Below are positions 1-64,000 of a stretch of 64,000 nt of DNA, one piece after another. The translations under genes and the position numbers were made by a program. Within the stretch, counting starts at the first letter, position 1. Each line of letters opens with the position of its first letter. The stretch comes from Flammeovirga kamogawensis (GTDB taxonomy: Bacteria > Bacteroidota > Bacteroidia > Cytophagales > Flammeovirgaceae), in the NCBI RefSeq assembly GCF_018736065.1, contig NZ_CP076129.1:620001-684000 (forward strand), written 5' to 3'. The notes under the pieces are model-generated. The model saw only the letters and a program-made list of their open reading frames with translations, was not told the origin of the DNA and ran no database searches.

Positions 1-3000
1 AAAATTCCCCTGTTGCTGTACCTGTTACTTGGTAAGCTTTTGTTGTATTCCCTTGCTCAAAAATTACATTATCTTTTACCGTAAAATCTCCAGTAATTGA
101 TATATCACTTTGTATTCTTTTCCAGCCTGAGCCACCTAAAATTAGATGATGATAAGTAGTTACATTTTGATTGAAAGCCCAACCGCCTCCATTATGAATA
201 AGTGTTCCGTTATCCCAATTAATAAGAATAGGATTGTTGCTTGTATTACTAGTTATATTTCCACCTAGAGTAATTTGAAAACCTGCAACATTTAAAGTTG
301 AGCTTAAACTACCCGTCCCAACTTTAAGTTCTCTAGAAATGGTGATATCACCCAATAATGTTTTCTCACCATTATTAACTACTAAGTTATAATAGTTTAA
401 TGCAGCAATATTCTGAGCTTTAGCAACCGATGAGTAATAACTAAAAGTACCTCCTGTAATTTGATATTGCGCAAAATTCTTAGGGTAGTTATCTGTATCT
501 CTAATTATCATTTGACCTCCCGTCATTGTAAAAATACCACTACCAACAAGTGTACTATTTTCTTCCAAGTAAACAGTTCCAATTCCATTAAGAATTGTCA
601 AATCTTGAAGAATAGAAATGTTTGCTCCATCTCTGATAAATTTATTCCCTGTTCCTTGAATAATTAAATTACCAAAGGTTAGATCTCCTCTTAAAGATTG
701 AGTTGCTCCATTTAATATTATAGTTCCAGTGGCATCCTGCGTAAAAGTTCCTCCCTCTCTATTGTCGAATTCACCTAACAAATAAATTAGGTTATTGTTT
801 GCTGTAAATGTCGAAGATGAGCTATTTAGTTTTATCGTATTATTTACAGTAATATTTCCTTCTAACGTTAATGTTGAACCGTCCTTAACTTGTAGATTAA
901 AGAATTCCCCTCCATAAATGGTTGCATTATCACTAACAACAGTTGCCTTTCTATAATTGAAATAACCTCCATTTTTATTCCATGAAGTATTAACTTCTAT
1001 ATTTTTATCTGAAACGTCATAGCTACCCGAAGACAATATAAAATTATCTACTTTAAGGGTATTTGATGAATGGAGCACTGTTGCCTCATTTACATCAATA
1101 ACTATTGTTGCATATTCTGAACTACCTGGAATAAAAGATTTAATAGAGGCATCATCTGCTATAAATTTAATAATTGATTGATTTTTAGTAAAAGCACCTT
1201 CATTTATCCAATCTCCATTAACAATTATCGAATCTTGAATAGAGCCATTATCACCACCTATTAAAGTTCCTCCACTATTAATATTTATACCATTATTAAC
1301 GGTAAATCTATCTGAAAGAGTTAAGGTAGCACTATTTTCTATTAACACTTTTCCTACTTCTACAGATGACGTTACAATCGGATAATTTGTAATTCCACTA
1401 CTTGGAATTTTCACATTATCTGTCGCTGTAGGAATAGTAGAAGTTGACCAGTTTGAGGCTAAATTCCAAGTAGTATTTGTTGCCCCTGTCCAAACAATAA
1501 AATTATTATCATCTGCCCATTCTATTTTATTGTAAACATCATTTTCTACTGTGGCATTAGAACCTGAAGCATTAAAAAATGTGATCACTCCACTCTTAGA
1601 ATCATTATTAGTAACTGCTACAGATGGCCCATTATTAAAAACAACATTTTTAATGGTTTGGGTTGATAAATTCACTCCATCTTCAATAGTTACTGATGCA
1701 TTACCATTTCCTCCTGCAAAAATACCATCAGATAAATTATAGGTTGTATTTAAACTAGCTCCTGACTTAAACTGAAGTCCATTTCCTCCTAAATCTGAAA
1801 GTTTATAATTAGTAGCTGATAATACCCCAGCTATTTGAATATCAAAATTATCATTTACCCCATTCCCTTCAATAATAGCATAACTATTTTCATCTCCTTC
1901 TAAAAGTAATGTAGCTCCATTTTCAACAATTAATGCTCCAGAAGTATTATTCGGTAATTGTAGAACACTACCAGCATCTAACTCTAAAGTTGCTGTAGAT
2001 GAAACGATAATTGACTTGTTCTCATTGGTTAATTCTATTAAATGTCCGTTGGCATCTAATGTTCCAGATTGTAGTGCTAAAGTTCCACTACTTGCTTCCA
2101 TTCTTAAATCGCCTTCTAAATTATATACAACACCTGCAGCAGGTGATATATTAATTTGAGTATTGTAATATTTAGAGGGCAAACCACTATTTTGAAAATC
2201 AATACCTGGTTTAAAAATGTAATTTCCTGCATTAGATGCATTTAATGTAAGCGAAGTAATATTTCTTATATCACCATTCACATCATAGTTTCCTCCAACA
2301 AAAAGATTTCTTTTTCTAGACTCTAACCTACCCGATTTAATTGAAAAATCATTCTCAATTTCAAAATTTTGAGAAGCATCATCAGTATTCGAAATAAATA
2401 ATGTATTGTCTTCACCCAAGTTTAATGTGAAGTTGTAAAATTTATCATTTGAATAAACAGTTGCATTATTTCCAGTAAAAATAACTGTACCATTTTCATG
2501 TATAAATGTTCCATCATTCCCATACCAATTCCCAGAAAGGCCAATAGTTTTATTATTTAATGATAAAGACGTAGAAGAATTTAAACGGAGATCTTTTACA
2601 ATAATATTATCATTAAGAGAAACGGATGTGCCTACTCCTTCTAAAGTTAAATTATTAAATGTTGATGCATCTACAGTTTGGGCAGTTCCTCCATTAAAAA
2701 ATACTGTGCCTCCACTTTTAAATTCACCATTATTATTAACCCAATTTCCACTAACGTAAAATAATTTATTACCTCCATCAACAGTTGCATTATTAATTAC
2801 AAAGTCATCTAAAAAGGTATATTTACTATTACCTGAAAATACTTTCAAACCTTCACCAGAAAATTCAACTTTTCCAAAAGCGCCATAATTAGCATTATCA
2901 ACTCTAATTTCTTGTCTCTGTGTACCTACAAAATAGAATATACCAGATTGTGTAACTGTACTTCCAGTTCCAGAATTAGTAAATCCACCTCCTAAAGTAA

Positions 3001-5362
3001 GGTTTTTCTCAAAGTCTACATTCCCTCTTCCTGAAGTTAAATTTATAAATCCATCAATAAATGTATCTTCTTTAAATACTGTTTTTCCTATTCCATTAAG
3101 AACTACATTATTAAATTTAGACGATGCATTTGTAGTGACAATCTGATCAGAAGAACCAACAAATTCCACATTTTCTTTTGTCTGTGTAAACGATGAATTC
3201 GTATCTTCTGTCCAATTTCCATAAACAAATAATTTGGCAAAAGCAGTAACACTTGCTCCAACAAGCGATAAATCGCCTTCAATATATAATTGCTTGATAA
3301 AATTAGTATTTTCTGCTCCACTAACTATCAAGTGATTGAATTTACTATTGTAAATATTTTGTTCAACAGTTCCATTTAAATTTACTGTAGAACCTGTATA
3401 ACCACTTTCAACATTATATCTCCAATCTCCACCCACAAAAAGTGTTTTATTTGTAATGTCTAAAGTATTCTCACCGCCAACTTTTACAAAATCACCTGTA
3501 ATATATGTAGTACCTTGAAATACCTTTTTCCCGTTGCCATTAAATTCAAGATTACTATAATTTATAGCGGGGATTTTCTGTGTAACTGCACCGTCAAAAG
3601 TAACGTAACTAGTAGCATTAAATAAACCTTTTGATAAATAGCTTGGGTTTGAAGAAGCTGTTCTTACCCTAGTAAAAGCATTTAATAATAGATTACTAGA
3701 AAGAGAAATATCTGTTGTTGCAAAATTTGCATTTAACATATTAGACGATGCTCCGTTTTGGTTTTCTATATTAATAGTTCCTACAGTAAGAGGGTTTAAA
3801 ATATTAACAGTTCTATTTTCTGTTAAAGCACCATTTGATTTAATATTTAAAGTACCTATTGTATAATATATACTTCCTTTTGCTTTGTTTATATATTGAT
3901 TTTTATTCTCATTTATTAATGTGATAGAGCCATTACTAGCAGAAAGTAAACCAGGTTCAGTAACATCTGTATCTTTTCTATTATTTAAACTTCCATGTAG
4001 TTCTATATCTTTCCCTGATGATAATTGTAAGTTAGCACCATCATAAATAGATAAATTTCCATTAATAATAATATCCCCATTTATGTATTTGTTTGATGGG
4101 TTTAGGAGTGTTAGGTTAACATAAGTAATATTAGATTTGACAGATTGATCGTTAATAGATTGATATACAAAAGTACTTTGATCTTTCAATTCAAAATTAT
4201 CAAAAACAGGAAAATTGTCACCTTCTACAATAACTTTTGAGTTACCGTGAACATATAAATCACCTCTTGAATTTAATAAACTATTAACTCTAGATAATAA
4301 AGTTTTCCCATTATTTATAAAGACATCGTTGTCGATGTAAACCTCATCTCCATTACTTTTATCATCTCCAATAGTTAGATTTCCATTAACTGCATATATA
4401 GAAACATCACCTAAATCAATATTTCCTGTAATTGTTTCGTCTATAGTGTGGTAATGATATATCGTTCCATTAATGTAGAGGTTAGAATTATCAAATTCTA
4501 TTGCATCATTATCAGTATCTGCTTTATCATCTGATATTTTAATAGAATTAATATGATGTGTTCCTTCATTAATTTCTACATCAGTATCAAGCTCATGAAG
4601 AACTTGTAATTCTCCATCAAGGTTTAAATCACCAGAAACTATTTTAGTACCATTATTAGTAAACCTAACATTACTAAATTTTACAAATTCATTTCCAATA
4701 AGTTTATTTATTGCTTCTGGTATTGTTACCAATTGATCATTACCATCAAAATTTATAAATACTCCTTTTTCTACACCAAAATAACTCTGATTATCTACTG
4801 AAAAATCTCCAGCAATTGCAATTTCATCTTTTGGCTCAAATGTGGTATTAACTACAGATAATTTATCTTCTATATCCAATCGAGAATTATTTACAATAAC
4901 TTTAGTTCTAGCTCCAGATTTATTTAAAATTAAAGAGTTTAAAAGAATAGTTTTTGAAGAACCATTACTATTTCTACCTTCTAAAATACTTGGCAAATTC
5001 CCTTCTAAATTTAAAGAAGACCCTATATTCCAGATGGCTGTACCATAATAATAATAATCACGGTGCAGTGTTATAGCCACATTTTCATTCACAATTAATG
5101 TACCTTCAACTTCTAATGAAGTCAGTAGAATATTGCTTGGAACAGTAACAGAGTTTTCCTTCTGTATAATATATGTATCTGTTGATAATATAGCTGTTGG
5201 AGTATTATTTGACAGATCTTCCCAGATTGTTAAATCTGTAAAACTGCCATCTGATTTAGAATAATAGGTATTTTGAGCAAAAACATTATGCTGAACCATA
5301 AATAGTAATAACAAAATACACAGTAATTCAAACCTATTTTTAATAGGTAAAAAGTTGTTCAT
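1..5362 (-). CDS. Giant secreted beta-repeat surface protein, 5' part (C-terminus outside window)
   Basis: The frame is open from an ATG at 5362 down to base 1, about 1,787 codons, with no stop seen where I translated it; the gene continues past the window edge. The N-terminus is a signal peptide (residues about 1-29, hydrophobic core then VFA-Q). The mature part is built of many degenerate repeats of the form 'GNWxNxxGxFxxxGTVxFxG...FNNLxLxG', rich in Asn, Gly, Thr and Ser, as expected for a long beta-helix or beta-solenoid. One segment near 1450-1500 reads WTGATNTTWNLASNW, a motif common in large Bacteroidota surface proteins. It is probably a T9SS-exported adhesin or surface layer protein, but the C-terminal sorting domain would lie outside the window, so secretion route is inferred. 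No catalytic motif was recognised. Confidence 0.8.
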   Translation of the reverse strand, partial: MNNFLPIKNRFELLCILLLLFMVQHNVFAQNTYYSKSDGSFTDLTIWEDLSNNTPTAILSTDTYIIQKENSVTVPSNILLTSLEVEGTLIVNENVAITLHRDYYYYGTAIWNIGSSLNLEGNLPSILEGRNSNGSSKTILLNSLILNKSGARTKVIVNNSRLDIEDKLSVVNTTFEPKDEIAIAGDFSVDNQSYFGVEKGVFINFDGNDQLVTIPEAINKLIGNEFVKFSNVRFTNNGTKIVSGDLNLDGELQVLHELDTDVEINEGTHHINSIKISDDKADTDNDAIEFDNSNLYINGTIYHYHTIDETITGNIDLGDVSIYAVNGNLTIGDDKSNGDEVYIDNDVFINNGKTLLSRVNSLLNSRGDLYVHGNSKVIVEGDNFPVFDNFELKDQSTFVYQSINDQSVKSNITYVNLTLLNPSNKYINGDIIINGNLSIYDGANLQLSSGKDIELHGSLNNRKDTDVTEPGLLSASNGSITLINENKNQYINKAKGSIYYTIGTLNIKSNGALTENRTVNILNPLTVGTINIENQNGASSNMLNANFATTDISLSSNLLLNAFTRVRTASSNPSYLSKGLFNATSYVTFDGAVTQKIPAINYSNLEFNGNGKKVFQGTTYITGDFVKVGGENTLDITNKTLFVGGDWRYNVESGYTGSTVNLNGTVEQNIYNSKFNHLIVSGAENTNFIKQLYIEGDLSLVGASVTAFAKLFVYGNWTEDTNSSFTQTKENVEFVGSSDQIVTTNASSKFNNVVLNGIGKTVFKEDTFIDGFINLTSGRGNVDFEKNLTLGGGFTNSGTGSTVTQSGIFYFVGTQRQEIRVDNANYGAFGKVEFSGEGLKVFSGNSKYTFLDDFVINNATVDGGNKLFYVSGNWVNNNGEFKSGGTVFFNGGTAQTVDASTFNNLTLEGVGTSVSLNDNIIVKDLRLNSSTSLSLNNKTIGLSGNWYGNDGTFIHENGTVIFTGNNATVYSNDKFYNFTLNLGEDNTLFISNTDDASQNFEIENDFSIKSGRLESRKRNLFVGGNYDVNGDIRNITSLTLNASNAGNYIFKPGIDFQNSGLPSKYYNTQINISPAAGVVYNLEGDLRMEASSGTLALQSGTLDANGHLIELTNENKSIIVSSTATLELDAGSVLQLPNNTSGALIVENGATLLLEGDENSYAIIEGNGVNDNFDIQIAGVLSATNYKLSDLGGNGLQFKSGASLNTTYNLSDGIFAGGNGNASVTIEDGVNLSTQTIKNVVFNNGPSVAVTNNDSKSGVITFFNASGSNATVENDVYNKIEWADDNNFIVWTGATNTTWNLASNWSTSTIPTATDNVKIPSSGITNYPIVTSSVEVGKVLIENSATLTLSDRFTVNNGININSGGTLIGGDNGSIQDSIIVNGDWINEGAFTKNQSIIKFIADDASIKSFIPGSSEYATIVIDVNEATVLHSSNTLKVDNFILSSGSYDVSDKNIEVNTSWNKNGGYFNYRKATVVSDNATIYGGEFFNLQVKDGSTLTLEGNITVNNTIKLNSSSSTFTANNNLIYLLGEFDNREGGTFTQDATGTIILNGATQSLRGDLTFGNLIIQGTGNKFIRDGANISILQDLTILNGIGTVYLEENSTLVGSGIFTMTGGQMIIRDTDNYPKNFAQYQITGGTFSYYSSVAKAQNIAALNYYNLVVNNGEKTLLGDITISRELKVGTGSLSSTLNVAGFQITLGGNITSNTSNNPILINWDNGTLIHNGGGWAFNQNVTTYHHLILGGSGWKRIQSDISITGDFTVKDNVIFEQGNTTKAYQVTGTATGEF

Positions 5363-5537
5363 AGTCGAAAGTTGTTAATTAATAGAAAACAGAATCTAAG
5401 AGTAAAGTATTTATTTAGTCATTTAAAAATACATTTACACGATACACAAAAATTTAGCATTCAAATTTATTAACATCAATTGAAAATCAAAAATTTAATA
5501 GAAATTTTCAAACATTGTACTTGATTTTTTCAATAAA

Positions 5538-5574
5538 AAAAGATCAGTTCTCTAAATTCAAGAACTGATCTTTT
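5538..5574. terminator. Bidirectional hairpin terminator
   Basis: A perfect 14-bp inverted repeat (5538-5551 with 5561-5574, 9-nt loop) has A-runs on the left and T-runs on the right. It lies upstream of the giant gene and downstream of the minus-strand genes at 5.6-6.9 kb, so it most likely ends their transcript before the giant gene promoter. Confidence 0.8.
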
Positions 5575-5649
5575 ACTATTTATTTACTTTAAGAGCTGAT
5601 AAAATTTGAATGTACAAAAACGCTTATGGCTTGTAGGTGTAAACCATAT

Positions 5650-5748
5650 TTATTTCGATTTTTTTGTATAGCTCCCTAAAAGGTACATAACGAAATGTAT
5701 ACTAATAATTATAAAAATAACATAAATGAGTAATTGTTGAGTTGTCAT
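5650..5748 (-). CDS. Possible 32-residue single-span membrane protein
   Basis: A short ORF begins MTTQQLLIYVIFIII and ends GSYTKKSK. It is almost entirely one hydrophobic helix (residues about 6-24) followed by a Lys-rich tail, the usual composition of a real small membrane protein with the positive end in the cytoplasm. It sits alone in the 572-bp gap between the giant surface gene and the T9SS lipoprotein gene, just upstream (in its own direction) of the terminator at 5538-5574. I do not recognise a family. The rest of the gap holds promoter-length AT-rich DNA with nothing else I can name. Confidence 0.4.
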   Translation of the reverse strand: MTTQQLLIYVIFIIISIHFVMYLLGSYTKKSK

Positions 5749-5934
5749 AAAAAAGGATTTTTTAATCACACGATAATAGTTTTCTTACACTACAAATGTA
5801 TCAATATCAGCATTTATAGATTGACATTAATCAATTGTTTATTGACATAATTCATACAAAACCTATATAACACACTCATTATGAGAGTTAATTTAGAAAT
5901 AAATTACTACAGTAAAATAGCCATAGCTAACCAA

Positions 5935-6882
5935 TTAATTCACTATCAACTTTTCTACAATTTTTGTTTTACCACTTTTCACTTCAATAAAAAGCATTCC
6001 TTTTCCAAAAATCATTGGTACTTTTGCATGATTTAAATCTGAAGTAAACTCAGTGTATGTCCTACCTGAAGCATCATAAATCCTTACATCCATTTCATTA
6101 AAACTAGATAATATATTTAGATCTTCTCCAAATTTTATAGGATTTGGATAAATTGTAAGCGTCCTCTCTGAATTATCTAAATGTACTGCATTAGGACCAT
6201 ATTTGAATCCTTTTCCGTCAAAGTCCACTTGTATAAGTCTATAATAAACAATTGTTGCTTTGGGTAATGCAGTATCATTAAATGAATACTCTAATTTAAC
6301 ATTAGAATTCCCAGCTGCTTTTATTGTTCCTATGTTTGCCCAATTTCGATTATCAGTAGAGCGTTCTACATCAAACCTATCAGCATTAATTTCTGATGCT
6401 GTTCCCCACTCCAATAATACATTATTTTTGGGCGCCGAAATTGTTGAATTAAAATAAATCATTTCAACAGGTAAGTCATCGCCATAACATCCGTCTATTG
6501 TAGTTGACTCACTAGTACCATCTTTTATAATTGTAAAATTCACCTCACCAACAGTACAAATTGCTCCTTGATTATCACTTCCATTTTTATGAACAATCAA
6601 AGTATCATAAACCTCAATTTCTTGTTCGAAATATAATTCTGATTGATTCTTTAGTAGTATCTCACAACTATTTAACTGAACGTTATTAAAGGTGAGTACT
6701 GCCTTATTACTAACGTTAAAGACAGTATTGTCAAATAAAGTATCCTTAAAAATAATTTCTCCATCAATTTCAATATTATTATTGCCATTAGCGGTTTCAA
6801 AATCTCCAACCCCTTCAAAATCATTAGAGGTACAAGACATAAATACGACAAACAGAAGAGATAATAAATATAGATTTTTCAT
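5935..6882 (-). CDS. Lipoprotein-type signal plus T9SS sorting domain, unknown function
   Basis: A 315-residue protein. The N-terminus has a hydrophobic segment ending in a lipobox-like FMSC followed by TSN, as in Bacteroidota lipoproteins. Residues about 35-130 are a short beta-rich region; about 140-235 resemble a fibronectin-type sandwich (WGTASEINADRFDVERSTD, then VYYRLIQVDFDG), a segment very common just before T9SS tails. The last 75 residues are a type A sorting domain (IYPNP, then KTKIVEKLIVN). Having both a lipid-anchor signal and a T9SS tail is uncommon. No enzyme motif was seen. It is probably an exposed surface protein; partner unknown. Confidence 0.8.
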   Translation of the reverse strand: MKNLYLLSLLFVVFMSCTSNDFEGVGDFETANGNNNIEIDGEIIFKDTLFDNTVFNVSNKAVLTFNNVQLNSCEILLKNQSELYFEQEIEVYDTLIVHKNGSDNQGAICTVGEVNFTIIKDGTSESTTIDGCYGDDLPVEMIYFNSTISAPKNNVLLEWGTASEINADRFDVERSTDNRNWANIGTIKAAGNSNVKLEYSFNDTALPKATIVYYRLIQVDFDGKGFKYGPNAVHLDNSERTLTIYPNPIKFGEDLNILSSFNEMDVRIYDASGRTYTEFTSDLNHAKVPMIFGKGMLFIEVKSGKTKIVEKLIVN

Positions 6883-7053
6883 AGTTTATAAATATGTAAC
6901 ATTGTTGCAAATAGAGTTACTTATAACGATAGTAAACAGTTTTAGTTACTATTTTCTCAAAATAGTTCACACTATTAACCTCTATTACATTAATTAAACG
7001 TTTGTCGTAATAGGAAGATTACCTCAAAAGGATAATACACTTACAATAAAGGA

Positions 7054-10000
7054 TCAATTAATTACTATTTTTTTGTAAAGCTTTTTGTTTGCAGTAATAG
7101 ATAATTGCATAATGTATATCCCTGCTTTTAAATGTTGAATATCTATAATTAATTGATTACTCTTCTTGATGAAATTAACATCTAAATAATTTCCTGTTAG
7201 CGTATACAAACCTACATTAGATACAGAAAGTATAACAGGAGATTCTACATTTATAATATCAATACTTGGTATTGGGTATACTTTTACATTTTGTGCAAGT
7301 AATTGACTATTGATTGAAGTTAAAAGTGATTCATCTGAAATTATAATTCGCCCTTCAGCTGAATTACATGCTGTATTATTTGTACTTATTACTTTATACT
7401 CCCCTAAATTAGAAGGGTAAATGAATGTATCCAATTGAGCTATTAATTCATTATTATAATACCAAGAGTAATATTTTGTGGTATCAATATTAACAATTTC
7501 TATCCTGTCATTTCTAAATGCTAATTGCGGGATAACTATTGTATCGGATTGAGTAATAATAACTGTATCTGAGCGATAAATACAACCATTGTTTGTGGTA
7601 ACTTGCAAATGATAATTGCCGATTTCATGTAATGATATATCCTTTGTTGTAGTACTTAAAAGTTCATCATTATTATACCAATTATAAACAATATCATTCC
7701 CGTTTACTCTACTATTAACGGTAATCAACAGCTCTTCTTCCGCACAAAAAGTAGTTCTCCTATCTGTTTCTAAAACAATATCATGCATATTATCACACCC
7801 TACTCCTATGTTAATGATTGCTACTTCTATTGTTAGAGAAGTCCAATTACTATGAGAAGCAATACATATATATTTACCTCCATCTGAAGCTGAAGCATTC
7901 TGAATTGACAAATTGCTCCCAATTAGCACATTATCTTTATACCAGTTATAACTAACTCCATCTATTTTATTTTGTATTTCATATAAATAAGAACTCTCTA
8001 ATTCTAATTGTACGACATCAAAATCTATATCAAACTTTTGGTTTGAATAGCTTATATTTTGGACTTGAACACTTTCTAAGTCATTAAAGAACAACCTATT
8101 ATTTGTTAAATCAACTTGAGTTATTGAAGTTGGTAACTGAATAGTCTCCAACAAATTATCACTTAAATTTATATCAACTATTGATGTACTTAAAACGTAA
8201 TTCCATTCCGTAAATTCATTATGACTAAGATTAAGGTATTCAAGTTCATTTTTATTTTGTAAACTCGATCCCATATCAGCTAATTGATTAAAAGAAAGAT
8301 CCAATTTTTTAAGATGAGGAACATTATTTAGATGATTATCGATTGCATTGATCTGATTATTCTGTGCAAATAAATGGTACAATGTAGTCATGCCATTAAC
8401 ATTTGGTACTGTTGTCAACTTATTATGATGCACCCAAAATGTACGTAAAGCAGGCAGGTTATTTATTCCTTCTATATCTTCATCTTCTAATAAATTAAAA
8501 GATAAATCTAATAGCCATAAATTAGGAAGATGCCACAAACTATCTGATATGGAGGTTAAGTGGGTATTATAAATTTTTAAAACTTCTAGGTCTTTAAATG
8601 CTCCTATTTGATGTGGCAAAGTAGTTAATTCACCCAATCCATATAATAACAGTCCTATAATTTCGCCATCTGTATTAGTATAAAAATAATCCCAATTTCT
8701 AACAGGTTCTAAAACATTTACAGGAATATTCATTTCTCGGTATAATGATAAAAGAGATAATGAATCTTCTGAAGAAATAATTGTACTAGGTGTAGGGTTA
8801 ATTGGAGAATCTGAAACTTTAATAATAAGATCGTCAGCAGTTTCGCATGAATTATGATCAATTAAAACAGCTTTTAATCTATAAACCCCTACACCTTTTG
8901 ATACTGCACTAAAGTCATATGTTGAGGTACCAACTAAAACATCATCTAAATAATAATTTATAATAGGCTTAGTTAAACCAACATTCGCTGTAATTCTAAA
9001 ATCTGGAGCATCAGTTTGCAAAAATAAAGTATCATGAGGTACAGAAAGATTTAAACGAAATGGTTTGTAAACAGTAACTTTTTGAGCGATTGAATCTCTT
9101 ATTATATGATCTGAATCTGTAAAATACGACTTTATTAATGTTGTTACTTCTCCTCCTTCTATAGTTTCTGCGTCAATAACACGTGTTGGATCAAATTGTT
9201 GTGTTGAATGAACCACACCTTTTCCAGAAAAATGCGACAATGTAAGCCCTGAAAATCCACTTAATTGCCCTGCTAATTGAAGGTTTACAGGTAAATCAAA
9301 TTGACAGTAATTAGTATTTAATTGAAGTGCAGTTTGTTCATTATTTACATACAGTGTTTTAGTATAATTCCCTTCACAATGTTCATCATATATTCTGTAA
9401 TGTATAATATGCTGGCCAACTCCTGCTTGATTTGGAAAAAACTGATTAGAAACCACTCCATTACCATTTATCTCGATAGTCACTTCTTCACTTGCTACTG
9501 AAGTTGATAAATTAATCCCTTGTGTTGCATTTACATCATAAGTAGAGTCTATAGGATAAAGCGTTACTATCTGACTATCTACATCAAACACCTCAATTTC
9601 TATACTATTACTTATGTCCGTATCTTCAAAATAAGTATAAACTCTCCTATACCTATAACTACCAGATGTTGGTACTGCCTCTATATATAAATTATGTGTC
9701 GAACTATTTGGAATTTCATTCCAGGGTCCATCATCATAAGAGACCTCCCAATGTATTAGCATCCCATCTGTGGTTGGTGTATCAGCAGAAGTTAAAGGAG
9801 AAATAACAAGTGAGCTTCCATCAATGTCAACTGATGAAGTAGCCCCTATAATTGTTGTATTTATTAATAAATTACAAAAATAATCTTGATCAGGTGAAAT
9901 GATTGTATTTGATGAGCCATTATTAACGTGATAATTGACGCTTGAATTATTTGTAGTTGTAGAGACTGTAGTAGAATTACCTGCTTGATCTTGTATTGTT

Positions 10001-10602
10001 ACTAAAAACGGAAGTGGATCAAAATAATTTGGGTCTATAGTTGAGAATTTTTTACGAAGTGTTATAGAATTTTGATTAATAATTTTTGTATCAAATTCAG
10101 TTGAATGAATAGAACCACTTACAAAGGTTACAGGCTCATTGGCTAAAACTCTTAAATAAACAGAATCTCCAGGTTCAATTTGATTCCCATATTCATCATT
10201 GTCTGACCAAATTTCTACTTGATTAAGCACTGGAGGAGCATTATCGTATATATAATTTTGAGAAGCAGTTAATGTAGGTGTTACTTCTGTAGTTTTTAAT
10301 TTTAAAATAGCGTTATTTGGTAAATCAAAGCCTGAAAAATCTACTGTTATTCTATATTGATTACCTTCGGAAATAGTATTTACATTTATGGGTATATCTG
10401 TTTGACTTTCTGATATGAACACTCTAAAATGAGTTGCATTAGGATTTAAATTTTCACCATTTAAATCCCAAGACAAAACTGTGTTATTAGTATTCTCATT
10501 CAGATTATGACCAAAAGATAGAATACGTTGTGCTAAACAATTGATTGATAAACAACAATAAGTAGTAATAATGAATAACAACTGAAATGTCATCCTTTTC
10601 AT
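7054..10602 (-). CDS. Secreted leucine-rich-repeat / Ig-like surface protein with T9SS tail
   Basis: A 1,182-residue protein with a signal peptide (residues 1-25, ending CLAQ). The first 600 residues are beta-sandwich-like segments, including one PKD/Ig-like block. Residues about 655-850 are leucine-rich repeats of the bacterial type (LPNLWLLDLSFNLLEDEDI, LKKLDLSFNQLADMG, LEYLNLSHNEF). They are followed by Ig-like domains with the SDGGKYICIAS pattern (about 895-955) and two further SYYW-type sandwiches. The last 80 residues are a T9SS type A sorting domain (VYPIPS, ending KKLYKKIVIN). LRR proteins of this kind bind ligands or mediate adhesion; no catalytic site was seen. It is divergent from nrfH across a 272-bp gap. 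Confidence 0.88.
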   Translation of the reverse strand: MKRMTFQLLFIITTYCCLSINCLAQRILSFGHNLNENTNNTVLSWDLNGENLNPNATHFRVFISESQTDIPINVNTISEGNQYRITVDFSGFDLPNNAILKLKTTEVTPTLTASQNYIYDNAPPVLNQVEIWSDNDEYGNQIEPGDSVYLRVLANEPVTFVSGSIHSTEFDTKIINQNSITLRKKFSTIDPNYFDPLPFLVTIQDQAGNSTTVSTTTNNSSVNYHVNNGSSNTIISPDQDYFCNLLINTTIIGATSSVDIDGSSLVISPLTSADTPTTDGMLIHWEVSYDDGPWNEIPNSSTHNLYIEAVPTSGSYRYRRVYTYFEDTDISNSIEIEVFDVDSQIVTLYPIDSTYDVNATQGINLSTSVASEEVTIEINGNGVVSNQFFPNQAGVGQHIIHYRIYDEHCEGNYTKTLYVNNEQTALQLNTNYCQFDLPVNLQLAGQLSGFSGLTLSHFSGKGVVHSTQQFDPTRVIDAETIEGGEVTTLIKSYFTDSDHIIRDSIAQKVTVYKPFRLNLSVPHDTLFLQTDAPDFRITANVGLTKPIINYYLDDVLVGTSTYDFSAVSKGVGVYRLKAVLIDHNSCETADDLIIKVSDSPINPTPSTIISSEDSLSLLSLYREMNIPVNVLEPVRNWDYFYTNTDGEIIGLLLYGLGELTTLPHQIGAFKDLEVLKIYNTHLTSISDSLWHLPNLWLLDLSFNLLEDEDIEGINNLPALRTFWVHHNKLTTVPNVNGMTTLYHLFAQNNQINAIDNHLNNVPHLKKLDLSFNQLADMGSSLQNKNELEYLNLSHNEFTEWNYVLSTSIVDINLSDNLLETIQLPTSITQVDLTNNRLFFNDLESVQVQNISYSNQKFDIDFDVVQLELESSYLYEIQNKIDGVSYNWYKDNVLIGSNLSIQNASASDGGKYICIASHSNWTSLTIEVAIINIGVGCDNMHDIVLETDRRTTFCAEEELLITVNSRVNGNDIVYNWYNNDELLSTTTKDISLHEIGNYHLQVTTNNGCIYRSDTVIITQSDTIVIPQLAFRNDRIEIVNIDTTKYYSWYYNNELIAQLDTFIYPSNLGEYKVISTNNTACNSAEGRIIISDESLLTSINSQLLAQNVKVYPIPSIDIINVESPVILSVSNVGLYTLTGNYLDVNFIKKSNQLIIDIQHLKAGIYIMQLSITANKKLYKKIVIN

Positions 10603-10803
10603 AGTAGTTTTTAAATTAGGTAGTAATTAGGTTATGGGTTCATATAAGATAAATTATTCTACTTTACTTCTTTCATAAATAGCGATGTTAACACCGAAAT
10701 CAAAGAATTTCACTAATTAATCTACAAATAATGCAACCCCTTTCTTTAGAAGAATTCTAAACTAGAAAAGATGACAAAAACTCTGTTTTGGAAGTGTTAA
10801 ATA

Positions 10804-10816
10804 TGTGAAATTTACA
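10804..10816 (+). promoter_or_regulatory. Possible Crp/Fnr-family operator upstream of nrfH
   Basis: TGTGAAATTTACA is an imperfect palindrome (TGT.AA.TT.ACA) about 58 bp before the nrfH start. Its half-sites resemble those of Crp/Fnr-family regulators, which often control nitrite ammonification. It is a weak match in AT-rich DNA, so this is only a candidate. Confidence 0.3.
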
Positions 10817-10874
10817 CTAATATTACTGTACTATAAATGTATAAACACAATCAACTGAGTGTGTAACTTTAATA

Positions 10875-11465
10875 ATGATGTTTAAAAAACTCATACCACC
10901 CAAACAATGGCAACCTGTAGTCGCAGCACTAATAGGAGCAATTGTCGGACTAGCTATTTATACTGCATACAATGCACGTGTAGGTTCCTATCTGTCTGAC
11001 GATCCTACTACCTGTGTCAATTGCCATGTTATGACACCAGAATTTGAAAGTTGGAAGCACAGTTCTCACCGAGAGGTAGCAACTTGTAACGATTGTCATG
11101 TTCCTCATACAAGTGTATTCGCCAAATACGGTTTTAAAGCTAAAGATGGTTTGTATCACTCATATGTGTATACTACTAGGTCTGAACCTCAAGTAATAAG
11201 AATGCACGAGGCTGGACAAGAAGTAGTGCAAGCGAACTGTATTCGTTGTCATGGCGATCAGGTTACAGATGCAAAAACTGTTGCTATGGTTCCTGATAAT
11301 TATAAACACAGAACTGACAGACAGTGTTGGGAGTGTCATAGAGAAACTCCGCATGGAAGAGTAAAAAGTTTATCTTCTGTTGGACTAGGTATTGAACAAT
11401 TACCAGTTCAATACAACAAAAAATTAATTGTACCAGAATGGCTGAAAGATGCCCTTAGTAAATAA
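10875..11465 (+). CDS. nrfH: Cytochrome c nitrite reductase small subunit NrfH
   Basis: A 196-residue tetrahaem quinol dehydrogenase of the NapC/NirT/NrfH family. It passes electrons from menaquinol to NrfA at the outer face of the inner membrane. One N-terminal membrane helix (about residues 14-32) is followed by four haem sites: CVNCH (47-51, followed by VM, the Met that ligates haem 1 in NrfH), CNDCH (71-75), CIRCH (122-126) and CWECH (151-155). Two ATG codons stand in tandem at the start (10875 and 10878); either could be used. nrfA starts 8 bp after the stop, so the two are clearly co-transcribed. Length and haem count are normal for NrfH. Confidence 0.97.
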   Translation: MMFKKLIPPKQWQPVVAALIGAIVGLAIYTAYNARVGSYLSDDPTTCVNCHVMTPEFESWKHSSHREVATCNDCHVPHTSVFAKYGFKAKDGLYHSYVYTTRSEPQVIRMHEAGQEVVQANCIRCHGDQVTDAKTVAMVPDNYKHRTDRQCWECHRETPHGRVKSLSSVGLGIEQLPVQYNKKLIVPEWLKDALSK

Positions 11466-11473
11466 TAAAACGC

Positions 11474-12976
11474 ATGAGTTCTAAATTAAAAAATTGGCTT
11501 TTATTCATTGCTACTTGCTTAGTTGTCATCCTTTTGGCTATGTTAGGTAGTAATATCACAGAAAGAAAAAGTGAATCACAATTCGCTTACCAACCACAGG
11601 TGAAAATTACAGAATTTGAACCTAGAAATGAGGTTTGGGGTGAAAATTTCCCTCGCCAATATCAATCATTCATGAAAACTAAAGAGATGAACTTCTCTAC
11701 AATGTTGAATGGTAATCAAGAAAAAGATATTTTAGAAGACTCTCCAGAACTAGTTGTATTATGGGCTGGTTATGGTTTCTCTAAAGATTATAATGCTCCA
11801 AGAGGTCATGGTTATGCTATCAAAGATATCCGTGAAACATTAAGAACAGGCGGACCAACTGGACCGGGTACAGGCCCGATGCCAAGTACTTGTTGGACTT
11901 GTAAGTCACCAGATGTCCCTAGATTAATGAACGAAATTGGTATTTCTGAATTTTATGCTGGAAAATGGGCCGACAAAGGTGCTGAAATTGTAAATCCTAT
12001 TGGTTGTGCAGACTGTCATGATAACAAAACAATGGCTTTAAAAATCTCTAGACCAGCTTTAATTGAAGCATTTGAGTCAATGGGAAAAGATATTAACGAT
12101 GCATCTCATCAAGAAATGCGTTCTTTAGTTTGTGCACAATGTCACGTTGAATATTATTTCAATAAAAAAGAACCTAAGAAAGGTGTTCCTTACTTAACGT
12201 TCCCATGGGCAAACGGTATGACTGTTGAAGGCGCAGAGAAATATTATGATGATATGAACTTTAGCGATTGGACACACTCAATGTCTAAAACACCAATGTT
12301 AAAAGCTCAGCACCCTGGTTATGAAACATACCAACAAGGTATTCATGCAAAAAGAGGTGTTTCTTGTGCAGATTGTCACATGCCTTATAAAACAGAAGGT
12401 GGACAAAAGTTTACAGATCATCACATTCAATCTCCTTTAGCAAATCCTGCTAACTCTTGTCAAGTTTGTCACCGTCAAGAAGAAAAAGAACTGATTGAAA
12501 ATGTTTATTCTAACCAAAGAAAAGTAAAAGAACGCACAAAACGTCTAGAAAAAATTCTTGTTAGAACTCACGTAGAAGCTAAAAAAGCTTGGGATCTTGG
12601 TGCTACTGAAGCACAAATGAAACCAATCTTAATGGATATTAGACATGCACAATGGAGATGGGATTATGCTGTTGCATCTCATGGTGGTAGTTTCCACGCT
12701 CCTGTAGAAATTAGTAGAATTGTTACTACTGCTACAGATAAAGCACAAGAAGCTCGTATTAAATTAGCTCGTTTATTAGCTGACTTAGGGTATGATAAAG
12801 AAGTTCCTTATCCAGCTATTGAAACAAAAGCGAAAGCTCAAAAATATATTGGTTTAGATATGCCTAAATTAGAGAAAGAAAAGAAAACTTTCGAAAAGAA
12901 TATCATTCCAAAATGGTTAGAGCAAGCAAAAGCTCGCGAAGCTAAATATCCTACTGAATCAGTGTCTAGTAAATAG
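11474..12976 (+). CDS. nrfA: Ammonia-forming cytochrome c nitrite reductase NrfA
   Basis: A 500-residue pentahaem enzyme that reduces nitrite to ammonium with six electrons. It has an N-terminal membrane/signal segment (residues about 8-26), then the diagnostic active-site haem CWTCK (140-144, Lys as axial ligand) and four CxxCH sites: CADCH (178-182), CAQCH (220-224), CADCH (298-302) and CQVCH (329-333). CAQCHVEYYF carries the catalytic Tyr, and HAKRGVSCADCH is the conserved block before haem 4. All five haem sites are intact. It follows nrfH by 8 bp and is closed by a hairpin terminator at 12998-13040. Its hydrophobic N-terminus may stay uncleaved. Confidence 0.98.
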   Translation: MSSKLKNWLLFIATCLVVILLAMLGSNITERKSESQFAYQPQVKITEFEPRNEVWGENFPRQYQSFMKTKEMNFSTMLNGNQEKDILEDSPELVVLWAGYGFSKDYNAPRGHGYAIKDIRETLRTGGPTGPGTGPMPSTCWTCKSPDVPRLMNEIGISEFYAGKWADKGAEIVNPIGCADCHDNKTMALKISRPALIEAFESMGKDINDASHQEMRSLVCAQCHVEYYFNKKEPKKGVPYLTFPWANGMTVEGAEKYYDDMNFSDWTHSMSKTPMLKAQHPGYETYQQGIHAKRGVSCADCHMPYKTEGGQKFTDHHIQSPLANPANSCQVCHRQEEKELIENVYSNQRKVKERTKRLEKILVRTHVEAKKAWDLGATEAQMKPILMDIRHAQWRWDYAVASHGGSFHAPVEISRIVTTATDKAQEARIKLARLLADLGYDKEVPYPAIETKAKAQKYIGLDMPKLEKEKKTFEKNIIPKWLEQAKAREAKYPTESVSSK

Positions 12977-12997
12977 TCAAAAATACTAGTATATTTG

Positions 12998-13040
12998 AAG
13001 CTGTTGCATTGATATGTAAAATCATTGCAACAGCTTTTTT
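12998..13040 (+). terminator. Rho-independent terminator after nrfA
   Basis: An 11-bp perfect stem (12998-13008 with 13026-13036) is followed by a T-run. It separates nrfHA from ccsBA, so ccsBA probably has its own promoter or depends on read-through. Confidence 0.85.
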
Positions 13041-13083
13041 ATTTTATTAAACTCACTCCGACTTTTTTTGTCCTAAACTTATA

Positions 13084-16000
13084 ATGCAAAAGGTTTTTAA
13101 ACTCTTATTCTCTAACAAACTAACACTAGTTTGTTTAATCATATATGGCTTTGCTATGGCAAATGCTACTTTTATTGAGAATGATTTCGGCACACCTGCA
13201 GCACGAGGAGCTGTGTATGATGCACTTTGGTTTGAGATTCTTCAAGCCCTTCTAGGTATCAATTTTATTGGTAATATTTTCAAGTATAAATTATTAAGAA
13301 AAGAAAAATTAGGTGTCCTAACTTTTCATTTCGCTTTTATTATTATACTCTTAGGTGCATTTGTTACTAGATATGCTGGTTACGAGGGAAATCTAAGAAT
13401 TAGAGAAGGTAGCAGTAGTAACGAATTAATATCACTTGAACGTTATTTTCAAGCACATATTCATGGTAAAAGTTTAAATAAAGAGATTAGTGAAAAAAGT
13501 AAATTCACAATTCTAGATCAGCCAGATATTTCTTGGACAGAAGAAAACAAAGGGGATAAAATTACTATCCAACCTAAAGAGTATATTCCTGATGCTGTAC
13601 AATCTATTGTAGAAGGTGAAGTGACAGATGCTGTTATAGAAATCGTAACTGCTAGTGAATCTGGTAGAAGCAGTATCTTTTTAGAAAAAGGAAAAAGTAA
13701 ATTCCTTTCTGGTTTCGAAGTTACTTTTGAAAACCCTAAAGAAGGAGCTATAAATATTAAAGAAACTGCAAATGATTATAGTATAACTGCACCAAGTAGG
13801 TTAACTTATTTCATTATGGCTAGTCAGTCTAGTGGTGCGACTGAAGAAAATACAGAAGATAAACTTCAACAACGTGCTTTGTACCAAATGGGCGACTTAC
13901 GTTTTGTTATTAAAGATATTCATGATGGTATGCGTTTAGGATATTCTCCTGCACAAACTAAAAAAATGAAGGCTCAAGCTGCGGATTTACTTTTTGTAGA
14001 TGTAACAGTAAATGATCAAACTGAAGAAGTAATTTTAGCAAGTTTGAGTGGTGTAATTACTCCTTTTAAGAATATTAATTTAGGAGGATATCATATCGAA
14101 GTTTCTTACGCTCCAATTATCACTAAACTTCCTTTCTCATTATTTTTAAATAATTTTGAAATGGAAAAATATCCTGGCTCAGAAAATCCATCTGCTTATT
14201 CTAGTGAGGTAATTGTTCAGGATGGTGACAAAACATTTCCATATACAATTTTCATGAACAATGTACTTGATTATAGAGGGTATAGATTCTTTCAAGCTTC
14301 TTTTGATCAGGATGAATTAGGAACAGTACTTTCTGTAAATAAAGATAGACCTGGTACAATAATTACCTACATCGGTTATACATTAATGACAATTGGAATG
14401 ATGATGACCTTCTTTGAAAGAAAATCTCGTTTTAGATTAATAAGTGGTAAATTATCAAAATTGAAAGCATCTCAAACAGTAACATTAATTGCTGGTTTAT
14501 TCTTCTTTATTCCTTTATTTAAATCAAATGCACAGGAAGTTGTTGAAGAGCAAGTATTAGAACGTTCGCAACATATTGATAAGGAACATGCTAAAAATTT
14601 CGGTACATTGCTAGTGCAAGATATGGATGGCAGGTTAAAACCTATCAACACATTAAGCTCTGAATTCTTAAGAAAACTGACTCGCAAAACGTCATATACA
14701 TTACAAATGAAAGACGGTTCTTCTGAAAAGATGAATAATGATCAGTTATTTCTTGCATTGCATATAGACCCCATGTTTTGGCAAGCAACTCCTCTAATAA
14801 AAATTGATGGTGATGCAGGTAAAGGTATTTTTAATATCATTCAAAAAGAACAAAGTGATTTAGTTTCTTTTGATGATTTAATTAATATGGAAGGTGATTA
14901 TCTTTTAAGAGGTGCAGTTGATAAAGCACAACAAAAGAAACCGTCTGAAAGAGGTGAATTAGATAAAGAATTAATCAAGGTAGATGAACGTTTCAATATT
15001 TTATTTCAAGGTTTATCTGGAAATTATTTAAAAATATTCCCTGCCAAAGATGATCCTAATAACAACTGGTATAATGCCAATTTTATTAGTAATCCATTCG
15101 GTGCTGCAGAAGATTCAGCATTTGTAAGAAATATAATGAAGGTTTATTATATGGAAATTTTTAAAGCTCGTTCTTCTGAAGATTGGACAGATGCTGAATT
15201 AAATTTATCATATGTAAGAACATTCCAAAAAGTAATGGGTAAGGAGATTTATCTTACTGACCAAGCAATTACTTCAGAATTGTGGTACAATAAACTCAAC
15301 ATCTTCAATAATTTGTTTCCAATTTACTGGATGCTTGGTATTTACCTTTTAGTAATTGCTCTTATAAAAGTATTCAAAAATTCGAAAGGAACTAGATTAG
15401 CCTATAATTTTGGTGTTGGTTTTGAAATGATCGGCTTTTTTGCCTTTACATTCAACTTACTATTAAGATGGTATATTGCTCAATATCCACCATGGACTAA
15501 TGGTTACGAAATGTTGATTTTAGTGGCATGGTCATTATTCCTGTTTGGATTTATCTTTTATAGGAAAAGTGATTTTATATTACCTCTAGTTTCTTTATTT
15601 GGTGGAACACTATTATTTGTAAGTTTCTTAGATTGGTTAAATCCAGAAATTACAAACTTAGTACCTGTTTTAAAATCTTATTGGTTAAAAATACATGTTG
15701 CTATCATTGTAAGTAGCTATGCACCTCTAGCATTATCTGCTTTGTTAGGGTTTATCAATTTAATCTTTATGGTTGTTCAAGATAAACGCTTTAAAAATCC
15801 AATTTTAGAACTTACATATATCAGTGAATTATCCATGACTATCGGTTTATATATGCTTGCCATTGGAACATTTCTTGGTGGTGTTTGGGCAAACGAATCG
15901 TGGGGTAGATATTGGGGTTGGGACCCAAAAGAAACATGGGCATTAATTTCTGTAATTGTATATAGCGTTGTACTACATTTAAGATTGGTACCAGCTTTAA

Positions 16001-16212
16001 AAGGTAATTACATATTTAACCTTGCTAGTTTAGTTGCATTCTCTTCTATTGTAATGACCTCTTTTGGGGTGAATTACTATTTAACAGGTTTGCACTCTTA
16101 TGCAACTGGTGATCCGGTTCCTGTGCCTACTTTTGTTTATTATGTAGCTGCATTGATCGTTGTTCTTGGTTCTTCTGCTTATTATAGAGAGAGCTCAAAA
16201 AATATTAAATAA
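13084..16212 (+). CDS. ccsBA: Fused cytochrome c biogenesis protein CcsBA (ResB-ResC type)
   Basis: A 1,042-residue fusion of CcsB/ResB and CcsA/ResC, the system II haem exporter and cytochrome c synthase. The N-terminal third has membrane helices at about residues 12-28, 45-62 and 78-98 and a large extracytoplasmic ResB domain, closed by a helix near 425-445. A further hydrophobic segment near 465-480 ends in a signal-like KSNAQ, then a soluble stretch to about 735. The C-terminal CcsA part has at least six helices, the PPWTNGYE block (about 801-808) and the haem-binding WWD motif WGRYWGWDPKETW (940-952). Its place after nrfHA fits a role in maturing these nine-haem clients, though it would serve other c-type cytochromes too. 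A terminator follows. Confidence 0.95.
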   Translation: MQKVFKLLFSNKLTLVCLIIYGFAMANATFIENDFGTPAARGAVYDALWFEILQALLGINFIGNIFKYKLLRKEKLGVLTFHFAFIIILLGAFVTRYAGYEGNLRIREGSSSNELISLERYFQAHIHGKSLNKEISEKSKFTILDQPDISWTEENKGDKITIQPKEYIPDAVQSIVEGEVTDAVIEIVTASESGRSSIFLEKGKSKFLSGFEVTFENPKEGAINIKETANDYSITAPSRLTYFIMASQSSGATEENTEDKLQQRALYQMGDLRFVIKDIHDGMRLGYSPAQTKKMKAQAADLLFVDVTVNDQTEEVILASLSGVITPFKNINLGGYHIEVSYAPIITKLPFSLFLNNFEMEKYPGSENPSAYSSEVIVQDGDKTFPYTIFMNNVLDYRGYRFFQASFDQDELGTVLSVNKDRPGTIITYIGYTLMTIGMMMTFFERKSRFRLISGKLSKLKASQTVTLIAGLFFFIPLFKSNAQEVVEEQVLERSQHIDKEHAKNFGTLLVQDMDGRLKPINTLSSEFLRKLTRKTSYTLQMKDGSSEKMNNDQLFLALHIDPMFWQATPLIKIDGDAGKGIFNIIQKEQSDLVSFDDLINMEGDYLLRGAVDKAQQKKPSERGELDKELIKVDERFNILFQGLSGNYLKIFPAKDDPNNNWYNANFISNPFGAAEDSAFVRNIMKVYYMEIFKARSSEDWTDAELNLSYVRTFQKVMGKEIYLTDQAITSELWYNKLNIFNNLFPIYWMLGIYLLVIALIKVFKNSKGTRLAYNFGVGFEMIGFFAFTFNLLLRWYIAQYPPWTNGYEMLILVAWSLFLFGFIFYRKSDFILPLVSLFGGTLLFVSFLDWLNPEITNLVPVLKSYWLKIHVAIIVSSYAPLALSALLGFINLIFMVVQDKRFKNPILELTYISELSMTIGLYMLAIGTFLGGVWANESWGRYWGWDPKETWALISVIVYSVVLHLRLVPALKGNYIFNLASLVAFSSIVMTSFGVNYYLTGLHSYATGDPVPVPTFVYYVAALIVVLGSSAYYRESSKNIK

Positions 16213-16240
16213 CCAACTTATACCCCACTTAAAGGTATTT

Positions 16241-16275
16241 AAAAGGTGTTTTTCTTAGGGAAGACACCTTTTTTT
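16241..16275 (+). terminator. Terminator after ccsBA
   Basis: A stem AAAAGGTGT (16241-16249) pairs with ACACCTTTT (16264-16272) and runs into T residues, ending the ccsBA transcript. Confidence 0.8.
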
Positions 16276-16357
16276 ATCCAATAATTTTGTGCAAGTAGGG
16301 TTTCGGGGTTTGTATTTCCCTTTGGAGAGTGATAACATCTTATAATCCTACTCTAAA

Positions 16358-17428
16358 ATGAAAAATACAAATAAAAAACTTAAAATAGCATTCTTTATAA
16401 TTGCTCAGTTACTACTCTGCCAGTATAGTTTCAGTCAAGGTGTTGGCGACCGTATTGATGGGAAAATGAAGTTTATCCCACTACCGTTTCTTGATTATGA
16501 CCTATCTTCTGGTGCTACTGTTGGCGCATTACCAATGCTAATGTTTAATACATCAGAGAAAGACACTATCTCACCTTCTTCTGTAATTGGTGTATTAGGT
16601 ACCTATTCAGAAAATAAAAGTTGGATAGGTTTAGCTTTTGGCCAATTCTATTTAAAAGAAGATAACTGGAGAATAATCGGAGCTATTGGAAAAGGAGATT
16701 ATCACTTTCAACATTTTATTGGAGGACCAGTAAATATGTGGTCAAAGTACAATACAAATTATCAATTTGCCTATTTAGGGGTTGAAAAAAAGATCTATGA
16801 GAATATATATATTGGCGTAAATTACTTTCATAATTCATATGATTCAAAATCAGAAATTCAACTTGAAAAGCAAGAACGACAAAATTTTAATGGTGTAGGA
16901 CTATCATTTTCTATAGATAAAAGATCAAATGTATCTTACCCCACAAGTGGTTATCTTCTAGATATTGATTATAGTACATACCCTTCAATATTTGGAAACA
17001 CAAAAGAATCAAATCAAATAGAAATAGCATTTAATCATTATAAATCTTGTAGAAAGGGTAAAGATGTATTAGCAACTAGAGTTTTTACTGGTATTGGTAT
17101 TGGTAACATAGATTTCAACCAACAATTTGTAGTTGGAGATACTGATATTAGAGGATACTCAAACGGGCAGTATAGAGGTAATTTTATAATAAGTGCACAA
17201 GCAGAATATAGATATAATTTTTCAGATAGAATTGGAGCAGTTGGTTTTGTGGGTGCGGCTACAATATTTGGAGCAAATAATGAAGAACATAATGGTAAAT
17301 TTTTACCCTCTGCGGGTGTAGGATTCAGATATACCTACTTAAAAGATACCAATTCAAAATTAGGGTTTGATATAGCTAAAGGTGATGGTGATTGGGGGTT
17401 TTATTTTAGAATTTCTGAATCTTTTTAA
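16358..17428 (+). CDS. BamA/TamA-family outer membrane beta-barrel, no POTRA
   Basis: A 356-residue protein with a signal peptide (about 1-26, ending FSQG). The rest is alternating beta-strand sequence of a 16-strand Omp85-type barrel (surface antigen domain). It includes the conserved IRGY...GQYRG segment (the family's barrel-lumen RG motif) in GDTDIRGYSNGQYRG, and it ends in Phe (RISESF), the usual outer-membrane insertion signal. The SIDKRSNVSYPTSGY segment is also typical of the family. There are no POTRA domains, so it is not BamA itself; such short barrels are common in Bacteroidota, with unknown cargo. A paralogue lies at 28108-29514 on the other strand. Confidence 0.85.
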   Translation: MKNTNKKLKIAFFIIAQLLLCQYSFSQGVGDRIDGKMKFIPLPFLDYDLSSGATVGALPMLMFNTSEKDTISPSSVIGVLGTYSENKSWIGLAFGQFYLKEDNWRIIGAIGKGDYHFQHFIGGPVNMWSKYNTNYQFAYLGVEKKIYENIYIGVNYFHNSYDSKSEIQLEKQERQNFNGVGLSFSIDKRSNVSYPTSGYLLDIDYSTYPSIFGNTKESNQIEIAFNHYKSCRKGKDVLATRVFTGIGIGNIDFNQQFVVGDTDIRGYSNGQYRGNFIISAQAEYRYNFSDRIGAVGFVGAATIFGANNEEHNGKFLPSAGVGFRYTYLKDTNSKLGFDIAKGDGDWGFYFRISESF

Positions 17429-17527
17429 AAAAAATAAAATTTAGAGGTGACATTTTAAAAGTGTTGTTATTAGTAAGTGAACCAAGCAATAAGGTTCAAC
17501 TTTAAAAAACTCTAAAAAAATACAGAA

Positions 17528-18139
17528 ATGAAAAATCTATTTATTTTATTCTTCGCTTTAACATTTGGTTCTTTTTCCGCTCAAGCTCAAGAAAATACAG
17601 TTCAAGACACTAGTAGTGAAACTTCAATAGTTAAAGAACAAAAAGGAATTCAACTTTACAAAGAATTATATACTGATATGGATGGTATAGAAGTTCACAA
17701 TTATATCACTAATGAATTAAAGGGAAAAAGAGAATTTAATGGAGATTATTCTATTATGTTCCTAGAAGAAGAGGCCTTTTTAAAGCCAATCTTTGAGAAC
17801 AATAGCTTGATAAAAATTCAAGTAGTTTTCCAAAATGAAGATGTTGAAGCTGTTTATGCTAGTTTAAGAGGTATTGAGCAAGCTTTCAATCAAATTGAAG
17901 AATGGGACCAAACTAAAACTGAAGAATTTGTTTGGTTATTCAAAAAACAATTTGAAGAAAAAATTAATAATAAAAATGAGTTAACAATTTATTCAGCAGG
18001 TGTATTCCACGATGAAATTGGTCATGGATGGCATGCAACTTTACAAATCAATCCTAGATTAGATGAAACAGCTGAATTAAATGATGAAGAATTGGCACAA
18101 AAAACAGCATTAATCCAATCTGATATGTTCGCTAAGTAA
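17528..18139 (+). CDS. Secreted protein of unknown function
   Basis: A 203-residue protein with a clear signal peptide (about 1-20, SAQAQ). The mature protein is acidic and mixed alpha/beta, with a segment HDEIGHGWHATLQINPRL near the C-terminus. I recognise no family and no catalytic signature; the His-rich EIGHGWH stretch is the only feature that stands out. It lies 99 bp after the BamA-like gene on the same strand with no terminator between, so they may be co-transcribed; a strong terminator follows at 18170-18201. A periplasmic location is inferred from the signal peptide. Confidence 0.7.
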   Translation: MKNLFILFFALTFGSFSAQAQENTVQDTSSETSIVKEQKGIQLYKELYTDMDGIEVHNYITNELKGKREFNGDYSIMFLEEEAFLKPIFENNSLIKIQVVFQNEDVEAVYASLRGIEQAFNQIEEWDQTKTEEFVWLFKKQFEEKINNKNELTIYSAGVFHDEIGHGWHATLQINPRLDETAELNDEELAQKTALIQSDMFAK

Positions 18140-18169
18140 GAAAATTGTTAGTTTCTTTTTTAGATATTG

Positions 18170-18201
18170 AAGTTGGTAGATCTTTTCTACCAACTTTTTC
18201 G
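18170..18201 (+). terminator. Terminator after the secreted protein gene
   Basis: An 11-bp perfect stem (18170-18180 with 18186-18196), 5-nt loop and T-run. Confidence 0.85.
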
Positions 18202-18369
18202 TTATATAATATAATTACCCTTAGGTATTGATAAATAATCTACACATTGTTATTTCAAGAATGACCACTAATATTTATATTATGTAGCTCTTTAAGTATA
18301 ATTATTAGAAGAATATTTCTTGAAAATCGAAATACTATCTAAATTGCTAATACTAAAAAAATTATATTT

Positions 18370-18693
18370 ATGCTATTTGAAAAAAACGAAAAGAAAGCAG
18401 TTGTCAAAGTCGTAAACGACATGATGTTATCTGACGGAGTTATTGATGTTCAAGAAGTGGTCTACTTATCTTTACTAAAAAAGAAATTCAAATTTGATGA
18501 CCAATTCATTGAAGAATCAAAAAAGTTAACAACTTCTGACAGTGTATCTATCTTAAAAGGTATGACTGATCAGAAAAAAGAATGGGTCATGAAAATCTTA
18601 TTCGAAATGGCAAATGTTGATAATGACTTTGATGCCAATGAAAAGATATTACTTGAGAATATCAGAGTATTAATTGATTACAAAGGAAAATAG
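18370..18693 (+). CDS. TerB-like helical protein
   Basis: A 107-residue all-helical, acidic protein without a signal peptide. It contains the pattern of TerB/TerB-like domains: a helix with DMMLSDGVIDVQE (first Asp-rich turn, about 20-32), a charged central helix, then a second turn ANVDNDFDANEK (about 83-94) that mirrors the first. In TerB these acidic turns bind metal. Standalone short TerB-like proteins are common and mostly uncharacterised; no other ter genes are nearby, so tellurite resistance should not be assumed. It is flanked by terminators, so it is probably a single-gene unit. Confidence 0.65.
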   Translation: MLFEKNEKKAVVKVVNDMMLSDGVIDVQEVVYLSLLKKKFKFDDQFIEESKKLTTSDSVSILKGMTDQKKEWVMKILFEMANVDNDFDANEKILLENIRVLIDYKGK

Positions 18694-18995
18694 CATTTTT
18701 AAATACAACAAATACTACTCTTCAACTGGAAAAAACAATATTAATTAACTACTAACTATCAAGATGTTAAGTAGTTAATTCTTAAACAAAGAAAAATAAT
18801 ATTTTGATATATTTTAATCATAATCTATCAATGCTACACTCTTCTCTTTACGTTAATTAGAATGTAGATAGAATAATAGTAGTATAGATAGTAGTTATAT
18901 ATAGAAAGGAGCTTTCCATTGGAGTGCTCCTTTTTTTGTATTATAGGAATAATAAATAATTTGTATATTTAGGTCAAACTTTATCTTAATATAGT
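18694..18995. other. Intergenic region with two hairpins
   Basis: About 300 bp without a gene. It holds an 11-bp perfect inverted repeat (18743-18753 with 18770-18780, 16-nt loop, no T-run; possible operator or RNA structure) and the terminator at 18905-18937. The last 58 bp would be the promoter of the thioredoxin-like gene. Confidence 0.5.
18905..18937 (+). terminator. Rho-independent terminator
   Basis: AAAGGAGC (18905-18912) pairs with GCTCCTTT (18926-18933), followed by T residues. It lies 210 bp after the TerB-like gene. Confidence 0.8.
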
Positions 18996-19481
18996 ATGAA
19001 ATCATATATAATATCAATTATACTTTTCATTGTCAGTAGCTTATCAATAGTAAATGCTCAGACAGCTGAAAATAAAACTCCACCTCCTATAACAGACAAG
19101 GTATCTAATGAAGGTTGGATAAATGATGCACATAAAGCTTCTGAATTAATGGAGAAAAACAATGCTCCTTTAATTATTAATTTTACAGGAAGTGATTGGT
19201 GCGGATGGTGTAAAAAAATTAAGGCTGAAATTTTTGATACGGATGAGTTTAAAGCTTGGGTAAAAGAAAATAAAGTTGTCTTATTAGAACTTGATTTCCC
19301 AAGAACAATTCAACAGTCAGATCTTTTAAAAGCACAAAATCAATCTTTAGCACAACAGTTTCAAGTTAAAGGTTATCCAACAATTTTTGTCATTAAAGGC
19401 AAAGAGGTAATTCAAACAGGTTACGTAAAAGGTGGACCAGAAAATTGGATTAAAAGTGTTGAAGAAAATATTGAAATCTAA
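18996..19481 (+). CDS. Periplasmic thioredoxin-like protein
   Basis: A 161-residue protein with a signal peptide (about 1-22, VNAQ). The thioredoxin fold carries the redox motif in GSDWCGWCKK (Cys69 and Cys72) and the cis-proline loop KGYPTIFV. The SDWCGWCKK variant is typical of the thioredoxin_7/DUF255-like branch that acts on periplasmic disulfides in Bacteroidota. The partner is unknown; a role in reducing apocytochrome cysteines near ccsBA is possible but not shown, since three genes and terminators intervene. The transcript meets a bidirectional terminator at 19506-19555. Confidence 0.85.
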   Translation: MKSYIISIILFIVSSLSIVNAQTAENKTPPPITDKVSNEGWINDAHKASELMEKNNAPLIINFTGSDWCGWCKKIKAEIFDTDEFKAWVKENKVVLLELDFPRTIQQSDLLKAQNQSLAQQFQVKGYPTIFVIKGKEVIQTGYVKGGPENWIKSVEENIEI

Positions 19482-19505
19482 TCTTTTTTAAAGATTTACA
19501 TAAAG

Positions 19506-19555
19506 AGAGTCATTCTTTGTTTTACTATTTTAAAACCAAGAATGACTCTTTTTTT
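19506..19555. terminator. Bidirectional terminator between converging genes
   Basis: A 12-bp stem (19506-19517 with 19538-19549) followed by seven T residues ends the thioredoxin-like gene. The A-rich left flank could also serve the minus-strand amt gene ending at 19556. Confidence 0.85.
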
Positions 19556-20868
19556 CTAAATAAACTCCCCTTCTTCGGTTAAATCTAAACCTTCTTTTTC
19601 TTCCGTTGGTGAAACTCTAAAACCCACAGTCATTTTACAAACTTTCATTATTATAAATGTCATTATAGCAGACCAACCTACTGCAGAAAGTAAAGCAATT
19701 ACTTGAATAGATAATTGATTAAAAACATCTGTTACACCATGTCCTCCAAAGAACTCAGTTCCTAAAACGGCAACTAATAATGTACCTAATATTCCTCCTA
19801 CACCATGTACAGCAAAAGCATCTAAAGCATCATCTATTTTCCATTTTTTCTTTACAATGTCTACCATATTAAAACATACGATTGCTGCTACAACTCCAAT
19901 AATTACAGCGCCTGTTGGCCCAATATTCCCAGATGCAGGAGTAACTGTTGCTAAACCAGCAATCATACCCGTAACAATTGAAATTAATGTAGGTTTACCA
20001 TTTTTTCTCCATTCTAATAGAGCCCATGTCATACAAGCTGCTGCTGCTGATAAGTGAGTTACTAATAATGTCATTCCTGCAGCACCATTTGCATGTAACT
20101 GGCTTCCTGCATTAAATCCAAACCAACCTACCCATAACATACAAGCTCCAATCATAACCATTGGAATATTTGAAGGTGATTTTTTTTGATGTGCGAATTT
20201 TAAACGAGGTCTAATAAATATAGCTAATAATAATGCAGCTATTCCTGCTGTTGCATGAACAGTAATTCCTCCAGCTAAATCAATTACACCCATTTGTTGT
20301 AACCAACCACCTCCCCATACCCAGTGTGATACTGGTGCATAGACTAGAATTAACCATAAAGCTGAAAACAAGACTACTGCTTTTAATTTCATCCTTTCTG
20401 CGAATGCTCCAATAAATAAACCTGGAGTTATGATTGCAAATGTCATTTGATAAACAGCAAATAACGGTTCTGGTATGTTACCATGTAGACTATCCGCAGT
20501 CATACCTGATAAAAACACCCTATGCAAATCTCCTATAAAATCTCCATCACCAGAAAATACTAAAATAAACCTCCAAACCATAATAGAGATCCGATTCCAG
20601 TAATAACACATATGTTCATCAAAATAGATAAAACATTCTTTTTACGTACTAAACCTGCATAAAATAAAGCTAAACCTGGTAACATCATAAATAACACTAA
20701 AGCAGTTGATACCAAAATCCATGCTGTATCTCCTGTGTCAAGTGCCGTAGTGTTTATATTTGCTAATTGACTTTGGACCTCTGTAATTTCTATTACTTCA
20801 GTTTGTGCCTTCACAATATTTACTGAAGACAGTATTACAGCGATAATAATATATACTATTTTTCTCAT
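19556..20868 (-). pseudogene. amt: Ammonium transporter Amt, split by an apparent frameshift
   Basis: Together the two overlapping reading frames encode one Amt channel. The first (20868 to a TAG at 20560) has a signal-like N-terminus and the conserved GLALFYAGLVRKKNVLS. The second (usable from about 20580 to 19556) continues with FSGDGDFIGDL, AERMKLKA, HWVWGGGW, GGITVHATAGIAAL, GWFGFNAGS, AVHGVGGILGT and a C-terminal tail EEKEGLDLTEEGEFI typical of Amt. All later helices and the twin-His helices (VHATAG, HGVGG) are intact. The shift falls in 20556-20580, just after LLW; one missing base would restore the frame. It may be a sequencing error, a recent inactivation or, less likely, recoding: no classical slippery heptamer is present. 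It lies 143 bp downstream of aguA. Confidence 0.85.
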
Positions 20869-21011
20869 GATAATAAGCCTGAAAAGTAGAAATCAGTTGC
20901 TTGAAAATAGACAAAATAATGAATGGATTATTTTATCTATTTTGTAATTCAAATTTAATTATTAATCTCATTTAGCCATGGATAACCATAACTACCCATG
21001 GCAGTATTAAT

Positions 21012-22112
21012 TTACACCTTTGGTTGTTGTTGTGTAATACAGTGAATGTTACCTCCACCCAAAAGAATTTCTCTAGCATCTACTTGAACAACTCTATGAT
21101 CTGGCATTAAATCTTGAAGGATTTTTGCAGCTACATCATCATTATCATCTCCATATTTTGGTAAAATTATACCTCCATTACAAATTAAACAATTGATATA
21201 AGAACCTGCTAATCTATCTCCTTTCTGACGATTCTTAGCTGTTTCAGACACATCTATTCCTTCTATATCCTCCAAGCTTGTCAACATTGGCGAAGGAACA
21301 GGTAATTTATGTACCGTTATTTTACGACCTTTCGCATCAGTTGTAGTAGATAAGTAATTATATGCTTCCAACGAACGATCATATTGAGGGTCATTTTCAT
21401 CGTCTGTCCATGCTAAAACTACTTCTGCAGGACGTATAAAAAATGCCATATTATCAATATGTCCAGGTGTTTCATCATTATAAATACCTCTAGGTACCCA
21501 AAGTACTTTTTCTACGTTCAGATACTCTTTCAAGTATTCTTCCATCTCTTCTCTAGATAAACCAGGATTTCTTCCAGGGTTCATAAATACCTCTTCTACA
21601 ATCATCACAGTTCCTTCACCATCCGTATGGATTGATCCACCTTCTGTAACAAATTTTTCTGTTCTGTAGCGGTCAGCGTTTTCTATTGATAATACTTTAT
21701 GAGCTACCTGATCATCATGATCAAAAGGAGAATATAAACCATTAAAAGTACCTCCATAAGCATTAAATTTCCAATCTACTCCTCTTAATCCACCTTTTCC
21801 ATTTACTAAAAAAGTGGGACCAGAATCACGCATCCAAGCATCATCTTGCGTTAACTCAATTACGCGAATGTTTGGATGAGACAACATTGCACTAGCATTT
21901 TCAAATTGTGTATTAGATGCACAAACAGTAACAGGTTCAAACTCTGCTATAGCTTTTGCAACACGTACATAAGCTTCTTGCCCAGGTTTAGCCCCTAATC
22001 TCCAAGTATCTGTACGTTCAGGCCAGTGCATCCATGTTCTAGTATGCATTGTCCATTCTGCTAGCATATAGTAGCCGTCTTGTTTTGGTGTTGTATTTAA
22101 TAATTGTGACAT
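21012..22112 (-). CDS. aguA: Agmatine deiminase AguA
   Basis: A 366-residue enzyme of the porphyromonas-type peptidyl-arginine deiminase family that converts agmatine to N-carbamoylputrescine and ammonia in the cytoplasm. Diagnostic motifs include WMRDSGPTF near the middle of the first half, the His of NDETPGHIDNMAFF, and the C-terminal GGGNIHCITQQ with the catalytic Cys358. Length is typical. Its start lies 6 bp after the stop of aguB, so the two form an operon (aguB-aguA) that supplies putrescine from arginine-derived agmatine; no arginine decarboxylase lies in the window. Confidence 0.97.
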   Translation of the reverse strand: MSQLLNTTPKQDGYYMLAEWTMHTRTWMHWPERTDTWRLGAKPGQEAYVRVAKAIAEFEPVTVCASNTQFENASAMLSHPNIRVIELTQDDAWMRDSGPTFLVNGKGGLRGVDWKFNAYGGTFNGLYSPFDHDDQVAHKVLSIENADRYRTEKFVTEGGSIHTDGEGTVMIVEEVFMNPGRNPGLSREEMEEYLKEYLNVEKVLWVPRGIYNDETPGHIDNMAFFIRPAEVVLAWTDDENDPQYDRSLEAYNYLSTTTDAKGRKITVHKLPVPSPMLTSLEDIEGIDVSETAKNRQKGDRLAGSYINCLICNGGIILPKYGDDNDDVAAKILQDLMPDHRVVQVDAREILLGGGNIHCITQQQPKV

Positions 22113-22118
22113 GATTTC

Positions 22119-23021
22119 TTAGAATTTATTAGGGTGAACGCCATCGCTTGAAGTAATTACTTGATAATATTCAGGTCTTCTATCTCTAAAGAGACCCCAT
22201 GAAGTACGAGTTTTCTCGATATCGTCTAAATCGAAAGTATGTACTAATACTGCATCCTCATCTTGAGGTGCTTCTTCTACTTTTTGACCATGCTCATTTG
22301 AAATAAATGAAGAACCATAAAATGTGATCCCTACTTCATTCTCTCTGTCAAAAACATCTTTTGTTGTTTCACGCCCAAAACGATTAGATGCTACTACAGG
22401 TGTAATGTTAGCAGCAGCATGACCACATTGTGTAGCTTGCCAATGATCTTTAGAAATCAAATTCGCATCCTGAGGTTCAGACCCAATTGCTGTTGGAAAA
22501 AATAACACTTCAGCTCCCATTAATGCCATTGAACGAGCCGTTTCTGGAAACCATTGATCCCAACAAATTCCTACACCAATTTTAGCATATTTTGTATCCC
22601 ATACTTTAAAACCAGTATCACCAGGGTTAAAAAAGAATTTTTCAAAATAACCAGGACTATCTGGTATGTGAGTTTTTCTATAAACACCTAAAATTTCACC
22701 ATCAGCATCAATAACTGCTATTGAATTATACCTAGCATGACCTTGTCTTTCATAAAAAGAAATTGGTAATACAACCTCCAATTCTTTTGCTATTTTTTGA
22801 AAATGATTAACAGCTGTATTTTCTTCTATTGGTTTTGCTAACTCGAAATAATCTTCGTTTGGTTGAAGGCAAAAATAAGGTGTTTCAAATAATTCTGATA
22901 ATAGGATAATTTGAGCACCTTTTGCTGCTGCTTCTCGCACTAATTTTTCTGTTTTTTCTAAGTTATCCTTTTTGTCCCACGTAAAACTTGTCTGCGTTGC
23001 AGATACTGTAATTTTCCTCAT
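22119..23021 (-). CDS. aguB: N-carbamoylputrescine amidohydrolase AguB
   Basis: A 300-residue nitrilase-superfamily enzyme that hydrolyses N-carbamoylputrescine to putrescine, CO2 and ammonia. The catalytic triad is visible: Glu43 (LSELFETPYF), Lys116 (YRKTHIPD) and Cys153 (GVGICWDQWFPE). The FETPYFC and HIPDSPGYFEKFFF segments are characteristic of the AguB branch. It is the first gene of the aguB-aguA pair; the 310-bp gap upstream holds its promoter and the terminator of the next gene. Confidence 0.97.
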   Translation of the reverse strand: MRKITVSATQTSFTWDKKDNLEKTEKLVREAAAKGAQIILLSELFETPYFCLQPNEDYFELAKPIEENTAVNHFQKIAKELEVVLPISFYERQGHARYNSIAVIDADGEILGVYRKTHIPDSPGYFEKFFFNPGDTGFKVWDTKYAKIGVGICWDQWFPETARSMALMGAEVLFFPTAIGSEPQDANLISKDHWQATQCGHAAANITPVVASNRFGRETTKDVFDRENEVGITFYGSSFISNEHGQKVEEAPQDEDAVLVHTFDLDDIEKTRTSWGLFRDRRPEYYQVITSSDGVHPNKF

Positions 23022-23331
23022 TGCATTATGATCTTTTATTCTTAATAATACTTCTGTAAATCAGGTAATTAAAAGAGATAAATAGATATTCTAAACTCCC
23101 TTTCGTTCTGAATACAATACAAAAGTAAGGGGGAGAATTTTTTTAATGCGTAAAAAAAAAATCAACAGTGGTAAATAAATAATAAAGATTAGTTGATATA
23201 AATTAAACCATAATAATAGAAGGTTATTATGATATTTTATTGTTTTTTAGCAATGGGAATACTACTTTTTTTAAAACACCTCTACTTTAGCTAGAGGTTT
23301 ATTTGAATAAACAATCTTATAAAGAACACCC
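23022..23331. other. Intergenic region upstream of aguB
   Basis: About 310 bp without a gene. It holds the promoter region of aguB and, at its far end, the hairpin at 23278-23298. Nothing else was recognised. Confidence 0.5.
23278..23298 (-). terminator. Terminator of the HExxH lipoprotein gene
   Basis: ACCTCTA (23278-23284) pairs with TAGAGGT (23292-23298). Read on the minus strand it is followed by a T-containing stretch. Confidence 0.6.
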
Positions 23332-23850
23332 CTAATTAAATAATTCATCAAAATATGCTTCCCAAGTTTCTGTATATTCTAAAGAGGGAAAGTTATTGTG
23401 GCCAGAACTAGCAACCATCAAAGATGTATAATATCTTGAGCCATCAATAAATTGCTTACTAGTATGTGTTTCTTTTCTTAAATCTTGGCATAAAGCATGA
23501 AATAATTCATGGCAAATTAATTGTCTTCTAAGATAATCCAATTCTAGTTTGGTACTTTTAGGATTAATTTTGACAACACGCATCGTATTAGATTGGCCAT
23601 GAACATTATCTGCTAAATTTGTTCCCCATTTAATTGTTACTTTTCTATTTCTAAACGTAACATTTCTATCAGCTGCTTCTTTAACAAATTGATTAACGTG
23701 AACGCTAAATATTTCTTCTAATCTATCATCTTCATATTTAACTTTAAGATCATAGGGTGCTACTTTCATGTCAATTAAAGAACATGAATTTATTGATAGA
23801 ATTACTAGGGTAAAAACTACTTTGTAAGCTGTTTGTAAAAAATGATTCAT
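23332..23850 (-). CDS. Putative lipoprotein with a zinc-peptidase-like HExxH motif
   Basis: A 172-residue protein. The N-terminus is a lipoprotein signal (hydrophobic stretch ending SINSC at about residue 23). The centre contains LICHELFHALCQD, an HExxH motif of the gluzincin/metzincin type, followed by a His-containing stretch (KETHTSKQF) and a C-terminal helix ending in TWEAYFDELFN, where the Glu could be a third metal ligand. This suggests a small outer-membrane- or periplasm-facing metallopeptidase, but the family was not identified and the protein is short, so activity is uncertain. It stands alone between two terminators. Confidence 0.6.
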   Translation of the reverse strand: MNHFLQTAYKVVFTLVILSINSCSLIDMKVAPYDLKVKYEDDRLEEIFSVHVNQFVKEAADRNVTFRNRKVTIKWGTNLADNVHGQSNTMRVVKINPKSTKLELDYLRRQLICHELFHALCQDLRKETHTSKQFIDGSRYYTSLMVASSGHNNFPSLEYTETWEAYFDELFN

Positions 23851-24038
23851 TATGTAGTTTAAGTTATTGTATTAGGTTTATGCACAATATTAATAACTTT
23901 TACACTTGTTTACAACATAAGGTTAAATTATTTACAATAACACATAACACTATAAAATAGATAGATGAAATAGTAATGAATTAAAACAGGTAATTGAAAA
24001 ATCTTGTTCCAATAATTATAATTTACTTTAGAATAAAA

Positions 24039-24064
24039 AAAGGTAGCTTAGTTAAGCTACCTTT
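24039..24064 (-). terminator. Terminator of the NAD(P)H oxidoreductase gene
   Basis: A 12-bp perfect inverted repeat (24039-24050 with 24053-24064), with A-rich flank on the left that reads as T-run on the minus strand. Confidence 0.8.
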
Positions 24065-24070
24065 ACTTTC

Positions 24071-24643
24071 CTATTTAAATAAATTTTTTGTTTCTAAGAG
24101 GTATTCTTTCCGCACTTCATCAGATGTTGTAGGTACAGCACCAAAGTAGGTTATTTCTGTTTTTATTCCACAGAATCCAAGTACACCACCATCAAAAATC
24201 CTTGTAAGAGATTTATACATATCTGATCCTTCATAATATTCAGCTGGAGAACCGTGAGGAATAATCACATTAGCTGTTTTACCAGTAAGCATTGCATCCA
24301 CTCCTGTTTCAGTATATTTAAATGCAAACCCACTTGCAAATACTCTATCTATATAACCTTTTAACATTGCGGGCATTTGTCCCCACCATAGTGGAAAAAC
24401 AAAAGTGATGTGTTCTGCCCAAGAAATATCATCTTGATAACGTTTTATATCACTAGGTGTTTCTCCCCCCATAAACATTCCTTGAATATCAGGGAACTTT
24501 AAAACTGGATCAAAGTTTTCACTATACAAATCAGTGACTTTTACCTCATCTCCACGTTCTTCACTAGCCGCTAACACTTCATTAGCAATAGCCTTTGTAA
24601 AACTTTCTGGGTTTAAGTGAGAAAATACAATTAAATGCTTCAT
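24071..24643 (-). CDS. NAD(P)H:quinone oxidoreductase-type flavoprotein
   Basis: A 190-residue cytoplasmic protein with the flavodoxin-like fold of the NQO1/KefF/MdaB group. Signs are the N-terminal strand and phosphate loop HLIVFSHLNPESFTKA, the DLYSENFDPVL segment, the FMN/FAD-binding FPLWWGQMPAMLKGYIDRVF, and the GKTANVIIPHGSP stretch. The family reduces quinones or other electrophiles by two electrons using NAD(P)H. It has its own terminator 7 bp after the stop and no neighbour on the same transcript; substrate is unknown. Confidence 0.87.
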   Translation of the reverse strand: MKHLIVFSHLNPESFTKAIANEVLAASEERGDEVKVTDLYSENFDPVLKFPDIQGMFMGGETPSDIKRYQDDISWAEHITFVFPLWWGQMPAMLKGYIDRVFASGFAFKYTETGVDAMLTGKTANVIIPHGSPAEYYEGSDMYKSLTRIFDGGVLGFCGIKTEITYFGAVPTTSDEVRKEYLLETKNLFK

Positions 24644-24788
24644 AATCTATTTTAATTTTATACATTTTTATAGATAACATGTATAAGCCGTTAATTGTAA
24701 CCTATTATGGTTATAATTCAATAATGTCTCTAAATCATTACTTTCTGTAATAATCTAGTGATTAAACATTTACTATTTTTACAGAAAA

Positions 24789-24817
24789 AAAAGCTCCCCA
24801 TATAATGAAGAGCTTTT
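24789..24817 (-). terminator. Terminator of the MBG-domain beta-helix gene
   Basis: AAAAGCTC (24789-24796) pairs with GAGCTTTT (24810-24817); the minus-strand 3' side is T-rich. A degenerate copy of this hairpin and the adjoining gene end lies at 27284-27340. Confidence 0.75.
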
Positions 24818-24834
24818 ATACATTTTTTCAATAA

Positions 24835-27051
24835 CTATTTTACATATATTTTTACGATTTTCGATTTCTCATCACTAATTAGTTTAACAACTAGAACACC
24901 ACTTAATTCTGTGGGTAAAGTGATTATTTTTTTATTTCTAACTTCTGTTTTTAATACTTCTTTTCCTGTTAGAGTATAAACAGAAAGATTAGCTTTTTCG
25001 TTATTGCCAAGCTCTACTGTAAACTGACCAATACTAGGATTAGGGAATACATTAACTTCTAGTATTGAATTGTCTATTGCAAGTGGGTCTGCTAAACCTC
25101 CTCTTTCACTAATTACAAGAGTATCCATAGCTATTCCTGAATATTTTTCATCAACTATAGCAGCAATTACTACATAACTACCTGGTTTTATTGGTGCTGA
25201 ATTCACACCATTATAAGTGACAAAAATCTCAAAATCATCATTCCCAACACTTACTGTAGCACTTTTCGGTGTTCCATCATACAGGTGTTCTAAACTTGAA
25301 ATTGATACCTCTACAGTTCCTTTTGTAATTACTAAAGTTCCTTCTGCTTTTCCTTCGTAATTTTCATCAACAATTGTAGCTATCACTGCATAACTTCCAA
25401 TTTCCACAGGTTTATCTAAAGCACCATCATAAGTAATTTCTACTGTTAAACCTTCAACATCTGTAGTAACAGTAGGCATCTTTTCAGTTCCATCATATCC
25501 AACTTCTAAATCACTTAAAGTTACTGTTGCCAATTCTTTTATAATTGCATTCGGATCTACAACACGAATAATACCTTCAAAAGAACCTTCGTAATCTGAT
25601 GAGGGATCAATAGTTACCTTAACATTATAGACATCAATAGCATTTGGCAAAGCAGACCCATTGTTATAAGTAATGTTTAATGGTGCAACATCTAACCCAA
25701 TAACAACCCCTTGTGCATCTTTAACTTCAAATTCAGGGGTAATATCACTTCCTGTAAAATCTAAAATTTCTTCTGATTTCATTGTTATTGTTGCTGCTTT
25801 TTTAGCTACACTTGTTGTAAACTCATATGCTCCAACATCTCTAGTGCTACCTACAACTGCATTTCCTGTTATATCGGTTGTTGTTCCTGTTGTTCCAGCA
25901 TCAATTGCTACACTACCCTCATTCAGCTTTAAGTAATATACTCCTTTATCATTCATTTCTAAAGTTGAAGAAAGTAAAAACTGATCTATAGGAGCAACAC
26001 CATCTTTTTCTGCTATAACTTGATTGTTTGTATTTTCTGCAAAGACAGCATTTGCATGGCTCAACTCCATGATGTTATTGGCTACATTTGCACTGTTTAA
26101 TACAGCAGCATTATTTACCATTAAATCGTAATTTTCTCCTGCATGTGATTGTCCTTCTACATGATTATATATAAGATTGTTCTTGAAGGCTAAAATATTT
26201 AAATTAACATGTGATCCATTTTTAAAAAAAGTTACACCAACACCAGCTTGTTCTTCACAATAATTTCCTACAATTGTGTTATTAATAGCAGTAATCTCTG
26301 TACTTACTTTTTTATGAGACAATAATAATAAAGCTCCACCTTGATTTGTTACATAAACTTCTGGATCATCACCTTCCCCTCCTTCTGTTGTGTAGTTTTT
26401 ATAGATAGTTGTATTTTCTATAATGATCGCTTTATTTTGTTGCTGTATAGCTGCACCTTTTAATTTAGCATAGTTTTCTCCAAAATAAGAGTTTTTTACA
26501 GTTAGAAAACCTCCACTTTGGATGGCTCCTCCTGCGTTATTTGCCTTATTACTAATAAAGTTACATGATTCTACAATCAAATGAGAGTGCCAAGTAAAAG
26601 AGAATGCTCCTCCATTTCCAGCCCCTGCTTCTCCAGTTGCTTCGTAGTTTTTTACCGTAATTTCTTTTAAGGTTAATTCGGTAGAATTTAATGAAGAAAA
26701 CAATCTATCTCTTCCATCAGTTAATGCTCCATCAAAAATAGCTGGAGCATCCCATTTTTGAATAGTTACTTTATATACAAATTCAGTTTCTGCTCCTCCA
26801 TCTAGAACAATACTTTTATCTCCAAAAGTACCCTTAGCATTTAATATTACTGTTTTCCCTGTATTTGCAGCGTCTGCAACTAAGGCTATTCCTTTAGTCA
26901 ATGTTTTAAAAGGTGACGCAGAAGATCCATCATTTGTATCTAATCCATTTTCAGCATCTAAATAATAGTTTACTTCTTGTGCATTAGCTGCTGTAGTTAT
27001 TAATGTAATAAGAAAACAACAAGCGAGTAATTTGGATAATATTCTTTTCAT
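24835..27051 (-). CDS. Secreted right-handed beta-helix protein with MBG domains and T9SS tail
   Basis: A 738-residue protein with a signal peptide (about 1-24, AANAQ). Residues about 28-410 form a parallel beta-helix that opens with YYLDAENGLDTNDGSSASPF and closes with RDVGAYEF, the frame found in polysaccharide lyase-like and polymorphic surface proteins. Three MBG-type Ig-like repeats follow (about 415-660), with the marks YDGTEKMP and YDGTPKSA. The last 70 residues are a T9SS sorting domain (VFPNPSIGQF, ending KIVKIYVK). No catalytic residues of a known lyase family could be assigned, so it may be an adhesin or a glycan-binding protein. It has its own terminator. Confidence 0.88.
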   Translation of the reverse strand: MKRILSKLLACCFLITLITTAANAQEVNYYLDAENGLDTNDGSSASPFKTLTKGIALVADAANTGKTVILNAKGTFGDKSIVLDGGAETEFVYKVTIQKWDAPAIFDGALTDGRDRLFSSLNSTELTLKEITVKNYEATGEAGAGNGGAFSFTWHSHLIVESCNFISNKANNAGGAIQSGGFLTVKNSYFGENYAKLKGAAIQQQNKAIIIENTTIYKNYTTEGGEGDDPEVYVTNQGGALLLLSHKKVSTEITAINNTIVGNYCEEQAGVGVTFFKNGSHVNLNILAFKNNLIYNHVEGQSHAGENYDLMVNNAAVLNSANVANNIMELSHANAVFAENTNNQVIAEKDGVAPIDQFLLSSTLEMNDKGVYYLKLNEGSVAIDAGTTGTTTDITGNAVVGSTRDVGAYEFTTSVAKKAATITMKSEEILDFTGSDITPEFEVKDAQGVVIGLDVAPLNITYNNGSALPNAIDVYNVKVTIDPSSDYEGSFEGIIRVVDPNAIIKELATVTLSDLEVGYDGTEKMPTVTTDVEGLTVEITYDGALDKPVEIGSYAVIATIVDENYEGKAEGTLVITKGTVEVSISSLEHLYDGTPKSATVSVGNDDFEIFVTYNGVNSAPIKPGSYVVIAAIVDEKYSGIAMDTLVISERGGLADPLAIDNSILEVNVFPNPSIGQFTVELGNNEKANLSVYTLTGKEVLKTEVRNKKIITLPTELSGVLVVKLISDEKSKIVKIYVK

Positions 27052-27283
27052 TGTAGAAGTGTTAAAATAGTAAGTAAAATAAGAACTAATTAAAAAGTGT
27101 AATCAAGTATTCAATGAGTATTAAGTATAAAAAATAACGTTCTAATTAATTAATCTATCGCAATTTATATTCGTATCTACTATTAACAACGCACAAAATA
27201 ACGTAGAATGAACACTTTTTAAAAATTATTCTATTCTGTGTTATTAATTCTATCTATTGTGTTCAAGGCAAATTGAAATCAAA

Positions 27284-27312
27284 AAAAGCCTCCCATAAAA
27301 TGAGAAGCTTTT
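27284..27312 (-). terminator. Orphan terminator-like hairpin (degenerate copy)
   Basis: AAAAGCCTC pairs imperfectly with GAGAAGCTTTT. It matches the terminator at 24789-24817 in sequence and in position relative to a gene end, but no gene precedes it, which suggests the residue of a deleted paralogue. Confidence 0.5.
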
Positions 27313-27385
27313 CACTATTTTTTTCAATAACTATTTTACAAAATCTATGGATATTAAATGATAGATAACTATTGCTTTTTATTAA

Positions 27386-27408
27386 AGAGAGAACAATTTG
27401 TTCTCTCT
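27386..27408. promoter_or_regulatory. 23-bp palindrome, possible operator
   Basis: Perfect 11-bp arms AGAGAGAACAA and TTGTTCTCTCT flank a single central T. There is no T-run after it on either strand, so an operator or a remnant is as likely as a terminator. Confidence 0.35.
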
Positions 27409-27614
27409 AATAATATTATTGTGGGTAAAGAAATAGCAAATAATTATTATCAATAATATCACAGTAAAAAAGAAGTTTTACAGGCCTCTTTAATACTTAT
27501 GCTAATGTAGAAAATTCATTGTTAGAAATTTTAATCATAAATGACGGTTTATAACACAAACAAAAGAATAGCTATTTACTGTTCTTTTTTAGTATGTTAT
27601 GTGCTCTTTTTAAA

Positions 27615-27650
27615 AAGAAAAGCCTGAACTTTTAAAAAAGATCAGGCTCT
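27615..27650 (-). terminator. Terminator of the small secreted protein gene
   Basis: AGCCTGA (27621-27627) pairs with TCAGGCT (27642-27648), with an A-run on the left that reads as T-run on the minus strand. Confidence 0.75.
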
Positions 27651-27654
27651 AATA

Positions 27655-27954
27655 CTAATTTGTTTCTTCGGTAATCACCATTGCTCCGTAATTTAAAAAC
27701 CGAATGTTATCGAAGTAAAAGTGAATTAGTTTTCCAGATTCATCTTCATACGTCAATTTTACTTCTCTTGAACTAATATTTCCAGAAGCTGATTTATTTA
27801 CTTTGATGAGATTATGTTCTTTAATCAATTTCTTCATCATTCTTTTAGCTTCCATCTTAGAAATACCATCTTCTTCAATAAGTGGGACTTCATTTGCAAA
27901 CAACGTTCCTGATGTAAGCATTAACACAGATAATATTTTATAGACCTTGTTCAT
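27655..27954 (-). CDS. Small secreted protein of unknown function
   Basis: A 99-residue protein with a signal peptide (about 1-20, SGTLFA-N). The mature 79 residues are a basic helix (SKMEAKRMMKKLIKEHN) followed by a beta-rich part containing YEDESGKLIHFYFDNIRF. I do not recognise the family. It is 153 bp before the BamA-like gene in the direction of transcription (downstream of it), with its own terminator, and may be co-transcribed with that gene. Confidence 0.65.
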   Translation of the reverse strand: MNKVYKILSVLMLTSGTLFANEVPLIEEDGISKMEAKRMMKKLIKEHNLIKVNKSASGNISSREVKLTYEDESGKLIHFYFDNIRFLNYGAMVITEETN

Positions 27955-28107
27955 AGTGATTATATAATTTGGTTGTTCCTGAAATCTTATAACAAAAGTC
28001 TAAGATTATCACCACATAACAAAGTACAAACTACAAACAAAGTTTAATATTAAACTAAAAGATAAAGAAATTGATCTATGTTAATTATTTCACTGTAAAT
28101 GAATAGT

Positions 28108-29514
28108 TTAGAATGCCGAAATAAATCTCATATACGCACCAGAAGAACCATCTTTACCTACTCCATAATCAAAATTTATTGTTGATCTCGATTTCTTAAT
28201 TACTTGGAATCTAAATCCCAATCCTCCACCTGGATTCACATAAGAAAAACTTCCATCTATCTCAGAAACTGTATGTGCATTAACAAAAGCAGTCATCCCA
28301 AACCATTTGTATAAATTCACTCTATATTCTGCCTCTAAATACAATAATTTTTCTCCTAAATATCTTCCTGCTGTATAACCCCTTCCACTACTATACCAAT
28401 CATCACCACCAATTCTTGGGAGGTTAAGATAAGGAGTATCGCCAAAGGTGAGGTTGGCTAACCCCCAAAACGCTAAAATCTGTGTATAATTCTTATTTAG
28501 GTTAACGTAATGTCTTAAATCAGCATATATACTTGTTGAGTTATACGTACTTCCTAACCAATCTTGATAGGTGTTCACAATCAAGTTTGCATAAGAACCT
28601 TTAAAAGGATTATTAATATTATCTCTAGAATCATATAATAAATTAACACCTATACCACTATAAATATATCTTTCTTGGGTGCCATAGGGATGGTAACCAA
28701 AAGGAGTAGGATAATAATTCTGTTGCAATTCATTGGTTGGTTTATCTGCGTTATAATCAGTTGCAAACCCATTCTGATCTACATTATTTTGCTCCCAGAA
28801 TGTATCATATTTATTATCTCCATATTTAGTATCTATTGCACTTTGAACTTGATCTGCTGTTTGCCCATCATTTTTACCGTTATTTATAATCTCTCTCATT
28901 CCTTCAGCAGAATCATCTACTAATTTATATTTCTGATCATAATTAAAATTGACACCAACAAAAAAGTCCTTTTTCACTTTTTTATAACCTCTTAGAACAA
29001 ACTTAAATACTGAAGGGCTTACCTCTGTTGCCCATTGTTGTTCCGTATTACCACCAACTCCATAGGTAACTTGCGGGCTTACACTCCAAGTAATTGAATT
29101 AAAAATATAGTATTTTTCTTCATTTGTGTATAAACTCGAATTTATACGGACAATATTCTGATTATTTGTGGTCCATGTATAAGAAGGTACAACAGAAGAA
29201 AGTCTTGTTTTAGTAGGGTCTGCACCCAATCTAAAAGACCCTATGCCGCCTACACCTAATATTAAACCTGTAAATGGATTATAAGCAACAACAGGCAGTA
29301 CAATTGTGTATACTTTTTTCTCTTTTGCCTTTGTTGAAACGGTATCTCCAGATGCTTTTAATTTTGCTGCTTTCTTTTTTCTTAATCCATCTACAATATC
29401 ATAATCATTTGGAGAATAATTGGGATCTGAAAAGTGCCCTTTTTGTCCGTAAACTGTAATTGAAGATATACAGATAAACGAAAATAAAATTAGAATTTTT
29501 AATGAGTTAAGCAT
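28108..29514 (-). CDS. BamA/TamA-family outer membrane beta-barrel, no POTRA
   Basis: A 468-residue protein with a signal peptide (about 1-23, ending VYGQ). A short linker leads into an Omp85-type barrel: YNPFTGLILGVGG near the start, GVNLLYDSRDNINNPFKGSY (the SRD..NP..G block of the family), DDWYSSGRGYTAGRYLGE (RGY...GRY motif), and a C-terminal strand ending in Phe (YMRFISAF). An insertion of about 60 residues with many Asp and Asn (about 200-270) probably forms an extracellular loop. It is a longer paralogue of the barrel at 16358-17428; neither has POTRA domains. Substrate is unknown. Confidence 0.85.
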   Translation of the reverse strand: MLNSLKILILFSFICISSITVYGQKGHFSDPNYSPNDYDIVDGLRKKKAAKLKASGDTVSTKAKEKKVYTIVLPVVAYNPFTGLILGVGGIGSFRLGADPTKTRLSSVVPSYTWTTNNQNIVRINSSLYTNEEKYYIFNSITWSVSPQVTYGVGGNTEQQWATEVSPSVFKFVLRGYKKVKKDFFVGVNFNYDQKYKLVDDSAEGMREIINNGKNDGQTADQVQSAIDTKYGDNKYDTFWEQNNVDQNGFATDYNADKPTNELQQNYYPTPFGYHPYGTQERYIYSGIGVNLLYDSRDNINNPFKGSYANLIVNTYQDWLGSTYNSTSIYADLRHYVNLNKNYTQILAFWGLANLTFGDTPYLNLPRIGGDDWYSSGRGYTAGRYLGEKLLYLEAEYRVNLYKWFGMTAFVNAHTVSEIDGSFSYVNPGGGLGFRFQVIKKSRSTINFDYGVGKDGSSGAYMRFISAF

Positions 29515-29660
29515 TTATATCGTTGTATTCTTGAGTTAAATAAATAGTACTTATATAAATTAACCAATTGTACTGTAGATCTTAGAATTTATAGTTATTA
29601 CTCTTCATTATCTGTAAATACTAATTATTTTTCTTCATCTTGTGCAATACATTTAAACAT

Positions 29661-29698
29661 AAAAAGCCAATTGAGTAGTTAACCTCAATTGGCTTTTT
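29661..29698. terminator. Strong bidirectional terminator
   Basis: A perfect 15-bp inverted repeat (29661-29675 with 29684-29698), A-run on the left, T-run on the right. It lies downstream of the CBM6-like gene on the minus strand. Confidence 0.88.
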
Positions 29699-29716
29699 AT
29701 TTAAAGGAAATAAATT

Positions 29717-32329
29717 CTAGTTTAAAACTACCTTCTTCATTATTCTATTCCCATTTATATCAATAATAATCAATTGATAAATACCTTTTTCAAGGTTATC
29801 AACCAAGATTTTTTGTTCAGCTTGTAAAGTAAAGGTTAAGACTTGTACTCCCATTAAATTCACTAAAACACCTACTTTATCTTCTTGCCAATTTTCAGTA
29901 GTAATATGTAAAATGTGCTGAGCAGGATTTGGGAATATACTTACTTTCTTTTGTTCAAAATCTTTAAAACTAGTTACCGTTTCACCAAGAACTGTGAGTT
30001 TAATTTCAGCAATAAAACCACCATCGTCTGAAGTAGCCGTTATTGTAACCTCACCTTCTTTTAAAGCAGTTATAGTACCCTTATTATTTACTGATACAAC
30101 CGTAGGATCAGAACTTTTCCAATCAATTAATTTATTCGTTGCATCTAAAGGTGTAAATATAATTTCCAATGTTTTTTCTTCACCAATTTTTAAAGACTGA
30201 GTGGTCGTTTCTATAGCAATAGCAGTAAGAAGCGTATTGTTGTTCTCTTCAAAAATATTGTATCTGTTATCAGCACCTATGTTTGGAGAATACTGATTAA
30301 TCGATACTTTATTACCAAAAGGATCTGTATCTAAATTAAGTGGTATATCTTTAAAAATGCCTTTGCCCGCCATGGGGAAATCTGGTTCTTTAAATGATAA
30401 CCCTCTATTTACAACAGGACTATTTTCACTTATTTGATACCCCTCTTTATGCTTTGCTCCTCTCTCTTTAAATAATGGTTTTTTAGAAATTGAATGCTTA
30501 TCTAAATCAGTAAATTCAGTGCTTATATTCCCTTCAAATAAATTGTTTGAAACTATAAATTCTCCTTGCATGTCCATCTCCACATTTTCTCCAATAATAC
30601 CATCTCCCTCTTGTACAAAAATATTATTATAGATATAAGTATTCTTACTATATAAAGAAAAATCTGGTTTAATCGGAGCATCAACATAGATTGTATTATT
30701 ATAAATATATACTCCATCAGAAGGAATAGGGTCATTTTTTACCGTTTTCCCATCGATAGTAGTTGTTCCCACAAAACCGGATGTCCAAATAGTACTCCCA
30801 TGAAAATCTCTTACACCATCATTCACGCTTACATTAAAACGATAAGCAACGTTGTGGTTATCACCTAAAATTTCAACAAATCCACCTTCAGAATCCTCGC
30901 TATAATTGTATTGAAAAATGATATTTTTATTCCCAAAATCAATATGCATTCCATAAGAATCGTTATACCCTCTAATACTTAAAGACTTATTGTACTGTGC
31001 TAAAACGTCAGTACATGAAAAAACCCACATTCCACTTCCTCTACCTACTAAACGAGTTTCGTTAGGGTCGCTATGTCCTGAATGGTCAAAAAAGTTATTC
31101 TCTACCAATGCATTTTTTACTTTTGATAAAATGATTCCCGAACCTCCCGTTTTTTCGAAGTGATTGTTTTTAATGATAAAATTTAATGATCTATTTACTT
31201 GATTGTCCTCTGTTCCTTTTCCTTTATGAATAGACCATACACCAGCTTTTCCTATATGAGAAAAATAACAATCCTCAATCAATACATCTTGGATAGTTAT
31301 TGTTTTATCTACTTCATTACTATCTGATTCAAAACGAAGACCTGTTACATTTAAAGCATCAAAATCTTCTGGTAAAGACGTTCCAAATACATCTGTTATT
31401 TTAAGTTCTCTAAATATTAGATTTTCTGAAATACCTGTAGCCCATTTGTTTGCAACCACTAAAATTCCAAAACTTTTTTCTGCTCCCCAGCTCGATCTAT
31501 CACTATTCTTCCTATCATTTTTAATCCAAATATTAGACATAATTACGTGCGAAACATTTATATATTTAATTGCTTCAAAGTAATCTCCTCCTTCAATAGC
31601 GCCAGATCCCGAAATTATAGGTAATTCTCCTTCACCATAACTACTGATTTCTATAGGCTTCTCTTCTGTACCAACACATTTAATAACTAAGTTACCTAAA
31701 AACGTATCTCCCCTTCTAAATAATAATTTATCACCTGCTTTTAATGTTCCTCCTTCATTCAAAGGCAATGCTGCTTGAGATGCTCTTGCTAATGTTTTCC
31801 ACGGAGAATCTTTTGTTCCTATATTTAAATCATTACCATCAGCACTCACATAATAGGTGTCTAAAATAACCTCTTCTTGTACCTCTGAAATCACAAATTT
31901 ATCCAATAATAATGTCTCGCTTAATGGAGATTTTATTGTAATTGTATTTACTCCTTTTGATAACGTTACTGTCAATTTATTATTACCAGCTACACCTTGA
32001 TACGCCCAATTAGAAGGGGATAATGTTCCTGATTGCTCTCCACTGGAATTTATAGTATAAGTAAACGATTGTTCTTTACCTCCGTTAAAATAAAATATTC
32101 TGAGATCGTAATCTCCGTCTTCAGGTACATCTAAAATTGCACAATTTAAGGATTCTCCTCCTGTAAGTTTAATAAATGATCCGCCCGAAGCATTCACATG
32201 ATCAGCTACTTCAATTTCTTCTGAAAAAGTAGTCGACTCTGCTTCAGTTTCTTGTAAAAAGCTGTTTGCAAAAGTAGTCTGAAGTACCATCAAAATAAGT
32301 AGTACTGTAAGTTGTAATTGATTAACCAT
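29717..32329 (-). CDS. Secreted CBM6-like / beta-helix / Big_2 protein with T9SS tail
   Basis: An 870-residue exported protein. After the signal peptide (about 1-21) residues about 25-150 look like a CBM6-type carbohydrate-binding module (EAESTTF at the start, GVNTITIKSP near the end). Residues about 158-700 are a right-handed beta-helix opening with YYVSADGNDLNIGTKDSPW and containing many 'NNxF' turns. A Big_2 domain follows (about 705-785: WKSSDPTVVSVNNKGTITA), then the T9SS sorting domain (IFPNPAQHIL, ending MKKVVLN). The combination suggests a polysaccharide lyase or glycosidase acting on a cell-wall or algal glycan, but I could not assign the catalytic family. Confidence 0.87.
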   Translation of the reverse strand: MVNQLQLTVLLILMVLQTTFANSFLQETEAESTTFSEEIEVADHVNASGGSFIKLTGGESLNCAILDVPEDGDYDLRIFYFNGGKEQSFTYTINSSGEQSGTLSPSNWAYQGVAGNNKLTVTLSKGVNTITIKSPLSETLLLDKFVISEVQEEVILDTYYVSADGNDLNIGTKDSPWKTLARASQAALPLNEGGTLKAGDKLLFRRGDTFLGNLVIKCVGTEEKPIEISSYGEGELPIISGSGAIEGGDYFEAIKYINVSHVIMSNIWIKNDRKNSDRSSWGAEKSFGILVVANKWATGISENLIFRELKITDVFGTSLPEDFDALNVTGLRFESDSNEVDKTITIQDVLIEDCYFSHIGKAGVWSIHKGKGTEDNQVNRSLNFIIKNNHFEKTGGSGIILSKVKNALVENNFFDHSGHSDPNETRLVGRGSGMWVFSCTDVLAQYNKSLSIRGYNDSYGMHIDFGNKNIIFQYNYSEDSEGGFVEILGDNHNVAYRFNVSVNDGVRDFHGSTIWTSGFVGTTTIDGKTVKNDPIPSDGVYIYNNTIYVDAPIKPDFSLYSKNTYIYNNIFVQEGDGIIGENVEMDMQGEFIVSNNLFEGNISTEFTDLDKHSISKKPLFKERGAKHKEGYQISENSPVVNRGLSFKEPDFPMAGKGIFKDIPLNLDTDPFGNKVSINQYSPNIGADNRYNIFEENNNTLLTAIAIETTTQSLKIGEEKTLEIIFTPLDATNKLIDWKSSDPTVVSVNNKGTITALKEGEVTITATSDDGGFIAEIKLTVLGETVTSFKDFEQKKVSIFPNPAQHILHITTENWQEDKVGVLVNLMGVQVLTFTLQAEQKILVDNLEKGIYQLIIIDINGNRIMKKVVLN

Positions 32330-32498
32330 TTTATTGAAAAAGTCTAGTCAAAAAAAAATGTTTGTATAGACAATTTACAATGAATGAATATTTACATTTA
32401 GCGTAAAAAAACATATCAATAGCATACCAAAGGATTTGATAACACATCTTTAACATTCTGAACACAAAATGAACAAAATGGTTCTTTACAACTCAAAA

Positions 32499-32532
32499 AA
32501 AGAGAAAAATACACAATTGCACCTTTCTCTTT
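32499..32532 (-). terminator. Terminator of creD
   Basis: AAAGAGAAA (32499-32507) pairs with TTTCTCTTT (32524-32532); on the minus strand the 3' side continues into T residues. It lies 52 bp after the creD stop. Confidence 0.75.
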
Positions 32533-32583
32533 CCTTTTCACAAAAATCAGTTTTGCTCTTCAATATTAAAGTAATTATACTTC

Positions 32584-33915
32584 TTAATTGGCTTCTAAAT
32601 TGAGTTTATACCAATTAATTGTTCTTGTATAGTACATCGTACAAGCAAGAATAACTGTTATACCAATACTGCCCATTAATAAGGCATAATCAACCATTTG
32701 TAATGTGATAAACAAGAAACTATAAATAGCACAAAGAATTGAAAGCAATAGATACGATAATTTTTTATTTTTAAATAGTGTAAGAGAATACAGAAATATC
32801 ATAGTTACAATTGAAAAAGTAGAAACTCCATAAGCAAAGTTAAAATTGGTATGCTCTGATATCGATACCAATAAGATATAAAATATGCTTAATGCAAAGC
32901 CTACCATTGCATATTGTAAAGGGTGTATTCTTGTTTTGTTGATAATCTCGATCAAAAAGAAAATTAAAAACGTAAGAACAATGGTCATTAACCCATACTT
33001 TGCAGAGCGAGTTGATTTCTGATAATCATCTAACGGTAAAATGAGATTAAGTCCAAATTCTGTTTTATTAATAATTTGTCGATAGTTTAATTCTTGACTG
33101 ATCCATTGTTGAGGAAAATTTCTATTAAGTTGTAATACCTTCCATGAAGCTGTAAAACCTTCATCTGTAATGTCTCTTTGATCAGGTAAAAAATTACCTA
33201 CAAAACTCGGTGAATTCCAGTTAGATTTTAATAAAACTTTAGTTGTTGCCCCTAAAGGTATAAATGATAAATTCTGACTGCCTTGTAAGTCTAAATCAAA
33301 ATTGAAATCAAAACTACTCAGCTTTTCTTTTGTGAGAGCAATTGGAATTGTAACTCCACTTTCTATTAAATTCGGTATTTTTGTTCCAGGTTTAACCAAC
33401 AATTGTTTGTCGTTCCATTTCATTGTTATTTGATTTTTAATTCCCCTTAAATCAGAAATACCTATTGTTAGAAATGCTTTATCATACTGAATTTCAATTA
33501 ATTCTGATTTACTTGGTATTTCATCTAATGCAAACTTTCCTTTCAAATTTAATTTTGAGGTATAAACAATTATTTCATAAATACCTCTACCTAAAGATTC
33601 TGGAGTAATTAGCCCATCTATAGTAAGTTGATCAGGAAGTATTATCCAATCTTGAGTATATTTTATTTTCTTACCTTCCTTATTTACTTCCTCTAATATT
33701 AGTGGAATTGTTAAAATTGGTCCTTTTATCTGCTGTTTATTGGCCCATTTTGATGAAACTTCATGTATTGCAGTTTCATTTAAAAACTCTCTCTCATCAA
33801 TAACATTTTGTATTAATGCTAATAGAATAAGTAGTAATATTATTAGTATTCCTATAATTCCAATTTTAACCATTACAGTATTTTTTTTCCAGCTTTTTTT
33901 CTCTTGATTTTCCAT
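32584..33915 (-). CDS. creD: Inner membrane protein CreD
   Basis: About 443 residues from the ATG at 33915 (MENQEKKSWKKN); an in-frame ATG at 33945 exists but would place the operator inside the coding region, so the later start is chosen. CreD family: one N-terminal membrane helix (about 17-40), the block FLNETAIHEVSSKWANKQQ followed by GPILTIPL, a large extracytoplasmic beta-rich domain, and about five C-terminal helices. CreD supports envelope integrity; its biochemical role is unsettled. It belongs to the locus with the winged-helix regulator and the membrane protein upstream, and it has a copy of their shared operator 10 bp before its start and another 180 bp upstream. Confidence 0.9.
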   Translation of the reverse strand: MENQEKKSWKKNTVMVKIGIIGILIILLLILLALIQNVIDEREFLNETAIHEVSSKWANKQQIKGPILTIPLILEEVNKEGKKIKYTQDWIILPDQLTIDGLITPESLGRGIYEIIVYTSKLNLKGKFALDEIPSKSELIEIQYDKAFLTIGISDLRGIKNQITMKWNDKQLLVKPGTKIPNLIESGVTIPIALTKEKLSSFDFNFDLDLQGSQNLSFIPLGATTKVLLKSNWNSPSFVGNFLPDQRDITDEGFTASWKVLQLNRNFPQQWISQELNYRQIINKTEFGLNLILPLDDYQKSTRSAKYGLMTIVLTFLIFFLIEIINKTRIHPLQYAMVGFALSIFYILLVSISEHTNFNFAYGVSTFSIVTMIFLYSLTLFKNKKLSYLLLSILCAIYSFLFITLQMVDYALLMGSIGITVILACTMYYTRTINWYKLNLEAN

Positions 33916-33930
33916 ATTAATAATTAAAAG

Positions 33931-33948
33931 TACTTTGAATTTCAAAGT
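33931..33948 (-). promoter_or_regulatory. Operator site A before creD (ACTTTG-N5-CAAAGT)
   Basis: On the minus strand: ACTTTGAAATTCAAAGTACTTTT, that is an ACTTTG/CAAAGT palindrome followed by ACTTTT, 10 bp before the creD start. Same unit as sites B and C. Its position over the leader would let a bound repressor block transcription or early elongation. Confidence 0.75.
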
Positions 33949-34094
33949 GGTTAGATAAATTTTTTTAAAGTGATAGATAATGTGAAATTACACACCGAAT
34001 TAATAGATAAGTTTGCACTCTTTTAATGTTTCCCTCATCTCTAAATAAAGGTTCTTTTCTTTTTGAACAATTCATTTTATTATATTTTAAAAGT

Positions 34095-34111
34095 ACTTTG
34101 AAACACAAAGT
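34095..34111 (-). promoter_or_regulatory. Operator site B between regulator and creD
   Basis: ACTTTG (34095-34100), 5-bp spacer, CAAAGT (34106-34111); on the minus strand it is again followed by ACTTTT. It lies 16 bp beyond the regulator stop codon and 180 bp before creD, so it may mark a distal creD promoter. Confidence 0.75.
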
Positions 34112-34126
34112 AATAGTGTAAATTTT

Positions 34127-34417
34127 TTATTTTAATAAGTTTTCTATAGCCTTTATATGTTTAGAAAAAGCTATTCTCCCCTCTTCTGTAGCAGCATATT
34201 TTGTATTTGGTTTACGGTTCAGAAATTCTTTTCTAACAGAAACAAATTCACTCTTTTCTAGAGATTTTAAATGACTAGCCAAGTTGCCATCAGTTACTCC
34301 AAGTAGTTCTTTTAGGGAATTAAAATCAAGGTACTCATTTACAACAAGTGCCGCCATTATCCCTAATCGAACTTTATTTTCGAAGGCTTTATTTAGATCG
34401 TTTAATAAATCTTTCAC
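34127..34417 (-). CDS. Winged-helix transcriptional regulator
   Basis: A 96-residue winged-helix DNA-binding protein of the small type (PF13601-like) often found beside creD in Bacteroidota. The reader helices are in NEYLDFNSLKELLGVTDGNLASHLKSLEK (about residues 27-55), and the wing follows in VSVRKEFLNRKPNTKYAA. No sensor domain. Its start overlaps the end of the upstream membrane-protein gene by 4 bp (ATGA), so translation is coupled. Three copies of one palindrome flank this locus; autoregulation and control of creD by this protein is inferred from that. Confidence 0.85.
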   Translation of the reverse strand: MKDLLNDLNKAFENKVRLGIMAALVVNEYLDFNSLKELLGVTDGNLASHLKSLEKSEFVSVRKEFLNRKPNTKYAATEEGRIAFSKHIKAIENLLK

Positions 34418-35019
34418 TTTTTCGTGTTAAAATACATGTAACAACCATATGCAATATGTAAAAAGCCAAAACCTACAATCCAAAACCATAGACCATACCC
34501 TATAAATTGCGATGCCAAAAGTCCTAAAATTATTTCAAAAATCCCAAGTCCTCTTAATTCTGAATTTGTATACTTACTAGCATTCACTAATGCAAGACCA
34601 TAAAATATAAGCGTTAGTGGTGCAGCAAGACCAATAAACCCTTTTTCTACTAAAGAAAGTGTTAAGATACCCCCCGTTGCTAACGGAATAAATAAATTAA
34701 TTAGTAATCTTTTAGCTTGTAAATCCCATAGTTTCTGATTGTTCTTTTTAGCTTCATTTAATGTAAAATAAAGTGCCGAAACAATTGCAGTAACCAGTGT
34801 TAATACACCAATTAATACTAATGCATTTATCTTTTTCTCTCCTATAAAATTTCTATCATAACCTATATTAAATAGAATATCATAAGCAAAGTAAGCACCT
34901 ATTAGTGCACAAATTCCTGCGCTTATTCCAGAGAGTCCACTCAAAGATAAAAATCGTGATGAACGATTCATGATATCTTTGATTTCTTTAAGGTCGTTAA
35001 TGTATTCTTGTTCTTTCAT
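34414..35019 (-). CDS. Multi-pass membrane protein of the creD locus
   Basis: About 201 residues from the ATG at 35019 (MKEQEYINDLKEIKDIMNRS). A longer start at 35040 is in frame but would run through operator site C, so it is less likely. A short cytoplasmic helix is followed by about six membrane helices (GLSGISAGICALIGAYFAY, ALVLIGVLTLVTAIVSALYF, then two pairs to the C-terminus). It is the first gene of a transcript with the winged-helix regulator; homologous pairs occur in many Bacteroidota. Function is unknown; it might sense the envelope state and modulate the regulator. Confidence 0.75.
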   Translation of the reverse strand: MKEQEYINDLKEIKDIMNRSSRFLSLSGLSGISAGICALIGAYFAYDILFNIGYDRNFIGEKKINALVLIGVLTLVTAIVSALYFTLNEAKKNNQKLWDLQAKRLLINLFIPLATGGILTLSLVEKGFIGLAAPLTLIFYGLALVNASKYTNSELRGLGIFEIILGLLASQFIGYGLWFWIVGFGFLHIAYGCYMYFNTKK

Positions 35020-35026
35020 AAAAAGT

Positions 35027-35043
35027 ACTTTGTGTTTCAAAGT
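35027..35043 (-). promoter_or_regulatory. Operator site C before the membrane protein gene
   Basis: ACTTTG (35027-35032), 5-bp spacer, CAAAGT (35038-35043), followed on the minus strand by ACTTTTTATG, so it ends a few bases before the start codon at 35019. Same unit as sites A and B. Confidence 0.78.
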
Positions 35044-35203
35044 AAGTAAATTATAATTTTAAGAACAAGGTTTAATAGAAAAAATGTGATTTAAAAAAAC
35101 AGACAATACTACTTCGAAAAGCTATAATTACGGTGTATACACCTCATATTGTGATAGTTAAATAACAACAAAAATATACATGTAATTTGTGAATTATTGA
35201 TTT

Positions 35204-35926
35204 TTAAGGAATAATATTTAATCTCTGATAAACTTTTCCTCCTCTACCTAAATGTTGTCCTATACCAAAATACCCACTTCCCTGCCCAGTCATAACAGGT
35301 CTTAATTTATAGATATCTATTAAATTTTTATTATCATCTTTTAGTAAAGCAGTATCTACTTTCACATCCATAATTTCACCTACAAAATGAGTATGTTTTC
35401 CCAAATTTGTAATGTTTACCACCTTACATTCTAAAACTACTGGAAACTCATTTACATAAGGTGCATCAACCAATTTTGAGCGAACTGGAGTTAAAGATAA
35501 TTTCTCAAATTTATTCATATCTTTTCCCGAGTAGTGCCCTACCCAATCTATATATGAAATCAGTTTTTCATTGGCAATGTTTACTGTAAATGATTTTGTT
35601 CTCATCACATTTTTATAGGTATACGTTGCAGGACGTAATGACACTCCAATACTTAATGGTTTTGAGTTTACTATACCAATCCACGATGCTGCCATAATAT
35701 TGGGTGTACCACTACTATCATAAGAACCTATTACTCCAATTGGCATTGGAAACAAATAAGGTCGTTTACCCACAGACTTTTTTATATGTAGAGAGTCTAC
35801 CACTGCTTCAGAATTTATTAACTCCTTAGCTATTTTTTGGTTATCACTTACATCGTAATTGTATTTAATTATTACTCCTATAAGAATAACTACTAATACA
35901 ATGTTTAATAATTCACTTAGTTTCAT
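35204..35926 (-). CDS. Membrane-anchored flavin reductase-like (flavoredoxin) protein
   Basis: A 240-residue protein with an N-terminal membrane anchor (about 5-22). The rest is an FMN-binding split barrel of the flavin reductase/flavoredoxin type: RPYLFPMPIGVIGSYDS, NIMAASWIGIVNSKPLSIGV, TKSFTVNIA and HTHFVGEIMDVKVD. Flavoredoxins carry electrons between iron-sulfur or flavin proteins. Its start overlaps the end of the upstream gene by 4 bp. The membrane anchor is unusual, since most relatives are soluble; which side of the membrane the domain is on cannot be told from sequence alone. Confidence 0.8.
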   Translation of the reverse strand: MKLSELLNIVLVVILIGVIIKYNYDVSDNQKIAKELINSEAVVDSLHIKKSVGKRPYLFPMPIGVIGSYDSSGTPNIMAASWIGIVNSKPLSIGVSLRPATYTYKNVMRTKSFTVNIANEKLISYIDWVGHYSGKDMNKFEKLSLTPVRSKLVDAPYVNEFPVVLECKVVNITNLGKHTHFVGEIMDVKVDTALLKDDNKNLIDIYKLRPVMTGQGSGYFGIGQHLGRGGKVYQRLNIIP

Positions 35927-37161
35927 ATAATTTTATAGTCTTTTATATCTCTCGATGTTTTTTTCTTACAGTTATCAATAACAAAACCTGTAGGACATAT
36001 TTTACACCATGGTTTTGAATAAAAAAGTGATAGGCCAAGAAACAATGCTCCAAAACCTAACATCCAAAAAGAAACAATTTTAATAGAAAATGATGGAAAT
36101 GGTTCGACGTAAGACAGTTCGGGGTAATACCCTATGATAATACATGCGATCAGGAAAATAGAAACCACAGTCTGTATGGGAATATTCCCAAATTTCAACC
36201 ATTTTAAGTTTCTCTTTTGAAAAGGAGAAATTTTTCCTACTAACTCTTGTGCTGCTCCAAAAGGACACATATAATGGCAATAGAATTGTTTTTTTGTGGT
36301 TAAAGGTAGTATAACCGATAAAGCAATAAGTAAGAAAGAAATAATATTTGATTCTATAGAAATACCATTTATTATCCAACCATGAATTAAAGAAATAGAC
36401 AACATTTTCTGGTACATAAAACCTAAAACAATTACCACCATTATTAATAATGATGTTCTATAACCTTTCATTGGTTTATAAAAACACACCAAAAGCCCAA
36501 ATAATATAGTAAAGAATGAAAGTGAAAATTGTAAGATTGTTTTCCATCCCAGTTGTTTTTGATGTAACGGTATACCTGTAATTTCTGATAATGTTACATG
36601 CACTGTTTTTATCATTGCTTCACTAGTTTCTGTAGCAGATGTAATACCATCTACATCCAGAAGCTGAGCACGGTCAAATTTCAACCCATTCCAACTATCT
36701 AATAGTTTTTCATCAATTATATATTCCATATATTCATCTGACTCATTATTTTGAAGAAGAGTCATATTCTGAATAGTAGAGTCATTATCAAAACCGATAA
36801 GTATTGGTACTTCTCCAGCAAAACCTTTTACATCGCTAGCGTAATCATGTGTTGAAATAGCATATCCAATAATGTCTTTATGTTTATTATAAATGACATA
36901 TTTATCGTTTTTATTTTTCGTGAAAAATTTTGCTTGCTTAAATATTTTCTCAAAATGATGTTGAGAAACAATCACATTCTTTTCAACTTTATTCCCTTTA
37001 GAGAATGATAAATCCCATCCCCCTGAAAAACCTATAGCTACTACTAATAGAGTGAGTAGCATTATTCTATATAAATTATAAAAAGTAAGGTTATTGTTCT
37101 TTTTAGTTACCTTATTAGAAGGCTTACTAATTACTTTTTTATTTTTAATTACAGCTTTCAT
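35923..37161 (-). CDS. NosR/NapH-like FMN-binding and [4Fe-4S] membrane protein
   Basis: A 412-residue membrane electron-transfer protein. After a first helix (about 33-47) comes an extracytoplasmic FMN-binding domain with the flavinylation-type motif DGITSATETSEA (about 168-180), where a Thr is the usual FMN anchor. Then five or so helices and two Cys clusters on the cytoplasmic side: YCHYMCPFGAAQE and KPWCKICPTGFVIDNCKK, typical of NosR/NapH/RnfD-like ferredoxin loops. Only six Cys are visible, fewer than in a complete pair of clusters of NapH type, so one cluster may be lost. It is coupled to the flavoredoxin gene (4-bp overlap), suggesting a transmembrane electron shuttle; terminal acceptor is unknown. 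Confidence 0.78.
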   Translation of the reverse strand: MKAVIKNKKVISKPSNKVTKKNNNLTFYNLYRIMLLTLLVVAIGFSGGWDLSFSKGNKVEKNVIVSQHHFEKIFKQAKFFTKNKNDKYVIYNKHKDIIGYAISTHDYASDVKGFAGEVPILIGFDNDSTIQNMTLLQNNESDEYMEYIIDEKLLDSWNGLKFDRAQLLDVDGITSATETSEAMIKTVHVTLSEITGIPLHQKQLGWKTILQFSLSFFTILFGLLVCFYKPMKGYRTSLLIMVVIVLGFMYQKMLSISLIHGWIINGISIESNIISFLLIALSVILPLTTKKQFYCHYMCPFGAAQELVGKISPFQKRNLKWLKFGNIPIQTVVSIFLIACIIIGYYPELSYVEPFPSFSIKIVSFWMLGFGALFLGLSLFYSKPWCKICPTGFVIDNCKKKTSRDIKDYKII

Positions 37162-37341
37162 TTTTATAATTACACCCTGTTTTTTTAGAACAAGAATATC
37201 AGATTAAAACATAATAGAAGCATAAGAAATTAACAGTATTAAAAAAGGTACACCTGTTACAAAATAATAGATGTACCTAAATATATTTAACATTCATTCG
37301 TAGTCACATAACTTCTTTCTATATAATTAATATTCACTAAA

Positions 37342-38616
37342 CTATTGATTCTGTGTTTTAAGTCTTTTACCTGCTTGTCCAACAATTTTTAAATAATGAT
37401 CAGATGGTAACCCTTCATAATCTACAAAAGTGCCATTAACAGGAGGAGTATTTGTTACTTTCATAATCGCTGTTCCTTCATCAATTTCATCAAACATTGC
37501 TACATATAACATTTCTGATCCTTTGTTTAAAGCAATATCAATTTGTTTGTTTAAAAACTCACCTTTCGCTCTAGGGATAGCATTCAAAGATGGATTTCTT
37601 TCATCAGCATTAACACCGTTCATTCTTTGAAGGTTATACCACGTAAAACCAGGGTAAACAGTAGGAACATAATCCACTCCATTTTTTTTACACCATGCTA
37701 CATCTTGACTAATTTGTTTTGAATACACATCATTATCTAATTGTTTCATTTTAAAACGTCCCACAAGCCAAGGTTGAACAACATCTACCTTTTTAATAAT
37801 ATCATGCAAAGCTGGATCAGGAAGGCAATCATTATTTAATTTTCTAAAATGAGTGGGTACTCCTATCATTACAGAAAAACCTCCATATTTAGGATCATTC
37901 TTTAGAAAATCAATGAATTTTTCAATTTCACTACTTTGAATAGAATAACTTCGGTCTATAAACCCTAAGCCCCAAATTGAAACTAAAGGCTTTCCATTAT
38001 GGTGTAAATAATTCTTCTTATTTTTCCCATTATAAAATTGAAATTCATCAATTAAGGCTTTCCAATCTTTTACCAAAGTTTCGTAACAACTTTCTTGTTT
38101 TTTTAACCCAGATAAATCATACATTACAGCAATTGCTCTGTTATATTTATTTGCTGCATCAAAAGCATTACTAAGAATTTCTGTGAGCTCACCCCTTTTC
38201 TTTTCATGCTTAGTGTTCTGATAAAAACGTTGCATAAATACTCCATCTATACCATATTCTTTCATCCATTTAAAATGCAAATCTGTAGTTGACGCATCTA
38301 ATGAACTAAATATTTTTGCTTTAGCTCCATCTTCATTTATAAATGATGTAGGGTATTGCATTTTATATTCTGACATTTCTGGCCACATATCAATAGTTAT
38401 ATGTTCAGAATCAAAAGCTGTACCTTTACCAAAGTGCCCCCAGCCTCTATATCCTCCATCGCCAGGGGCCCTAAACCATCCTTGATAACCACACATCACA
38501 AGCCCTTTATAAGAAGGGTAATTTATTTTTTCTTTCTTCTTTTTATTAAAACTAAATAGTAATACAAGTCCTGTAAGACCAATTACTAAAAGAGCATAAA
38601 ATTTATATAATTTCAT
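37342..38616 (-). CDS. GH71/GH99-like secreted or anchored glycoside hydrolase
   Basis: About 424 residues from the ATG at 38616 (MKLYKFYALLVIGL); an upstream in-frame ATG at 38649 adds a poor N-terminus, so the later start is preferred. The N-terminal hydrophobic segment is a signal or anchor. The rest is a TIM barrel of the GH71/99-like group: MCGYQGWFRAPGDG, the strand-helix KWMKEYGIDGVFMQRFY, NRAIAVMYDLSG, YVPTVYPGFTWYN and MLYVAMFDEIDEGTA, where Glu residues in the last motif are plausible catalytic acids. It is divergent from the sulfatase at 38881, which fits a polysaccharide locus. Substrate is unknown. Confidence 0.78.
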   Translation of the reverse strand: MKLYKFYALLVIGLTGLVLLFSFNKKKKEKINYPSYKGLVMCGYQGWFRAPGDGGYRGWGHFGKGTAFDSEHITIDMWPEMSEYKMQYPTSFINEDGAKAKIFSSLDASTTDLHFKWMKEYGIDGVFMQRFYQNTKHEKKRGELTEILSNAFDAANKYNRAIAVMYDLSGLKKQESCYETLVKDWKALIDEFQFYNGKNKKNYLHHNGKPLVSIWGLGFIDRSYSIQSSEIEKFIDFLKNDPKYGGFSVMIGVPTHFRKLNNDCLPDPALHDIIKKVDVVQPWLVGRFKMKQLDNDVYSKQISQDVAWCKKNGVDYVPTVYPGFTWYNLQRMNGVNADERNPSLNAIPRAKGEFLNKQIDIALNKGSEMLYVAMFDEIDEGTAIMKVTNTPPVNGTFVDYEGLPSDHYLKIVGQAGKRLKTQNQ

Positions 38617-38709
38617 CACTACTATTTTTAGATCAAAAAGCGTACACATAAAATTGTGTTGTACTTTTTTAGTATTTCTTAATCACAAATTTATGTTAGT
38701 CTACAAATG

Positions 38710-38731
38710 ATAAATTAATCGTTACTTAATA
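38710..38731 (-). promoter_or_regulatory. 11-bp-phased ATTAA half-sites before the GH99-like gene
   Basis: On the minus strand: TATTAAGTAAC (38731-38721) then GATTAATTTAT (38720-38710), a pair at exactly 11 bp. It faces the GH99-like gene, with the better array for the sulfatase on the other strand in the same gap. Confidence 0.4.
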
Positions 38732-38799
38732 GAGCTAAAAACATCAAAATTAGCTCAAAAACGCACAAATTAATAGATCTATAGTTATTTGAAATCGTG

Positions 38800-38832
38800 T
38801 ATTAATTACGTATTAATGCTTTGTTAAGCTAT
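38800..38832 (+). promoter_or_regulatory. 11-bp-phased ATTAA array before the first sulfatase
   Basis: TATTAATTACG (38800-38810), TATTAATGCTT (38811-38821) and TGTTAAGCTAT (38822-38832): three units with exact 11-bp spacing, 48 bp before the sulfatase start. Such one-turn direct repeats are the usual sites of PhoB/OmpR-type regulators. Confidence 0.55.
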
Positions 38833-38880
38833 CCAGATAGTTTTGATTGTCTACCATAATAGAACAAACCTCTTTAAGAA

Positions 38881-40317
38881 ATGAAATTATTAATTGCTGT
38901 ACTAAGTGTACTACTTTACTGTAACATTACCTTTGCTCAAAGCAAAAAGCCAAATATTATTTTATTTTTTGCAGATGACTTTGGCTACGGATCCACTAAT
39001 ATTTATGGTGCATCTAAAGATCTCATTCAAACTCCTCATATTAATCAATTGGCTGAAGAAGGAATTCATTTCACGAATGCTTTTACAACAGGTTCTGTTT
39101 GCTCTCCTACAAGGTATGGTTTGCTTACAGGAGAATATTCATGGAGAACAAGTCTTCAAAAAGGAGTTGTTAATACTAAAGACGCTTGTTTAATTGATCG
39201 TAATACAAAAACACTTCCGTCCTATCTACAAGGTTTAGGATATAATACAGCTGCAATAGGTAAATGGCATTTAGGTTATAAAAATGAAAGGTTTAAAAAT
39301 CTCTTAGGAACAATTGAAAATGGGCCGAATGACCATGGTTTTGATTACAATTTTACAGTTCCTAATAATCTAGATGATATCCATAAAATTTATATTGAGA
39401 ATAATAAAATATATGGATTACGCTCTGATAAAATAGCGGCTTATGGTGGTTCTTTTTACGGAAATCAATATGTAGGATATGACGCACCACAAAGAGTTAC
39501 TGAACAAGTAATGAATGACCTTACTAATAAATCCATTGAATGGTTATCATCTATAGATAAAAATGAGCCTTTCTTTTTGTACTTTTCTTCTGTAGCCGTA
39601 CACCACCCTATTACACCAAGTCCAGAAATGAGAGGAAAAAGTAATGCAGGTGCTTATGGCGATTTCATTCAAGATATTGATAGATGCTTAGGTGTTTTAA
39701 TTGATTATTTAGAAAAAAATGGGTTAAGAGAAAATACAATGATTATTTTTGCAAGTGATAATGGTGGAGATATTCCTAATAAGAAAAAAGTAATGCCTGA
39801 AAATTTTGCCATAAATAAAGGCTTAAAAATTAATGGTGACTATAAAGGTGACAAACATACAATTTGGGAGGGTGGTTTTAGAATTCCTATGATTATTAAT
39901 CATCCTAACAATATAAAAAAAGGGATGCAATCTGATGCTATAGTAAGCACTGTAGACTTTTATGCATTCATTGGTGAATACCTTAACAATGGGAAAGAAA
40001 TTGATAAAAATTATGCTATTGATAGCCATAGCTTTTATAAGGTAATCAAACAGCCGAATAAAAAATATACGAGAGCCCCACTTATTCACAGAGATGTAAA
40101 AGGTAGAAAAGCAGTGAGAGATGGACATTGGAAATTCATAGAGGCAAAAAATACAGCATCGAAAAATGAAAATTTACATGCTCAATTATTCAATCTTGAA
40201 GAAGATTTTAAAGAAGAAAATAATATTATTGATAAACACCCCAAAAAAGCTGCTGAATTAAAAGCTTACTTAACAGCTGCAAAAGAAGAAGGTACTAGGT
40301 TATTTATCTACAAATAA
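38881..40317 (+). CDS. Secreted sulfatase (formylglycine type), 1 of 3
   Basis: A 478-residue alkaline-phosphatase-fold sulfatase of the S1 family. Signal peptide about 1-19 (TFAQ). Metal ligands Asp32-Asp33 (FFADDFGYG), the modified cysteine in SVCSPTRYGLLTGE (C74, C-x-P-x-R, converted to formylglycine by a maturase not in this window), GKWHLGY, and the second metal site FASDNGGD are all present. C-terminal part contains AVRDGHWKFIEA and LFNLEEDFKEENNI, typical of glycan sulfatases. It would remove sulfate esters from an algal polysaccharide in the periplasm or outside. First of three sulfatase genes on this strand. Confidence 0.93.
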   Translation: MKLLIAVLSVLLYCNITFAQSKKPNIILFFADDFGYGSTNIYGASKDLIQTPHINQLAEEGIHFTNAFTTGSVCSPTRYGLLTGEYSWRTSLQKGVVNTKDACLIDRNTKTLPSYLQGLGYNTAAIGKWHLGYKNERFKNLLGTIENGPNDHGFDYNFTVPNNLDDIHKIYIENNKIYGLRSDKIAAYGGSFYGNQYVGYDAPQRVTEQVMNDLTNKSIEWLSSIDKNEPFFLYFSSVAVHHPITPSPEMRGKSNAGAYGDFIQDIDRCLGVLIDYLEKNGLRENTMIIFASDNGGDIPNKKKVMPENFAINKGLKINGDYKGDKHTIWEGGFRIPMIINHPNNIKKGMQSDAIVSTVDFYAFIGEYLNNGKEIDKNYAIDSHSFYKVIKQPNKKYTRAPLIHRDVKGRKAVRDGHWKFIEAKNTASKNENLHAQLFNLEEDFKEENNIIDKHPKKAAELKAYLTAAKEEGTRLFIYK

Positions 40318-40332
40318 GACGTTTTATATAGC

Positions 40333-40376
40333 CATTATTAATCCATTATATTCTAATTAATGCTCAATTAATGCTA
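40333..40376 (+). promoter_or_regulatory. 11-bp-phased ATTA array before the second sulfatase
   Basis: CATTATTAATC (40333-40343), CATTATATTCT (40344-40354), AATTAATGCTC (40355-40365), AATTAATGCTA (40366-40376): four consecutive 11-bp units, the last two nearly identical, ending 38 bp before the start codon. Confidence 0.5.
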
Positions 40377-40414
40377 TCAAATACATTTGAATTGAATTAC
40401 TTAACAAAGAAGAA

Positions 40415-42007
40415 ATGAAAAGAATTATAACTTTATTAGCATTACTATTTGTATCAGCAAATGTTTTTTGTTCTAATCCTCCTAAGAAGAAGAAGAAAAC
40501 AAACTTGTTATTTATTATAACAGACCAACAACAATATAAGGCCCTAGGATTGGCAGGTAATAAAGTATTAAAAACACCGAACTTAGATAGATTAGGTGAA
40601 AGTGGAGCTTACTTTGTAAATGCGTATTCTGCATGTGCTGTATGTGGGCCTGCTCGTTCTTCTATTCTAACAGGAAGAACAGTTGAAAATACTGGTGTAA
40701 ATACCAATGACAAAACCTACTACTATAAAAAAGAAAAAGTAATGCAACACCCTACTTTTGATGAAATACTTAAGAAAGAAGGGTACACTTGTGAGTATTA
40801 TGGCAAGTGGCATGCAATGGCAAACAAAGCAGATGTATATAGCAACCCTACTAAGTATGCTAAAAATGGTAAATATGCATTCGATCATGGAGGGCAAAGT
40901 TTTTTCTATCAAGATTGGTTAAAAGAAAGCTTAGAAAAAAGAGCTTTAGAAAATGGAGAACATATAGATAGATTTACAAAAAGACCTTATACTCCAGACC
41001 CTATTGATGTGTTCTTCGGACATGACTATAAAGATATAAAAGACATAAAAAAGTCTCAACCAAACTTTCATGGGAGATCAAATATTCCGAAAGAATTTAC
41101 AATGACTGCTTTTCAGGGACAGCAAACTCTTGATGCTTTAGATAGATTAAAGAACAAAACATTTAGTTTAACTTGTTCTTTCCATTATCCACATGCTCCA
41201 ATGATTGTACCTGAACCTTTCTACAGCATGTATAAAACAGAAGACATGACGCCTCCTGAAAGTATTAATGATGACATGTCTAACTCTCCTTATGTTAGGG
41301 CAAATGGACGTAAAAATCTTCCAGAATATTCTGATCCAGAAAAGATTAAATATATGATTTCTAATTATTATGGGTTGATTACTGAAGTCGACTTTTGGAT
41401 TGGTGAGATTTTAGACAAAGTTGAAGAGTTAGGATTGGCTGAAAATACTTTAATAGTTTTCACAAGTGATCATGGCGAAATGTTAGGAGCACATGGCTTA
41501 AGAGAGAAAAATGTATTCTATGAAGAATCTACTCATATTCCATTATTAATGCGTTTACCTAATGTAATCGAAGAAAATTCTACAATAGATGGTTATGTTT
41601 CTCACATAGATATCTTCCCTACTATTCTTGACTATTTAGAAGTTGATGCTCCAGACAGTGATGGTAAAAGTTTAAAAGATATGATTAATGGCGAAGAGCA
41701 TGAATATGGAGAGTATGTAGTTACAGAATGGAATTACCGCGGAGATGTTTCTCCTAATTATATGATTGTTAAAGATGGTTGGAAATTAATGGTTCCTTAT
41801 TCTGTTGAATCAAAGGTTATTAATGTATTATATAATCTTAATGATGATCCAAATGAAATGAATAACCTTTTAGGAAAAAACCCAGATCAGGCAAAATATA
41901 ATGATAAAGCTGAAGAGTTAAGAACAGCATTATTAGAATGGTTAGAAAACCATGATTCTAAATTTTATGATGGTGTAAAAAACCGAGAGTTAGTTAGAAA
42001 TATTTAA
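40415..42007 (+). CDS. Secreted sulfatase (formylglycine type), 2 of 3
   Basis: A 530-residue sulfatase. Signal peptide about 1-19; a poly-Lys stretch follows directly. The active-site Cys is in ACAVCGPARSSILTGR (C77). Metal ligands are seen as FIITDQQQY (a single Asp then Gln, in place of the usual DD, a variant found in several S1 subfamilies) and FTSDHGEMLGAHGL. Also GKWHAMA, FHYPHAPM and EWNYRGD. It lies 97 bp after the first sulfatase and only 10 bp before the third, so the latter two are translated from one message. The sequence is far from the first sulfatase, suggesting different sulfate positions. Confidence 0.92.
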   Translation: MKRIITLLALLFVSANVFCSNPPKKKKKTNLLFIITDQQQYKALGLAGNKVLKTPNLDRLGESGAYFVNAYSACAVCGPARSSILTGRTVENTGVNTNDKTYYYKKEKVMQHPTFDEILKKEGYTCEYYGKWHAMANKADVYSNPTKYAKNGKYAFDHGGQSFFYQDWLKESLEKRALENGEHIDRFTKRPYTPDPIDVFFGHDYKDIKDIKKSQPNFHGRSNIPKEFTMTAFQGQQTLDALDRLKNKTFSLTCSFHYPHAPMIVPEPFYSMYKTEDMTPPESINDDMSNSPYVRANGRKNLPEYSDPEKIKYMISNYYGLITEVDFWIGEILDKVEELGLAENTLIVFTSDHGEMLGAHGLREKNVFYEESTHIPLLMRLPNVIEENSTIDGYVSHIDIFPTILDYLEVDAPDSDGKSLKDMINGEEHEYGEYVVTEWNYRGDVSPNYMIVKDGWKLMVPYSVESKVINVLYNLNDDPNEMNNLLGKNPDQAKYNDKAEELRTALLEWLENHDSKFYDGVKNRELVRNI

Positions 42008-42017
42008 TTTTCAGATA

Positions 42018-43655
42018 ATGGGAAAACTGAAGAGATATATTCTTTCATTTTTTTTACTTTTCATTTCATCTACTTTATTAGGACAAGGTAAACCAAATAT
42101 TGTGTTCTTTTTAGTAGATGACATGAGCCCTTTTCCTATGGGAAAAAGTGAAAAAAATGAAACAAGAACATTTGGTTTTTGTGGTGAAAATCATGTCTTA
42201 ACACCCGTTATAGACAGCCTTGCCTCCAATGGGATGATTTTTACAAATGCTTATGTTTCTTCTTCTGTTTGTTCACCAAGCCGATATACTACGTTGACTG
42301 GTAGATATGCAGGAAAGTGTGAAGGAGATGAATTTATGCGTTTGCATCCTATTGGAAAAACCACAAGGGTTGAAAATAATACAGAACTTGAAAAAGATAA
42401 ATTTAATGTAGCCAAAACGCTACAAAAAAATGGTTATAGAACAGGTTTTGTAGGAAAGTCACACATTATGGAGCACCGTAAGTTGAAAGATAAAGACCTT
42501 GAAAAAAATGGTTTTAAAACGTATGCTAAAGGTGATGACATCAAGACTCCAACTGTTTCTGAAGCCATGCAATTCAATCATGATAAATGGGTAGAGATTG
42601 TGAAAGAATACGGTTTTGATTATGCTAATGCTATCTATCAGGGTAATCTCCGTGAACTTTATAATACAGATGCTAATGTACATAATCTTGAATGGACAAC
42701 AAGTGCCGCAATGAAATTTATTGATGAAAGTAAGAAAAGGGAACAACCTTTCTTTTTATACTTTTCCACCACTGTACCGCATGGGCCTCAACCTTGGTTA
42801 AAAAAAGAAGGGAAATATATACATGGTTTAGATGCTGACCCTAACATTACAAGTGCTGGGTATAAAGAAATAGATTATTCGTTTATGCCTTCTCGTAAGG
42901 AGATAAAGAAAGAAGTGGAAGCTAATAAAAATCTACGTGAAAATCAGGCTTGGATAAGATGGTTTGACAGAAGTGTTGAAGCAATTGTAAAACAACTAAA
43001 AGAAAAAGGCATTTATGAAAATACACTGATTGTAATTACGTCTGATCATGGTACATACCATTATGGAAAAACTACTCTTTATGAAAATGGTGTAAAAGTA
43101 CCTTTAATGATGCATTATCCGAAGGGTATTAAGAAAGGAAGCAAATTTAAAGGAATGGTTCAAAATATAGATTATGCACCTACTTTATTAGAATTAGCCG
43201 GTATAAAAATAAACGCAGATATAGAATTAGACGGAAGTAGTCTTCTACCTACTTTTACAGATCAAAATGTGAAAATTCATGACTATCTTTTCTTTGAGCT
43301 CGGTTTTGCTAGAGGAGTTTTAGCAGACAATTGGAAGTATATTTCGGTAAGGTATACACCTGAAATTCAAGATAAAATTGCTAAAGGAGAAAAATTTAAA
43401 GGGTTTAAAGGAGAATTGATTAATGTACCCTATTATACTAGAAATGGACATTTAGGGCATTATTCAAGTCTACATAACCCACTTTACTTTGAACCGGATC
43501 AATTGTTTAATTTAACAAGTGATCCTACAGAAAAAGAAAATATATATTCTTCTAATACTAAAAAGGCAAAAGAACTTAAGGAAATATTAAAAATGAAATT
43601 AAAAGAATTTCCCAATCGATCTTATGGAGAATTTGTAACATTAGAAAATCAATAA
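42018..43655 (+). CDS. Secreted sulfatase (formylglycine type), 3 of 3
   Basis: A 545-residue sulfatase with a signal peptide (about 1-22, LLGQ). Metal-binding FLVDDMSPFP (Asp34, Asp35), formylglycine site SSVCSPSRYTTLTGRY (C85), GKSHIMEHR in place of the more usual GKWH, FSTTVPHGP, and ITSDHGTYHYGKTTLYENG. A middle insertion (about 130-215) is larger than in the other two. It is transcriptionally linked to the second sulfatase. The KSH replacement affects a residue that normally contacts the sulfate, so its specificity may differ. Confidence 0.92.
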   Translation: MGKLKRYILSFFLLFISSTLLGQGKPNIVFFLVDDMSPFPMGKSEKNETRTFGFCGENHVLTPVIDSLASNGMIFTNAYVSSSVCSPSRYTTLTGRYAGKCEGDEFMRLHPIGKTTRVENNTELEKDKFNVAKTLQKNGYRTGFVGKSHIMEHRKLKDKDLEKNGFKTYAKGDDIKTPTVSEAMQFNHDKWVEIVKEYGFDYANAIYQGNLRELYNTDANVHNLEWTTSAAMKFIDESKKREQPFFLYFSTTVPHGPQPWLKKEGKYIHGLDADPNITSAGYKEIDYSFMPSRKEIKKEVEANKNLRENQAWIRWFDRSVEAIVKQLKEKGIYENTLIVITSDHGTYHYGKTTLYENGVKVPLMMHYPKGIKKGSKFKGMVQNIDYAPTLLELAGIKINADIELDGSSLLPTFTDQNVKIHDYLFFELGFARGVLADNWKYISVRYTPEIQDKIAKGEKFKGFKGELINVPYYTRNGHLGHYSSLHNPLYFEPDQLFNLTSDPTEKENIYSSNTKKAKELKEILKMKLKEFPNRSYGEFVTLENQ

Positions 43656-43789
43656 AACAGATAACACCTAGAATTTAGTATTCTCTTAACATCATATTCT
43701 ACTAGCTACTTATTCAAAGTGAATCATTCAAAAAGTGCAATTCTCTTATATGATAAGTATGTCTAATTATGAATAAAATAAATATTTGA

Positions 43790-43806
43790 TTAGGTAATTA
43801 ACCTAA
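43790..43806 (+). promoter_or_regulatory. Palindrome TTAGGT-N5-ACCTAA before the phosphoesterase gene
   Basis: Perfect 6-bp arms (43790-43795 and 43801-43806) about 50 bp before the start codon. Possible operator; no other copy was found in the window. Confidence 0.35.
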
Positions 43807-43856
43807 AAGATAAAATCAGCCACGCTATAATATTACTATTATTATTTAAACATAGA

Positions 43857-46800
43857 ATGATGAAAAAATTACTTCTACGCACACTACTATTGGCAACCAT
43901 GATGGGTCTAAACATCACATGGAGTGCTTTTGCTAACACAGACAAATATCGTCTTACTTTAAGAGACGATCCAGCAACTACAATTACAATTGCTTGGAAT
44001 CAAATTTCAGGTAGTGATCCAATTGTATACTTCGATACAAATGATCATGGTACAGATTATAGTGCGTATACCATGAATAAAACTGTAGATAGATCTATAG
44101 AATACAAAGGTATGAGTAATCAATTTGCTCGTTTAACAGGTTTACAACCAAATACTGCCTACTATTTTGTCATCAAGGATAGTGAAGGAACAAGTGAACG
44201 CTATTGGTTTAAAACTGCTCCTTCTTCCTCTTCTGAACGTCTTTCTTTTATTGCTGGAGGTGATTCTAGAAACAACAGAGAACCACGTCAAAATGGTAAC
44301 CGTATTGTAGCTCGTCTTCGTCCACACGCTGTATTTTTTGGCGGTGATATGACTTCTGCTGGTACAGATGAGCAATGGCAAGATTGGTTTGATGATTGGC
44401 AATTAACTATTGGAAATGATGGTCGTATCGTACCAATTGTAGCTGCACGTGGTAATCACGAAAGCTCAAATAGCATGGTCTATGATTTATTTGACACACC
44501 TTCTACTGATATTTATTACGGTCTTACTTTCGGAACAGACTTATTGAGAGTTTACACACTAAATACAGAAATGTCAATTACTGGTGATCAAACAACTTGG
44601 TTAGCCAATGATTTAGCAGCTAATTCAAATGTTACTTGGAAATCTGCACAATACCATAAACCAATGAGACCTCACGTTAGTGGTAAAACAGAAGGAAATA
44701 CACACTATAGCAGTTGGGCTAATATATTTTACCAAAACAATGTAAAACTAGTAGTAGAATGTGATGCTCATACCGTTAAAACAACATGGCCAGTAAAACC
44801 TACTACAGAAAGTGGGAACGAAGAAGGTTTTGTTAGAGATGACGTTAGTGGAACAGTTTACACAGGAGAAGGTTGTTGGGGTGCTCCATTACGCTCTAAT
44901 AATGATAATAAATCATGGACTAGAGATAGTGGTATGTTCAACCAAGTGAAATGGATATTTGTTGATCAATCAAAAATAGAAATTCGAACAATTAAAGTAG
45001 ATAACGCTACAAGTGTAGAGACAGTTAATGATAGTAATATATTTTCTGCTCCAGCAAATTTAGACATTTGGTCTCCATCAAATGGACCCGTAGTTACCAT
45101 TACAAACACAGTTGGACTTCCAGATATCAATTTAATTTCTCCTGAAGACCAAGGGTACTACAGTACACCAACAACACTTACATTAGCTGCTTCAGCAATG
45201 GATACTGATGGTAGTGTAGCAAAAGTAGAATTCTATATTAATGATAATTCTATAGGCTTAGATACATCATCTCCTTATGAAATTGATTATTTAATTCCTG
45301 CAGATGGCAACTATTCTTTCTATGCAATAGTAGAAGATAATGATGGAAACACTATAAAATCTGAGACAAGATCTTTTAAAGTAGGTATTGTTGATAACAT
45401 ATTAAATGTTCGGGTAATTGCTGATGAAGATGATGCAGAAGAAGCCGAAGATGGAATGGTTGATATTAGCAGTTCAGATTTAGAATTGGTTTATGATCCA
45501 CATGAATCAGCTGGGAATCAAAAGGTAGGACTCCGATTTAAAAATTTAGATATACCTCAGGGTGCAACTATCACAGAAGCCTACATTCAGTTTACTGCCG
45601 ATGAAGATAAAAACGAAACTGGATCCCTTTCTATCTATGGTCAATTTGCCAATATGCCTGCCCCTTTTACAACTACATTAAATGATATTTCATCAAGACC
45701 AAAAACAACGGCGTCTGTGGTTTGGTCACCAGAAAATTGGTTAACAGTTGGAGAAGCAGGTTCAGCACAAAGAACGCCAGACCTTCAAAATATTGCACAA
45801 GAAATTGTCAATAGACCCGGTTGGAATGCTGGCCATATGGTATTCATTTTCGAAGGTAACGGACGTAGAGTTGCTGAATCATATAAGGGCTCTAGTACTG
45901 CTGCCCCACAATTGGTTATTTCTTATAAAGAAAAATATACATTATCGGTCAATGCTACTAATGGTAGTGTAACAACATCTCCAGAGCAAGATACATTTGA
46001 TCAGGGTTCAGAAGTGATTTTAACCGCTGTTCCTAATTCTGATTATGAATTTAGCGGATGGTCAGATGATGCTTTAGGTACTCAAAATCCGTTAACGATT
46101 ACAATGGATTCTAATAAGAATATTACAGCAAACTTTACTGAAATTCCAACAGGCACTACTATTACAATAGGTGTTTTTAAAGGAAATGATGATGCACAAG
46201 AAGCAGCAAATGGTGTGATAGATATAAGCAGTACTTCTTTAGATTTAGGTGATCAAATTGTAGGTGTTCGTTTCAGAGATATAGATATACCACAAGGTGC
46301 TACTATCAACGATGCATACATTCAATTTACTACTGATGAGGTGATAAATGCTGAAGGTACACTTTCTATTCAAGCACAATTTGCCAATAAACCAAGTGTT
46401 TTCACTACTGCATTAAATGATATTTCATCAAGACCAAAAACAACGGCGTCTGTTAATTGGACTCCTGAAGATTGGACCGTTGCGGAAGAAGCAAGCACTG
46501 CACAAAGAACGCCAAATCTTAAATCTATTGTTCAAGAAATAGTAAATAGATCTGCATGGAATTTGGGACATATGGCTTTTATCTTCCAAGGAAATGGCCA
46601 CAGAGTTGCCAAGTCTTATAACGGATCAAGTACATCTGCACCTCAGCTTATTGTAACCTACGATAGTAATACGAACTCAAGAGTGTCCCTCACTGAATCA
46701 CCTACAGTGTCAAATAATATGTCAGTTTATCCTAACCCAATTGGAGAGATTGTCAACTTTGAATTTGATACAGTGATTCCAGAACTCATAACAATTACTT

Positions 46801-46958
46801 TTTATGATATATCAGGCAGAGTTGCTTTAGTTAATAATATCTCTTCAAAGTTAGGTCATAACAAGATTGTTATAGAAACAGCAACATTAAAGTCTGGAAA
46901 TTATACAGTCCATATTGTTGGTGATGGAATTTCTGAAGCTGTAAAACTCATTAAATAA
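43857..46958 (+). CDS. T9SS-secreted calcineurin-like phosphoesterase, purple acid phosphatase type
   Basis: A 1,033-residue protein. Signal peptide about 1-26; an FN3-like purple-acid-phosphatase N-domain (about 28-120, LTGLQPNTAYYFVIKDSEG); a metallophosphoesterase core (about 125-390) with AGGDSRNN, FFGGDMTS, ARGNHESS and QYHKPM. The final metal motif, usually GHxHxYER, is changed to ECDAHTVKTTW, so one metal ligand is uncertain. Then a Big_7-like domain (about 415-510), two related DNRLRE-like stalk domains (about 515-695 and 768-935) separated by an InlB-type repeat (YEFSGWSDDALGTQNPLTIT), and the T9SS tail (VYPNPIGE, ending SEAVKLIK). It follows the sulfatases, so it may act on phosphate esters or merely bind glycan. 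Confidence 0.87.
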   Translation: MMKKLLLRTLLLATMMGLNITWSAFANTDKYRLTLRDDPATTITIAWNQISGSDPIVYFDTNDHGTDYSAYTMNKTVDRSIEYKGMSNQFARLTGLQPNTAYYFVIKDSEGTSERYWFKTAPSSSSERLSFIAGGDSRNNREPRQNGNRIVARLRPHAVFFGGDMTSAGTDEQWQDWFDDWQLTIGNDGRIVPIVAARGNHESSNSMVYDLFDTPSTDIYYGLTFGTDLLRVYTLNTEMSITGDQTTWLANDLAANSNVTWKSAQYHKPMRPHVSGKTEGNTHYSSWANIFYQNNVKLVVECDAHTVKTTWPVKPTTESGNEEGFVRDDVSGTVYTGEGCWGAPLRSNNDNKSWTRDSGMFNQVKWIFVDQSKIEIRTIKVDNATSVETVNDSNIFSAPANLDIWSPSNGPVVTITNTVGLPDINLISPEDQGYYSTPTTLTLAASAMDTDGSVAKVEFYINDNSIGLDTSSPYEIDYLIPADGNYSFYAIVEDNDGNTIKSETRSFKVGIVDNILNVRVIADEDDAEEAEDGMVDISSSDLELVYDPHESAGNQKVGLRFKNLDIPQGATITEAYIQFTADEDKNETGSLSIYGQFANMPAPFTTTLNDISSRPKTTASVVWSPENWLTVGEAGSAQRTPDLQNIAQEIVNRPGWNAGHMVFIFEGNGRRVAESYKGSSTAAPQLVISYKEKYTLSVNATNGSVTTSPEQDTFDQGSEVILTAVPNSDYEFSGWSDDALGTQNPLTITMDSNKNITANFTEIPTGTTITIGVFKGNDDAQEAANGVIDISSTSLDLGDQIVGVRFRDIDIPQGATINDAYIQFTTDEVINAEGTLSIQAQFANKPSVFTTALNDISSRPKTTASVNWTPEDWTVAEEASTAQRTPNLKSIVQEIVNRSAWNLGHMAFIFQGNGHRVAKSYNGSSTSAPQLIVTYDSNTNSRVSLTESPTVSNNMSVYPNPIGEIVNFEFDTVIPELITITFYDISGRVALVNNISSKLGHNKIVIETATLKSGNYTVHIVGDGISEAVKLIK
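45676..46453 (+). repeat. Intragenic duplication with a 43-bp exact repeat
   Basis: Bases 45676-45718 and 46411-46453 are identical over 43 bp inside the two DNRLRE-like domains. Surrounding protein similarity is high but less exact, so either the duplication is recent or gene conversion keeps the segment identical. Confidence 0.8.
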
Positions 46959-47091
46959 TAAGTATTGACTTAAAAATATTCTTTTGACTATCAAACCTCT
47001 GAGTAAGTTTTTCACAGAATTTACTTCGAGGTTTCAAAAGAAAATTCTACATACTTGACTTCAATATTAATAATATATAATCAACAGAAAT

Positions 47092-47997
47092 ATGAAATCG
47101 AAAATATATTTATATCTCTCTATTAGTACCTTCTGTGTTTTTATAGGTCGAGCAACACAACACCTTGTTTGGGATGCTCCTTTTAGAACTTTATTATGGG
47201 ATGAAGGACTTTTAAAAGGTTTTGTAGAAAATATAATGGGCTATGATTGGTTCAATTATGTTACAAGCCCAACAACTGATACTTGGATTAATGGAAGTAT
47301 TACTGCATTTGGAATCTTATACCTGCTTGCCGCATTATCTGTTTTTGTACTTCATAAAGAGGGTATTTTAAAACAAATTGGGCTAAAACTTCAAATTTTT
47401 GGTGCTCTAGGATTAATGTTTTTAGCCTTTCTATATTCTAAAGAGAAGTTTATGCAATTGGGGCAATTATTAGAATACTCAGCACAATTTACAGCACCTC
47501 TCCTACTATGGTATGTGATAACTTATAAAGAAGAAAGGTTCCCATTAATTTTTGCCAAAGTAGTAATTGCACTTACATTTATTTGTCATGGTTTATATGC
47601 AGTAGGTTTTTACCCTGTTCCTGGAAAATTTGTAGATATGACTATCGCTACAATAGGTGTAACAGAAAGTACAGCAAAAACTTTATTGCTTGTAGCAGGG
47701 ATTATGGATTTTATTGTGGCCATTGGTATTTTTATTCCAAGAATAGCAAAACCAATGCTTATATATATGGTCGTTTGGGGAACGTTAACTTCTATGGCTC
47801 GTTTAACAGGGCACTTCCATATTGAATTCTTAGGTAATACTCTTTTACAATGGTTACCAGCTGTTATATACAGAGTACCTCATGCATTACTTCCACTTAT
47901 AATTCTACAGTATTTGAAGGAATATGAAGGAAGTCAGAGTTTGAATCTCAGAGAAAAAATTCCCTACCTTATCCGTAAGGTTGAAATAGTGAAATAA
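47092..47997 (+). CDS. Multi-pass inner membrane protein, unknown function
   Basis: A 301-residue protein with about eight membrane helices (first near residues 5-20, then 65-85, 95-115, 130-145, 152-172, 190-215, 220-235 and 255-275). It carries conserved-looking polar residues inside helices (RATQHLVWD near the start, ICHGLYAVGFYPVPGKFVD, MARLTGHFHIEF). It is loosely DoxX-like, but the family was not identified with confidence. It follows the phosphoesterase gene by 133 bp and has a strong terminator after it. A link to the sulfatase locus is only by position. Confidence 0.65.
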   Translation: MKSKIYLYLSISTFCVFIGRATQHLVWDAPFRTLLWDEGLLKGFVENIMGYDWFNYVTSPTTDTWINGSITAFGILYLLAALSVFVLHKEGILKQIGLKLQIFGALGLMFLAFLYSKEKFMQLGQLLEYSAQFTAPLLLWYVITYKEERFPLIFAKVVIALTFICHGLYAVGFYPVPGKFVDMTIATIGVTESTAKTLLLVAGIMDFIVAIGIFIPRIAKPMLIYMVVWGTLTSMARLTGHFHIEFLGNTLLQWLPAVIYRVPHALLPLIILQYLKEYEGSQSLNLREKIPYLIRKVEIVK

Positions 47998-48002
47998 ACA
48001 AG

Positions 48003-48040
48003 AATGTACTATCTAATTAAAATTAGGTAGTACATTTTTT
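48003..48040 (+). terminator. Terminator after the membrane protein gene
   Basis: A 15-bp stem with one G-U pair (from 48003) and a run of T residues around 48034-48040. Confidence 0.85.
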
Positions 48041-48093
48041 TATAACTAAGCCTATTAACATATTAATTTCAAAAAAAGCGTATTAATAACTCT

Positions 48094-48137
48094 TATTAAT
48101 TCTCTATTAATAGCTGATTAAGTTCAATTTAATCATC
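48094..48137 (+). promoter_or_regulatory. 11-bp-phased ATTAA array before the lipoprotein gene
   Basis: TATTAATTCTC (48094-48104), TATTAATAGCT (48105-48115), GATTAAGTTCA (48116-48126), ATTTAATCATC (48127-48137). One more TATTAAT at 48081 is off-phase (13 bp). The array is 140 bp before the start codon. Confidence 0.5.
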
Positions 48138-48276
48138 CCAACCTACATTAGCTTACAGGTATTAAGGCAATCATGAAATGAAACAAAATATACACAACAC
48201 TTAATGCCTTACTATAATTAACATAACCTTGCGATTTTTTGAATAATATCTTAAAACGCATACAACTACTTTAATT

Positions 48277-49569
48277 ATGAAATTAAGAAAATTACCAGCA
48301 TTATTACTTATTTCTAGTATGCTCTTCAACGGTGCTTGTACCAAAGACGTACTTCCTGAAAATGAACTTGAAAATCAAGAAGAATTATCCTCTTCTGCTA
48401 GAACTGCACTACTTGACGGTGAAGTTGTGGCTATCCAAAATCCACTTAATGGAGCAAACATTCCACTAAATTCTACTTTTACAGTGGACGCTTTGACTGA
48501 TTCTAATGTAGAATTACTTGCATGTAGACTTTGGGTTGACAACGTATATTATGATGTAGATAAAGAAGCTCCGTATTCTTATGATGTAACCAACCTTCCT
48601 TTAGGAGAACATACATTAATGATCAGAGCAAATGGCGCTGATGGTGTGAACCATGACAGTGAATTAATAACAATTAATGTAGTTGACGCTAACGCTCCAG
48701 GCTCAATTGAGATTACTTCAATTGCTAATGGAGATGCATTTACAGAAGGTGAAGAAATTTCTATTACTTCTACACATTCTGACGGAGATGGTATAATGAA
48801 TGTAAGACTATGGATCAACGAGACATACATTGATGTAAATAAAGAAGCTCCTTATAATTTTACTGTAGATAACCTACCTGTAGGTACTCATACTGTAGTC
48901 TTAAAAATGAAAGATCTAAAAGAAAATGTTACTTCTAGTGCTCCTGTAACAATTGAAATAGTAGAAGCACAAGAAGAAGAAATTCTTTGGGAAGATTTCA
49001 CACTCAATATTCTTCCGTATGTAAGAATGGGTGGATACCAAGATGTTATTTTCAATAATAGTGTTGTTGGAACAACTGAATTCTTAATTCTTTCAGCAAG
49101 TCATGGTAACCCTCCTCCTGGTCAATATACAAAAGAAGCAATTGTACAAGGTGGCGAATGGACAAAAATTGGTTACGGTGGAGACGACGATAAGAGTGCT
49201 GAAGTTTGGGTACGTCAGGTAACAGCCAATAACAAAGATGATCACGGTCAGATTAATACTAAAAATGCTGCTGCTAAATTAACAATACTCTCTTACAATG
49301 GTCTACTTAATATTGGAGCTACACAAGATTTATACTTCTTCAATGTAAAAGCAAGCATTGATCATGGTGGAAAAAAAGGACCATTTTTAGTAGTGATTGC
49401 ATCAGACAATGGAAAAGAATCTACTATGTCAGATCTTAATTATGGATATAATTCTAATGGTACTCCAGGTGATGACATGACAATGTTATACCTTACAAAT
49501 GAGGATCAATTTTATGATAATACCTTTTCTGTTAGAGGAGGTGCTGTCAGTATTCAATTATTACGTTAA
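48277..49569 (+). CDS. Surface lipoprotein with two Ig-like domains and an unidentified C-terminal domain
   Basis: A 430-residue protein with a lipoprotein-type signal (NGACTKDV near residues 19-26). Two Big_7-like Ig domains (about 50-135 and 145-230) are internal duplicates, sharing the phrases KEAPYSYDVTNLPLGEHT and KEAPYNFTVDNLPVGTHT. After a linker (EAQEEEILWEDF) comes a distinct domain of about 195 residues (about 236-430) with RMGGYQDVIFNNS, GNPPPGQYTKEAI, VWVRQVTANNKDD and SDLNYGYNSNGTPGDD; I recognise no family for it. It has neither T9SS tail nor SusD pattern. Its place in the polysaccharide locus and its array suggest glycan binding. Confidence 0.78.
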   Translation: MKLRKLPALLLISSMLFNGACTKDVLPENELENQEELSSSARTALLDGEVVAIQNPLNGANIPLNSTFTVDALTDSNVELLACRLWVDNVYYDVDKEAPYSYDVTNLPLGEHTLMIRANGADGVNHDSELITINVVDANAPGSIEITSIANGDAFTEGEEISITSTHSDGDGIMNVRLWINETYIDVNKEAPYNFTVDNLPVGTHTVVLKMKDLKENVTSSAPVTIEIVEAQEEEILWEDFTLNILPYVRMGGYQDVIFNNSVVGTTEFLILSASHGNPPPGQYTKEAIVQGGEWTKIGYGGDDDKSAEVWVRQVTANNKDDHGQINTKNAAAKLTILSYNGLLNIGATQDLYFFNVKASIDHGGKKGPFLVVIASDNGKESTMSDLNYGYNSNGTPGDDMTMLYLTNEDQFYDNTFSVRGGAVSIQLLR

Positions 49570-49585
49570 TAGGTATCATTTTAAT

Positions 49586-49616
49586 AAAAACCCTTTGAGT
49601 ACATCAGAGGGTTTTT
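49586..49616 (+). terminator. Terminator after the lipoprotein gene
   Basis: AAAAACCCT (49586-49594) pairs with AGGGTTTTT (49608-49616), followed by T-rich sequence. Confidence 0.8.
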
Positions 49617-49689
49617 ATTGATTAAAGGGAAATGCATGATCTCTTTTGATTTTTAAAGAAATAGACAAAACTATATTTAATCTGCAAAC

Positions 49690-52662
49690 ATGAATTTTAA
49701 TTATCGAACAATAATCAATAGTATCATGCTTTTATTCCTGAGTTATTCGGGGGTTGCACAAACTTTTGATATCAATTACAAAACACCTACTACATTAGGA
49801 ACAATCTCTGATCCACTTATTAATGAAGCTAGTGGATTGGCAATTTCTTATAGTACGAATGATGCTTTTTGGTTACATAACGATTCTGGTGATGGACCAA
49901 ATCTTTGGTTAATTAATAAATCTGGTGATGTTCTCAATCATGGTATTGTAAAACAAAAAAATGGAAACAATGCTAGTTCTAGAGATTGGGAAGACATCGC
50001 TTCTTTTGAAAAAGATGGAAAATCATACCTAATTATCGGCAATTTTGGTGATAACCCTGTCAATAAAACAGAATACTACCTTTATATTCTTGAGGAACCT
50101 GAATATAATGCACAAAGCACTAATGATAATGCCTATGAAATCTTAAAAACAATTACTTATCAATATGAAAATGGATCTCAGAACTGTGAATCTATTGGTG
50201 TAGATGTTGAAAACGAACAAATAATATTGGTAAGTAAATCGAGTGTTGGTGGAAATAAAATTGTCTATGAATTACCTCTTTCTGTTACTTCTGATGACAT
50301 TACAACTACAGCAAAAATAATTGGTCAGTTTCCGATGGATGGTACAACGGCTATGGATATTTCTAATGACGGACAACATGCTATAGTACTTACATATAAA
50401 GATGCTTACGAATTTACAAGATATGAAGGGGCAACATGGGAAGATGCTTTTAAAAGAGCACCTCGACAAATAACTATGCCTGTAAGAAATGGTGGTGAAG
50501 CCATTGCGTATGGTAAAAATGCAATAGATTTATATTTGGTGAGAGAAGGTAAATCTTCTCCTGTTTGGCTTGTAGAAGGAGAAGTGGAACAAGGTGTCTT
50601 ATTTCAAGTAGATATGCGTCTTCAAACAGATCTATACAACAAACAGGTTTGGGTGAATATTGAAGGTCAAGCTAACCCAATATTAATGACCGATCATGAT
50701 GAAAATGGTATTTTTGCGGCTAAAGTAGATTTACCTTTAAACACTGAATATGTGTATTCATTTAGTTATCAAAATGGAGAAAGTACTGACAATGATATTG
50801 TTGTAGAAAACACAGCTTCAGCTTGTGCGAATGACAATGGTAAACGTGAAGTTTATATTGGAAAGAAAAATCTTTTACTTAAAAAAGTAATTTTTAATAA
50901 CTGTGATGAAAGCCCTAATTTTTATATCATTGATCATTGTGAATCTGTTTCAGGGTGGAAAAACGCAGGCTTATCATTAAATACTTCAGATAAGAAACAA
51001 GGTAATGCTTCAGTAGAATATTCAGGTGATCAAAATGTAGAATTTGAAAAAATCCTTGCAGAGCCAACACACGCAAACGGTACTGAAGAAGGGACAGTTT
51101 TAGAATTTTGGTATTATATATCAGATGTTTCTAAATTGGATGCTTCTAATCAAGTTGAAATTACAAGTTCAGGTAAATCTGACACAGATGAATATGGTTG
51201 GAACATTGATAAAAACAACCTTGTAAATGGATGGAACTTCATGGAATTAAAAATCAGTGAAGCCAACAAAACAGGAAATCCAGATCTTACAGCGATTAAC
51301 TACTTCAGATTATACAGAAAAAAGACTGGAGCTATCACTTCACGTATTGATGACATTCAACTTATTGGTGAAAATAACCCTAGAGAAAGTGATGCAAGTT
51401 TATCTTCAATAACCATTGATTACGGTAAATTTACTGAAGCTTTTAGTCCTGGTATTTTAACCTATACTGTGGAAATTCCTTTTGGAATTGAAACCCCTCC
51501 TACTGTTTCAGCAACTGCAACACAACTTGGAAAAGCAGTAATGACTGTTCAACAAGCGGCTACAATGACTGAAACGGCTACAATCGATGTAACTTCAGAA
51601 GACGGTACAAATCAACGTACATATACTATAGCTTTTGTATCATCTGATGGTAAATATTTAGATCCTTGTGAAGATAAAACTGGTTGGAATCCTGGTGCTA
51701 TTATTTTAAATAGCGAGGATAATAAACAAGGTGAATATTGTTTTGAAAATACTACTAGTGACAATTTAGAGTTTTCTAAAAATTTCTCTACTCCACATAA
51801 TGCTAATGGAACTCCAAAAGACGTCACATTATCATTTTGGTACTATGTTTCTGATGTTTCTCTTTTTGATGAAGCAAATCAAGTTGAAATTACAAGTTCA
51901 GGCAAAGCAGATGAAGATGAATACAGTTGGAGTATTACTAAAAGTAATCTAAATACAGGATGGAATCACATTCAATTAAATGTTGGTGAAGCAGCAATAA
52001 CAGGTAACCCTGATTTGGAAGCGATTAACTTCTTCAGAATTTACAGAAAGAAAACAGGAAGTGTAACTACTCGTATTGATGCTATCAACCTTTATGGGGA
52101 AAGTGAAGAGGATAAAGAGGACGAGGAAAATGAAGAGACAAAATCTAACGATGCTAATTTAGGTAGCCTAAATATAAATAACGGTACCTTGAGTCCCTCA
52201 TTTTCTTCAGACATATTGGATTACACAGTAGAAGTACCGGAAGGAGCAACAAACATTCCCGAAGTTACTGCAACTGCATCAGACCAAGAAAATGCTTCTA
52301 TTCTTATTACACAAGCAAATTCTTTAGAAGATAAGACTACAATAGAAGTAACTGCAGAAGATGGAACAACTAAAACTTATACCATTACTTTTTTAGTAAA
52401 TATACCTACATCTATTTCGGTAAATAAAGCTGATCTAGGTCTTTATATTTTTCCAAATCCAATCATTGATGTACTGACAATTCGTAGTCAATCTGATTTA
52501 CAAAAAGTAGAAATTTATACAATTGGTGGTCATAAAAAATATTCAATAAATACATTATCAACTGTTGTTAAAATCAATATCCAACATTGGGAGAAAGGTA
52601 TTTATATTTTAAAAATCACAACCAAAGAAGGGAAAATACTAACTCAAAAGGTTATAAAGTGA
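49690..52662 (+). CDS. Large T9SS-secreted protein with propeller-like, CBM-like and cadherin-like domains
   Basis: A 990-residue protein. Signal peptide about 1-23 (SGVAQ). Residues about 25-330 look like a beta-propeller (DAFWLHNDSGDGPNLW, YLIIGNFGDNP, TTAMDISNDGQHAIVL). Then two copies of a 145-residue CBM-like jelly roll (about 405-550 and 650-795), sharing VSKLDASNQVEITSSGK / VSLFDEANQVEITSSGK and YFRLYRKKTGAITSRID / FFRIYRKKTGSVTTRID. Two cadherin-like domains (about 555-640 and 812-895), an acidic linker, and a T9SS tail (IFPNPIIDVL, ending KILTQKVIK) follow. It is likely a glycan-binding surface protein; no catalytic motif was found. Confidence 0.85.
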   Translation: MNFNYRTIINSIMLLFLSYSGVAQTFDINYKTPTTLGTISDPLINEASGLAISYSTNDAFWLHNDSGDGPNLWLINKSGDVLNHGIVKQKNGNNASSRDWEDIASFEKDGKSYLIIGNFGDNPVNKTEYYLYILEEPEYNAQSTNDNAYEILKTITYQYENGSQNCESIGVDVENEQIILVSKSSVGGNKIVYELPLSVTSDDITTTAKIIGQFPMDGTTAMDISNDGQHAIVLTYKDAYEFTRYEGATWEDAFKRAPRQITMPVRNGGEAIAYGKNAIDLYLVREGKSSPVWLVEGEVEQGVLFQVDMRLQTDLYNKQVWVNIEGQANPILMTDHDENGIFAAKVDLPLNTEYVYSFSYQNGESTDNDIVVENTASACANDNGKREVYIGKKNLLLKKVIFNNCDESPNFYIIDHCESVSGWKNAGLSLNTSDKKQGNASVEYSGDQNVEFEKILAEPTHANGTEEGTVLEFWYYISDVSKLDASNQVEITSSGKSDTDEYGWNIDKNNLVNGWNFMELKISEANKTGNPDLTAINYFRLYRKKTGAITSRIDDIQLIGENNPRESDASLSSITIDYGKFTEAFSPGILTYTVEIPFGIETPPTVSATATQLGKAVMTVQQAATMTETATIDVTSEDGTNQRTYTIAFVSSDGKYLDPCEDKTGWNPGAIILNSEDNKQGEYCFENTTSDNLEFSKNFSTPHNANGTPKDVTLSFWYYVSDVSLFDEANQVEITSSGKADEDEYSWSITKSNLNTGWNHIQLNVGEAAITGNPDLEAINFFRIYRKKTGSVTTRIDAINLYGESEEDKEDEENEETKSNDANLGSLNINNGTLSPSFSSDILDYTVEVPEGATNIPEVTATASDQENASILITQANSLEDKTTIEVTAEDGTTKTYTITFLVNIPTSISVNKADLGLYIFPNPIIDVLTIRSQSDLQKVEIYTIGGHKKYSINTLSTVVKINIQHWEKGIYILKITTKEGKILTQKVIK

Positions 52663-52685
52663 TTTTAATATGGAATTTTAAAAAT

Positions 52686-52723
52686 AGAAACCCCACGATT
52701 CATTAATGTGTTGTGGGGTTTCT
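52686..52723 (+). terminator. Terminator after the 990-residue protein gene
   Basis: AGAAACCCCAC (52686-52696) pairs with GTGGGGTTTCT (52713-52723). The T-run is weak, but the GC-rich stem is strong. Confidence 0.75.
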
Positions 52724-52805
52724 ATTTATTTTAAAAGTGTAAAACTTATTCAAAATACTTGTCCTTTACACCTAAAGCCATAATTCGAATTGAAAAGGTG
52801 AAAAT

Positions 52806-53240
52806 TTAATAATATAAAATAGATGTATCTAAATTTATTAAGTTAAGATAAATACTATCTCCTTCAATTTTTAATTTTGAAATATCAAATAATATTTCCT
52901 TTGTGATGTATGCCTCACAGATTTCCTCATTTTTTAATGAGAATACTAAATTTCTTTGAGGAGGATATGATTCTAATAGTAATCCCGAATCTATCAATTT
53001 CACCACCCAAGAACCTCCACTACACCCACTTGCACTGTAGGTAATTTTCAAGATATCCTCTTCTATAGAGTAATCTTCCAAAGCTACAGGTTCTCTTGGA
53101 GCTGTATTATACTCTTCTAAACTAATAATGACTTCATTTGCAGGAACATCTAAATTTGGTTCATCTAAAGTCACATTTTCTTTACAGGATAAAAAAAGAA
53201 TTAAGAGAAGTAGAAAAAGTATTGAGATGTTTTTTTTCAT
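52806..53240 (-). CDS. Small lipoprotein of unknown function
   Basis: A 144-residue protein with a textbook lipobox (ILFLSCKEN, Cys about residue 19). The mature part has the phrase YSASGCSGGSWVVKLIDSG, then NEEICEAYITKEILFDISKL; the two Cys could form a disulfide. Similar small lipoproteins are widespread in Bacteroidota, with no assigned function. It converges on the plus-strand gene that ends at 52662 and lies downstream of the GH71/99-like gene on the minus strand, separated from it by 288 bp. Confidence 0.75.
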   Translation of the reverse strand: MKKNISILFLLLLILFLSCKENVTLDEPNLDVPANEVIISLEEYNTAPREPVALEDYSIEEDILKITYSASGCSGGSWVVKLIDSGLLLESYPPQRNLVFSLKNEEICEAYITKEILFDISKLKIEGDSIYLNLINLDTSILYY

Positions 53241-53445
53241 AACATTTTATTTTTTCTCTAAATGTAAAGCTATTTATTAATAATATGGAATACCTATTAA
53301 TTCATGAGTTTCGAGTTCCCTTTTACTCTTCTGTATAAAATTCAAAAAATACTTAGTTCAACTTCCCTTTAACCTTACTCTTGAGTATCCAATGTCTTAT
53401 TACTTCAATACGATCTCAAAATCCTAGCGTTTTTAATTAAAACAA

Positions 53446-53480
53446 AACCCCACAGAATATAATCCTGTAGGGCTTTTTTC
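53446..53480 (-). terminator. Terminator of the GH71/99-like gene
   Basis: CCCCACAG pairs with CTGTAGGG (with a G-U or mismatch), flanked by A-run and T-run. It lies about 50 bp after the stop at 53529. Confidence 0.75.
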
Positions 53481-53528
53481 AGTAGAGTTCTGATAGAATT
53501 TATCACTATTAAAAATAGATAAAATGCT

Positions 53529-55376
53529 CTAATCAATCTCTAAAACGTTATAGGTGTTATGTAAATTATAAAGGTCATAATTATTAATTGAAGAGGAGAC
53601 TTCAAGTAATTTTTCTTCTTTCAATTCTTTCCATACCTCATAATGAAATTCTGGTAATAACTTCTTCACTTTCTTTTCATAGCGCTCATTATTTTTAGAC
53701 TCATTACTTCGGTATGCCTTATTATTAGTTTCATTAAGAATTAGATTAGTAAGATGAGAATGCATTCTCTCTTCTTCTATTTTTAACCATTGATTTTTTT
53801 CCACCGGATCAAGCATAAACCTTATATTAAAATAATTTACCTCTTGAGTTGCTAGGGTATTTACCAAATCTTTAATAATACGTTTATCAAAACTAGATTG
53901 ATAGATTACATTAGGTTGATTTCTATTGTCTACTTCTCGAATTTCCCTCGTAGTCGTTAGATTTGCAATTTCAACACCCTCTGTTACTAATGAAATATTT
54001 AAATTCCCTTTTTTCCATGGTATAGTTGTTATCTGTAAACCACTACCAATAGCTAACTTTCCAGTACCTTCTATTATAACCTTAGAAGGCTTTTTTGTAT
54101 AAGTTATTACTTCGATTGAATCTTGAGAATATTGAGTATCACCAATTGATTTTCTAACTTTATAATCAAGAAAATTGCTATCTACTTTTTGTTTATTTCT
54201 ATAAGCTACAAAAACTCCCTGATCTACCTCTTCATTTTTCCATATCTCAACCAAAGTATTTAATAAAGGACCTAATCCAAATCCATGGTTATATTCTTGT
54301 CTAAATTGAGAGCCTTCAATGTATGTATTCCAAGAATTCAAAATCAAAATAGAAGCATTAAAATTGTTTGCTTGTTCAAACCCTAACCTTAACCCTTTCG
54401 ATAATGATAAATCATCATATTCTTTGTAACATTCATTGATCTTTAAATCTTCTTTTATAACAAACGCTCTTGGTTTCTTCTTCTTACTGTCTATTTCAAC
54501 ATAATAACTAGAAACATGATCATGGTAAATAGAATGAACAAATGGTTTATTTGTAAGTTTTAAGTTGTTATTAAATCTTTCAATAAGTTTTTCTTCTCGC
54601 ATATGAAATGCTTCCATCTTTACTGTATAAAACTTTTTACTAGCTTCAATAACTTCCTTTTTCCTACCTGGCCAAATACATGTGTATATACAATTATAGT
54701 CTTCTATAGTAGGTTGCAGTATTGCATCAATTCTGTTAAATAAAAGTGAAATATCGAATATCATATCATCTGATTTTTCCATTTTTTTCCGTTCCTCTTT
54801 CGTCAGTAAACTTTTTACTTTTGAAAGCATTATCACTTTTTTATCATTTTCAATATGCCAATTTTTGGAGAAGCTATACTTGTTATTGGTAAAGTGTTTT
54901 AAAACTCCTGAAGCATCTGCAATGGCTTCATCAAGATTATTATTAGGTTCAAATTTTAAAGCAATATTAAAATAGAATGGATATCCCTTCTCTTCTGCAA
55001 CTTCAAAATACGCTTCTATAATTTCATTATAACGTTTGTATAAATTATTATTTTTAGAGATTACATAAATAAATGAAAAGCCATCAATACCCATTTTCAT
55101 AGCACTTTGTATCTCAAAATCTACCGCTTCTTTTAACGACATTTGTTTTGCCAAATCTGATACTAAAGGATAGAATAAAGCATTATTGTCTAACCATGTT
55201 TTTTCACTATCATAAATATAACTATATGCATTAATTTTGGGTAAAACTCCTTTTTCAGGTGAATTAATAAATAATATATTATTTTGAGCAAAAACCTTTT
55301 TAATATTAGCAGCACTAGTTGTTAGTGCAAAGAAAAGTACGGGTAAGATTAAAATTATTGTTTTTATAGTTTTCAT
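53529..55376 (-). CDS. Secreted GH71/GH99-like TIM-barrel protein
   Basis: A 615-residue protein with a signal peptide (about 1-23, TSAA). The N-terminal 370 residues resemble the GH71/99-like barrel: INAYSYIYDSEKTWLDN, FEIQSAMKMGIDGFSFIYV, YPFYFNIALKFEP and ILILNSWNTYIEGSQF, where the Trp-Asn and Glu are plausible active-site residues. The C-terminal 240 residues are of unknown type (a beta-sandwich-like part, then a charged helical part). No T9SS tail, so it probably stays periplasmic or is released. It begins 88 bp after the giant beta-helix gene on the same strand, with a hairpin between. Confidence 0.65.
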   Translation of the reverse strand: MKTIKTIILILPVLFFALTTSAANIKKVFAQNNILFINSPEKGVLPKINAYSYIYDSEKTWLDNNALFYPLVSDLAKQMSLKEAVDFEIQSAMKMGIDGFSFIYVISKNNNLYKRYNEIIEAYFEVAEEKGYPFYFNIALKFEPNNNLDEAIADASGVLKHFTNNKYSFSKNWHIENDKKVIMLSKVKSLLTKEERKKMEKSDDMIFDISLLFNRIDAILQPTIEDYNCIYTCIWPGRKKEVIEASKKFYTVKMEAFHMREEKLIERFNNNLKLTNKPFVHSIYHDHVSSYYVEIDSKKKKPRAFVIKEDLKINECYKEYDDLSLSKGLRLGFEQANNFNASILILNSWNTYIEGSQFRQEYNHGFGLGPLLNTLVEIWKNEEVDQGVFVAYRNKQKVDSNFLDYKVRKSIGDTQYSQDSIEVITYTKKPSKVIIEGTGKLAIGSGLQITTIPWKKGNLNISLVTEGVEIANLTTTREIREVDNRNQPNVIYQSSFDKRIIKDLVNTLATQEVNYFNIRFMLDPVEKNQWLKIEEERMHSHLTNLILNETNNKAYRSNESKNNERYEKKVKKLLPEFHYEVWKELKEEKLLEVSSSINNYDLYNLHNTYNVLEID

Positions 55377-55417
55377 GAGTAAACATTTAAGTAGTTATAT
55401 GAGAAGAAGGGTAGTAA

Positions 55418-55453
55418 AACTCACCATTAAGATTTAACGCCTAATGGTGAGTT
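55418..55453 (-). terminator. Hairpin after the three-module gene
   Basis: A 12-bp perfect stem (55418-55429 with 55442-55453); on the minus strand it runs into TTTTA. It separates the giant gene from the GH71/99-like gene and may allow read-through. Confidence 0.75.
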
Positions 55454-55463
55454 CATATATTTT

Positions 55464-58400
55464 TTAGTTAAACACAATTCTTTTTGTTAGAACATTTTCG
55501 TTAGAAACTACTCTTAAAATATAAATACCTGTTTTCAATTTCAATTTAAAATCTGATCCTTCAACTTCAGTATTGTAAACTTTTCTTCCTGATGTATCAT
55601 ATACTTCTACAGCATATTGATTTAGACCAACATTAATTGTCATTTCATAAGAAGATGGATTTGGATAAGCATCAAACTGGATTTGATTTAAATCTATAGA
55701 TGAAATCGGATCCTCTTCTTCTGTTAATGTATTAAAGAATATTGCTTCTGATTCTGCTGAAACTTCACCAATCTCATTTTTTGTAAATACAGTAACACTA
55801 TACTCTCTGTTACTATCCAAGTTAGTTAGGTCTATGAAAGTATCTGTAGTTTCCATCCACTCTCCTTGAAGGCTAACCACAAAAGATAATCCCGTTATGT
55901 CAGCGATATCCCAACTTACTCTTGCTGAATTTGAAGTAATATTAAGTACTTCTATATTCGTAGGAACTAGTGGAACACGCACACCATCAGTTTCTTGTTC
56001 TACAGTAACAATTTCAGATTCGTTACCTAAATAATCTACTGCAAGGAGCTTAAATGAGTAATTTGTCAACTCTTCCAAATCAGTAAAAGTATGTTCATTT
56101 AGAACTGTTGTTATAGGCTCCTCCTCACCAATACTAATTAGATAATGTGAAACGGCTACATCATCTGTAGAAGCATCCCATTTTAATGTAATTGAATTTA
56201 CTCTTACTGATGGGAATGAAACATTTGAAGGTGCAGTTGGTGCTGCATTATCATTTTCTAATTCGTCTGCATTCACTTTTCCATTTAATTGAAATGCACC
56301 ACAATCAATTCTGTCATTTTGAACAACTCTTAGATTATTTAATTGATCAGTTACAAAACTAGTCCCTTCTCTTTTTGTGAAATATTCTGCTTTAGCATAT
56401 CCTACAGCAAGTGAATTGTCTGCAAAGCTTACTACACCGTCTGCATTAATTTCGTTGAGAGATAAAGAAGGCGCACCTGTTATTGTAGCTCCTACTAATA
56501 TACCCGCTTTTGTTCTACCATCCCCTGTCGAAGGTTCATTATTATCTGATTCTAATACCGCACTAATAATAGATGAATTAATTACTGATTTCACCCCTAC
56601 CTTAAAAGATATATCAGAATTCGACTCGGTATCTTGTCCGTAATTATACTTATTATTAAAAATAATTGAGTTATTAATCAAGACCTCAAATGCTGTGTTT
56701 ACAACTCTAATTCCTCCTGCATTACCAGAGTTATTTATTGTGTAATTATTAGCAACTGTCGTATTTTCTAATGTTAAAGTACCTTTGTTTTCTTCGTCTT
56801 TTCCAGCAATAAGAAAGGCACCACCTGCATTGGCCGTTTCATTGTTATAGATTGTAGAGTTCTGGATAAAGATATGGGCATCATTTGTTACACCTTCAAT
56901 AATCATTGCTCCACCATGACCTAAAGAAACGTTGTCTTTAAATAAAGTTTGGTAAATATTTACGTTACATACACCTTGACCAGAATTCACTAAAATGGCA
57001 CCACCGTTTTTATTGACTACGGCAGTTTTGTTACCTATGAATGAAGATGAAATGATGTTTAATGTACCTGACTGTATTGCTAAAGCACCTCCTCCAAGAG
57101 CAGCAGTGTTGTTTTCAAATGTACAGTTCTTGATATCTATTGTACCTGCAGTTTTTACAAGAATTGCACCTCCAAGCTGAGCCACTTTATTTCCTTCAAA
57201 AGGTACTTCACCATTACCATTTTTAAAGCTGATGTTCTCTATCTTTAAATAAGCATCCTCCTCGGTATCGTTATGGATAAAGAATTTTGTAAGGTTGCCA
57301 CCGTCTAATGTTGCATTATTTTGACCTACAATTTCTAAACTCTTCGAAATACCAAAGAAAGTAGTGTGAGTAACCGTTCCATCAATTATAATTTTATCAC
57401 CATTAGCTGCTAGTGAGTGAGCTTTTACTAAATCGAGTACAGCATTTTCTAATGATAAACCATCATTTTCGTTATTACCTGTACTACTTACATAAAGCGT
57501 TTTCTGTGTATCGACAATTTCTTCAAGTGTTTTGAAAGCTATTGCCTCAGTTAAAGATGATTTTTCATCAATTTCATTTTTAGATAATACAGCTACTTCA
57601 TAATCTGTGTTGGCTGTAAGACCTTCTAACATATATGAAAACTCAGATGTTTCGTATATCTCATCACCTACCTTAACTTCAAATGATAAACCTTCAACTT
57701 CAGGGTTATCCCATGTTACGGTTGCACTAGTTTGAGAAATTTCTGAAATACTTACATTTGAAGGTACTACTGGCGTTGGGAATGATGTAGGTTTCTCCAA
57801 TGTAGTCACTGATTCACTCATCACATTAGAACTATTTCCTGCAACATCCACTGCAATTACTTTAACTAAATAAGCTGTTTCTGCCGTTAGTTCTTCAAAT
57901 TTATAGTTTGTACCAAATACATCAATTGTTTCTTCATCATTTAGTTGAACTTGATAATGAGCAACACCTACGTTATCAGTGGATGCATCCCATGATACTT
58001 CGAAAGAATTATACATCACTTCTGCAAAAACAATATTTGCTACATCTGAAGGAAATGACACATCGTTCGTTACATCTTCTACGTTAAATGCACCATTAAT
58101 TTGATAGGCTCCTATATCAATAGCACCTTCTACAACATTTCTTACGTTATCTAATTGATCTACTAAATACGTTCCATGTGCTGGTTTAGCAGATAGTAAT
58201 GCTGCAGAACCAAAGTTGACAGCAATTGCATCACTTGCAAAAGGAACAACATTGTTTTCAGTAATATCTTCTACAACTAAATCTGGTATTTCTGATGCAA
58301 CAGTTCCTGATACTTTTCCATTTAAATAATTTGCTCCATTTAAGGATGCAATATTACCATTAACGATAGCACCAATGATTGAATTGTTTAGAGTGAAATT

Positions 58401-61190
58401 AGCACTTCCATTGGTTGATAAATCTGACATCACTTCAGTTTCTGAACCATAGTTTGACTTATTATCAAAAATCAATGAATTATTAATAGTAACAACTGCT
58501 AGATCGTTAATAGAACGAATAGCACCACTATTACCTGAGGTAGCTAAAGTACTATTTTTTGCCATGGTTACGTTTACAAGGTCTAAAGTTCCTTCTCCCT
58601 TATTTCCAAGGAAAATTACACCCCCGGCAGCATTTGTTTGGTTTCCGTAGAATGTTGAGTTAAGAATATCAATATCAAATGAATGACCATTCGCTTCGTT
58701 TGTTTCTACATTTAACACACCTCCATGAGTTTGTGATACATTGTTTTTGAAAACACTTTGATCAATTGTTAAACTAACAGAATTTGTAGTTGATGAAAGA
58801 TGAATAACACCTCCGTTTGGTTTTGACTCATCAATAATGTTACTGTTATAATTGAAAACTGATTTGCTAATTACTATCTCACCATTTTGGATAGTAATCA
58901 CACCTCCATTAAGTGAAGAATTATTGTTTTCAAAAGTACATCCTGAAATAGTCACCATACCAGGTGAGTTAAGTGTCATTGCACCACCTGTTTCAACAGA
59001 TGCTCCGTTATATTTACCATTTGCATTTTTGAAATGGATATTCTCAAGAATTAAATAACTGCCTTCTTCTTCCTTATTGAAATTAAAAAACTTTAATGCA
59101 TTTTTAGCATCTAGAGTCGCATTGTTAATTCCTCTAATCGTTAAGTTTTTCTGGATACCAATTGATGTAGAATATTCAATTTCACCATCAATTACAATTA
59201 CATCACTATCTAATGATTTGTTGTAAGCGCTTAAAAATGTAGAAAGAGAAGTCTCTGCTGTTAAACCATCATTATCATTACTTCCGGCAGCACTAACATA
59301 ATATGTTTGAGATACATGAGATGATGCACTAAATACTAGAGGTTCACTAGCTTCTGAAAATTCATCTGTAGCATTTTTTGATTTAACTGTAACTGAATAC
59401 TCAGTACCTGGAGTTAAACCTTCTAGCTTATAAGTTAAAGCAGATACTTCTTCTTCTTTACCATCATAAAAGACTACATAACTTAAACCACTAGCTACAC
59501 TAGACTCCCAAGATACTGTTGCAGATGTTGCTGTAACGCTCGATACCTGAAGATTTGTAGGTACCACTGGAGTAATCGCTCCTGCAGTAGTTTGTTTTAC
59601 TTCAACAATGTTAGATGTATTACCTTTATAATCTACTGCTTTTACTTTTACTGTATATTCAGTATTTAAAGTTAACCCACTAAAAGATGTTGATAATGCA
59701 CTTGTAGTTATTGGCGTTGTATCATCTAATTGTATTTCATAATAACCAAACATAACGGCATCTGTAGATGCTTCCCATGAAACATCAAAACTAGTTTCAC
59801 CTATATTAGAAAATGTAATATTACTTGGATCAGTTGGAGCAACATTATCGTTTACTACTTCTTCAACAGTTGCTACACCATCTAATTGGTAAGCACCCGC
59901 ATCAAATTTACCTTCAACTACTCTTCTTACATTTCCTAATTGATCAGTAAGGTAAGCGTGGTCATCACTTCCTGTTAATAAAGAAGCATCTGCGAAGTTG
60001 ATTGGAAGTGCGTCTGAAGCAAAAGAAATAACACCGTCTGCTTCATTAAACGTAAGAGCTAATTCAGGTACATTTTCATTTACAGCAGAAGATACAGATC
60101 CATATATAGATATTTCATCAATTGAAGTAGCATCATTATCTGCATCTTCAATAATTAAGACATCATTTTTAATGATTCCCCCAAATATAGATGCCTTGAT
60201 TGTTATACTTGCTGCGTCATTTATTGATAGATCTGAAATTGCATTTCCATTTAACTGTGTTGTATTTCCATAAACAATACTATTTTCAATTAAATAATTA
60301 ACTGTTGAAGCATTTAGGTACAGCCCACCACAATTACCTGCATTACCTACAGTGGTATTACCATTTATAGTAACATTTTCAATTTCAATAGTTCCAGCAC
60401 CTGAGCTTATGTCACATAATGCTCCTCCAGATTTAGTAGATGAGTTATTATAAAATGTAGAATTTGAAATTTTTAAACTTTTGTCAAAAATTATATTTTC
60501 AGAGTCTACATCTTTAAATAGTGTTGCAACAGCACCCCCATTACCTCCGATTGAGTTATTCTTAAATAAACAATCAGACACAGTAATCTCAACTGGTAAA
60601 GTTGTTTCTGCATAAATAGCTCCACCATTAAAAACTCCTTCTATAGTATTTTCTTCAAATACGCATGATTGGAAATTTATAGTACCTTGCTGAATGGCAA
60701 ATACACCACCATGTTTTGGTGATGAGTTTGATTTAAAAATACAATTTTTAAAAGTAGCTACACCTGTTGTGTTAATGAGAAACCCTCCTCCAATTTGAGC
60801 AGCTCCATTAAAATGTCCATTTCCATTTATAAATGTAATATTTTCAACATTTAAGTATGCATCAACATCTTTATGAGTATAATTAAAGAATTTATTTTGT
60901 GAGTCATCTTCTAATTTAGTATCAATTATGGCATTATTTATCCCAATAATCGACAGTCTCCTTCCAATACCAAAAGCAGTTGGATGATAAATTACACCAG
61001 CAGTCCCATCAACATATATAATGTCATCATGTGCTGACGTAATAAATGCTTTATTTAAATCAGCATACGCATCTTCTAAAGATGTCCCTCCATTTTCATT
61101 ACTTCCATCTGCAGATACGTATATATCTTTCGCAAATGAAAATTGGGCAAAGAGTATAAATAAGTAAAAGAGTATATTTTTTTTGTTCAT
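55464..61190 (-). CDS. Giant T9SS protein: three beta-helix plus FN3-pair modules
   Basis: A 1,908-residue protein. Signal peptide about 1-20 (FSFAK). The body is one module repeated three times: a right-handed beta-helix of about 400 residues that opens with YVSADGSNENGG / YYVSAAGSNDNDG / LYVSSTGNNENDG, followed by two FN3 domains (SFDVSWEASTDAVMFGYY / SFEVSWDASTDNVGVAHY / SITLKWDASTDDVAVSHY). Modules begin at about residues 22, 630 and 1228. Each helix ends in a GAYQLDG / GAYQINGA / GAFQLNGK line. The last 80 residues are a T9SS tail (AYPNPSSYE, ending VLTKRIVFN). It looks like a surface adhesin or glycan-binding fibre; no catalytic residues were seen. Confidence 0.9.
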   Translation of the reverse strand: MNKKNILFYLFILFAQFSFAKDIYVSADGSNENGGTSLEDAYADLNKAFITSAHDDIIYVDGTAGVIYHPTAFGIGRRLSIIGINNAIIDTKLEDDSQNKFFNYTHKDVDAYLNVENITFINGNGHFNGAAQIGGGFLINTTGVATFKNCIFKSNSSPKHGGVFAIQQGTINFQSCVFEENTIEGVFNGGAIYAETTLPVEITVSDCLFKNNSIGGNGGAVATLFKDVDSENIIFDKSLKISNSTFYNNSSTKSGGALCDISSGAGTIEIENVTINGNTTVGNAGNCGGLYLNASTVNYLIENSIVYGNTTQLNGNAISDLSINDAASITIKASIFGGIIKNDVLIIEDADNDATSIDEISIYGSVSSAVNENVPELALTFNEADGVISFASDALPINFADASLLTGSDDHAYLTDQLGNVRRVVEGKFDAGAYQLDGVATVEEVVNDNVAPTDPSNITFSNIGETSFDVSWEASTDAVMFGYYEIQLDDTTPITTSALSTSFSGLTLNTEYTVKVKAVDYKGNTSNIVEVKQTTAGAITPVVPTNLQVSSVTATSATVSWESSVASGLSYVVFYDGKEEEVSALTYKLEGLTPGTEYSVTVKSKNATDEFSEASEPLVFSASSHVSQTYYVSAAGSNDNDGLTAETSLSTFLSAYNKSLDSDVIVIDGEIEYSTSIGIQKNLTIRGINNATLDAKNALKFFNFNKEEEGSYLILENIHFKNANGKYNGASVETGGAMTLNSPGMVTISGCTFENNNSSLNGGVITIQNGEIVISKSVFNYNSNIIDESKPNGGVIHLSSTTNSVSLTIDQSVFKNNVSQTHGGVLNVETNEANGHSFDIDILNSTFYGNQTNAAGGVIFLGNKGEGTLDLVNVTMAKNSTLATSGNSGAIRSINDLAVVTINNSLIFDNKSNYGSETEVMSDLSTNGSANFTLNNSIIGAIVNGNIASLNGANYLNGKVSGTVASEIPDLVVEDITENNVVPFASDAIAVNFGSAALLSAKPAHGTYLVDQLDNVRNVVEGAIDIGAYQINGAFNVEDVTNDVSFPSDVANIVFAEVMYNSFEVSWDASTDNVGVAHYQVQLNDEETIDVFGTNYKFEELTAETAYLVKVIAVDVAGNSSNVMSESVTTLEKPTSFPTPVVPSNVSISEISQTSATVTWDNPEVEGLSFEVKVGDEIYETSEFSYMLEGLTANTDYEVAVLSKNEIDEKSSLTEAIAFKTLEEIVDTQKTLYVSSTGNNENDGLSLENAVLDLVKAHSLAANGDKIIIDGTVTHTTFFGISKSLEIVGQNNATLDGGNLTKFFIHNDTEEDAYLKIENISFKNGNGEVPFEGNKVAQLGGAILVKTAGTIDIKNCTFENNTAALGGGALAIQSGTLNIISSSFIGNKTAVVNKNGGAILVNSGQGVCNVNIYQTLFKDNVSLGHGGAMIIEGVTNDAHIFIQNSTIYNNETANAGGAFLIAGKDEENKGTLTLENTTVANNYTINNSGNAGGIRVVNTAFEVLINNSIIFNNKYNYGQDTESNSDISFKVGVKSVINSSIISAVLESDNNEPSTGDGRTKAGILVGATITGAPSLSLNEINADGVVSFADNSLAVGYAKAEYFTKREGTSFVTDQLNNLRVVQNDRIDCGAFQLNGKVNADELENDNAAPTAPSNVSFPSVRVNSITLKWDASTDDVAVSHYLISIGEEEPITTVLNEHTFTDLEELTNYSFKLLAVDYLGNESEIVTVEQETDGVRVPLVPTNIEVLNITSNSARVSWDIADITGLSFVVSLQGEWMETTDTFIDLTNLDSNREYSVTVFTKNEIGEVSAESEAIFFNTLTEEEDPISSIDLNQIQFDAYPNPSSYEMTINVGLNQYAVEVYDTSGRKVYNTEVEGSDFKLKLKTGIYILRVVSNENVLTKRIVFN

Positions 61191-61377
61191 AGCTTACTAA
61201 ATAGTAAAGTTATAGTATTCATTTCATTTTGGTATTAATACCCGATGAGTAAAAAATTGAGTATTAAGTAATTATTGTTGCTTTTAAGCACTAGAAAACA
61301 GATTCTTCATCATTTCAGCTTCTTCAATTAATAATATTTAAAATTTGATAAAGTGAAATACATAGATTTTGATAACA

Positions 61378-61421
61378 GAATTCTAATAGTGGCTTAATTA
61401 AGCATTAATCAACACTTAATA
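61378..61421 (-). promoter_or_regulatory. 11-bp-phased ATTAA array before the three-module gene
   Basis: On the minus strand: TATTAAGTGTT (61421-61411), GATTAATGCTT (61410-61400), AATTAAGCCAC (61399-61389), TATTAGAATTC (61388-61378): four in-phase 11-bp units, 190 bp before the start codon. Confidence 0.55.
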
Positions 61422-61480
61422 CTCTAATATTCAGTAATTTAAATTGATGTTAATGTTTTTATTATTATCATTAATATACC

Positions 61481-64000
61481 TTATTGTTTAAAAAATTTCT
61501 TTACGGCTTGATCTCCATTAATAAATCCAACCATAATTATATATACACCTGATTTCATATTCATCATATCAATTTTTAAAGTAGAACTTTTCTTAAAATT
61601 CTGATTAGAATCAATAGTAGTTCCTACAACATCAAATATCTGATAAGAAGTAATGATCTTCTCACTTACAATATTTAATTCTGAAATAACAGGTACTGGA
61701 TATAATTTAAAATCTTCTTCCACCTCATTCAATGAAGCAACAATTTCTTCATTCTTTTGCACTACCCTTTCAGCTGAAGTTGAAGTATTACTTTCTTTAA
61801 ACCTTACCCATCCAATATCTTCACTAGCATGTAGAATTTCACTATCAAGAGATTTTTCCTCCTGTAAGAAAAACTGTACATTCTCATTAGTTAATTCTTT
61901 GTATCTAAGAGAATAAGGTTCTACATCATTTGTTGTTTGTGCATTTCCAAACAAACCAGCTTCAGTAACTTTTGTTGGAAAATTAAATGTAGACCATGTA
62001 GAATTTACTGTGTTTTCAATATATCCTGCATCAATATAGTTATCACCTATTGCACTTTCTCCTTTCTCTATTGCTATAAAGTGCATCTGCTCTGCTGTAA
62101 TTGCTTCTATTGTACTTTCTTGTCCAATTAATTTATAGTCAAAACCAATAGGCGTTACATTTCTAATTTGAATTACTTTCGTTTTATTCTCATTATCAGA
62201 AACTACATTAGTAAGCACAACAGGGGGATTTATAAAAGATCCTTCAAAATTATAGGTCTGCCAACTATCGTTTACTGTCAGTTCTCCTTTATCTATTTTT
62301 AGGTTGCCAAAAGAGTTAAGTGCAGGTACAACAGCTAAAAAATACAATACTTCTTTATTATGAATTCTGTTCAGGTAATCCCATTCTCTAATTTGAATTT
62401 CAAAACCATTTTCGGTACAATTTCTAATACGGTAAGTCGACGGATCACTTCCATTAAAAGATAAAGGTCCTAATGTTACAACTGGTGTTTGTACTAATGG
62501 ATTTGTAAAGTTTACTTGTGTCCAAGTATCTGGCTCTAATTGATTGAAAGTAACTTTTCCGTATTGAAATAGTTCACTTTCAGAAGTATAAACATTTAAA
62601 TCGAATGGTATAATTGTTTCTCCTGCTCCACAACTATTCTGGATAACTAATTCCCATTGACCATCCCAACTATCGTTATCAATTGCTTGCCATGATAGTG
62701 AAGTATTCATTGGTTGCTCTTGTCCGTTTGGTGATCTCCAGAAATAATTATCCTTTAAATTTACATTTGCACTCAATGTAATTTGGTCTCCCCCAAATAC
62801 ATCTACAGCAGTAGCATAATAATCTGAATTGTTATTTAATGAATAAGAAATGATATTATCTAGTTCATTTCCATTCTTTTTAATTTGATAAGTAGTACCA
62901 TCCGTATCAGATGAGTTATAATTTACTACAAGATTGCCAAAACTATTATTATCAATAATCACGTATTTTTGCTCGTTTATAAATTGATTTAGAGGCAAAA
63001 CATCTTGTATTGGTGTTGTTATAGTAACATCTAATGGCGAGTTTCTATGGTATCCATTTTGAAGACTTAAAGTTCCATCAAGTTCCCATTTATAGGATAA
63101 ATAAGCCTCTACTAATTCTCTCTGAGAATCATTTAATTTTCTATCAAAAATAATTACTTCGGAAATTAAACCATCATGATATCTTGCTTGATTTTTACCT
63201 ACACTAATTTGCCCTAACATTAAAGCATTTTGATTAGAAAGACGATCATCAGCATTTATTTCAAAATCATGCTCTAGTTGACCATTATTGTAAGATTGTA
63301 GTTGTAAACCTTTTTTTGATAAAACTGAAACTTTACTCATTGGAAATAAATTAGGTCCCGAGTTTAATGTTGTAAATCCACCTGATAATGCTTCTTGACC
63401 TGTTTTTGATACTCTATAGAAAAAGCCATCTTCTGTGAGTCCATTCTTATTACCAATAGTATTCGACCAATTATCCACATTATCAATAGTATGAACAACA
63501 AATATTGTCCAATCTTCTTCTAAGAAATCCGTTTCCGAAGCTTCAATAAGTTTTAAGCCACTACTTACCTTGTCTTTTCCAAAAACAACTGCTGGCTTAC
63601 CTCTAAATGCATGGCTTGAATAAACAGGGATTGCACTTTCGTTTAGAATAGACGCGTTCTGTAATCCCGTTGCTTTATTTTCCCAAGTTCTTACTTCAGC
63701 TCCATCTTCTAAAGTAGAATTTGAAATTTGATAGGCATCTAACCAAAGTATAGGGTCTATTTCTAATTCTAATTTATATGTAATTTCATCACCAATACAT
63801 GCTAATGTATTATTAATTGGTTGCCATTCTCCCTCATTTATTTTTGATAAAATGGTAATATCATTAGGGATTACAATAGTATCTGAAACACTGAAAGAGG
63901 TTAAACAAGATGCATTACTTGTAAAATGACAAACAATACTATCTCCTGCATGTAAAAAGTTTTTTGGTAACTCTTTTCCATAATAAGAGACTGCATTACC
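61481..64000 (-). CDS. Large T9SS surface protein, 3' part (N-terminus outside window)
   Basis: The frame is open from base 64000 down to the stop at 61481 (about 840 codons); the start lies outside the window, and the internal GTG at 63478 should not be taken as the start. In order: Ig-like part; a concanavalin/LamG-type domain opening with DPILWLDAYQISN and closing with FDRKLNDSQRELVEAYLSY; a PKD-like part; two repeats that resemble H-type lectin-like sandwiches (FGKVTFNQ-like start, TWTQVNFTNPLVQTPVVTLG and SWQTYNFEGSFINPPVVLT); and a T9SS tail (LYPVPVISEL, ending DQAVKKFFKQ). It probably binds glycans at the cell surface. Confidence 0.8.
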   Translation of the reverse strand, partial: GNAVSYYGKELPKNFLHAGDSIVCHFTSNASCLTSFSVSDTIVIPNDITILSKINEGEWQPINNTLACIGDEITYKLELEIDPILWLDAYQISNSTLEDGAEVRTWENKATGLQNASILNESAIPVYSSHAFRGKPAVVFGKDKVSSGLKLIEASETDFLEEDWTIFVVHTIDNVDNWSNTIGNKNGLTEDGFFYRVSKTGQEALSGGFTTLNSGPNLFPMSKVSVLSKKGLQLQSYNNGQLEHDFEINADDRLSNQNALMLGQISVGKNQARYHDGLISEVIIFDRKLNDSQRELVEAYLSYKWELDGTLSLQNGYHRNSPLDVTITTPIQDVLPLNQFINEQKYVIIDNNSFGNLVVNYNSSDTDGTTYQIKKNGNELDNIISYSLNNNSDYYATAVDVFGGDQITLSANVNLKDNYFWRSPNGQEQPMNTSLSWQAIDNDSWDGQWELVIQNSCGAGETIIPFDLNVYTSESELFQYGKVTFNQLEPDTWTQVNFTNPLVQTPVVTLGPLSFNGSDPSTYRIRNCTENGFEIQIREWDYLNRIHNKEVLYFLAVVPALNSFGNLKIDKGELTVNDSWQTYNFEGSFINPPVVLTNVVSDNENKTKVIQIRNVTPIGFDYKLIGQESTIEAITAEQMHFIAIEKGESAIGDNYIDAGYIENTVNSTWSTFNFPTKVTEAGLFGNAQTTNDVEPYSLRYKELTNENVQFFLQEEKSLDSEILHASEDIGWVRFKESNTSTSAERVVQKNEEIVASLNEVEEDFKLYPVPVISELNIVSEKIITSYQIFDVVGTTIDSNQNFKKSSTLKIDMMNMKSGVYIIMVGFINGDQAVKKFFKQ

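Follow-up and report, generated by a model that had tools for sequence, protein, structure and literature searches.

Promoters of one polysaccharide utilization locus in Flammeovirga kamogawensis carry 11-bp arrays of ATTAAT units that a membrane protein with a SARP-like domain probably reads

The 64,000-nucleotide stretch analysed here from the genome of the marine bacterium F. kamogawensis (the window; contig positions, marked C2, 620,001 to 684,000) carries in its right-hand part genes for sulfatases, a GH99-like protein and proteins sorted by the T9SS. The genes and the arrays before them are as follows.

35204–35926 and 35923–37161, minus: redox pair downstream of the GH99-like gene
37342–38616, minus: GH99-like gene (PF16317; ATG at 38616), array upstream
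38686–38741, minus: 11-bp array and −7 element TAAATTTG (38693–38686), upstream of the GH99-like gene; orthologous footprint among the matches listed
38790–38845, plus: 11-bp array and −7 element TAGTTTTG (38838–38845), upstream of the sulfatase gene 38881–40317
38881–40317, plus: sulfatase gene (PF00884), array upstream
40334–40389, plus: 11-bp array and −7 element TACATTTG (40382–40389), upstream of the sulfatase genes 40415–42007 and 42018–43655; footprint among the matches listed
40415–42007, plus: sulfatase gene (PF00884), array upstream
42018–43655, plus: sulfatase gene (PF00884), directly 3' of 40415–42007 on the same strand
48095–48151, plus: 11-bp array and −7-like element TACATTAG (48144–48151), the latter 1 bp off the main register, upstream of 48277–49569 and 49690–52662
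48277–49569, plus: Ig-like (Big_7) protein, lipoprotein by eye, array upstream
49690–52662, plus: T9SS-sorted protein (Por_Secre_tail, cadherin-like), downstream of 48277–49569
53529–55376, minus: conserved PUL gene without family assignment, downstream of 55464–61190
55464–61190, minus: large fn3 protein with T9SS sorting domain, array upstream
61353–61420, minus: 11-bp array and weak −7-like element TATTTCAC (by eye), upstream of 55464–61190 and then 53529–55376; footprint common to a paralogous own promoter and two congener promoters, among the matches listed
61481–64000, minus: window part of an H-lectin/T9SS gene (1892 aa, C2:681481–687159), its own array beyond the window at about C2:687205–687270
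C2:687319–689982, minus: candidate regulator (887 aa), 3.3 kb past the window end, after the H-lectin/T9SS gene

The five array sites that an earlier note had reported in the window were confirmed in place, each with exact ATTAA units in 11-bp register. Two exact units from 38730 (minus) are followed by ATTTG and two from 38801 (plus) by GTTAA; ATTAT at 40334 and 40345 precedes the exact units at 40356 and 40367 (plus); three exact units from 48095 (plus) are followed by TTTAA, and three from 61420 (minus) by ATTAG and GTTAT. The earlier description as units is therefore right, although some of the units are degenerate. The units had also been assigned to the strand of the gene; the core ATTAAT gives no strand because it is a palindrome, but the −7 element does. 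The nrf, agu and creD promoters (gene names of the earlier note) were said to lack arrays; in agreement with this, no site above 12 bits was found in C2:580–658.7 kb, a range that includes the window up to 38.7 kb.

Pairs of ATTAA in the window occur 10 times at a lag of 11 bp, against 0–6 times at each other lag from 5 to 32 bp, and nine times at lag 33 (3 × 11). Exact triples number two at lag 11 and none at the other lags from 6 to 30. Over 220 kb that take in the window and its surroundings, 19 triples at lag 11 have no more than one mismatch, against 2, 0, 2 and 0 at lags 9, 10, 12 and 13, respectively; all 19 are intergenic, in DNA of which 12% is intergenic. The exact pattern ATTAA-N6-ATTAA-N6-ATTAA is found three times in the whole genome (6,968,008 bp), at C2:668, 681 and 687 kb. 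With at most one mismatch there are 37 matches genome-wide. The 72 kb of C2:658.8–730.8 kb contain 19 of them, and the remaining 99% of the genome contains 18 (binomial 3e-28, or 5e-12 if 9 of 27 distinct spots are counted). Ten of the 19 clustered matches lie beyond the window (687–731 kb), outside the DNA available to the earlier note. A backward-read control pattern gave 25 matches, so the genome total is raised only modestly; the signal rests on clustering and intergenic placement, not on the total.

Two to five units of about 7 bp at 11-bp steps precede 13 promoters of one polysaccharide utilization locus (PUL). The unit consensus is ATTAAT/G and the last unit is often TTAT. Next comes a −7 element that reads TAnnTTTG or close to it and begins 15–16 bp from where the last unit starts, which corresponds to the 7-bp unit and a further 8–9 bp. 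Exact TAnnTTTG is present in six of the 13 own arrays, each time at phase 4 modulo 11 (15 bp after an in-register unit); four own arrays have 16 bp instead of 15, and two of these match the element poorly. A held-out scan of four congeners (379 kb) with a matrix built without the −7 part gave 47 array matches; all 11 exact TAnnTTTG elements in the tested range stood at phase 4, and 22 of 36 near matches at phases 4–5. The 56-bp matrix alone lacks specificity: in own-composition shuffles (30 × 75 kb) a score of 20 was reached twice, with a maximum of 22.6 and a median best of 11.9, so the threshold of 11 used for PUL mapping and the held-out congener scan admits chance matches.

In four further Flammeovirga genomes, arrays stand upstream of the orthologues while the flanks diverge. 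Array clusters were found in five of the nine Flammeovirga genomes searched. The cluster at C2:658.8–730.8 kb lies inside a PUL with sulfatases, GH92 and GH99-like enzymes and SusC/SusD, and the array sites are those of one PUL, not of unrelated exported genes spread around. The earlier picture of one DNA-binding regulator that reads tandem sites one helical turn apart, in the OmpR manner, and controls a surface and polysaccharide regulon is most likely right, but the regulon is a single PUL instead of a general surface regulon. The substrate is probably a sulfated alpha-mannan-like glycan, probably algal. The sulfated alpha-mannan PUL of Polaribacter/Ochrovirga (PMC13063451) resembles the Flammeovirga one in combining GH92, S1 sulfatases and a T9SS sulfatase that carries a GH99-related domain as a fusion; the GH99-like part of the Flammeovirga protein has an E-value of 0.00015, which falls short of the Pfam cut-off. 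Unlike the present work, which proposes a candidate regulator, the main text of that paper is without the word regulator (PMC13063451).

The earlier note had found no regulator gene in the window, and the best candidate indeed lies outside it. By its predicted layout, the 887-aa protein has a signal peptide (by eye), a Kelch sensor part, one membrane helix at about residues 560–584 and a SARP-like C-terminal domain; no receiver, kinase or AraC domain was found. In hhalign, here a sensitive profile comparison only, profile A8 (20 sequences) aligned the C-terminus with eight annotated SARP/BTAD proteins at probability 96.5 and score 69.8 over 216 columns, covering the OmpR-type winged helix and BTAD. 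Thirty column-shuffled controls scored at most 19.6, and the probability was 0.3 against five own AraC domains and only 43.5 against OmpR domains alone. Pfam Trans_reg_C (PF00486) and BTAD (PF03704), both of which match a reference SARP, were absent from the candidate at E-values up to 10, a search in which the HMMER filters drop most weak matches. Pfam and NCBIfam matched its Kelch part or nothing, and NCBIfam has no name for the C-terminus. The protein thus appears to stand outside the SARP family as Pfam draws it, which is a diagnostic and not a mechanistic feature. AlphaFold models of the C-terminus were poor (pLDDT 50 and 58); a PDB fold search with them returned no SARP/OmpR fold for the winged-helix model among the matches listed, in which Z reached 3.4 at best and the lowest Foldseek E-value was 0.72. 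By sequence, the PDB held no relative of the C-terminus, the three matches being at chance level (best E 0.62).

Orthologues of the candidate (1268–1503 bits) are present in exactly the five array genomes and in none of the four others, and the genome with two PULs has two. In this search of nine genomes, G002 and G007 had no orthologue, and G001 and G008 had only distant paralogues (320–335 bits). The sample is nine related genomes, and other PUL genes track the arrays too, so that the co-occurrence counts against core regulators and does not alone single out the candidate among the PUL genes. No array was found upstream of the regulator gene, as autoregulation would place it, in the five PULs mapped. 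We put the probability at about 0.8 that the arrays are where the activator of a PUL-specific regulon binds, this activator being the 887-aa membrane protein with its predicted SARP-like domain.

Among the alternatives, action in trans by an unlinked AraC-type hybrid two-component system (HTCS) or another transcription factor fares best and is nevertheless unlikely. The genome has 72 AraC-type matches, 15 of them in frames of 1284–1435 aa; one HTCS lies inside the PUL of G004 and G006, another adjoins that of the Sphingobacteriales MAG G058, and HTCSs are common PUL regulators (PMC3878776). However, their predicted Bacteroides motifs are given in that survey as two sites averaging 21 bp apart (PMC3878776), not several at 11 bp, and C2:580–800 kb holds no AraC-type match. 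The HTCS inside the G004/G006 PUL is ruled out as owner of the arrays by its distribution: its counterparts are at 65–66% in G005 and G001, whereas G000 and G003, which do have arrays, offer nothing better than 29–33%. LytTR and NtrC-like genes at C2:752–761 kb (by eye) were the best match of no congener PUL gene.

The earlier note had favoured a PhoB/OmpR response regulator, which would here be a core regulator recruited to the PUL; this attribution did not hold and we regard it as quite improbable. Tandem sites at 11 bp are typical of OmpR-family regulators, and the genome has four PF00486 genes. However, every one of the nine Flammeovirga genomes, with or without array clusters, has four such genes whose scores fall into the same tiers, whereas arrays occur in five, and the candidate that tracks the arrays has no receiver domain that we found. 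Since the best array-model match outside the PUL has an E-value of 0.088, which is background level, a core regulator would be left without clear targets for this motif among the core genes. It is more doubtful still that the candidate is the right protein but represses, its bound units blocking the promoter until the glycan appears. The sites do extend over the −33 region, a place that repressors use too, but the last unit stands at a near-fixed 15–16 bp from the −7 element, as activators of the SARP kind require. Repressor operators tolerate more variable positions. SARPs are activators (PMC10936776). Chance matches in AT-rich DNA, for which the GC content of 31% and the count of 37 against 25 might speak, are refuted by the intergenic, lag-11-specific clustering of 19 of 37 triples in 1% of the genome and by the held-out test, the arrays being phase-locked to the −7 element and conserved in congeners.

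The proposed binding of the candidate as an activator is consistent with the architecture of SARP promoters, in which direct repeats lie 11 or 22 bp apart and the 3' repeat lies 8 bp from the −10 element (PMC10936776); PimR sites are three 7-bp repeats with 4-bp spacers (PMC5930380). The Flammeovirga arrays follow this rule, with 11-bp direct repeats and, where TAnnTTTG is exact, 15 bp (7 + 8) from unit start to this element. The resemblance of the candidate to the Streptomyces SARPs, among them AfsR, DnrI and PimR, lies in a domain that aligns over both the OmpR-type winged helix and BTAD. In SARPs, however, this domain is N-terminal, whereas in the candidate it is C-terminal behind the membrane helix, and in place of the NOD/TPR of AfsR the candidate has a putative periplasmic Kelch sensor. 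Flammeovirga differs further in its Bacteroidota −7 element TAnnTTTG, its AT-rich unit ATTAAT and its target, a PUL instead of antibiotic genes.

ToxR and CadC are single-pass membrane regulators in which a periplasmic sensor is joined to an OmpR-type winged helix, which is N-terminal and without BTAD. As they are commonly described, they share the plan of membrane sensor and winged helix with the predicted layout of the candidate, in which the order is reversed. HTCSs are also membrane sensor proteins controlling PULs, many with a propeller sensor. Their motif step of about 21 bp (PMC3878776) differs from the 11 bp seen here, as do their kinase, receiver and AraC domains from the layout of the candidate. 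SusR-like proteins of Bacteroides are, as is proposed for the candidate, one-component glycan regulators of SusC/SusD loci with periplasmic sensing, but the SusR motif is given as a pair of sites spaced at 67 or 77 bp (PMC3878776) and not as several units at 11 bp.

The plausible signal for the periplasmic lectin/Kelch part is an oligosaccharide set free from the glycan. Passed on through the single membrane helix, this signal would allow the cytoplasmic domains to align along the array. Monomers of the SARP-like domain (winged helix and BTAD-like helical domain) would bind the units side by side. The most downstream monomer would hold RNA polymerase with the primary sigma factor at the promoter, much as AfsR does in Streptomyces, so that a good −33 element would not be needed. 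The outcome would be joint induction of SusC/SusD, sulfatases, GH92, GH99-like and T9SS-exported proteins.

We lean towards the wider view that these proteins form an undescribed glycan-sensing class of Bacteroidota, composed of Kelch propeller, one membrane helix and SARP-like domain, which would read 11-bp ATTAAT arrays with the promoter geometry of Streptomyces antibiotic activators and drive whole PULs, in this case one for sulfated alpha-mannan. The part of the Bacteroides survey drawn on here gives 16 HTCS, four SusR-like regulators and 11 of other families, none described there as SARP-like (PMC3878776). In the open-access literature we found nothing linking SARP/BTAD, or Kelch with BTAD, to polysaccharide utilization in Bacteroidetes, and no direct-repeat work on Bacteroidetes TAnnTTTG promoters, the one match being on Cas9. 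If the view is right, SARP-style activation, in which a row of monomers stops 8 bp short of the −10 element, works with the primary sigma factor of Bacteroidota, and is governed by a periplasmic sugar signal that crosses the membrane without phosphorylation. This would carry the architecture of SARP promoters beyond Actinomycetota and add a regulator class with a readable DNA code, in which the regulon's promoters can be predicted from the array by a clean rule (11-bp steps, 8-bp gap, TAnnTTTG). The candidate and this promoter grammar are tied to the kind of PUL that breaks down sulfated mannan from diatoms, a marine glycan of global relevance.

Near paralogous regulators adjoining other SusC/SusD pairs, no convincing 11-bp array was found. 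One such locus (L248), with a regulator, SusC/SusD and a GH92-like gene, has TTAA steps of 11, 9, 12 and 12 only (counted by eye), and six loci with more distant SusC genes (L177–L182) gave no array score above 10.8. Outside the genus, G058 (L176, L190) has a homologue of the regulator, 26% identical and divergent to a GH99-SusC-SusD-...-sulfatase-GH92 gene run. The array at the head of this run scores 20.0, a value that 30 shuffles of the 80 kb did not approach (12.7 at most), and is the last of 13 matches of the calibrated model R1 in G058 (E 9.4). Some of the other listed R1 matches outside the PUL are single and without array-like context. One that recurs in G001, G004, G005 and G006, among the matches listed, is a conserved stretch without an array upstream of an 843-aa gene, which we take to be ClpC-like.

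The array discussed here is composed of two to five ATTAAT/G units at 11-bp steps, in the 6.97-Mb, four-contig genome of Flammeovirga kamogawensis. The earlier note had claimed such arrays upstream of five genes of the window, and all five were found in their places. In the window, ATTAA pairs numbered 10 at lag 11 versus 0-6 at the remaining lags from 5 to 32. When ATTAA triples with at most one mismatch were counted in 220 kb including the window, lag 11 gave 19, all of them intergenic (19/19), and lags 9, 10, 12 and 13 gave 2, 0, 2 and 0. The exact lag-11 triple occurs three times in the whole genome, all inside 20 kb. With one mismatch there are 37 genome-wide, 19 of which fall in C2:658.8-730.8 kb (C2 is contig NZ_CP076129.1). 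Since a backward control pattern gave 25 matches genome-wide, the significance lies in the clustering (5e-12, counting just 9 of the 27 distinct spots). Ten of the 19 clustered triples lie outside the window and therefore had no part in shaping the motif as it was first read. With a unit matrix, step 11 gave 39 matrix windows above 12 bits in the 220 kb (38 intergenic), a count that includes the first sites, from which the matrix was built. Steps 8-10 and 12-14 gave 2-7, and three shuffles gave 1-4.

The array cluster, with 13 array promoters, is one PUL; these include a SusC promoter at C2:698.8 kb and a sulfatase promoter at C2:658.8 kb. Behind the arrays lie genes for sulfatases and GH99-like proteins, SusC/SusD with a GH99-like gene and GH92 after them, Ig/fn3/lectin proteins carrying type IX sorting domains, and a sulfatase of 1267 aa that has a sorting tail and a weak GH99-like match. 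Polaribacter is described in one report as degrading diatom C6-sulfated alpha-1,3-mannan by a sulfatase-GH195 fusion with a T9SS domain, GH92 and sulfatases (PMC13063451). The Flammeovirga enzymes resemble this set, and therefore the PUL probably serves sulfated alpha-mannan. The following features are referred to below or accompany the PUL:

C2:687319-689982, minus strand, candidate regulator, 3.3 kb past the window end
35204-37161 of the window, a membrane protein of 412 aa (FMN_bind/Fer4_5, NosR/RnfG-like) and a flavin-reductase-like protein of 240 aa, 3' of an array-driven GH99 gene
L006:793-5412, inside the own PUL, PLD-like, AAA and DUF2357/PDDEXK_7 genes (restriction/defence-like by eye)
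L005:11773-11828 and L005:18907-18962, near-identical array promoters, 7 kb apart

The redox pair at 35204-37161 sits in a sulfatase PUL and is retained near PUL genes in the congeners G003, G004, G005 and G006. The two L005 promoters head a sulfatase fusion and an unrelated lipoprotein-like gene, and are a duplicated promoter.

The consensus of the Bacteroidota -7 element is TAnnTTTG. When the thirteen array promoters were aligned, an exact TAnnTTTG (background 0.001 per position) was found in six, in all six at phase 4 modulo 11, beginning 15 bp after a unit start. Four own promoters have a 16-bp spacing, two of them with a poor -7 match. As an independent test, the array matrix without its -7 part was applied to 379 kb of four congeners at threshold 11. 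It gave 47 matches, among which palindromic sites are counted once per strand, orthologues are not independent and chance matches are included. Exact TAnnTTTG at offsets 34-69 was found 11 times, always at phase 4 (11/11), and with one mismatch 22 of 36 were at phases 4 and 5.

R1, a sequence-only model of the 56-bp layout of array and -7 element, was trained on 12 promoters, all of the 13 except the near-duplicate at 718831. In the own genome (G000) its best 15 matches are all in the PUL (15/15), including the training sites, which match by construction, and the first match outside has an E of 0.088. At E of at most 1 in 57 other genomes, R1 found 11, 13, 16 and 16 matches in G003, G004, G005 and G006, 3, 5, 4 and 3 in the other congeners G001, G002, G007 and G008, and 0-9 in the remaining 49. 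Among the matches listed, clusters on one contig occur in G003-G006 only, and these are orthologous PULs (two in G003). Conservation upstream of orthologues, which the earlier note had made a test of its motif, was borne out: arrays stand in front of SusC, sulfatase, GH99 and fn3 orthologues. In the footprint alignments listed, the ATTAA blocks and the -7 element are retained and the flanks differ. The 56-bp matrix behind the PUL mapping in congeners is not specific alone; in own-composition shuffles (30 x 75 kb) two positions reached at least 20, with a maximum of 22.6 and a median best of 11.9. The two diverged PUL copies of G003 (L106-L109 on G003:C11 and L103-L105 on G003:C6), each of which has a regulator and arrays to itself, suit the question of cross-talk between two such regulators. 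In G006, an IS110-like transposase (by eye) lies between an array and a lectin gene (L110:16958-17968).

The arrays are co-inherited with the gene at C2:687319-689982. It is kept in the mapped PULs of the own genome, G003 (both), G005 and G006, and in that of G004 through L175. A full-length alignment search found two orthologues in G003, one each in G000, G004, G005 and G006, and none in G002 and G007. G001 and G008 yielded distant paralogues only, and G005 has three of these besides its orthologue. This pattern is common to the whole PUL, and the gene was picked out because a domain of DNA-binding type was recognised in it. The HTCS of the G004/G006 PUL was rejected: its close counterparts (65-66%) are confined to G005 and G001, and the array genomes G000 and G003 have none. 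HTCS-like genes lie at L111:2203-6120 within that PUL and, by eye, at L190:5904-9887 directly behind the regulator of G058 (Sphingobacteriales MAG 44-61); both loci have two regulator types per glycan locus. The arrays had been read as sites of one PhoB/OmpR-type response regulator, but each of the nine Flammeovirga genomes has four OmpR-family genes, which therefore do not follow the arrays, so that this reading was abandoned. AraC-type matches numbered 72 in the own genome, with none in C2:580-800 kb.

The candidate regulator, of 887 aa, has a signal peptide recognised by eye, Kelch repeats recognised by Pfam, and one membrane helix at about 560-584, followed by a cytoplasmic C-terminus whose domain spans about residues 640-887. 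Pfam recognises the Kelch part only, and NCBIfam gives no family name. By profile comparison the C-terminus is homologous to SARPs. A profile of 20 C-terminal domains matched one of eight annotated AfsR/SARP/BTAD proteins with a probability of 96.5 and a score of 69.8 over 216 columns, spanning the winged helix and the BTAD part, versus at most 19.6 for 30 column-shuffled profiles. A five-sequence orthologue profile gave a probability of 86.2 against the SARP profile. The C-terminal profile gave a probability of 43.5 against the OmpR domain alone (positive control, SARP versus OmpR, 93.2) and of 0.3 against AraC. AlphaFold models built with three sequences show strands, then three to four helices, a pair of strands and further helices, an order that would fit a winged helix plus BTAD, but the models are weak (pLDDT 50-58) and had no useful match in the PDB. 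In one account, SARPs bind direct repeats spaced 11 or 22 bp, of which the last is 8 bp away from the -10 element (PMC10936776), and another describes 7-bp repeats with 4-bp spacers (PMC5930380). By this rule a 7-bp unit plus 8 bp makes 15 bp, the same spacing as in the Flammeovirga arrays.

The analysis shows the sites and their spacing, conservation and co-inheritance, and the homology; from these we infer the ligand, array binding, oligomerisation and activation by the candidate regulator as follows. Extracellular and surface enzymes would free sulfated oligosaccharides, which SusC/D would take up. The periplasmic Kelch part may bind one of these oligosaccharides, and the membrane-anchored SARP-like domains would then align on the array and bring in RNA polymerase.

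ATTAA-type arrays were seen with close orthologues and in G058 only. In G058 the regulator homologue is divergent from a GH99-SusC-SusD-...-sulfatase-GH92 run, and the array heading this run scores 20.0 versus at most 12.7 in 30 shuffles of that 80 kb. R1 at this array has an E of 9.4, the last of 13 matches in the genome, which counts against it. In a phylum sample of 395 genomes, 15 gave matches to the C-terminal family, 11 clearly (at least 138 bits) and 4 weakly (at most 41 bits); 11 of 15 strong matches are in frames of 843-890 aa. The neighbourhoods covered were ten strong matches or pairs in nine genomes, plus the Flammeovirga paralogues. By eye, SusC/SusD-like genes adjoin the regulator in G001, G008, G005 (C405) and G431, a pair lies two genes away in G045, and the remaining strong-match neighbourhoods have no such pair beside the regulator. 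Therefore, the family is rare and more than a PUL regulator.

At L210-L211 (G005:C398:1-40000, F. aprica) two more regulator paralogues are in a second GH92-like/sulfatase locus (by eye), with no clear array. At L204-L209, in G001, G008 and G005, distant paralogues are oriented divergently from a SusC/SusD pair; the intergenic DNA has no 11-bp array, and by eye it holds conserved blocks in which CCATTTGTA recurs, exactly or nearly so, 12 bp further along. At L248:10001-10330 a regulator homologue adjoins SusC/SusD and a GH92-like gene, and the upstream TTAA units at 11, 9, 12 and 12 bp are possibly a related but looser site.
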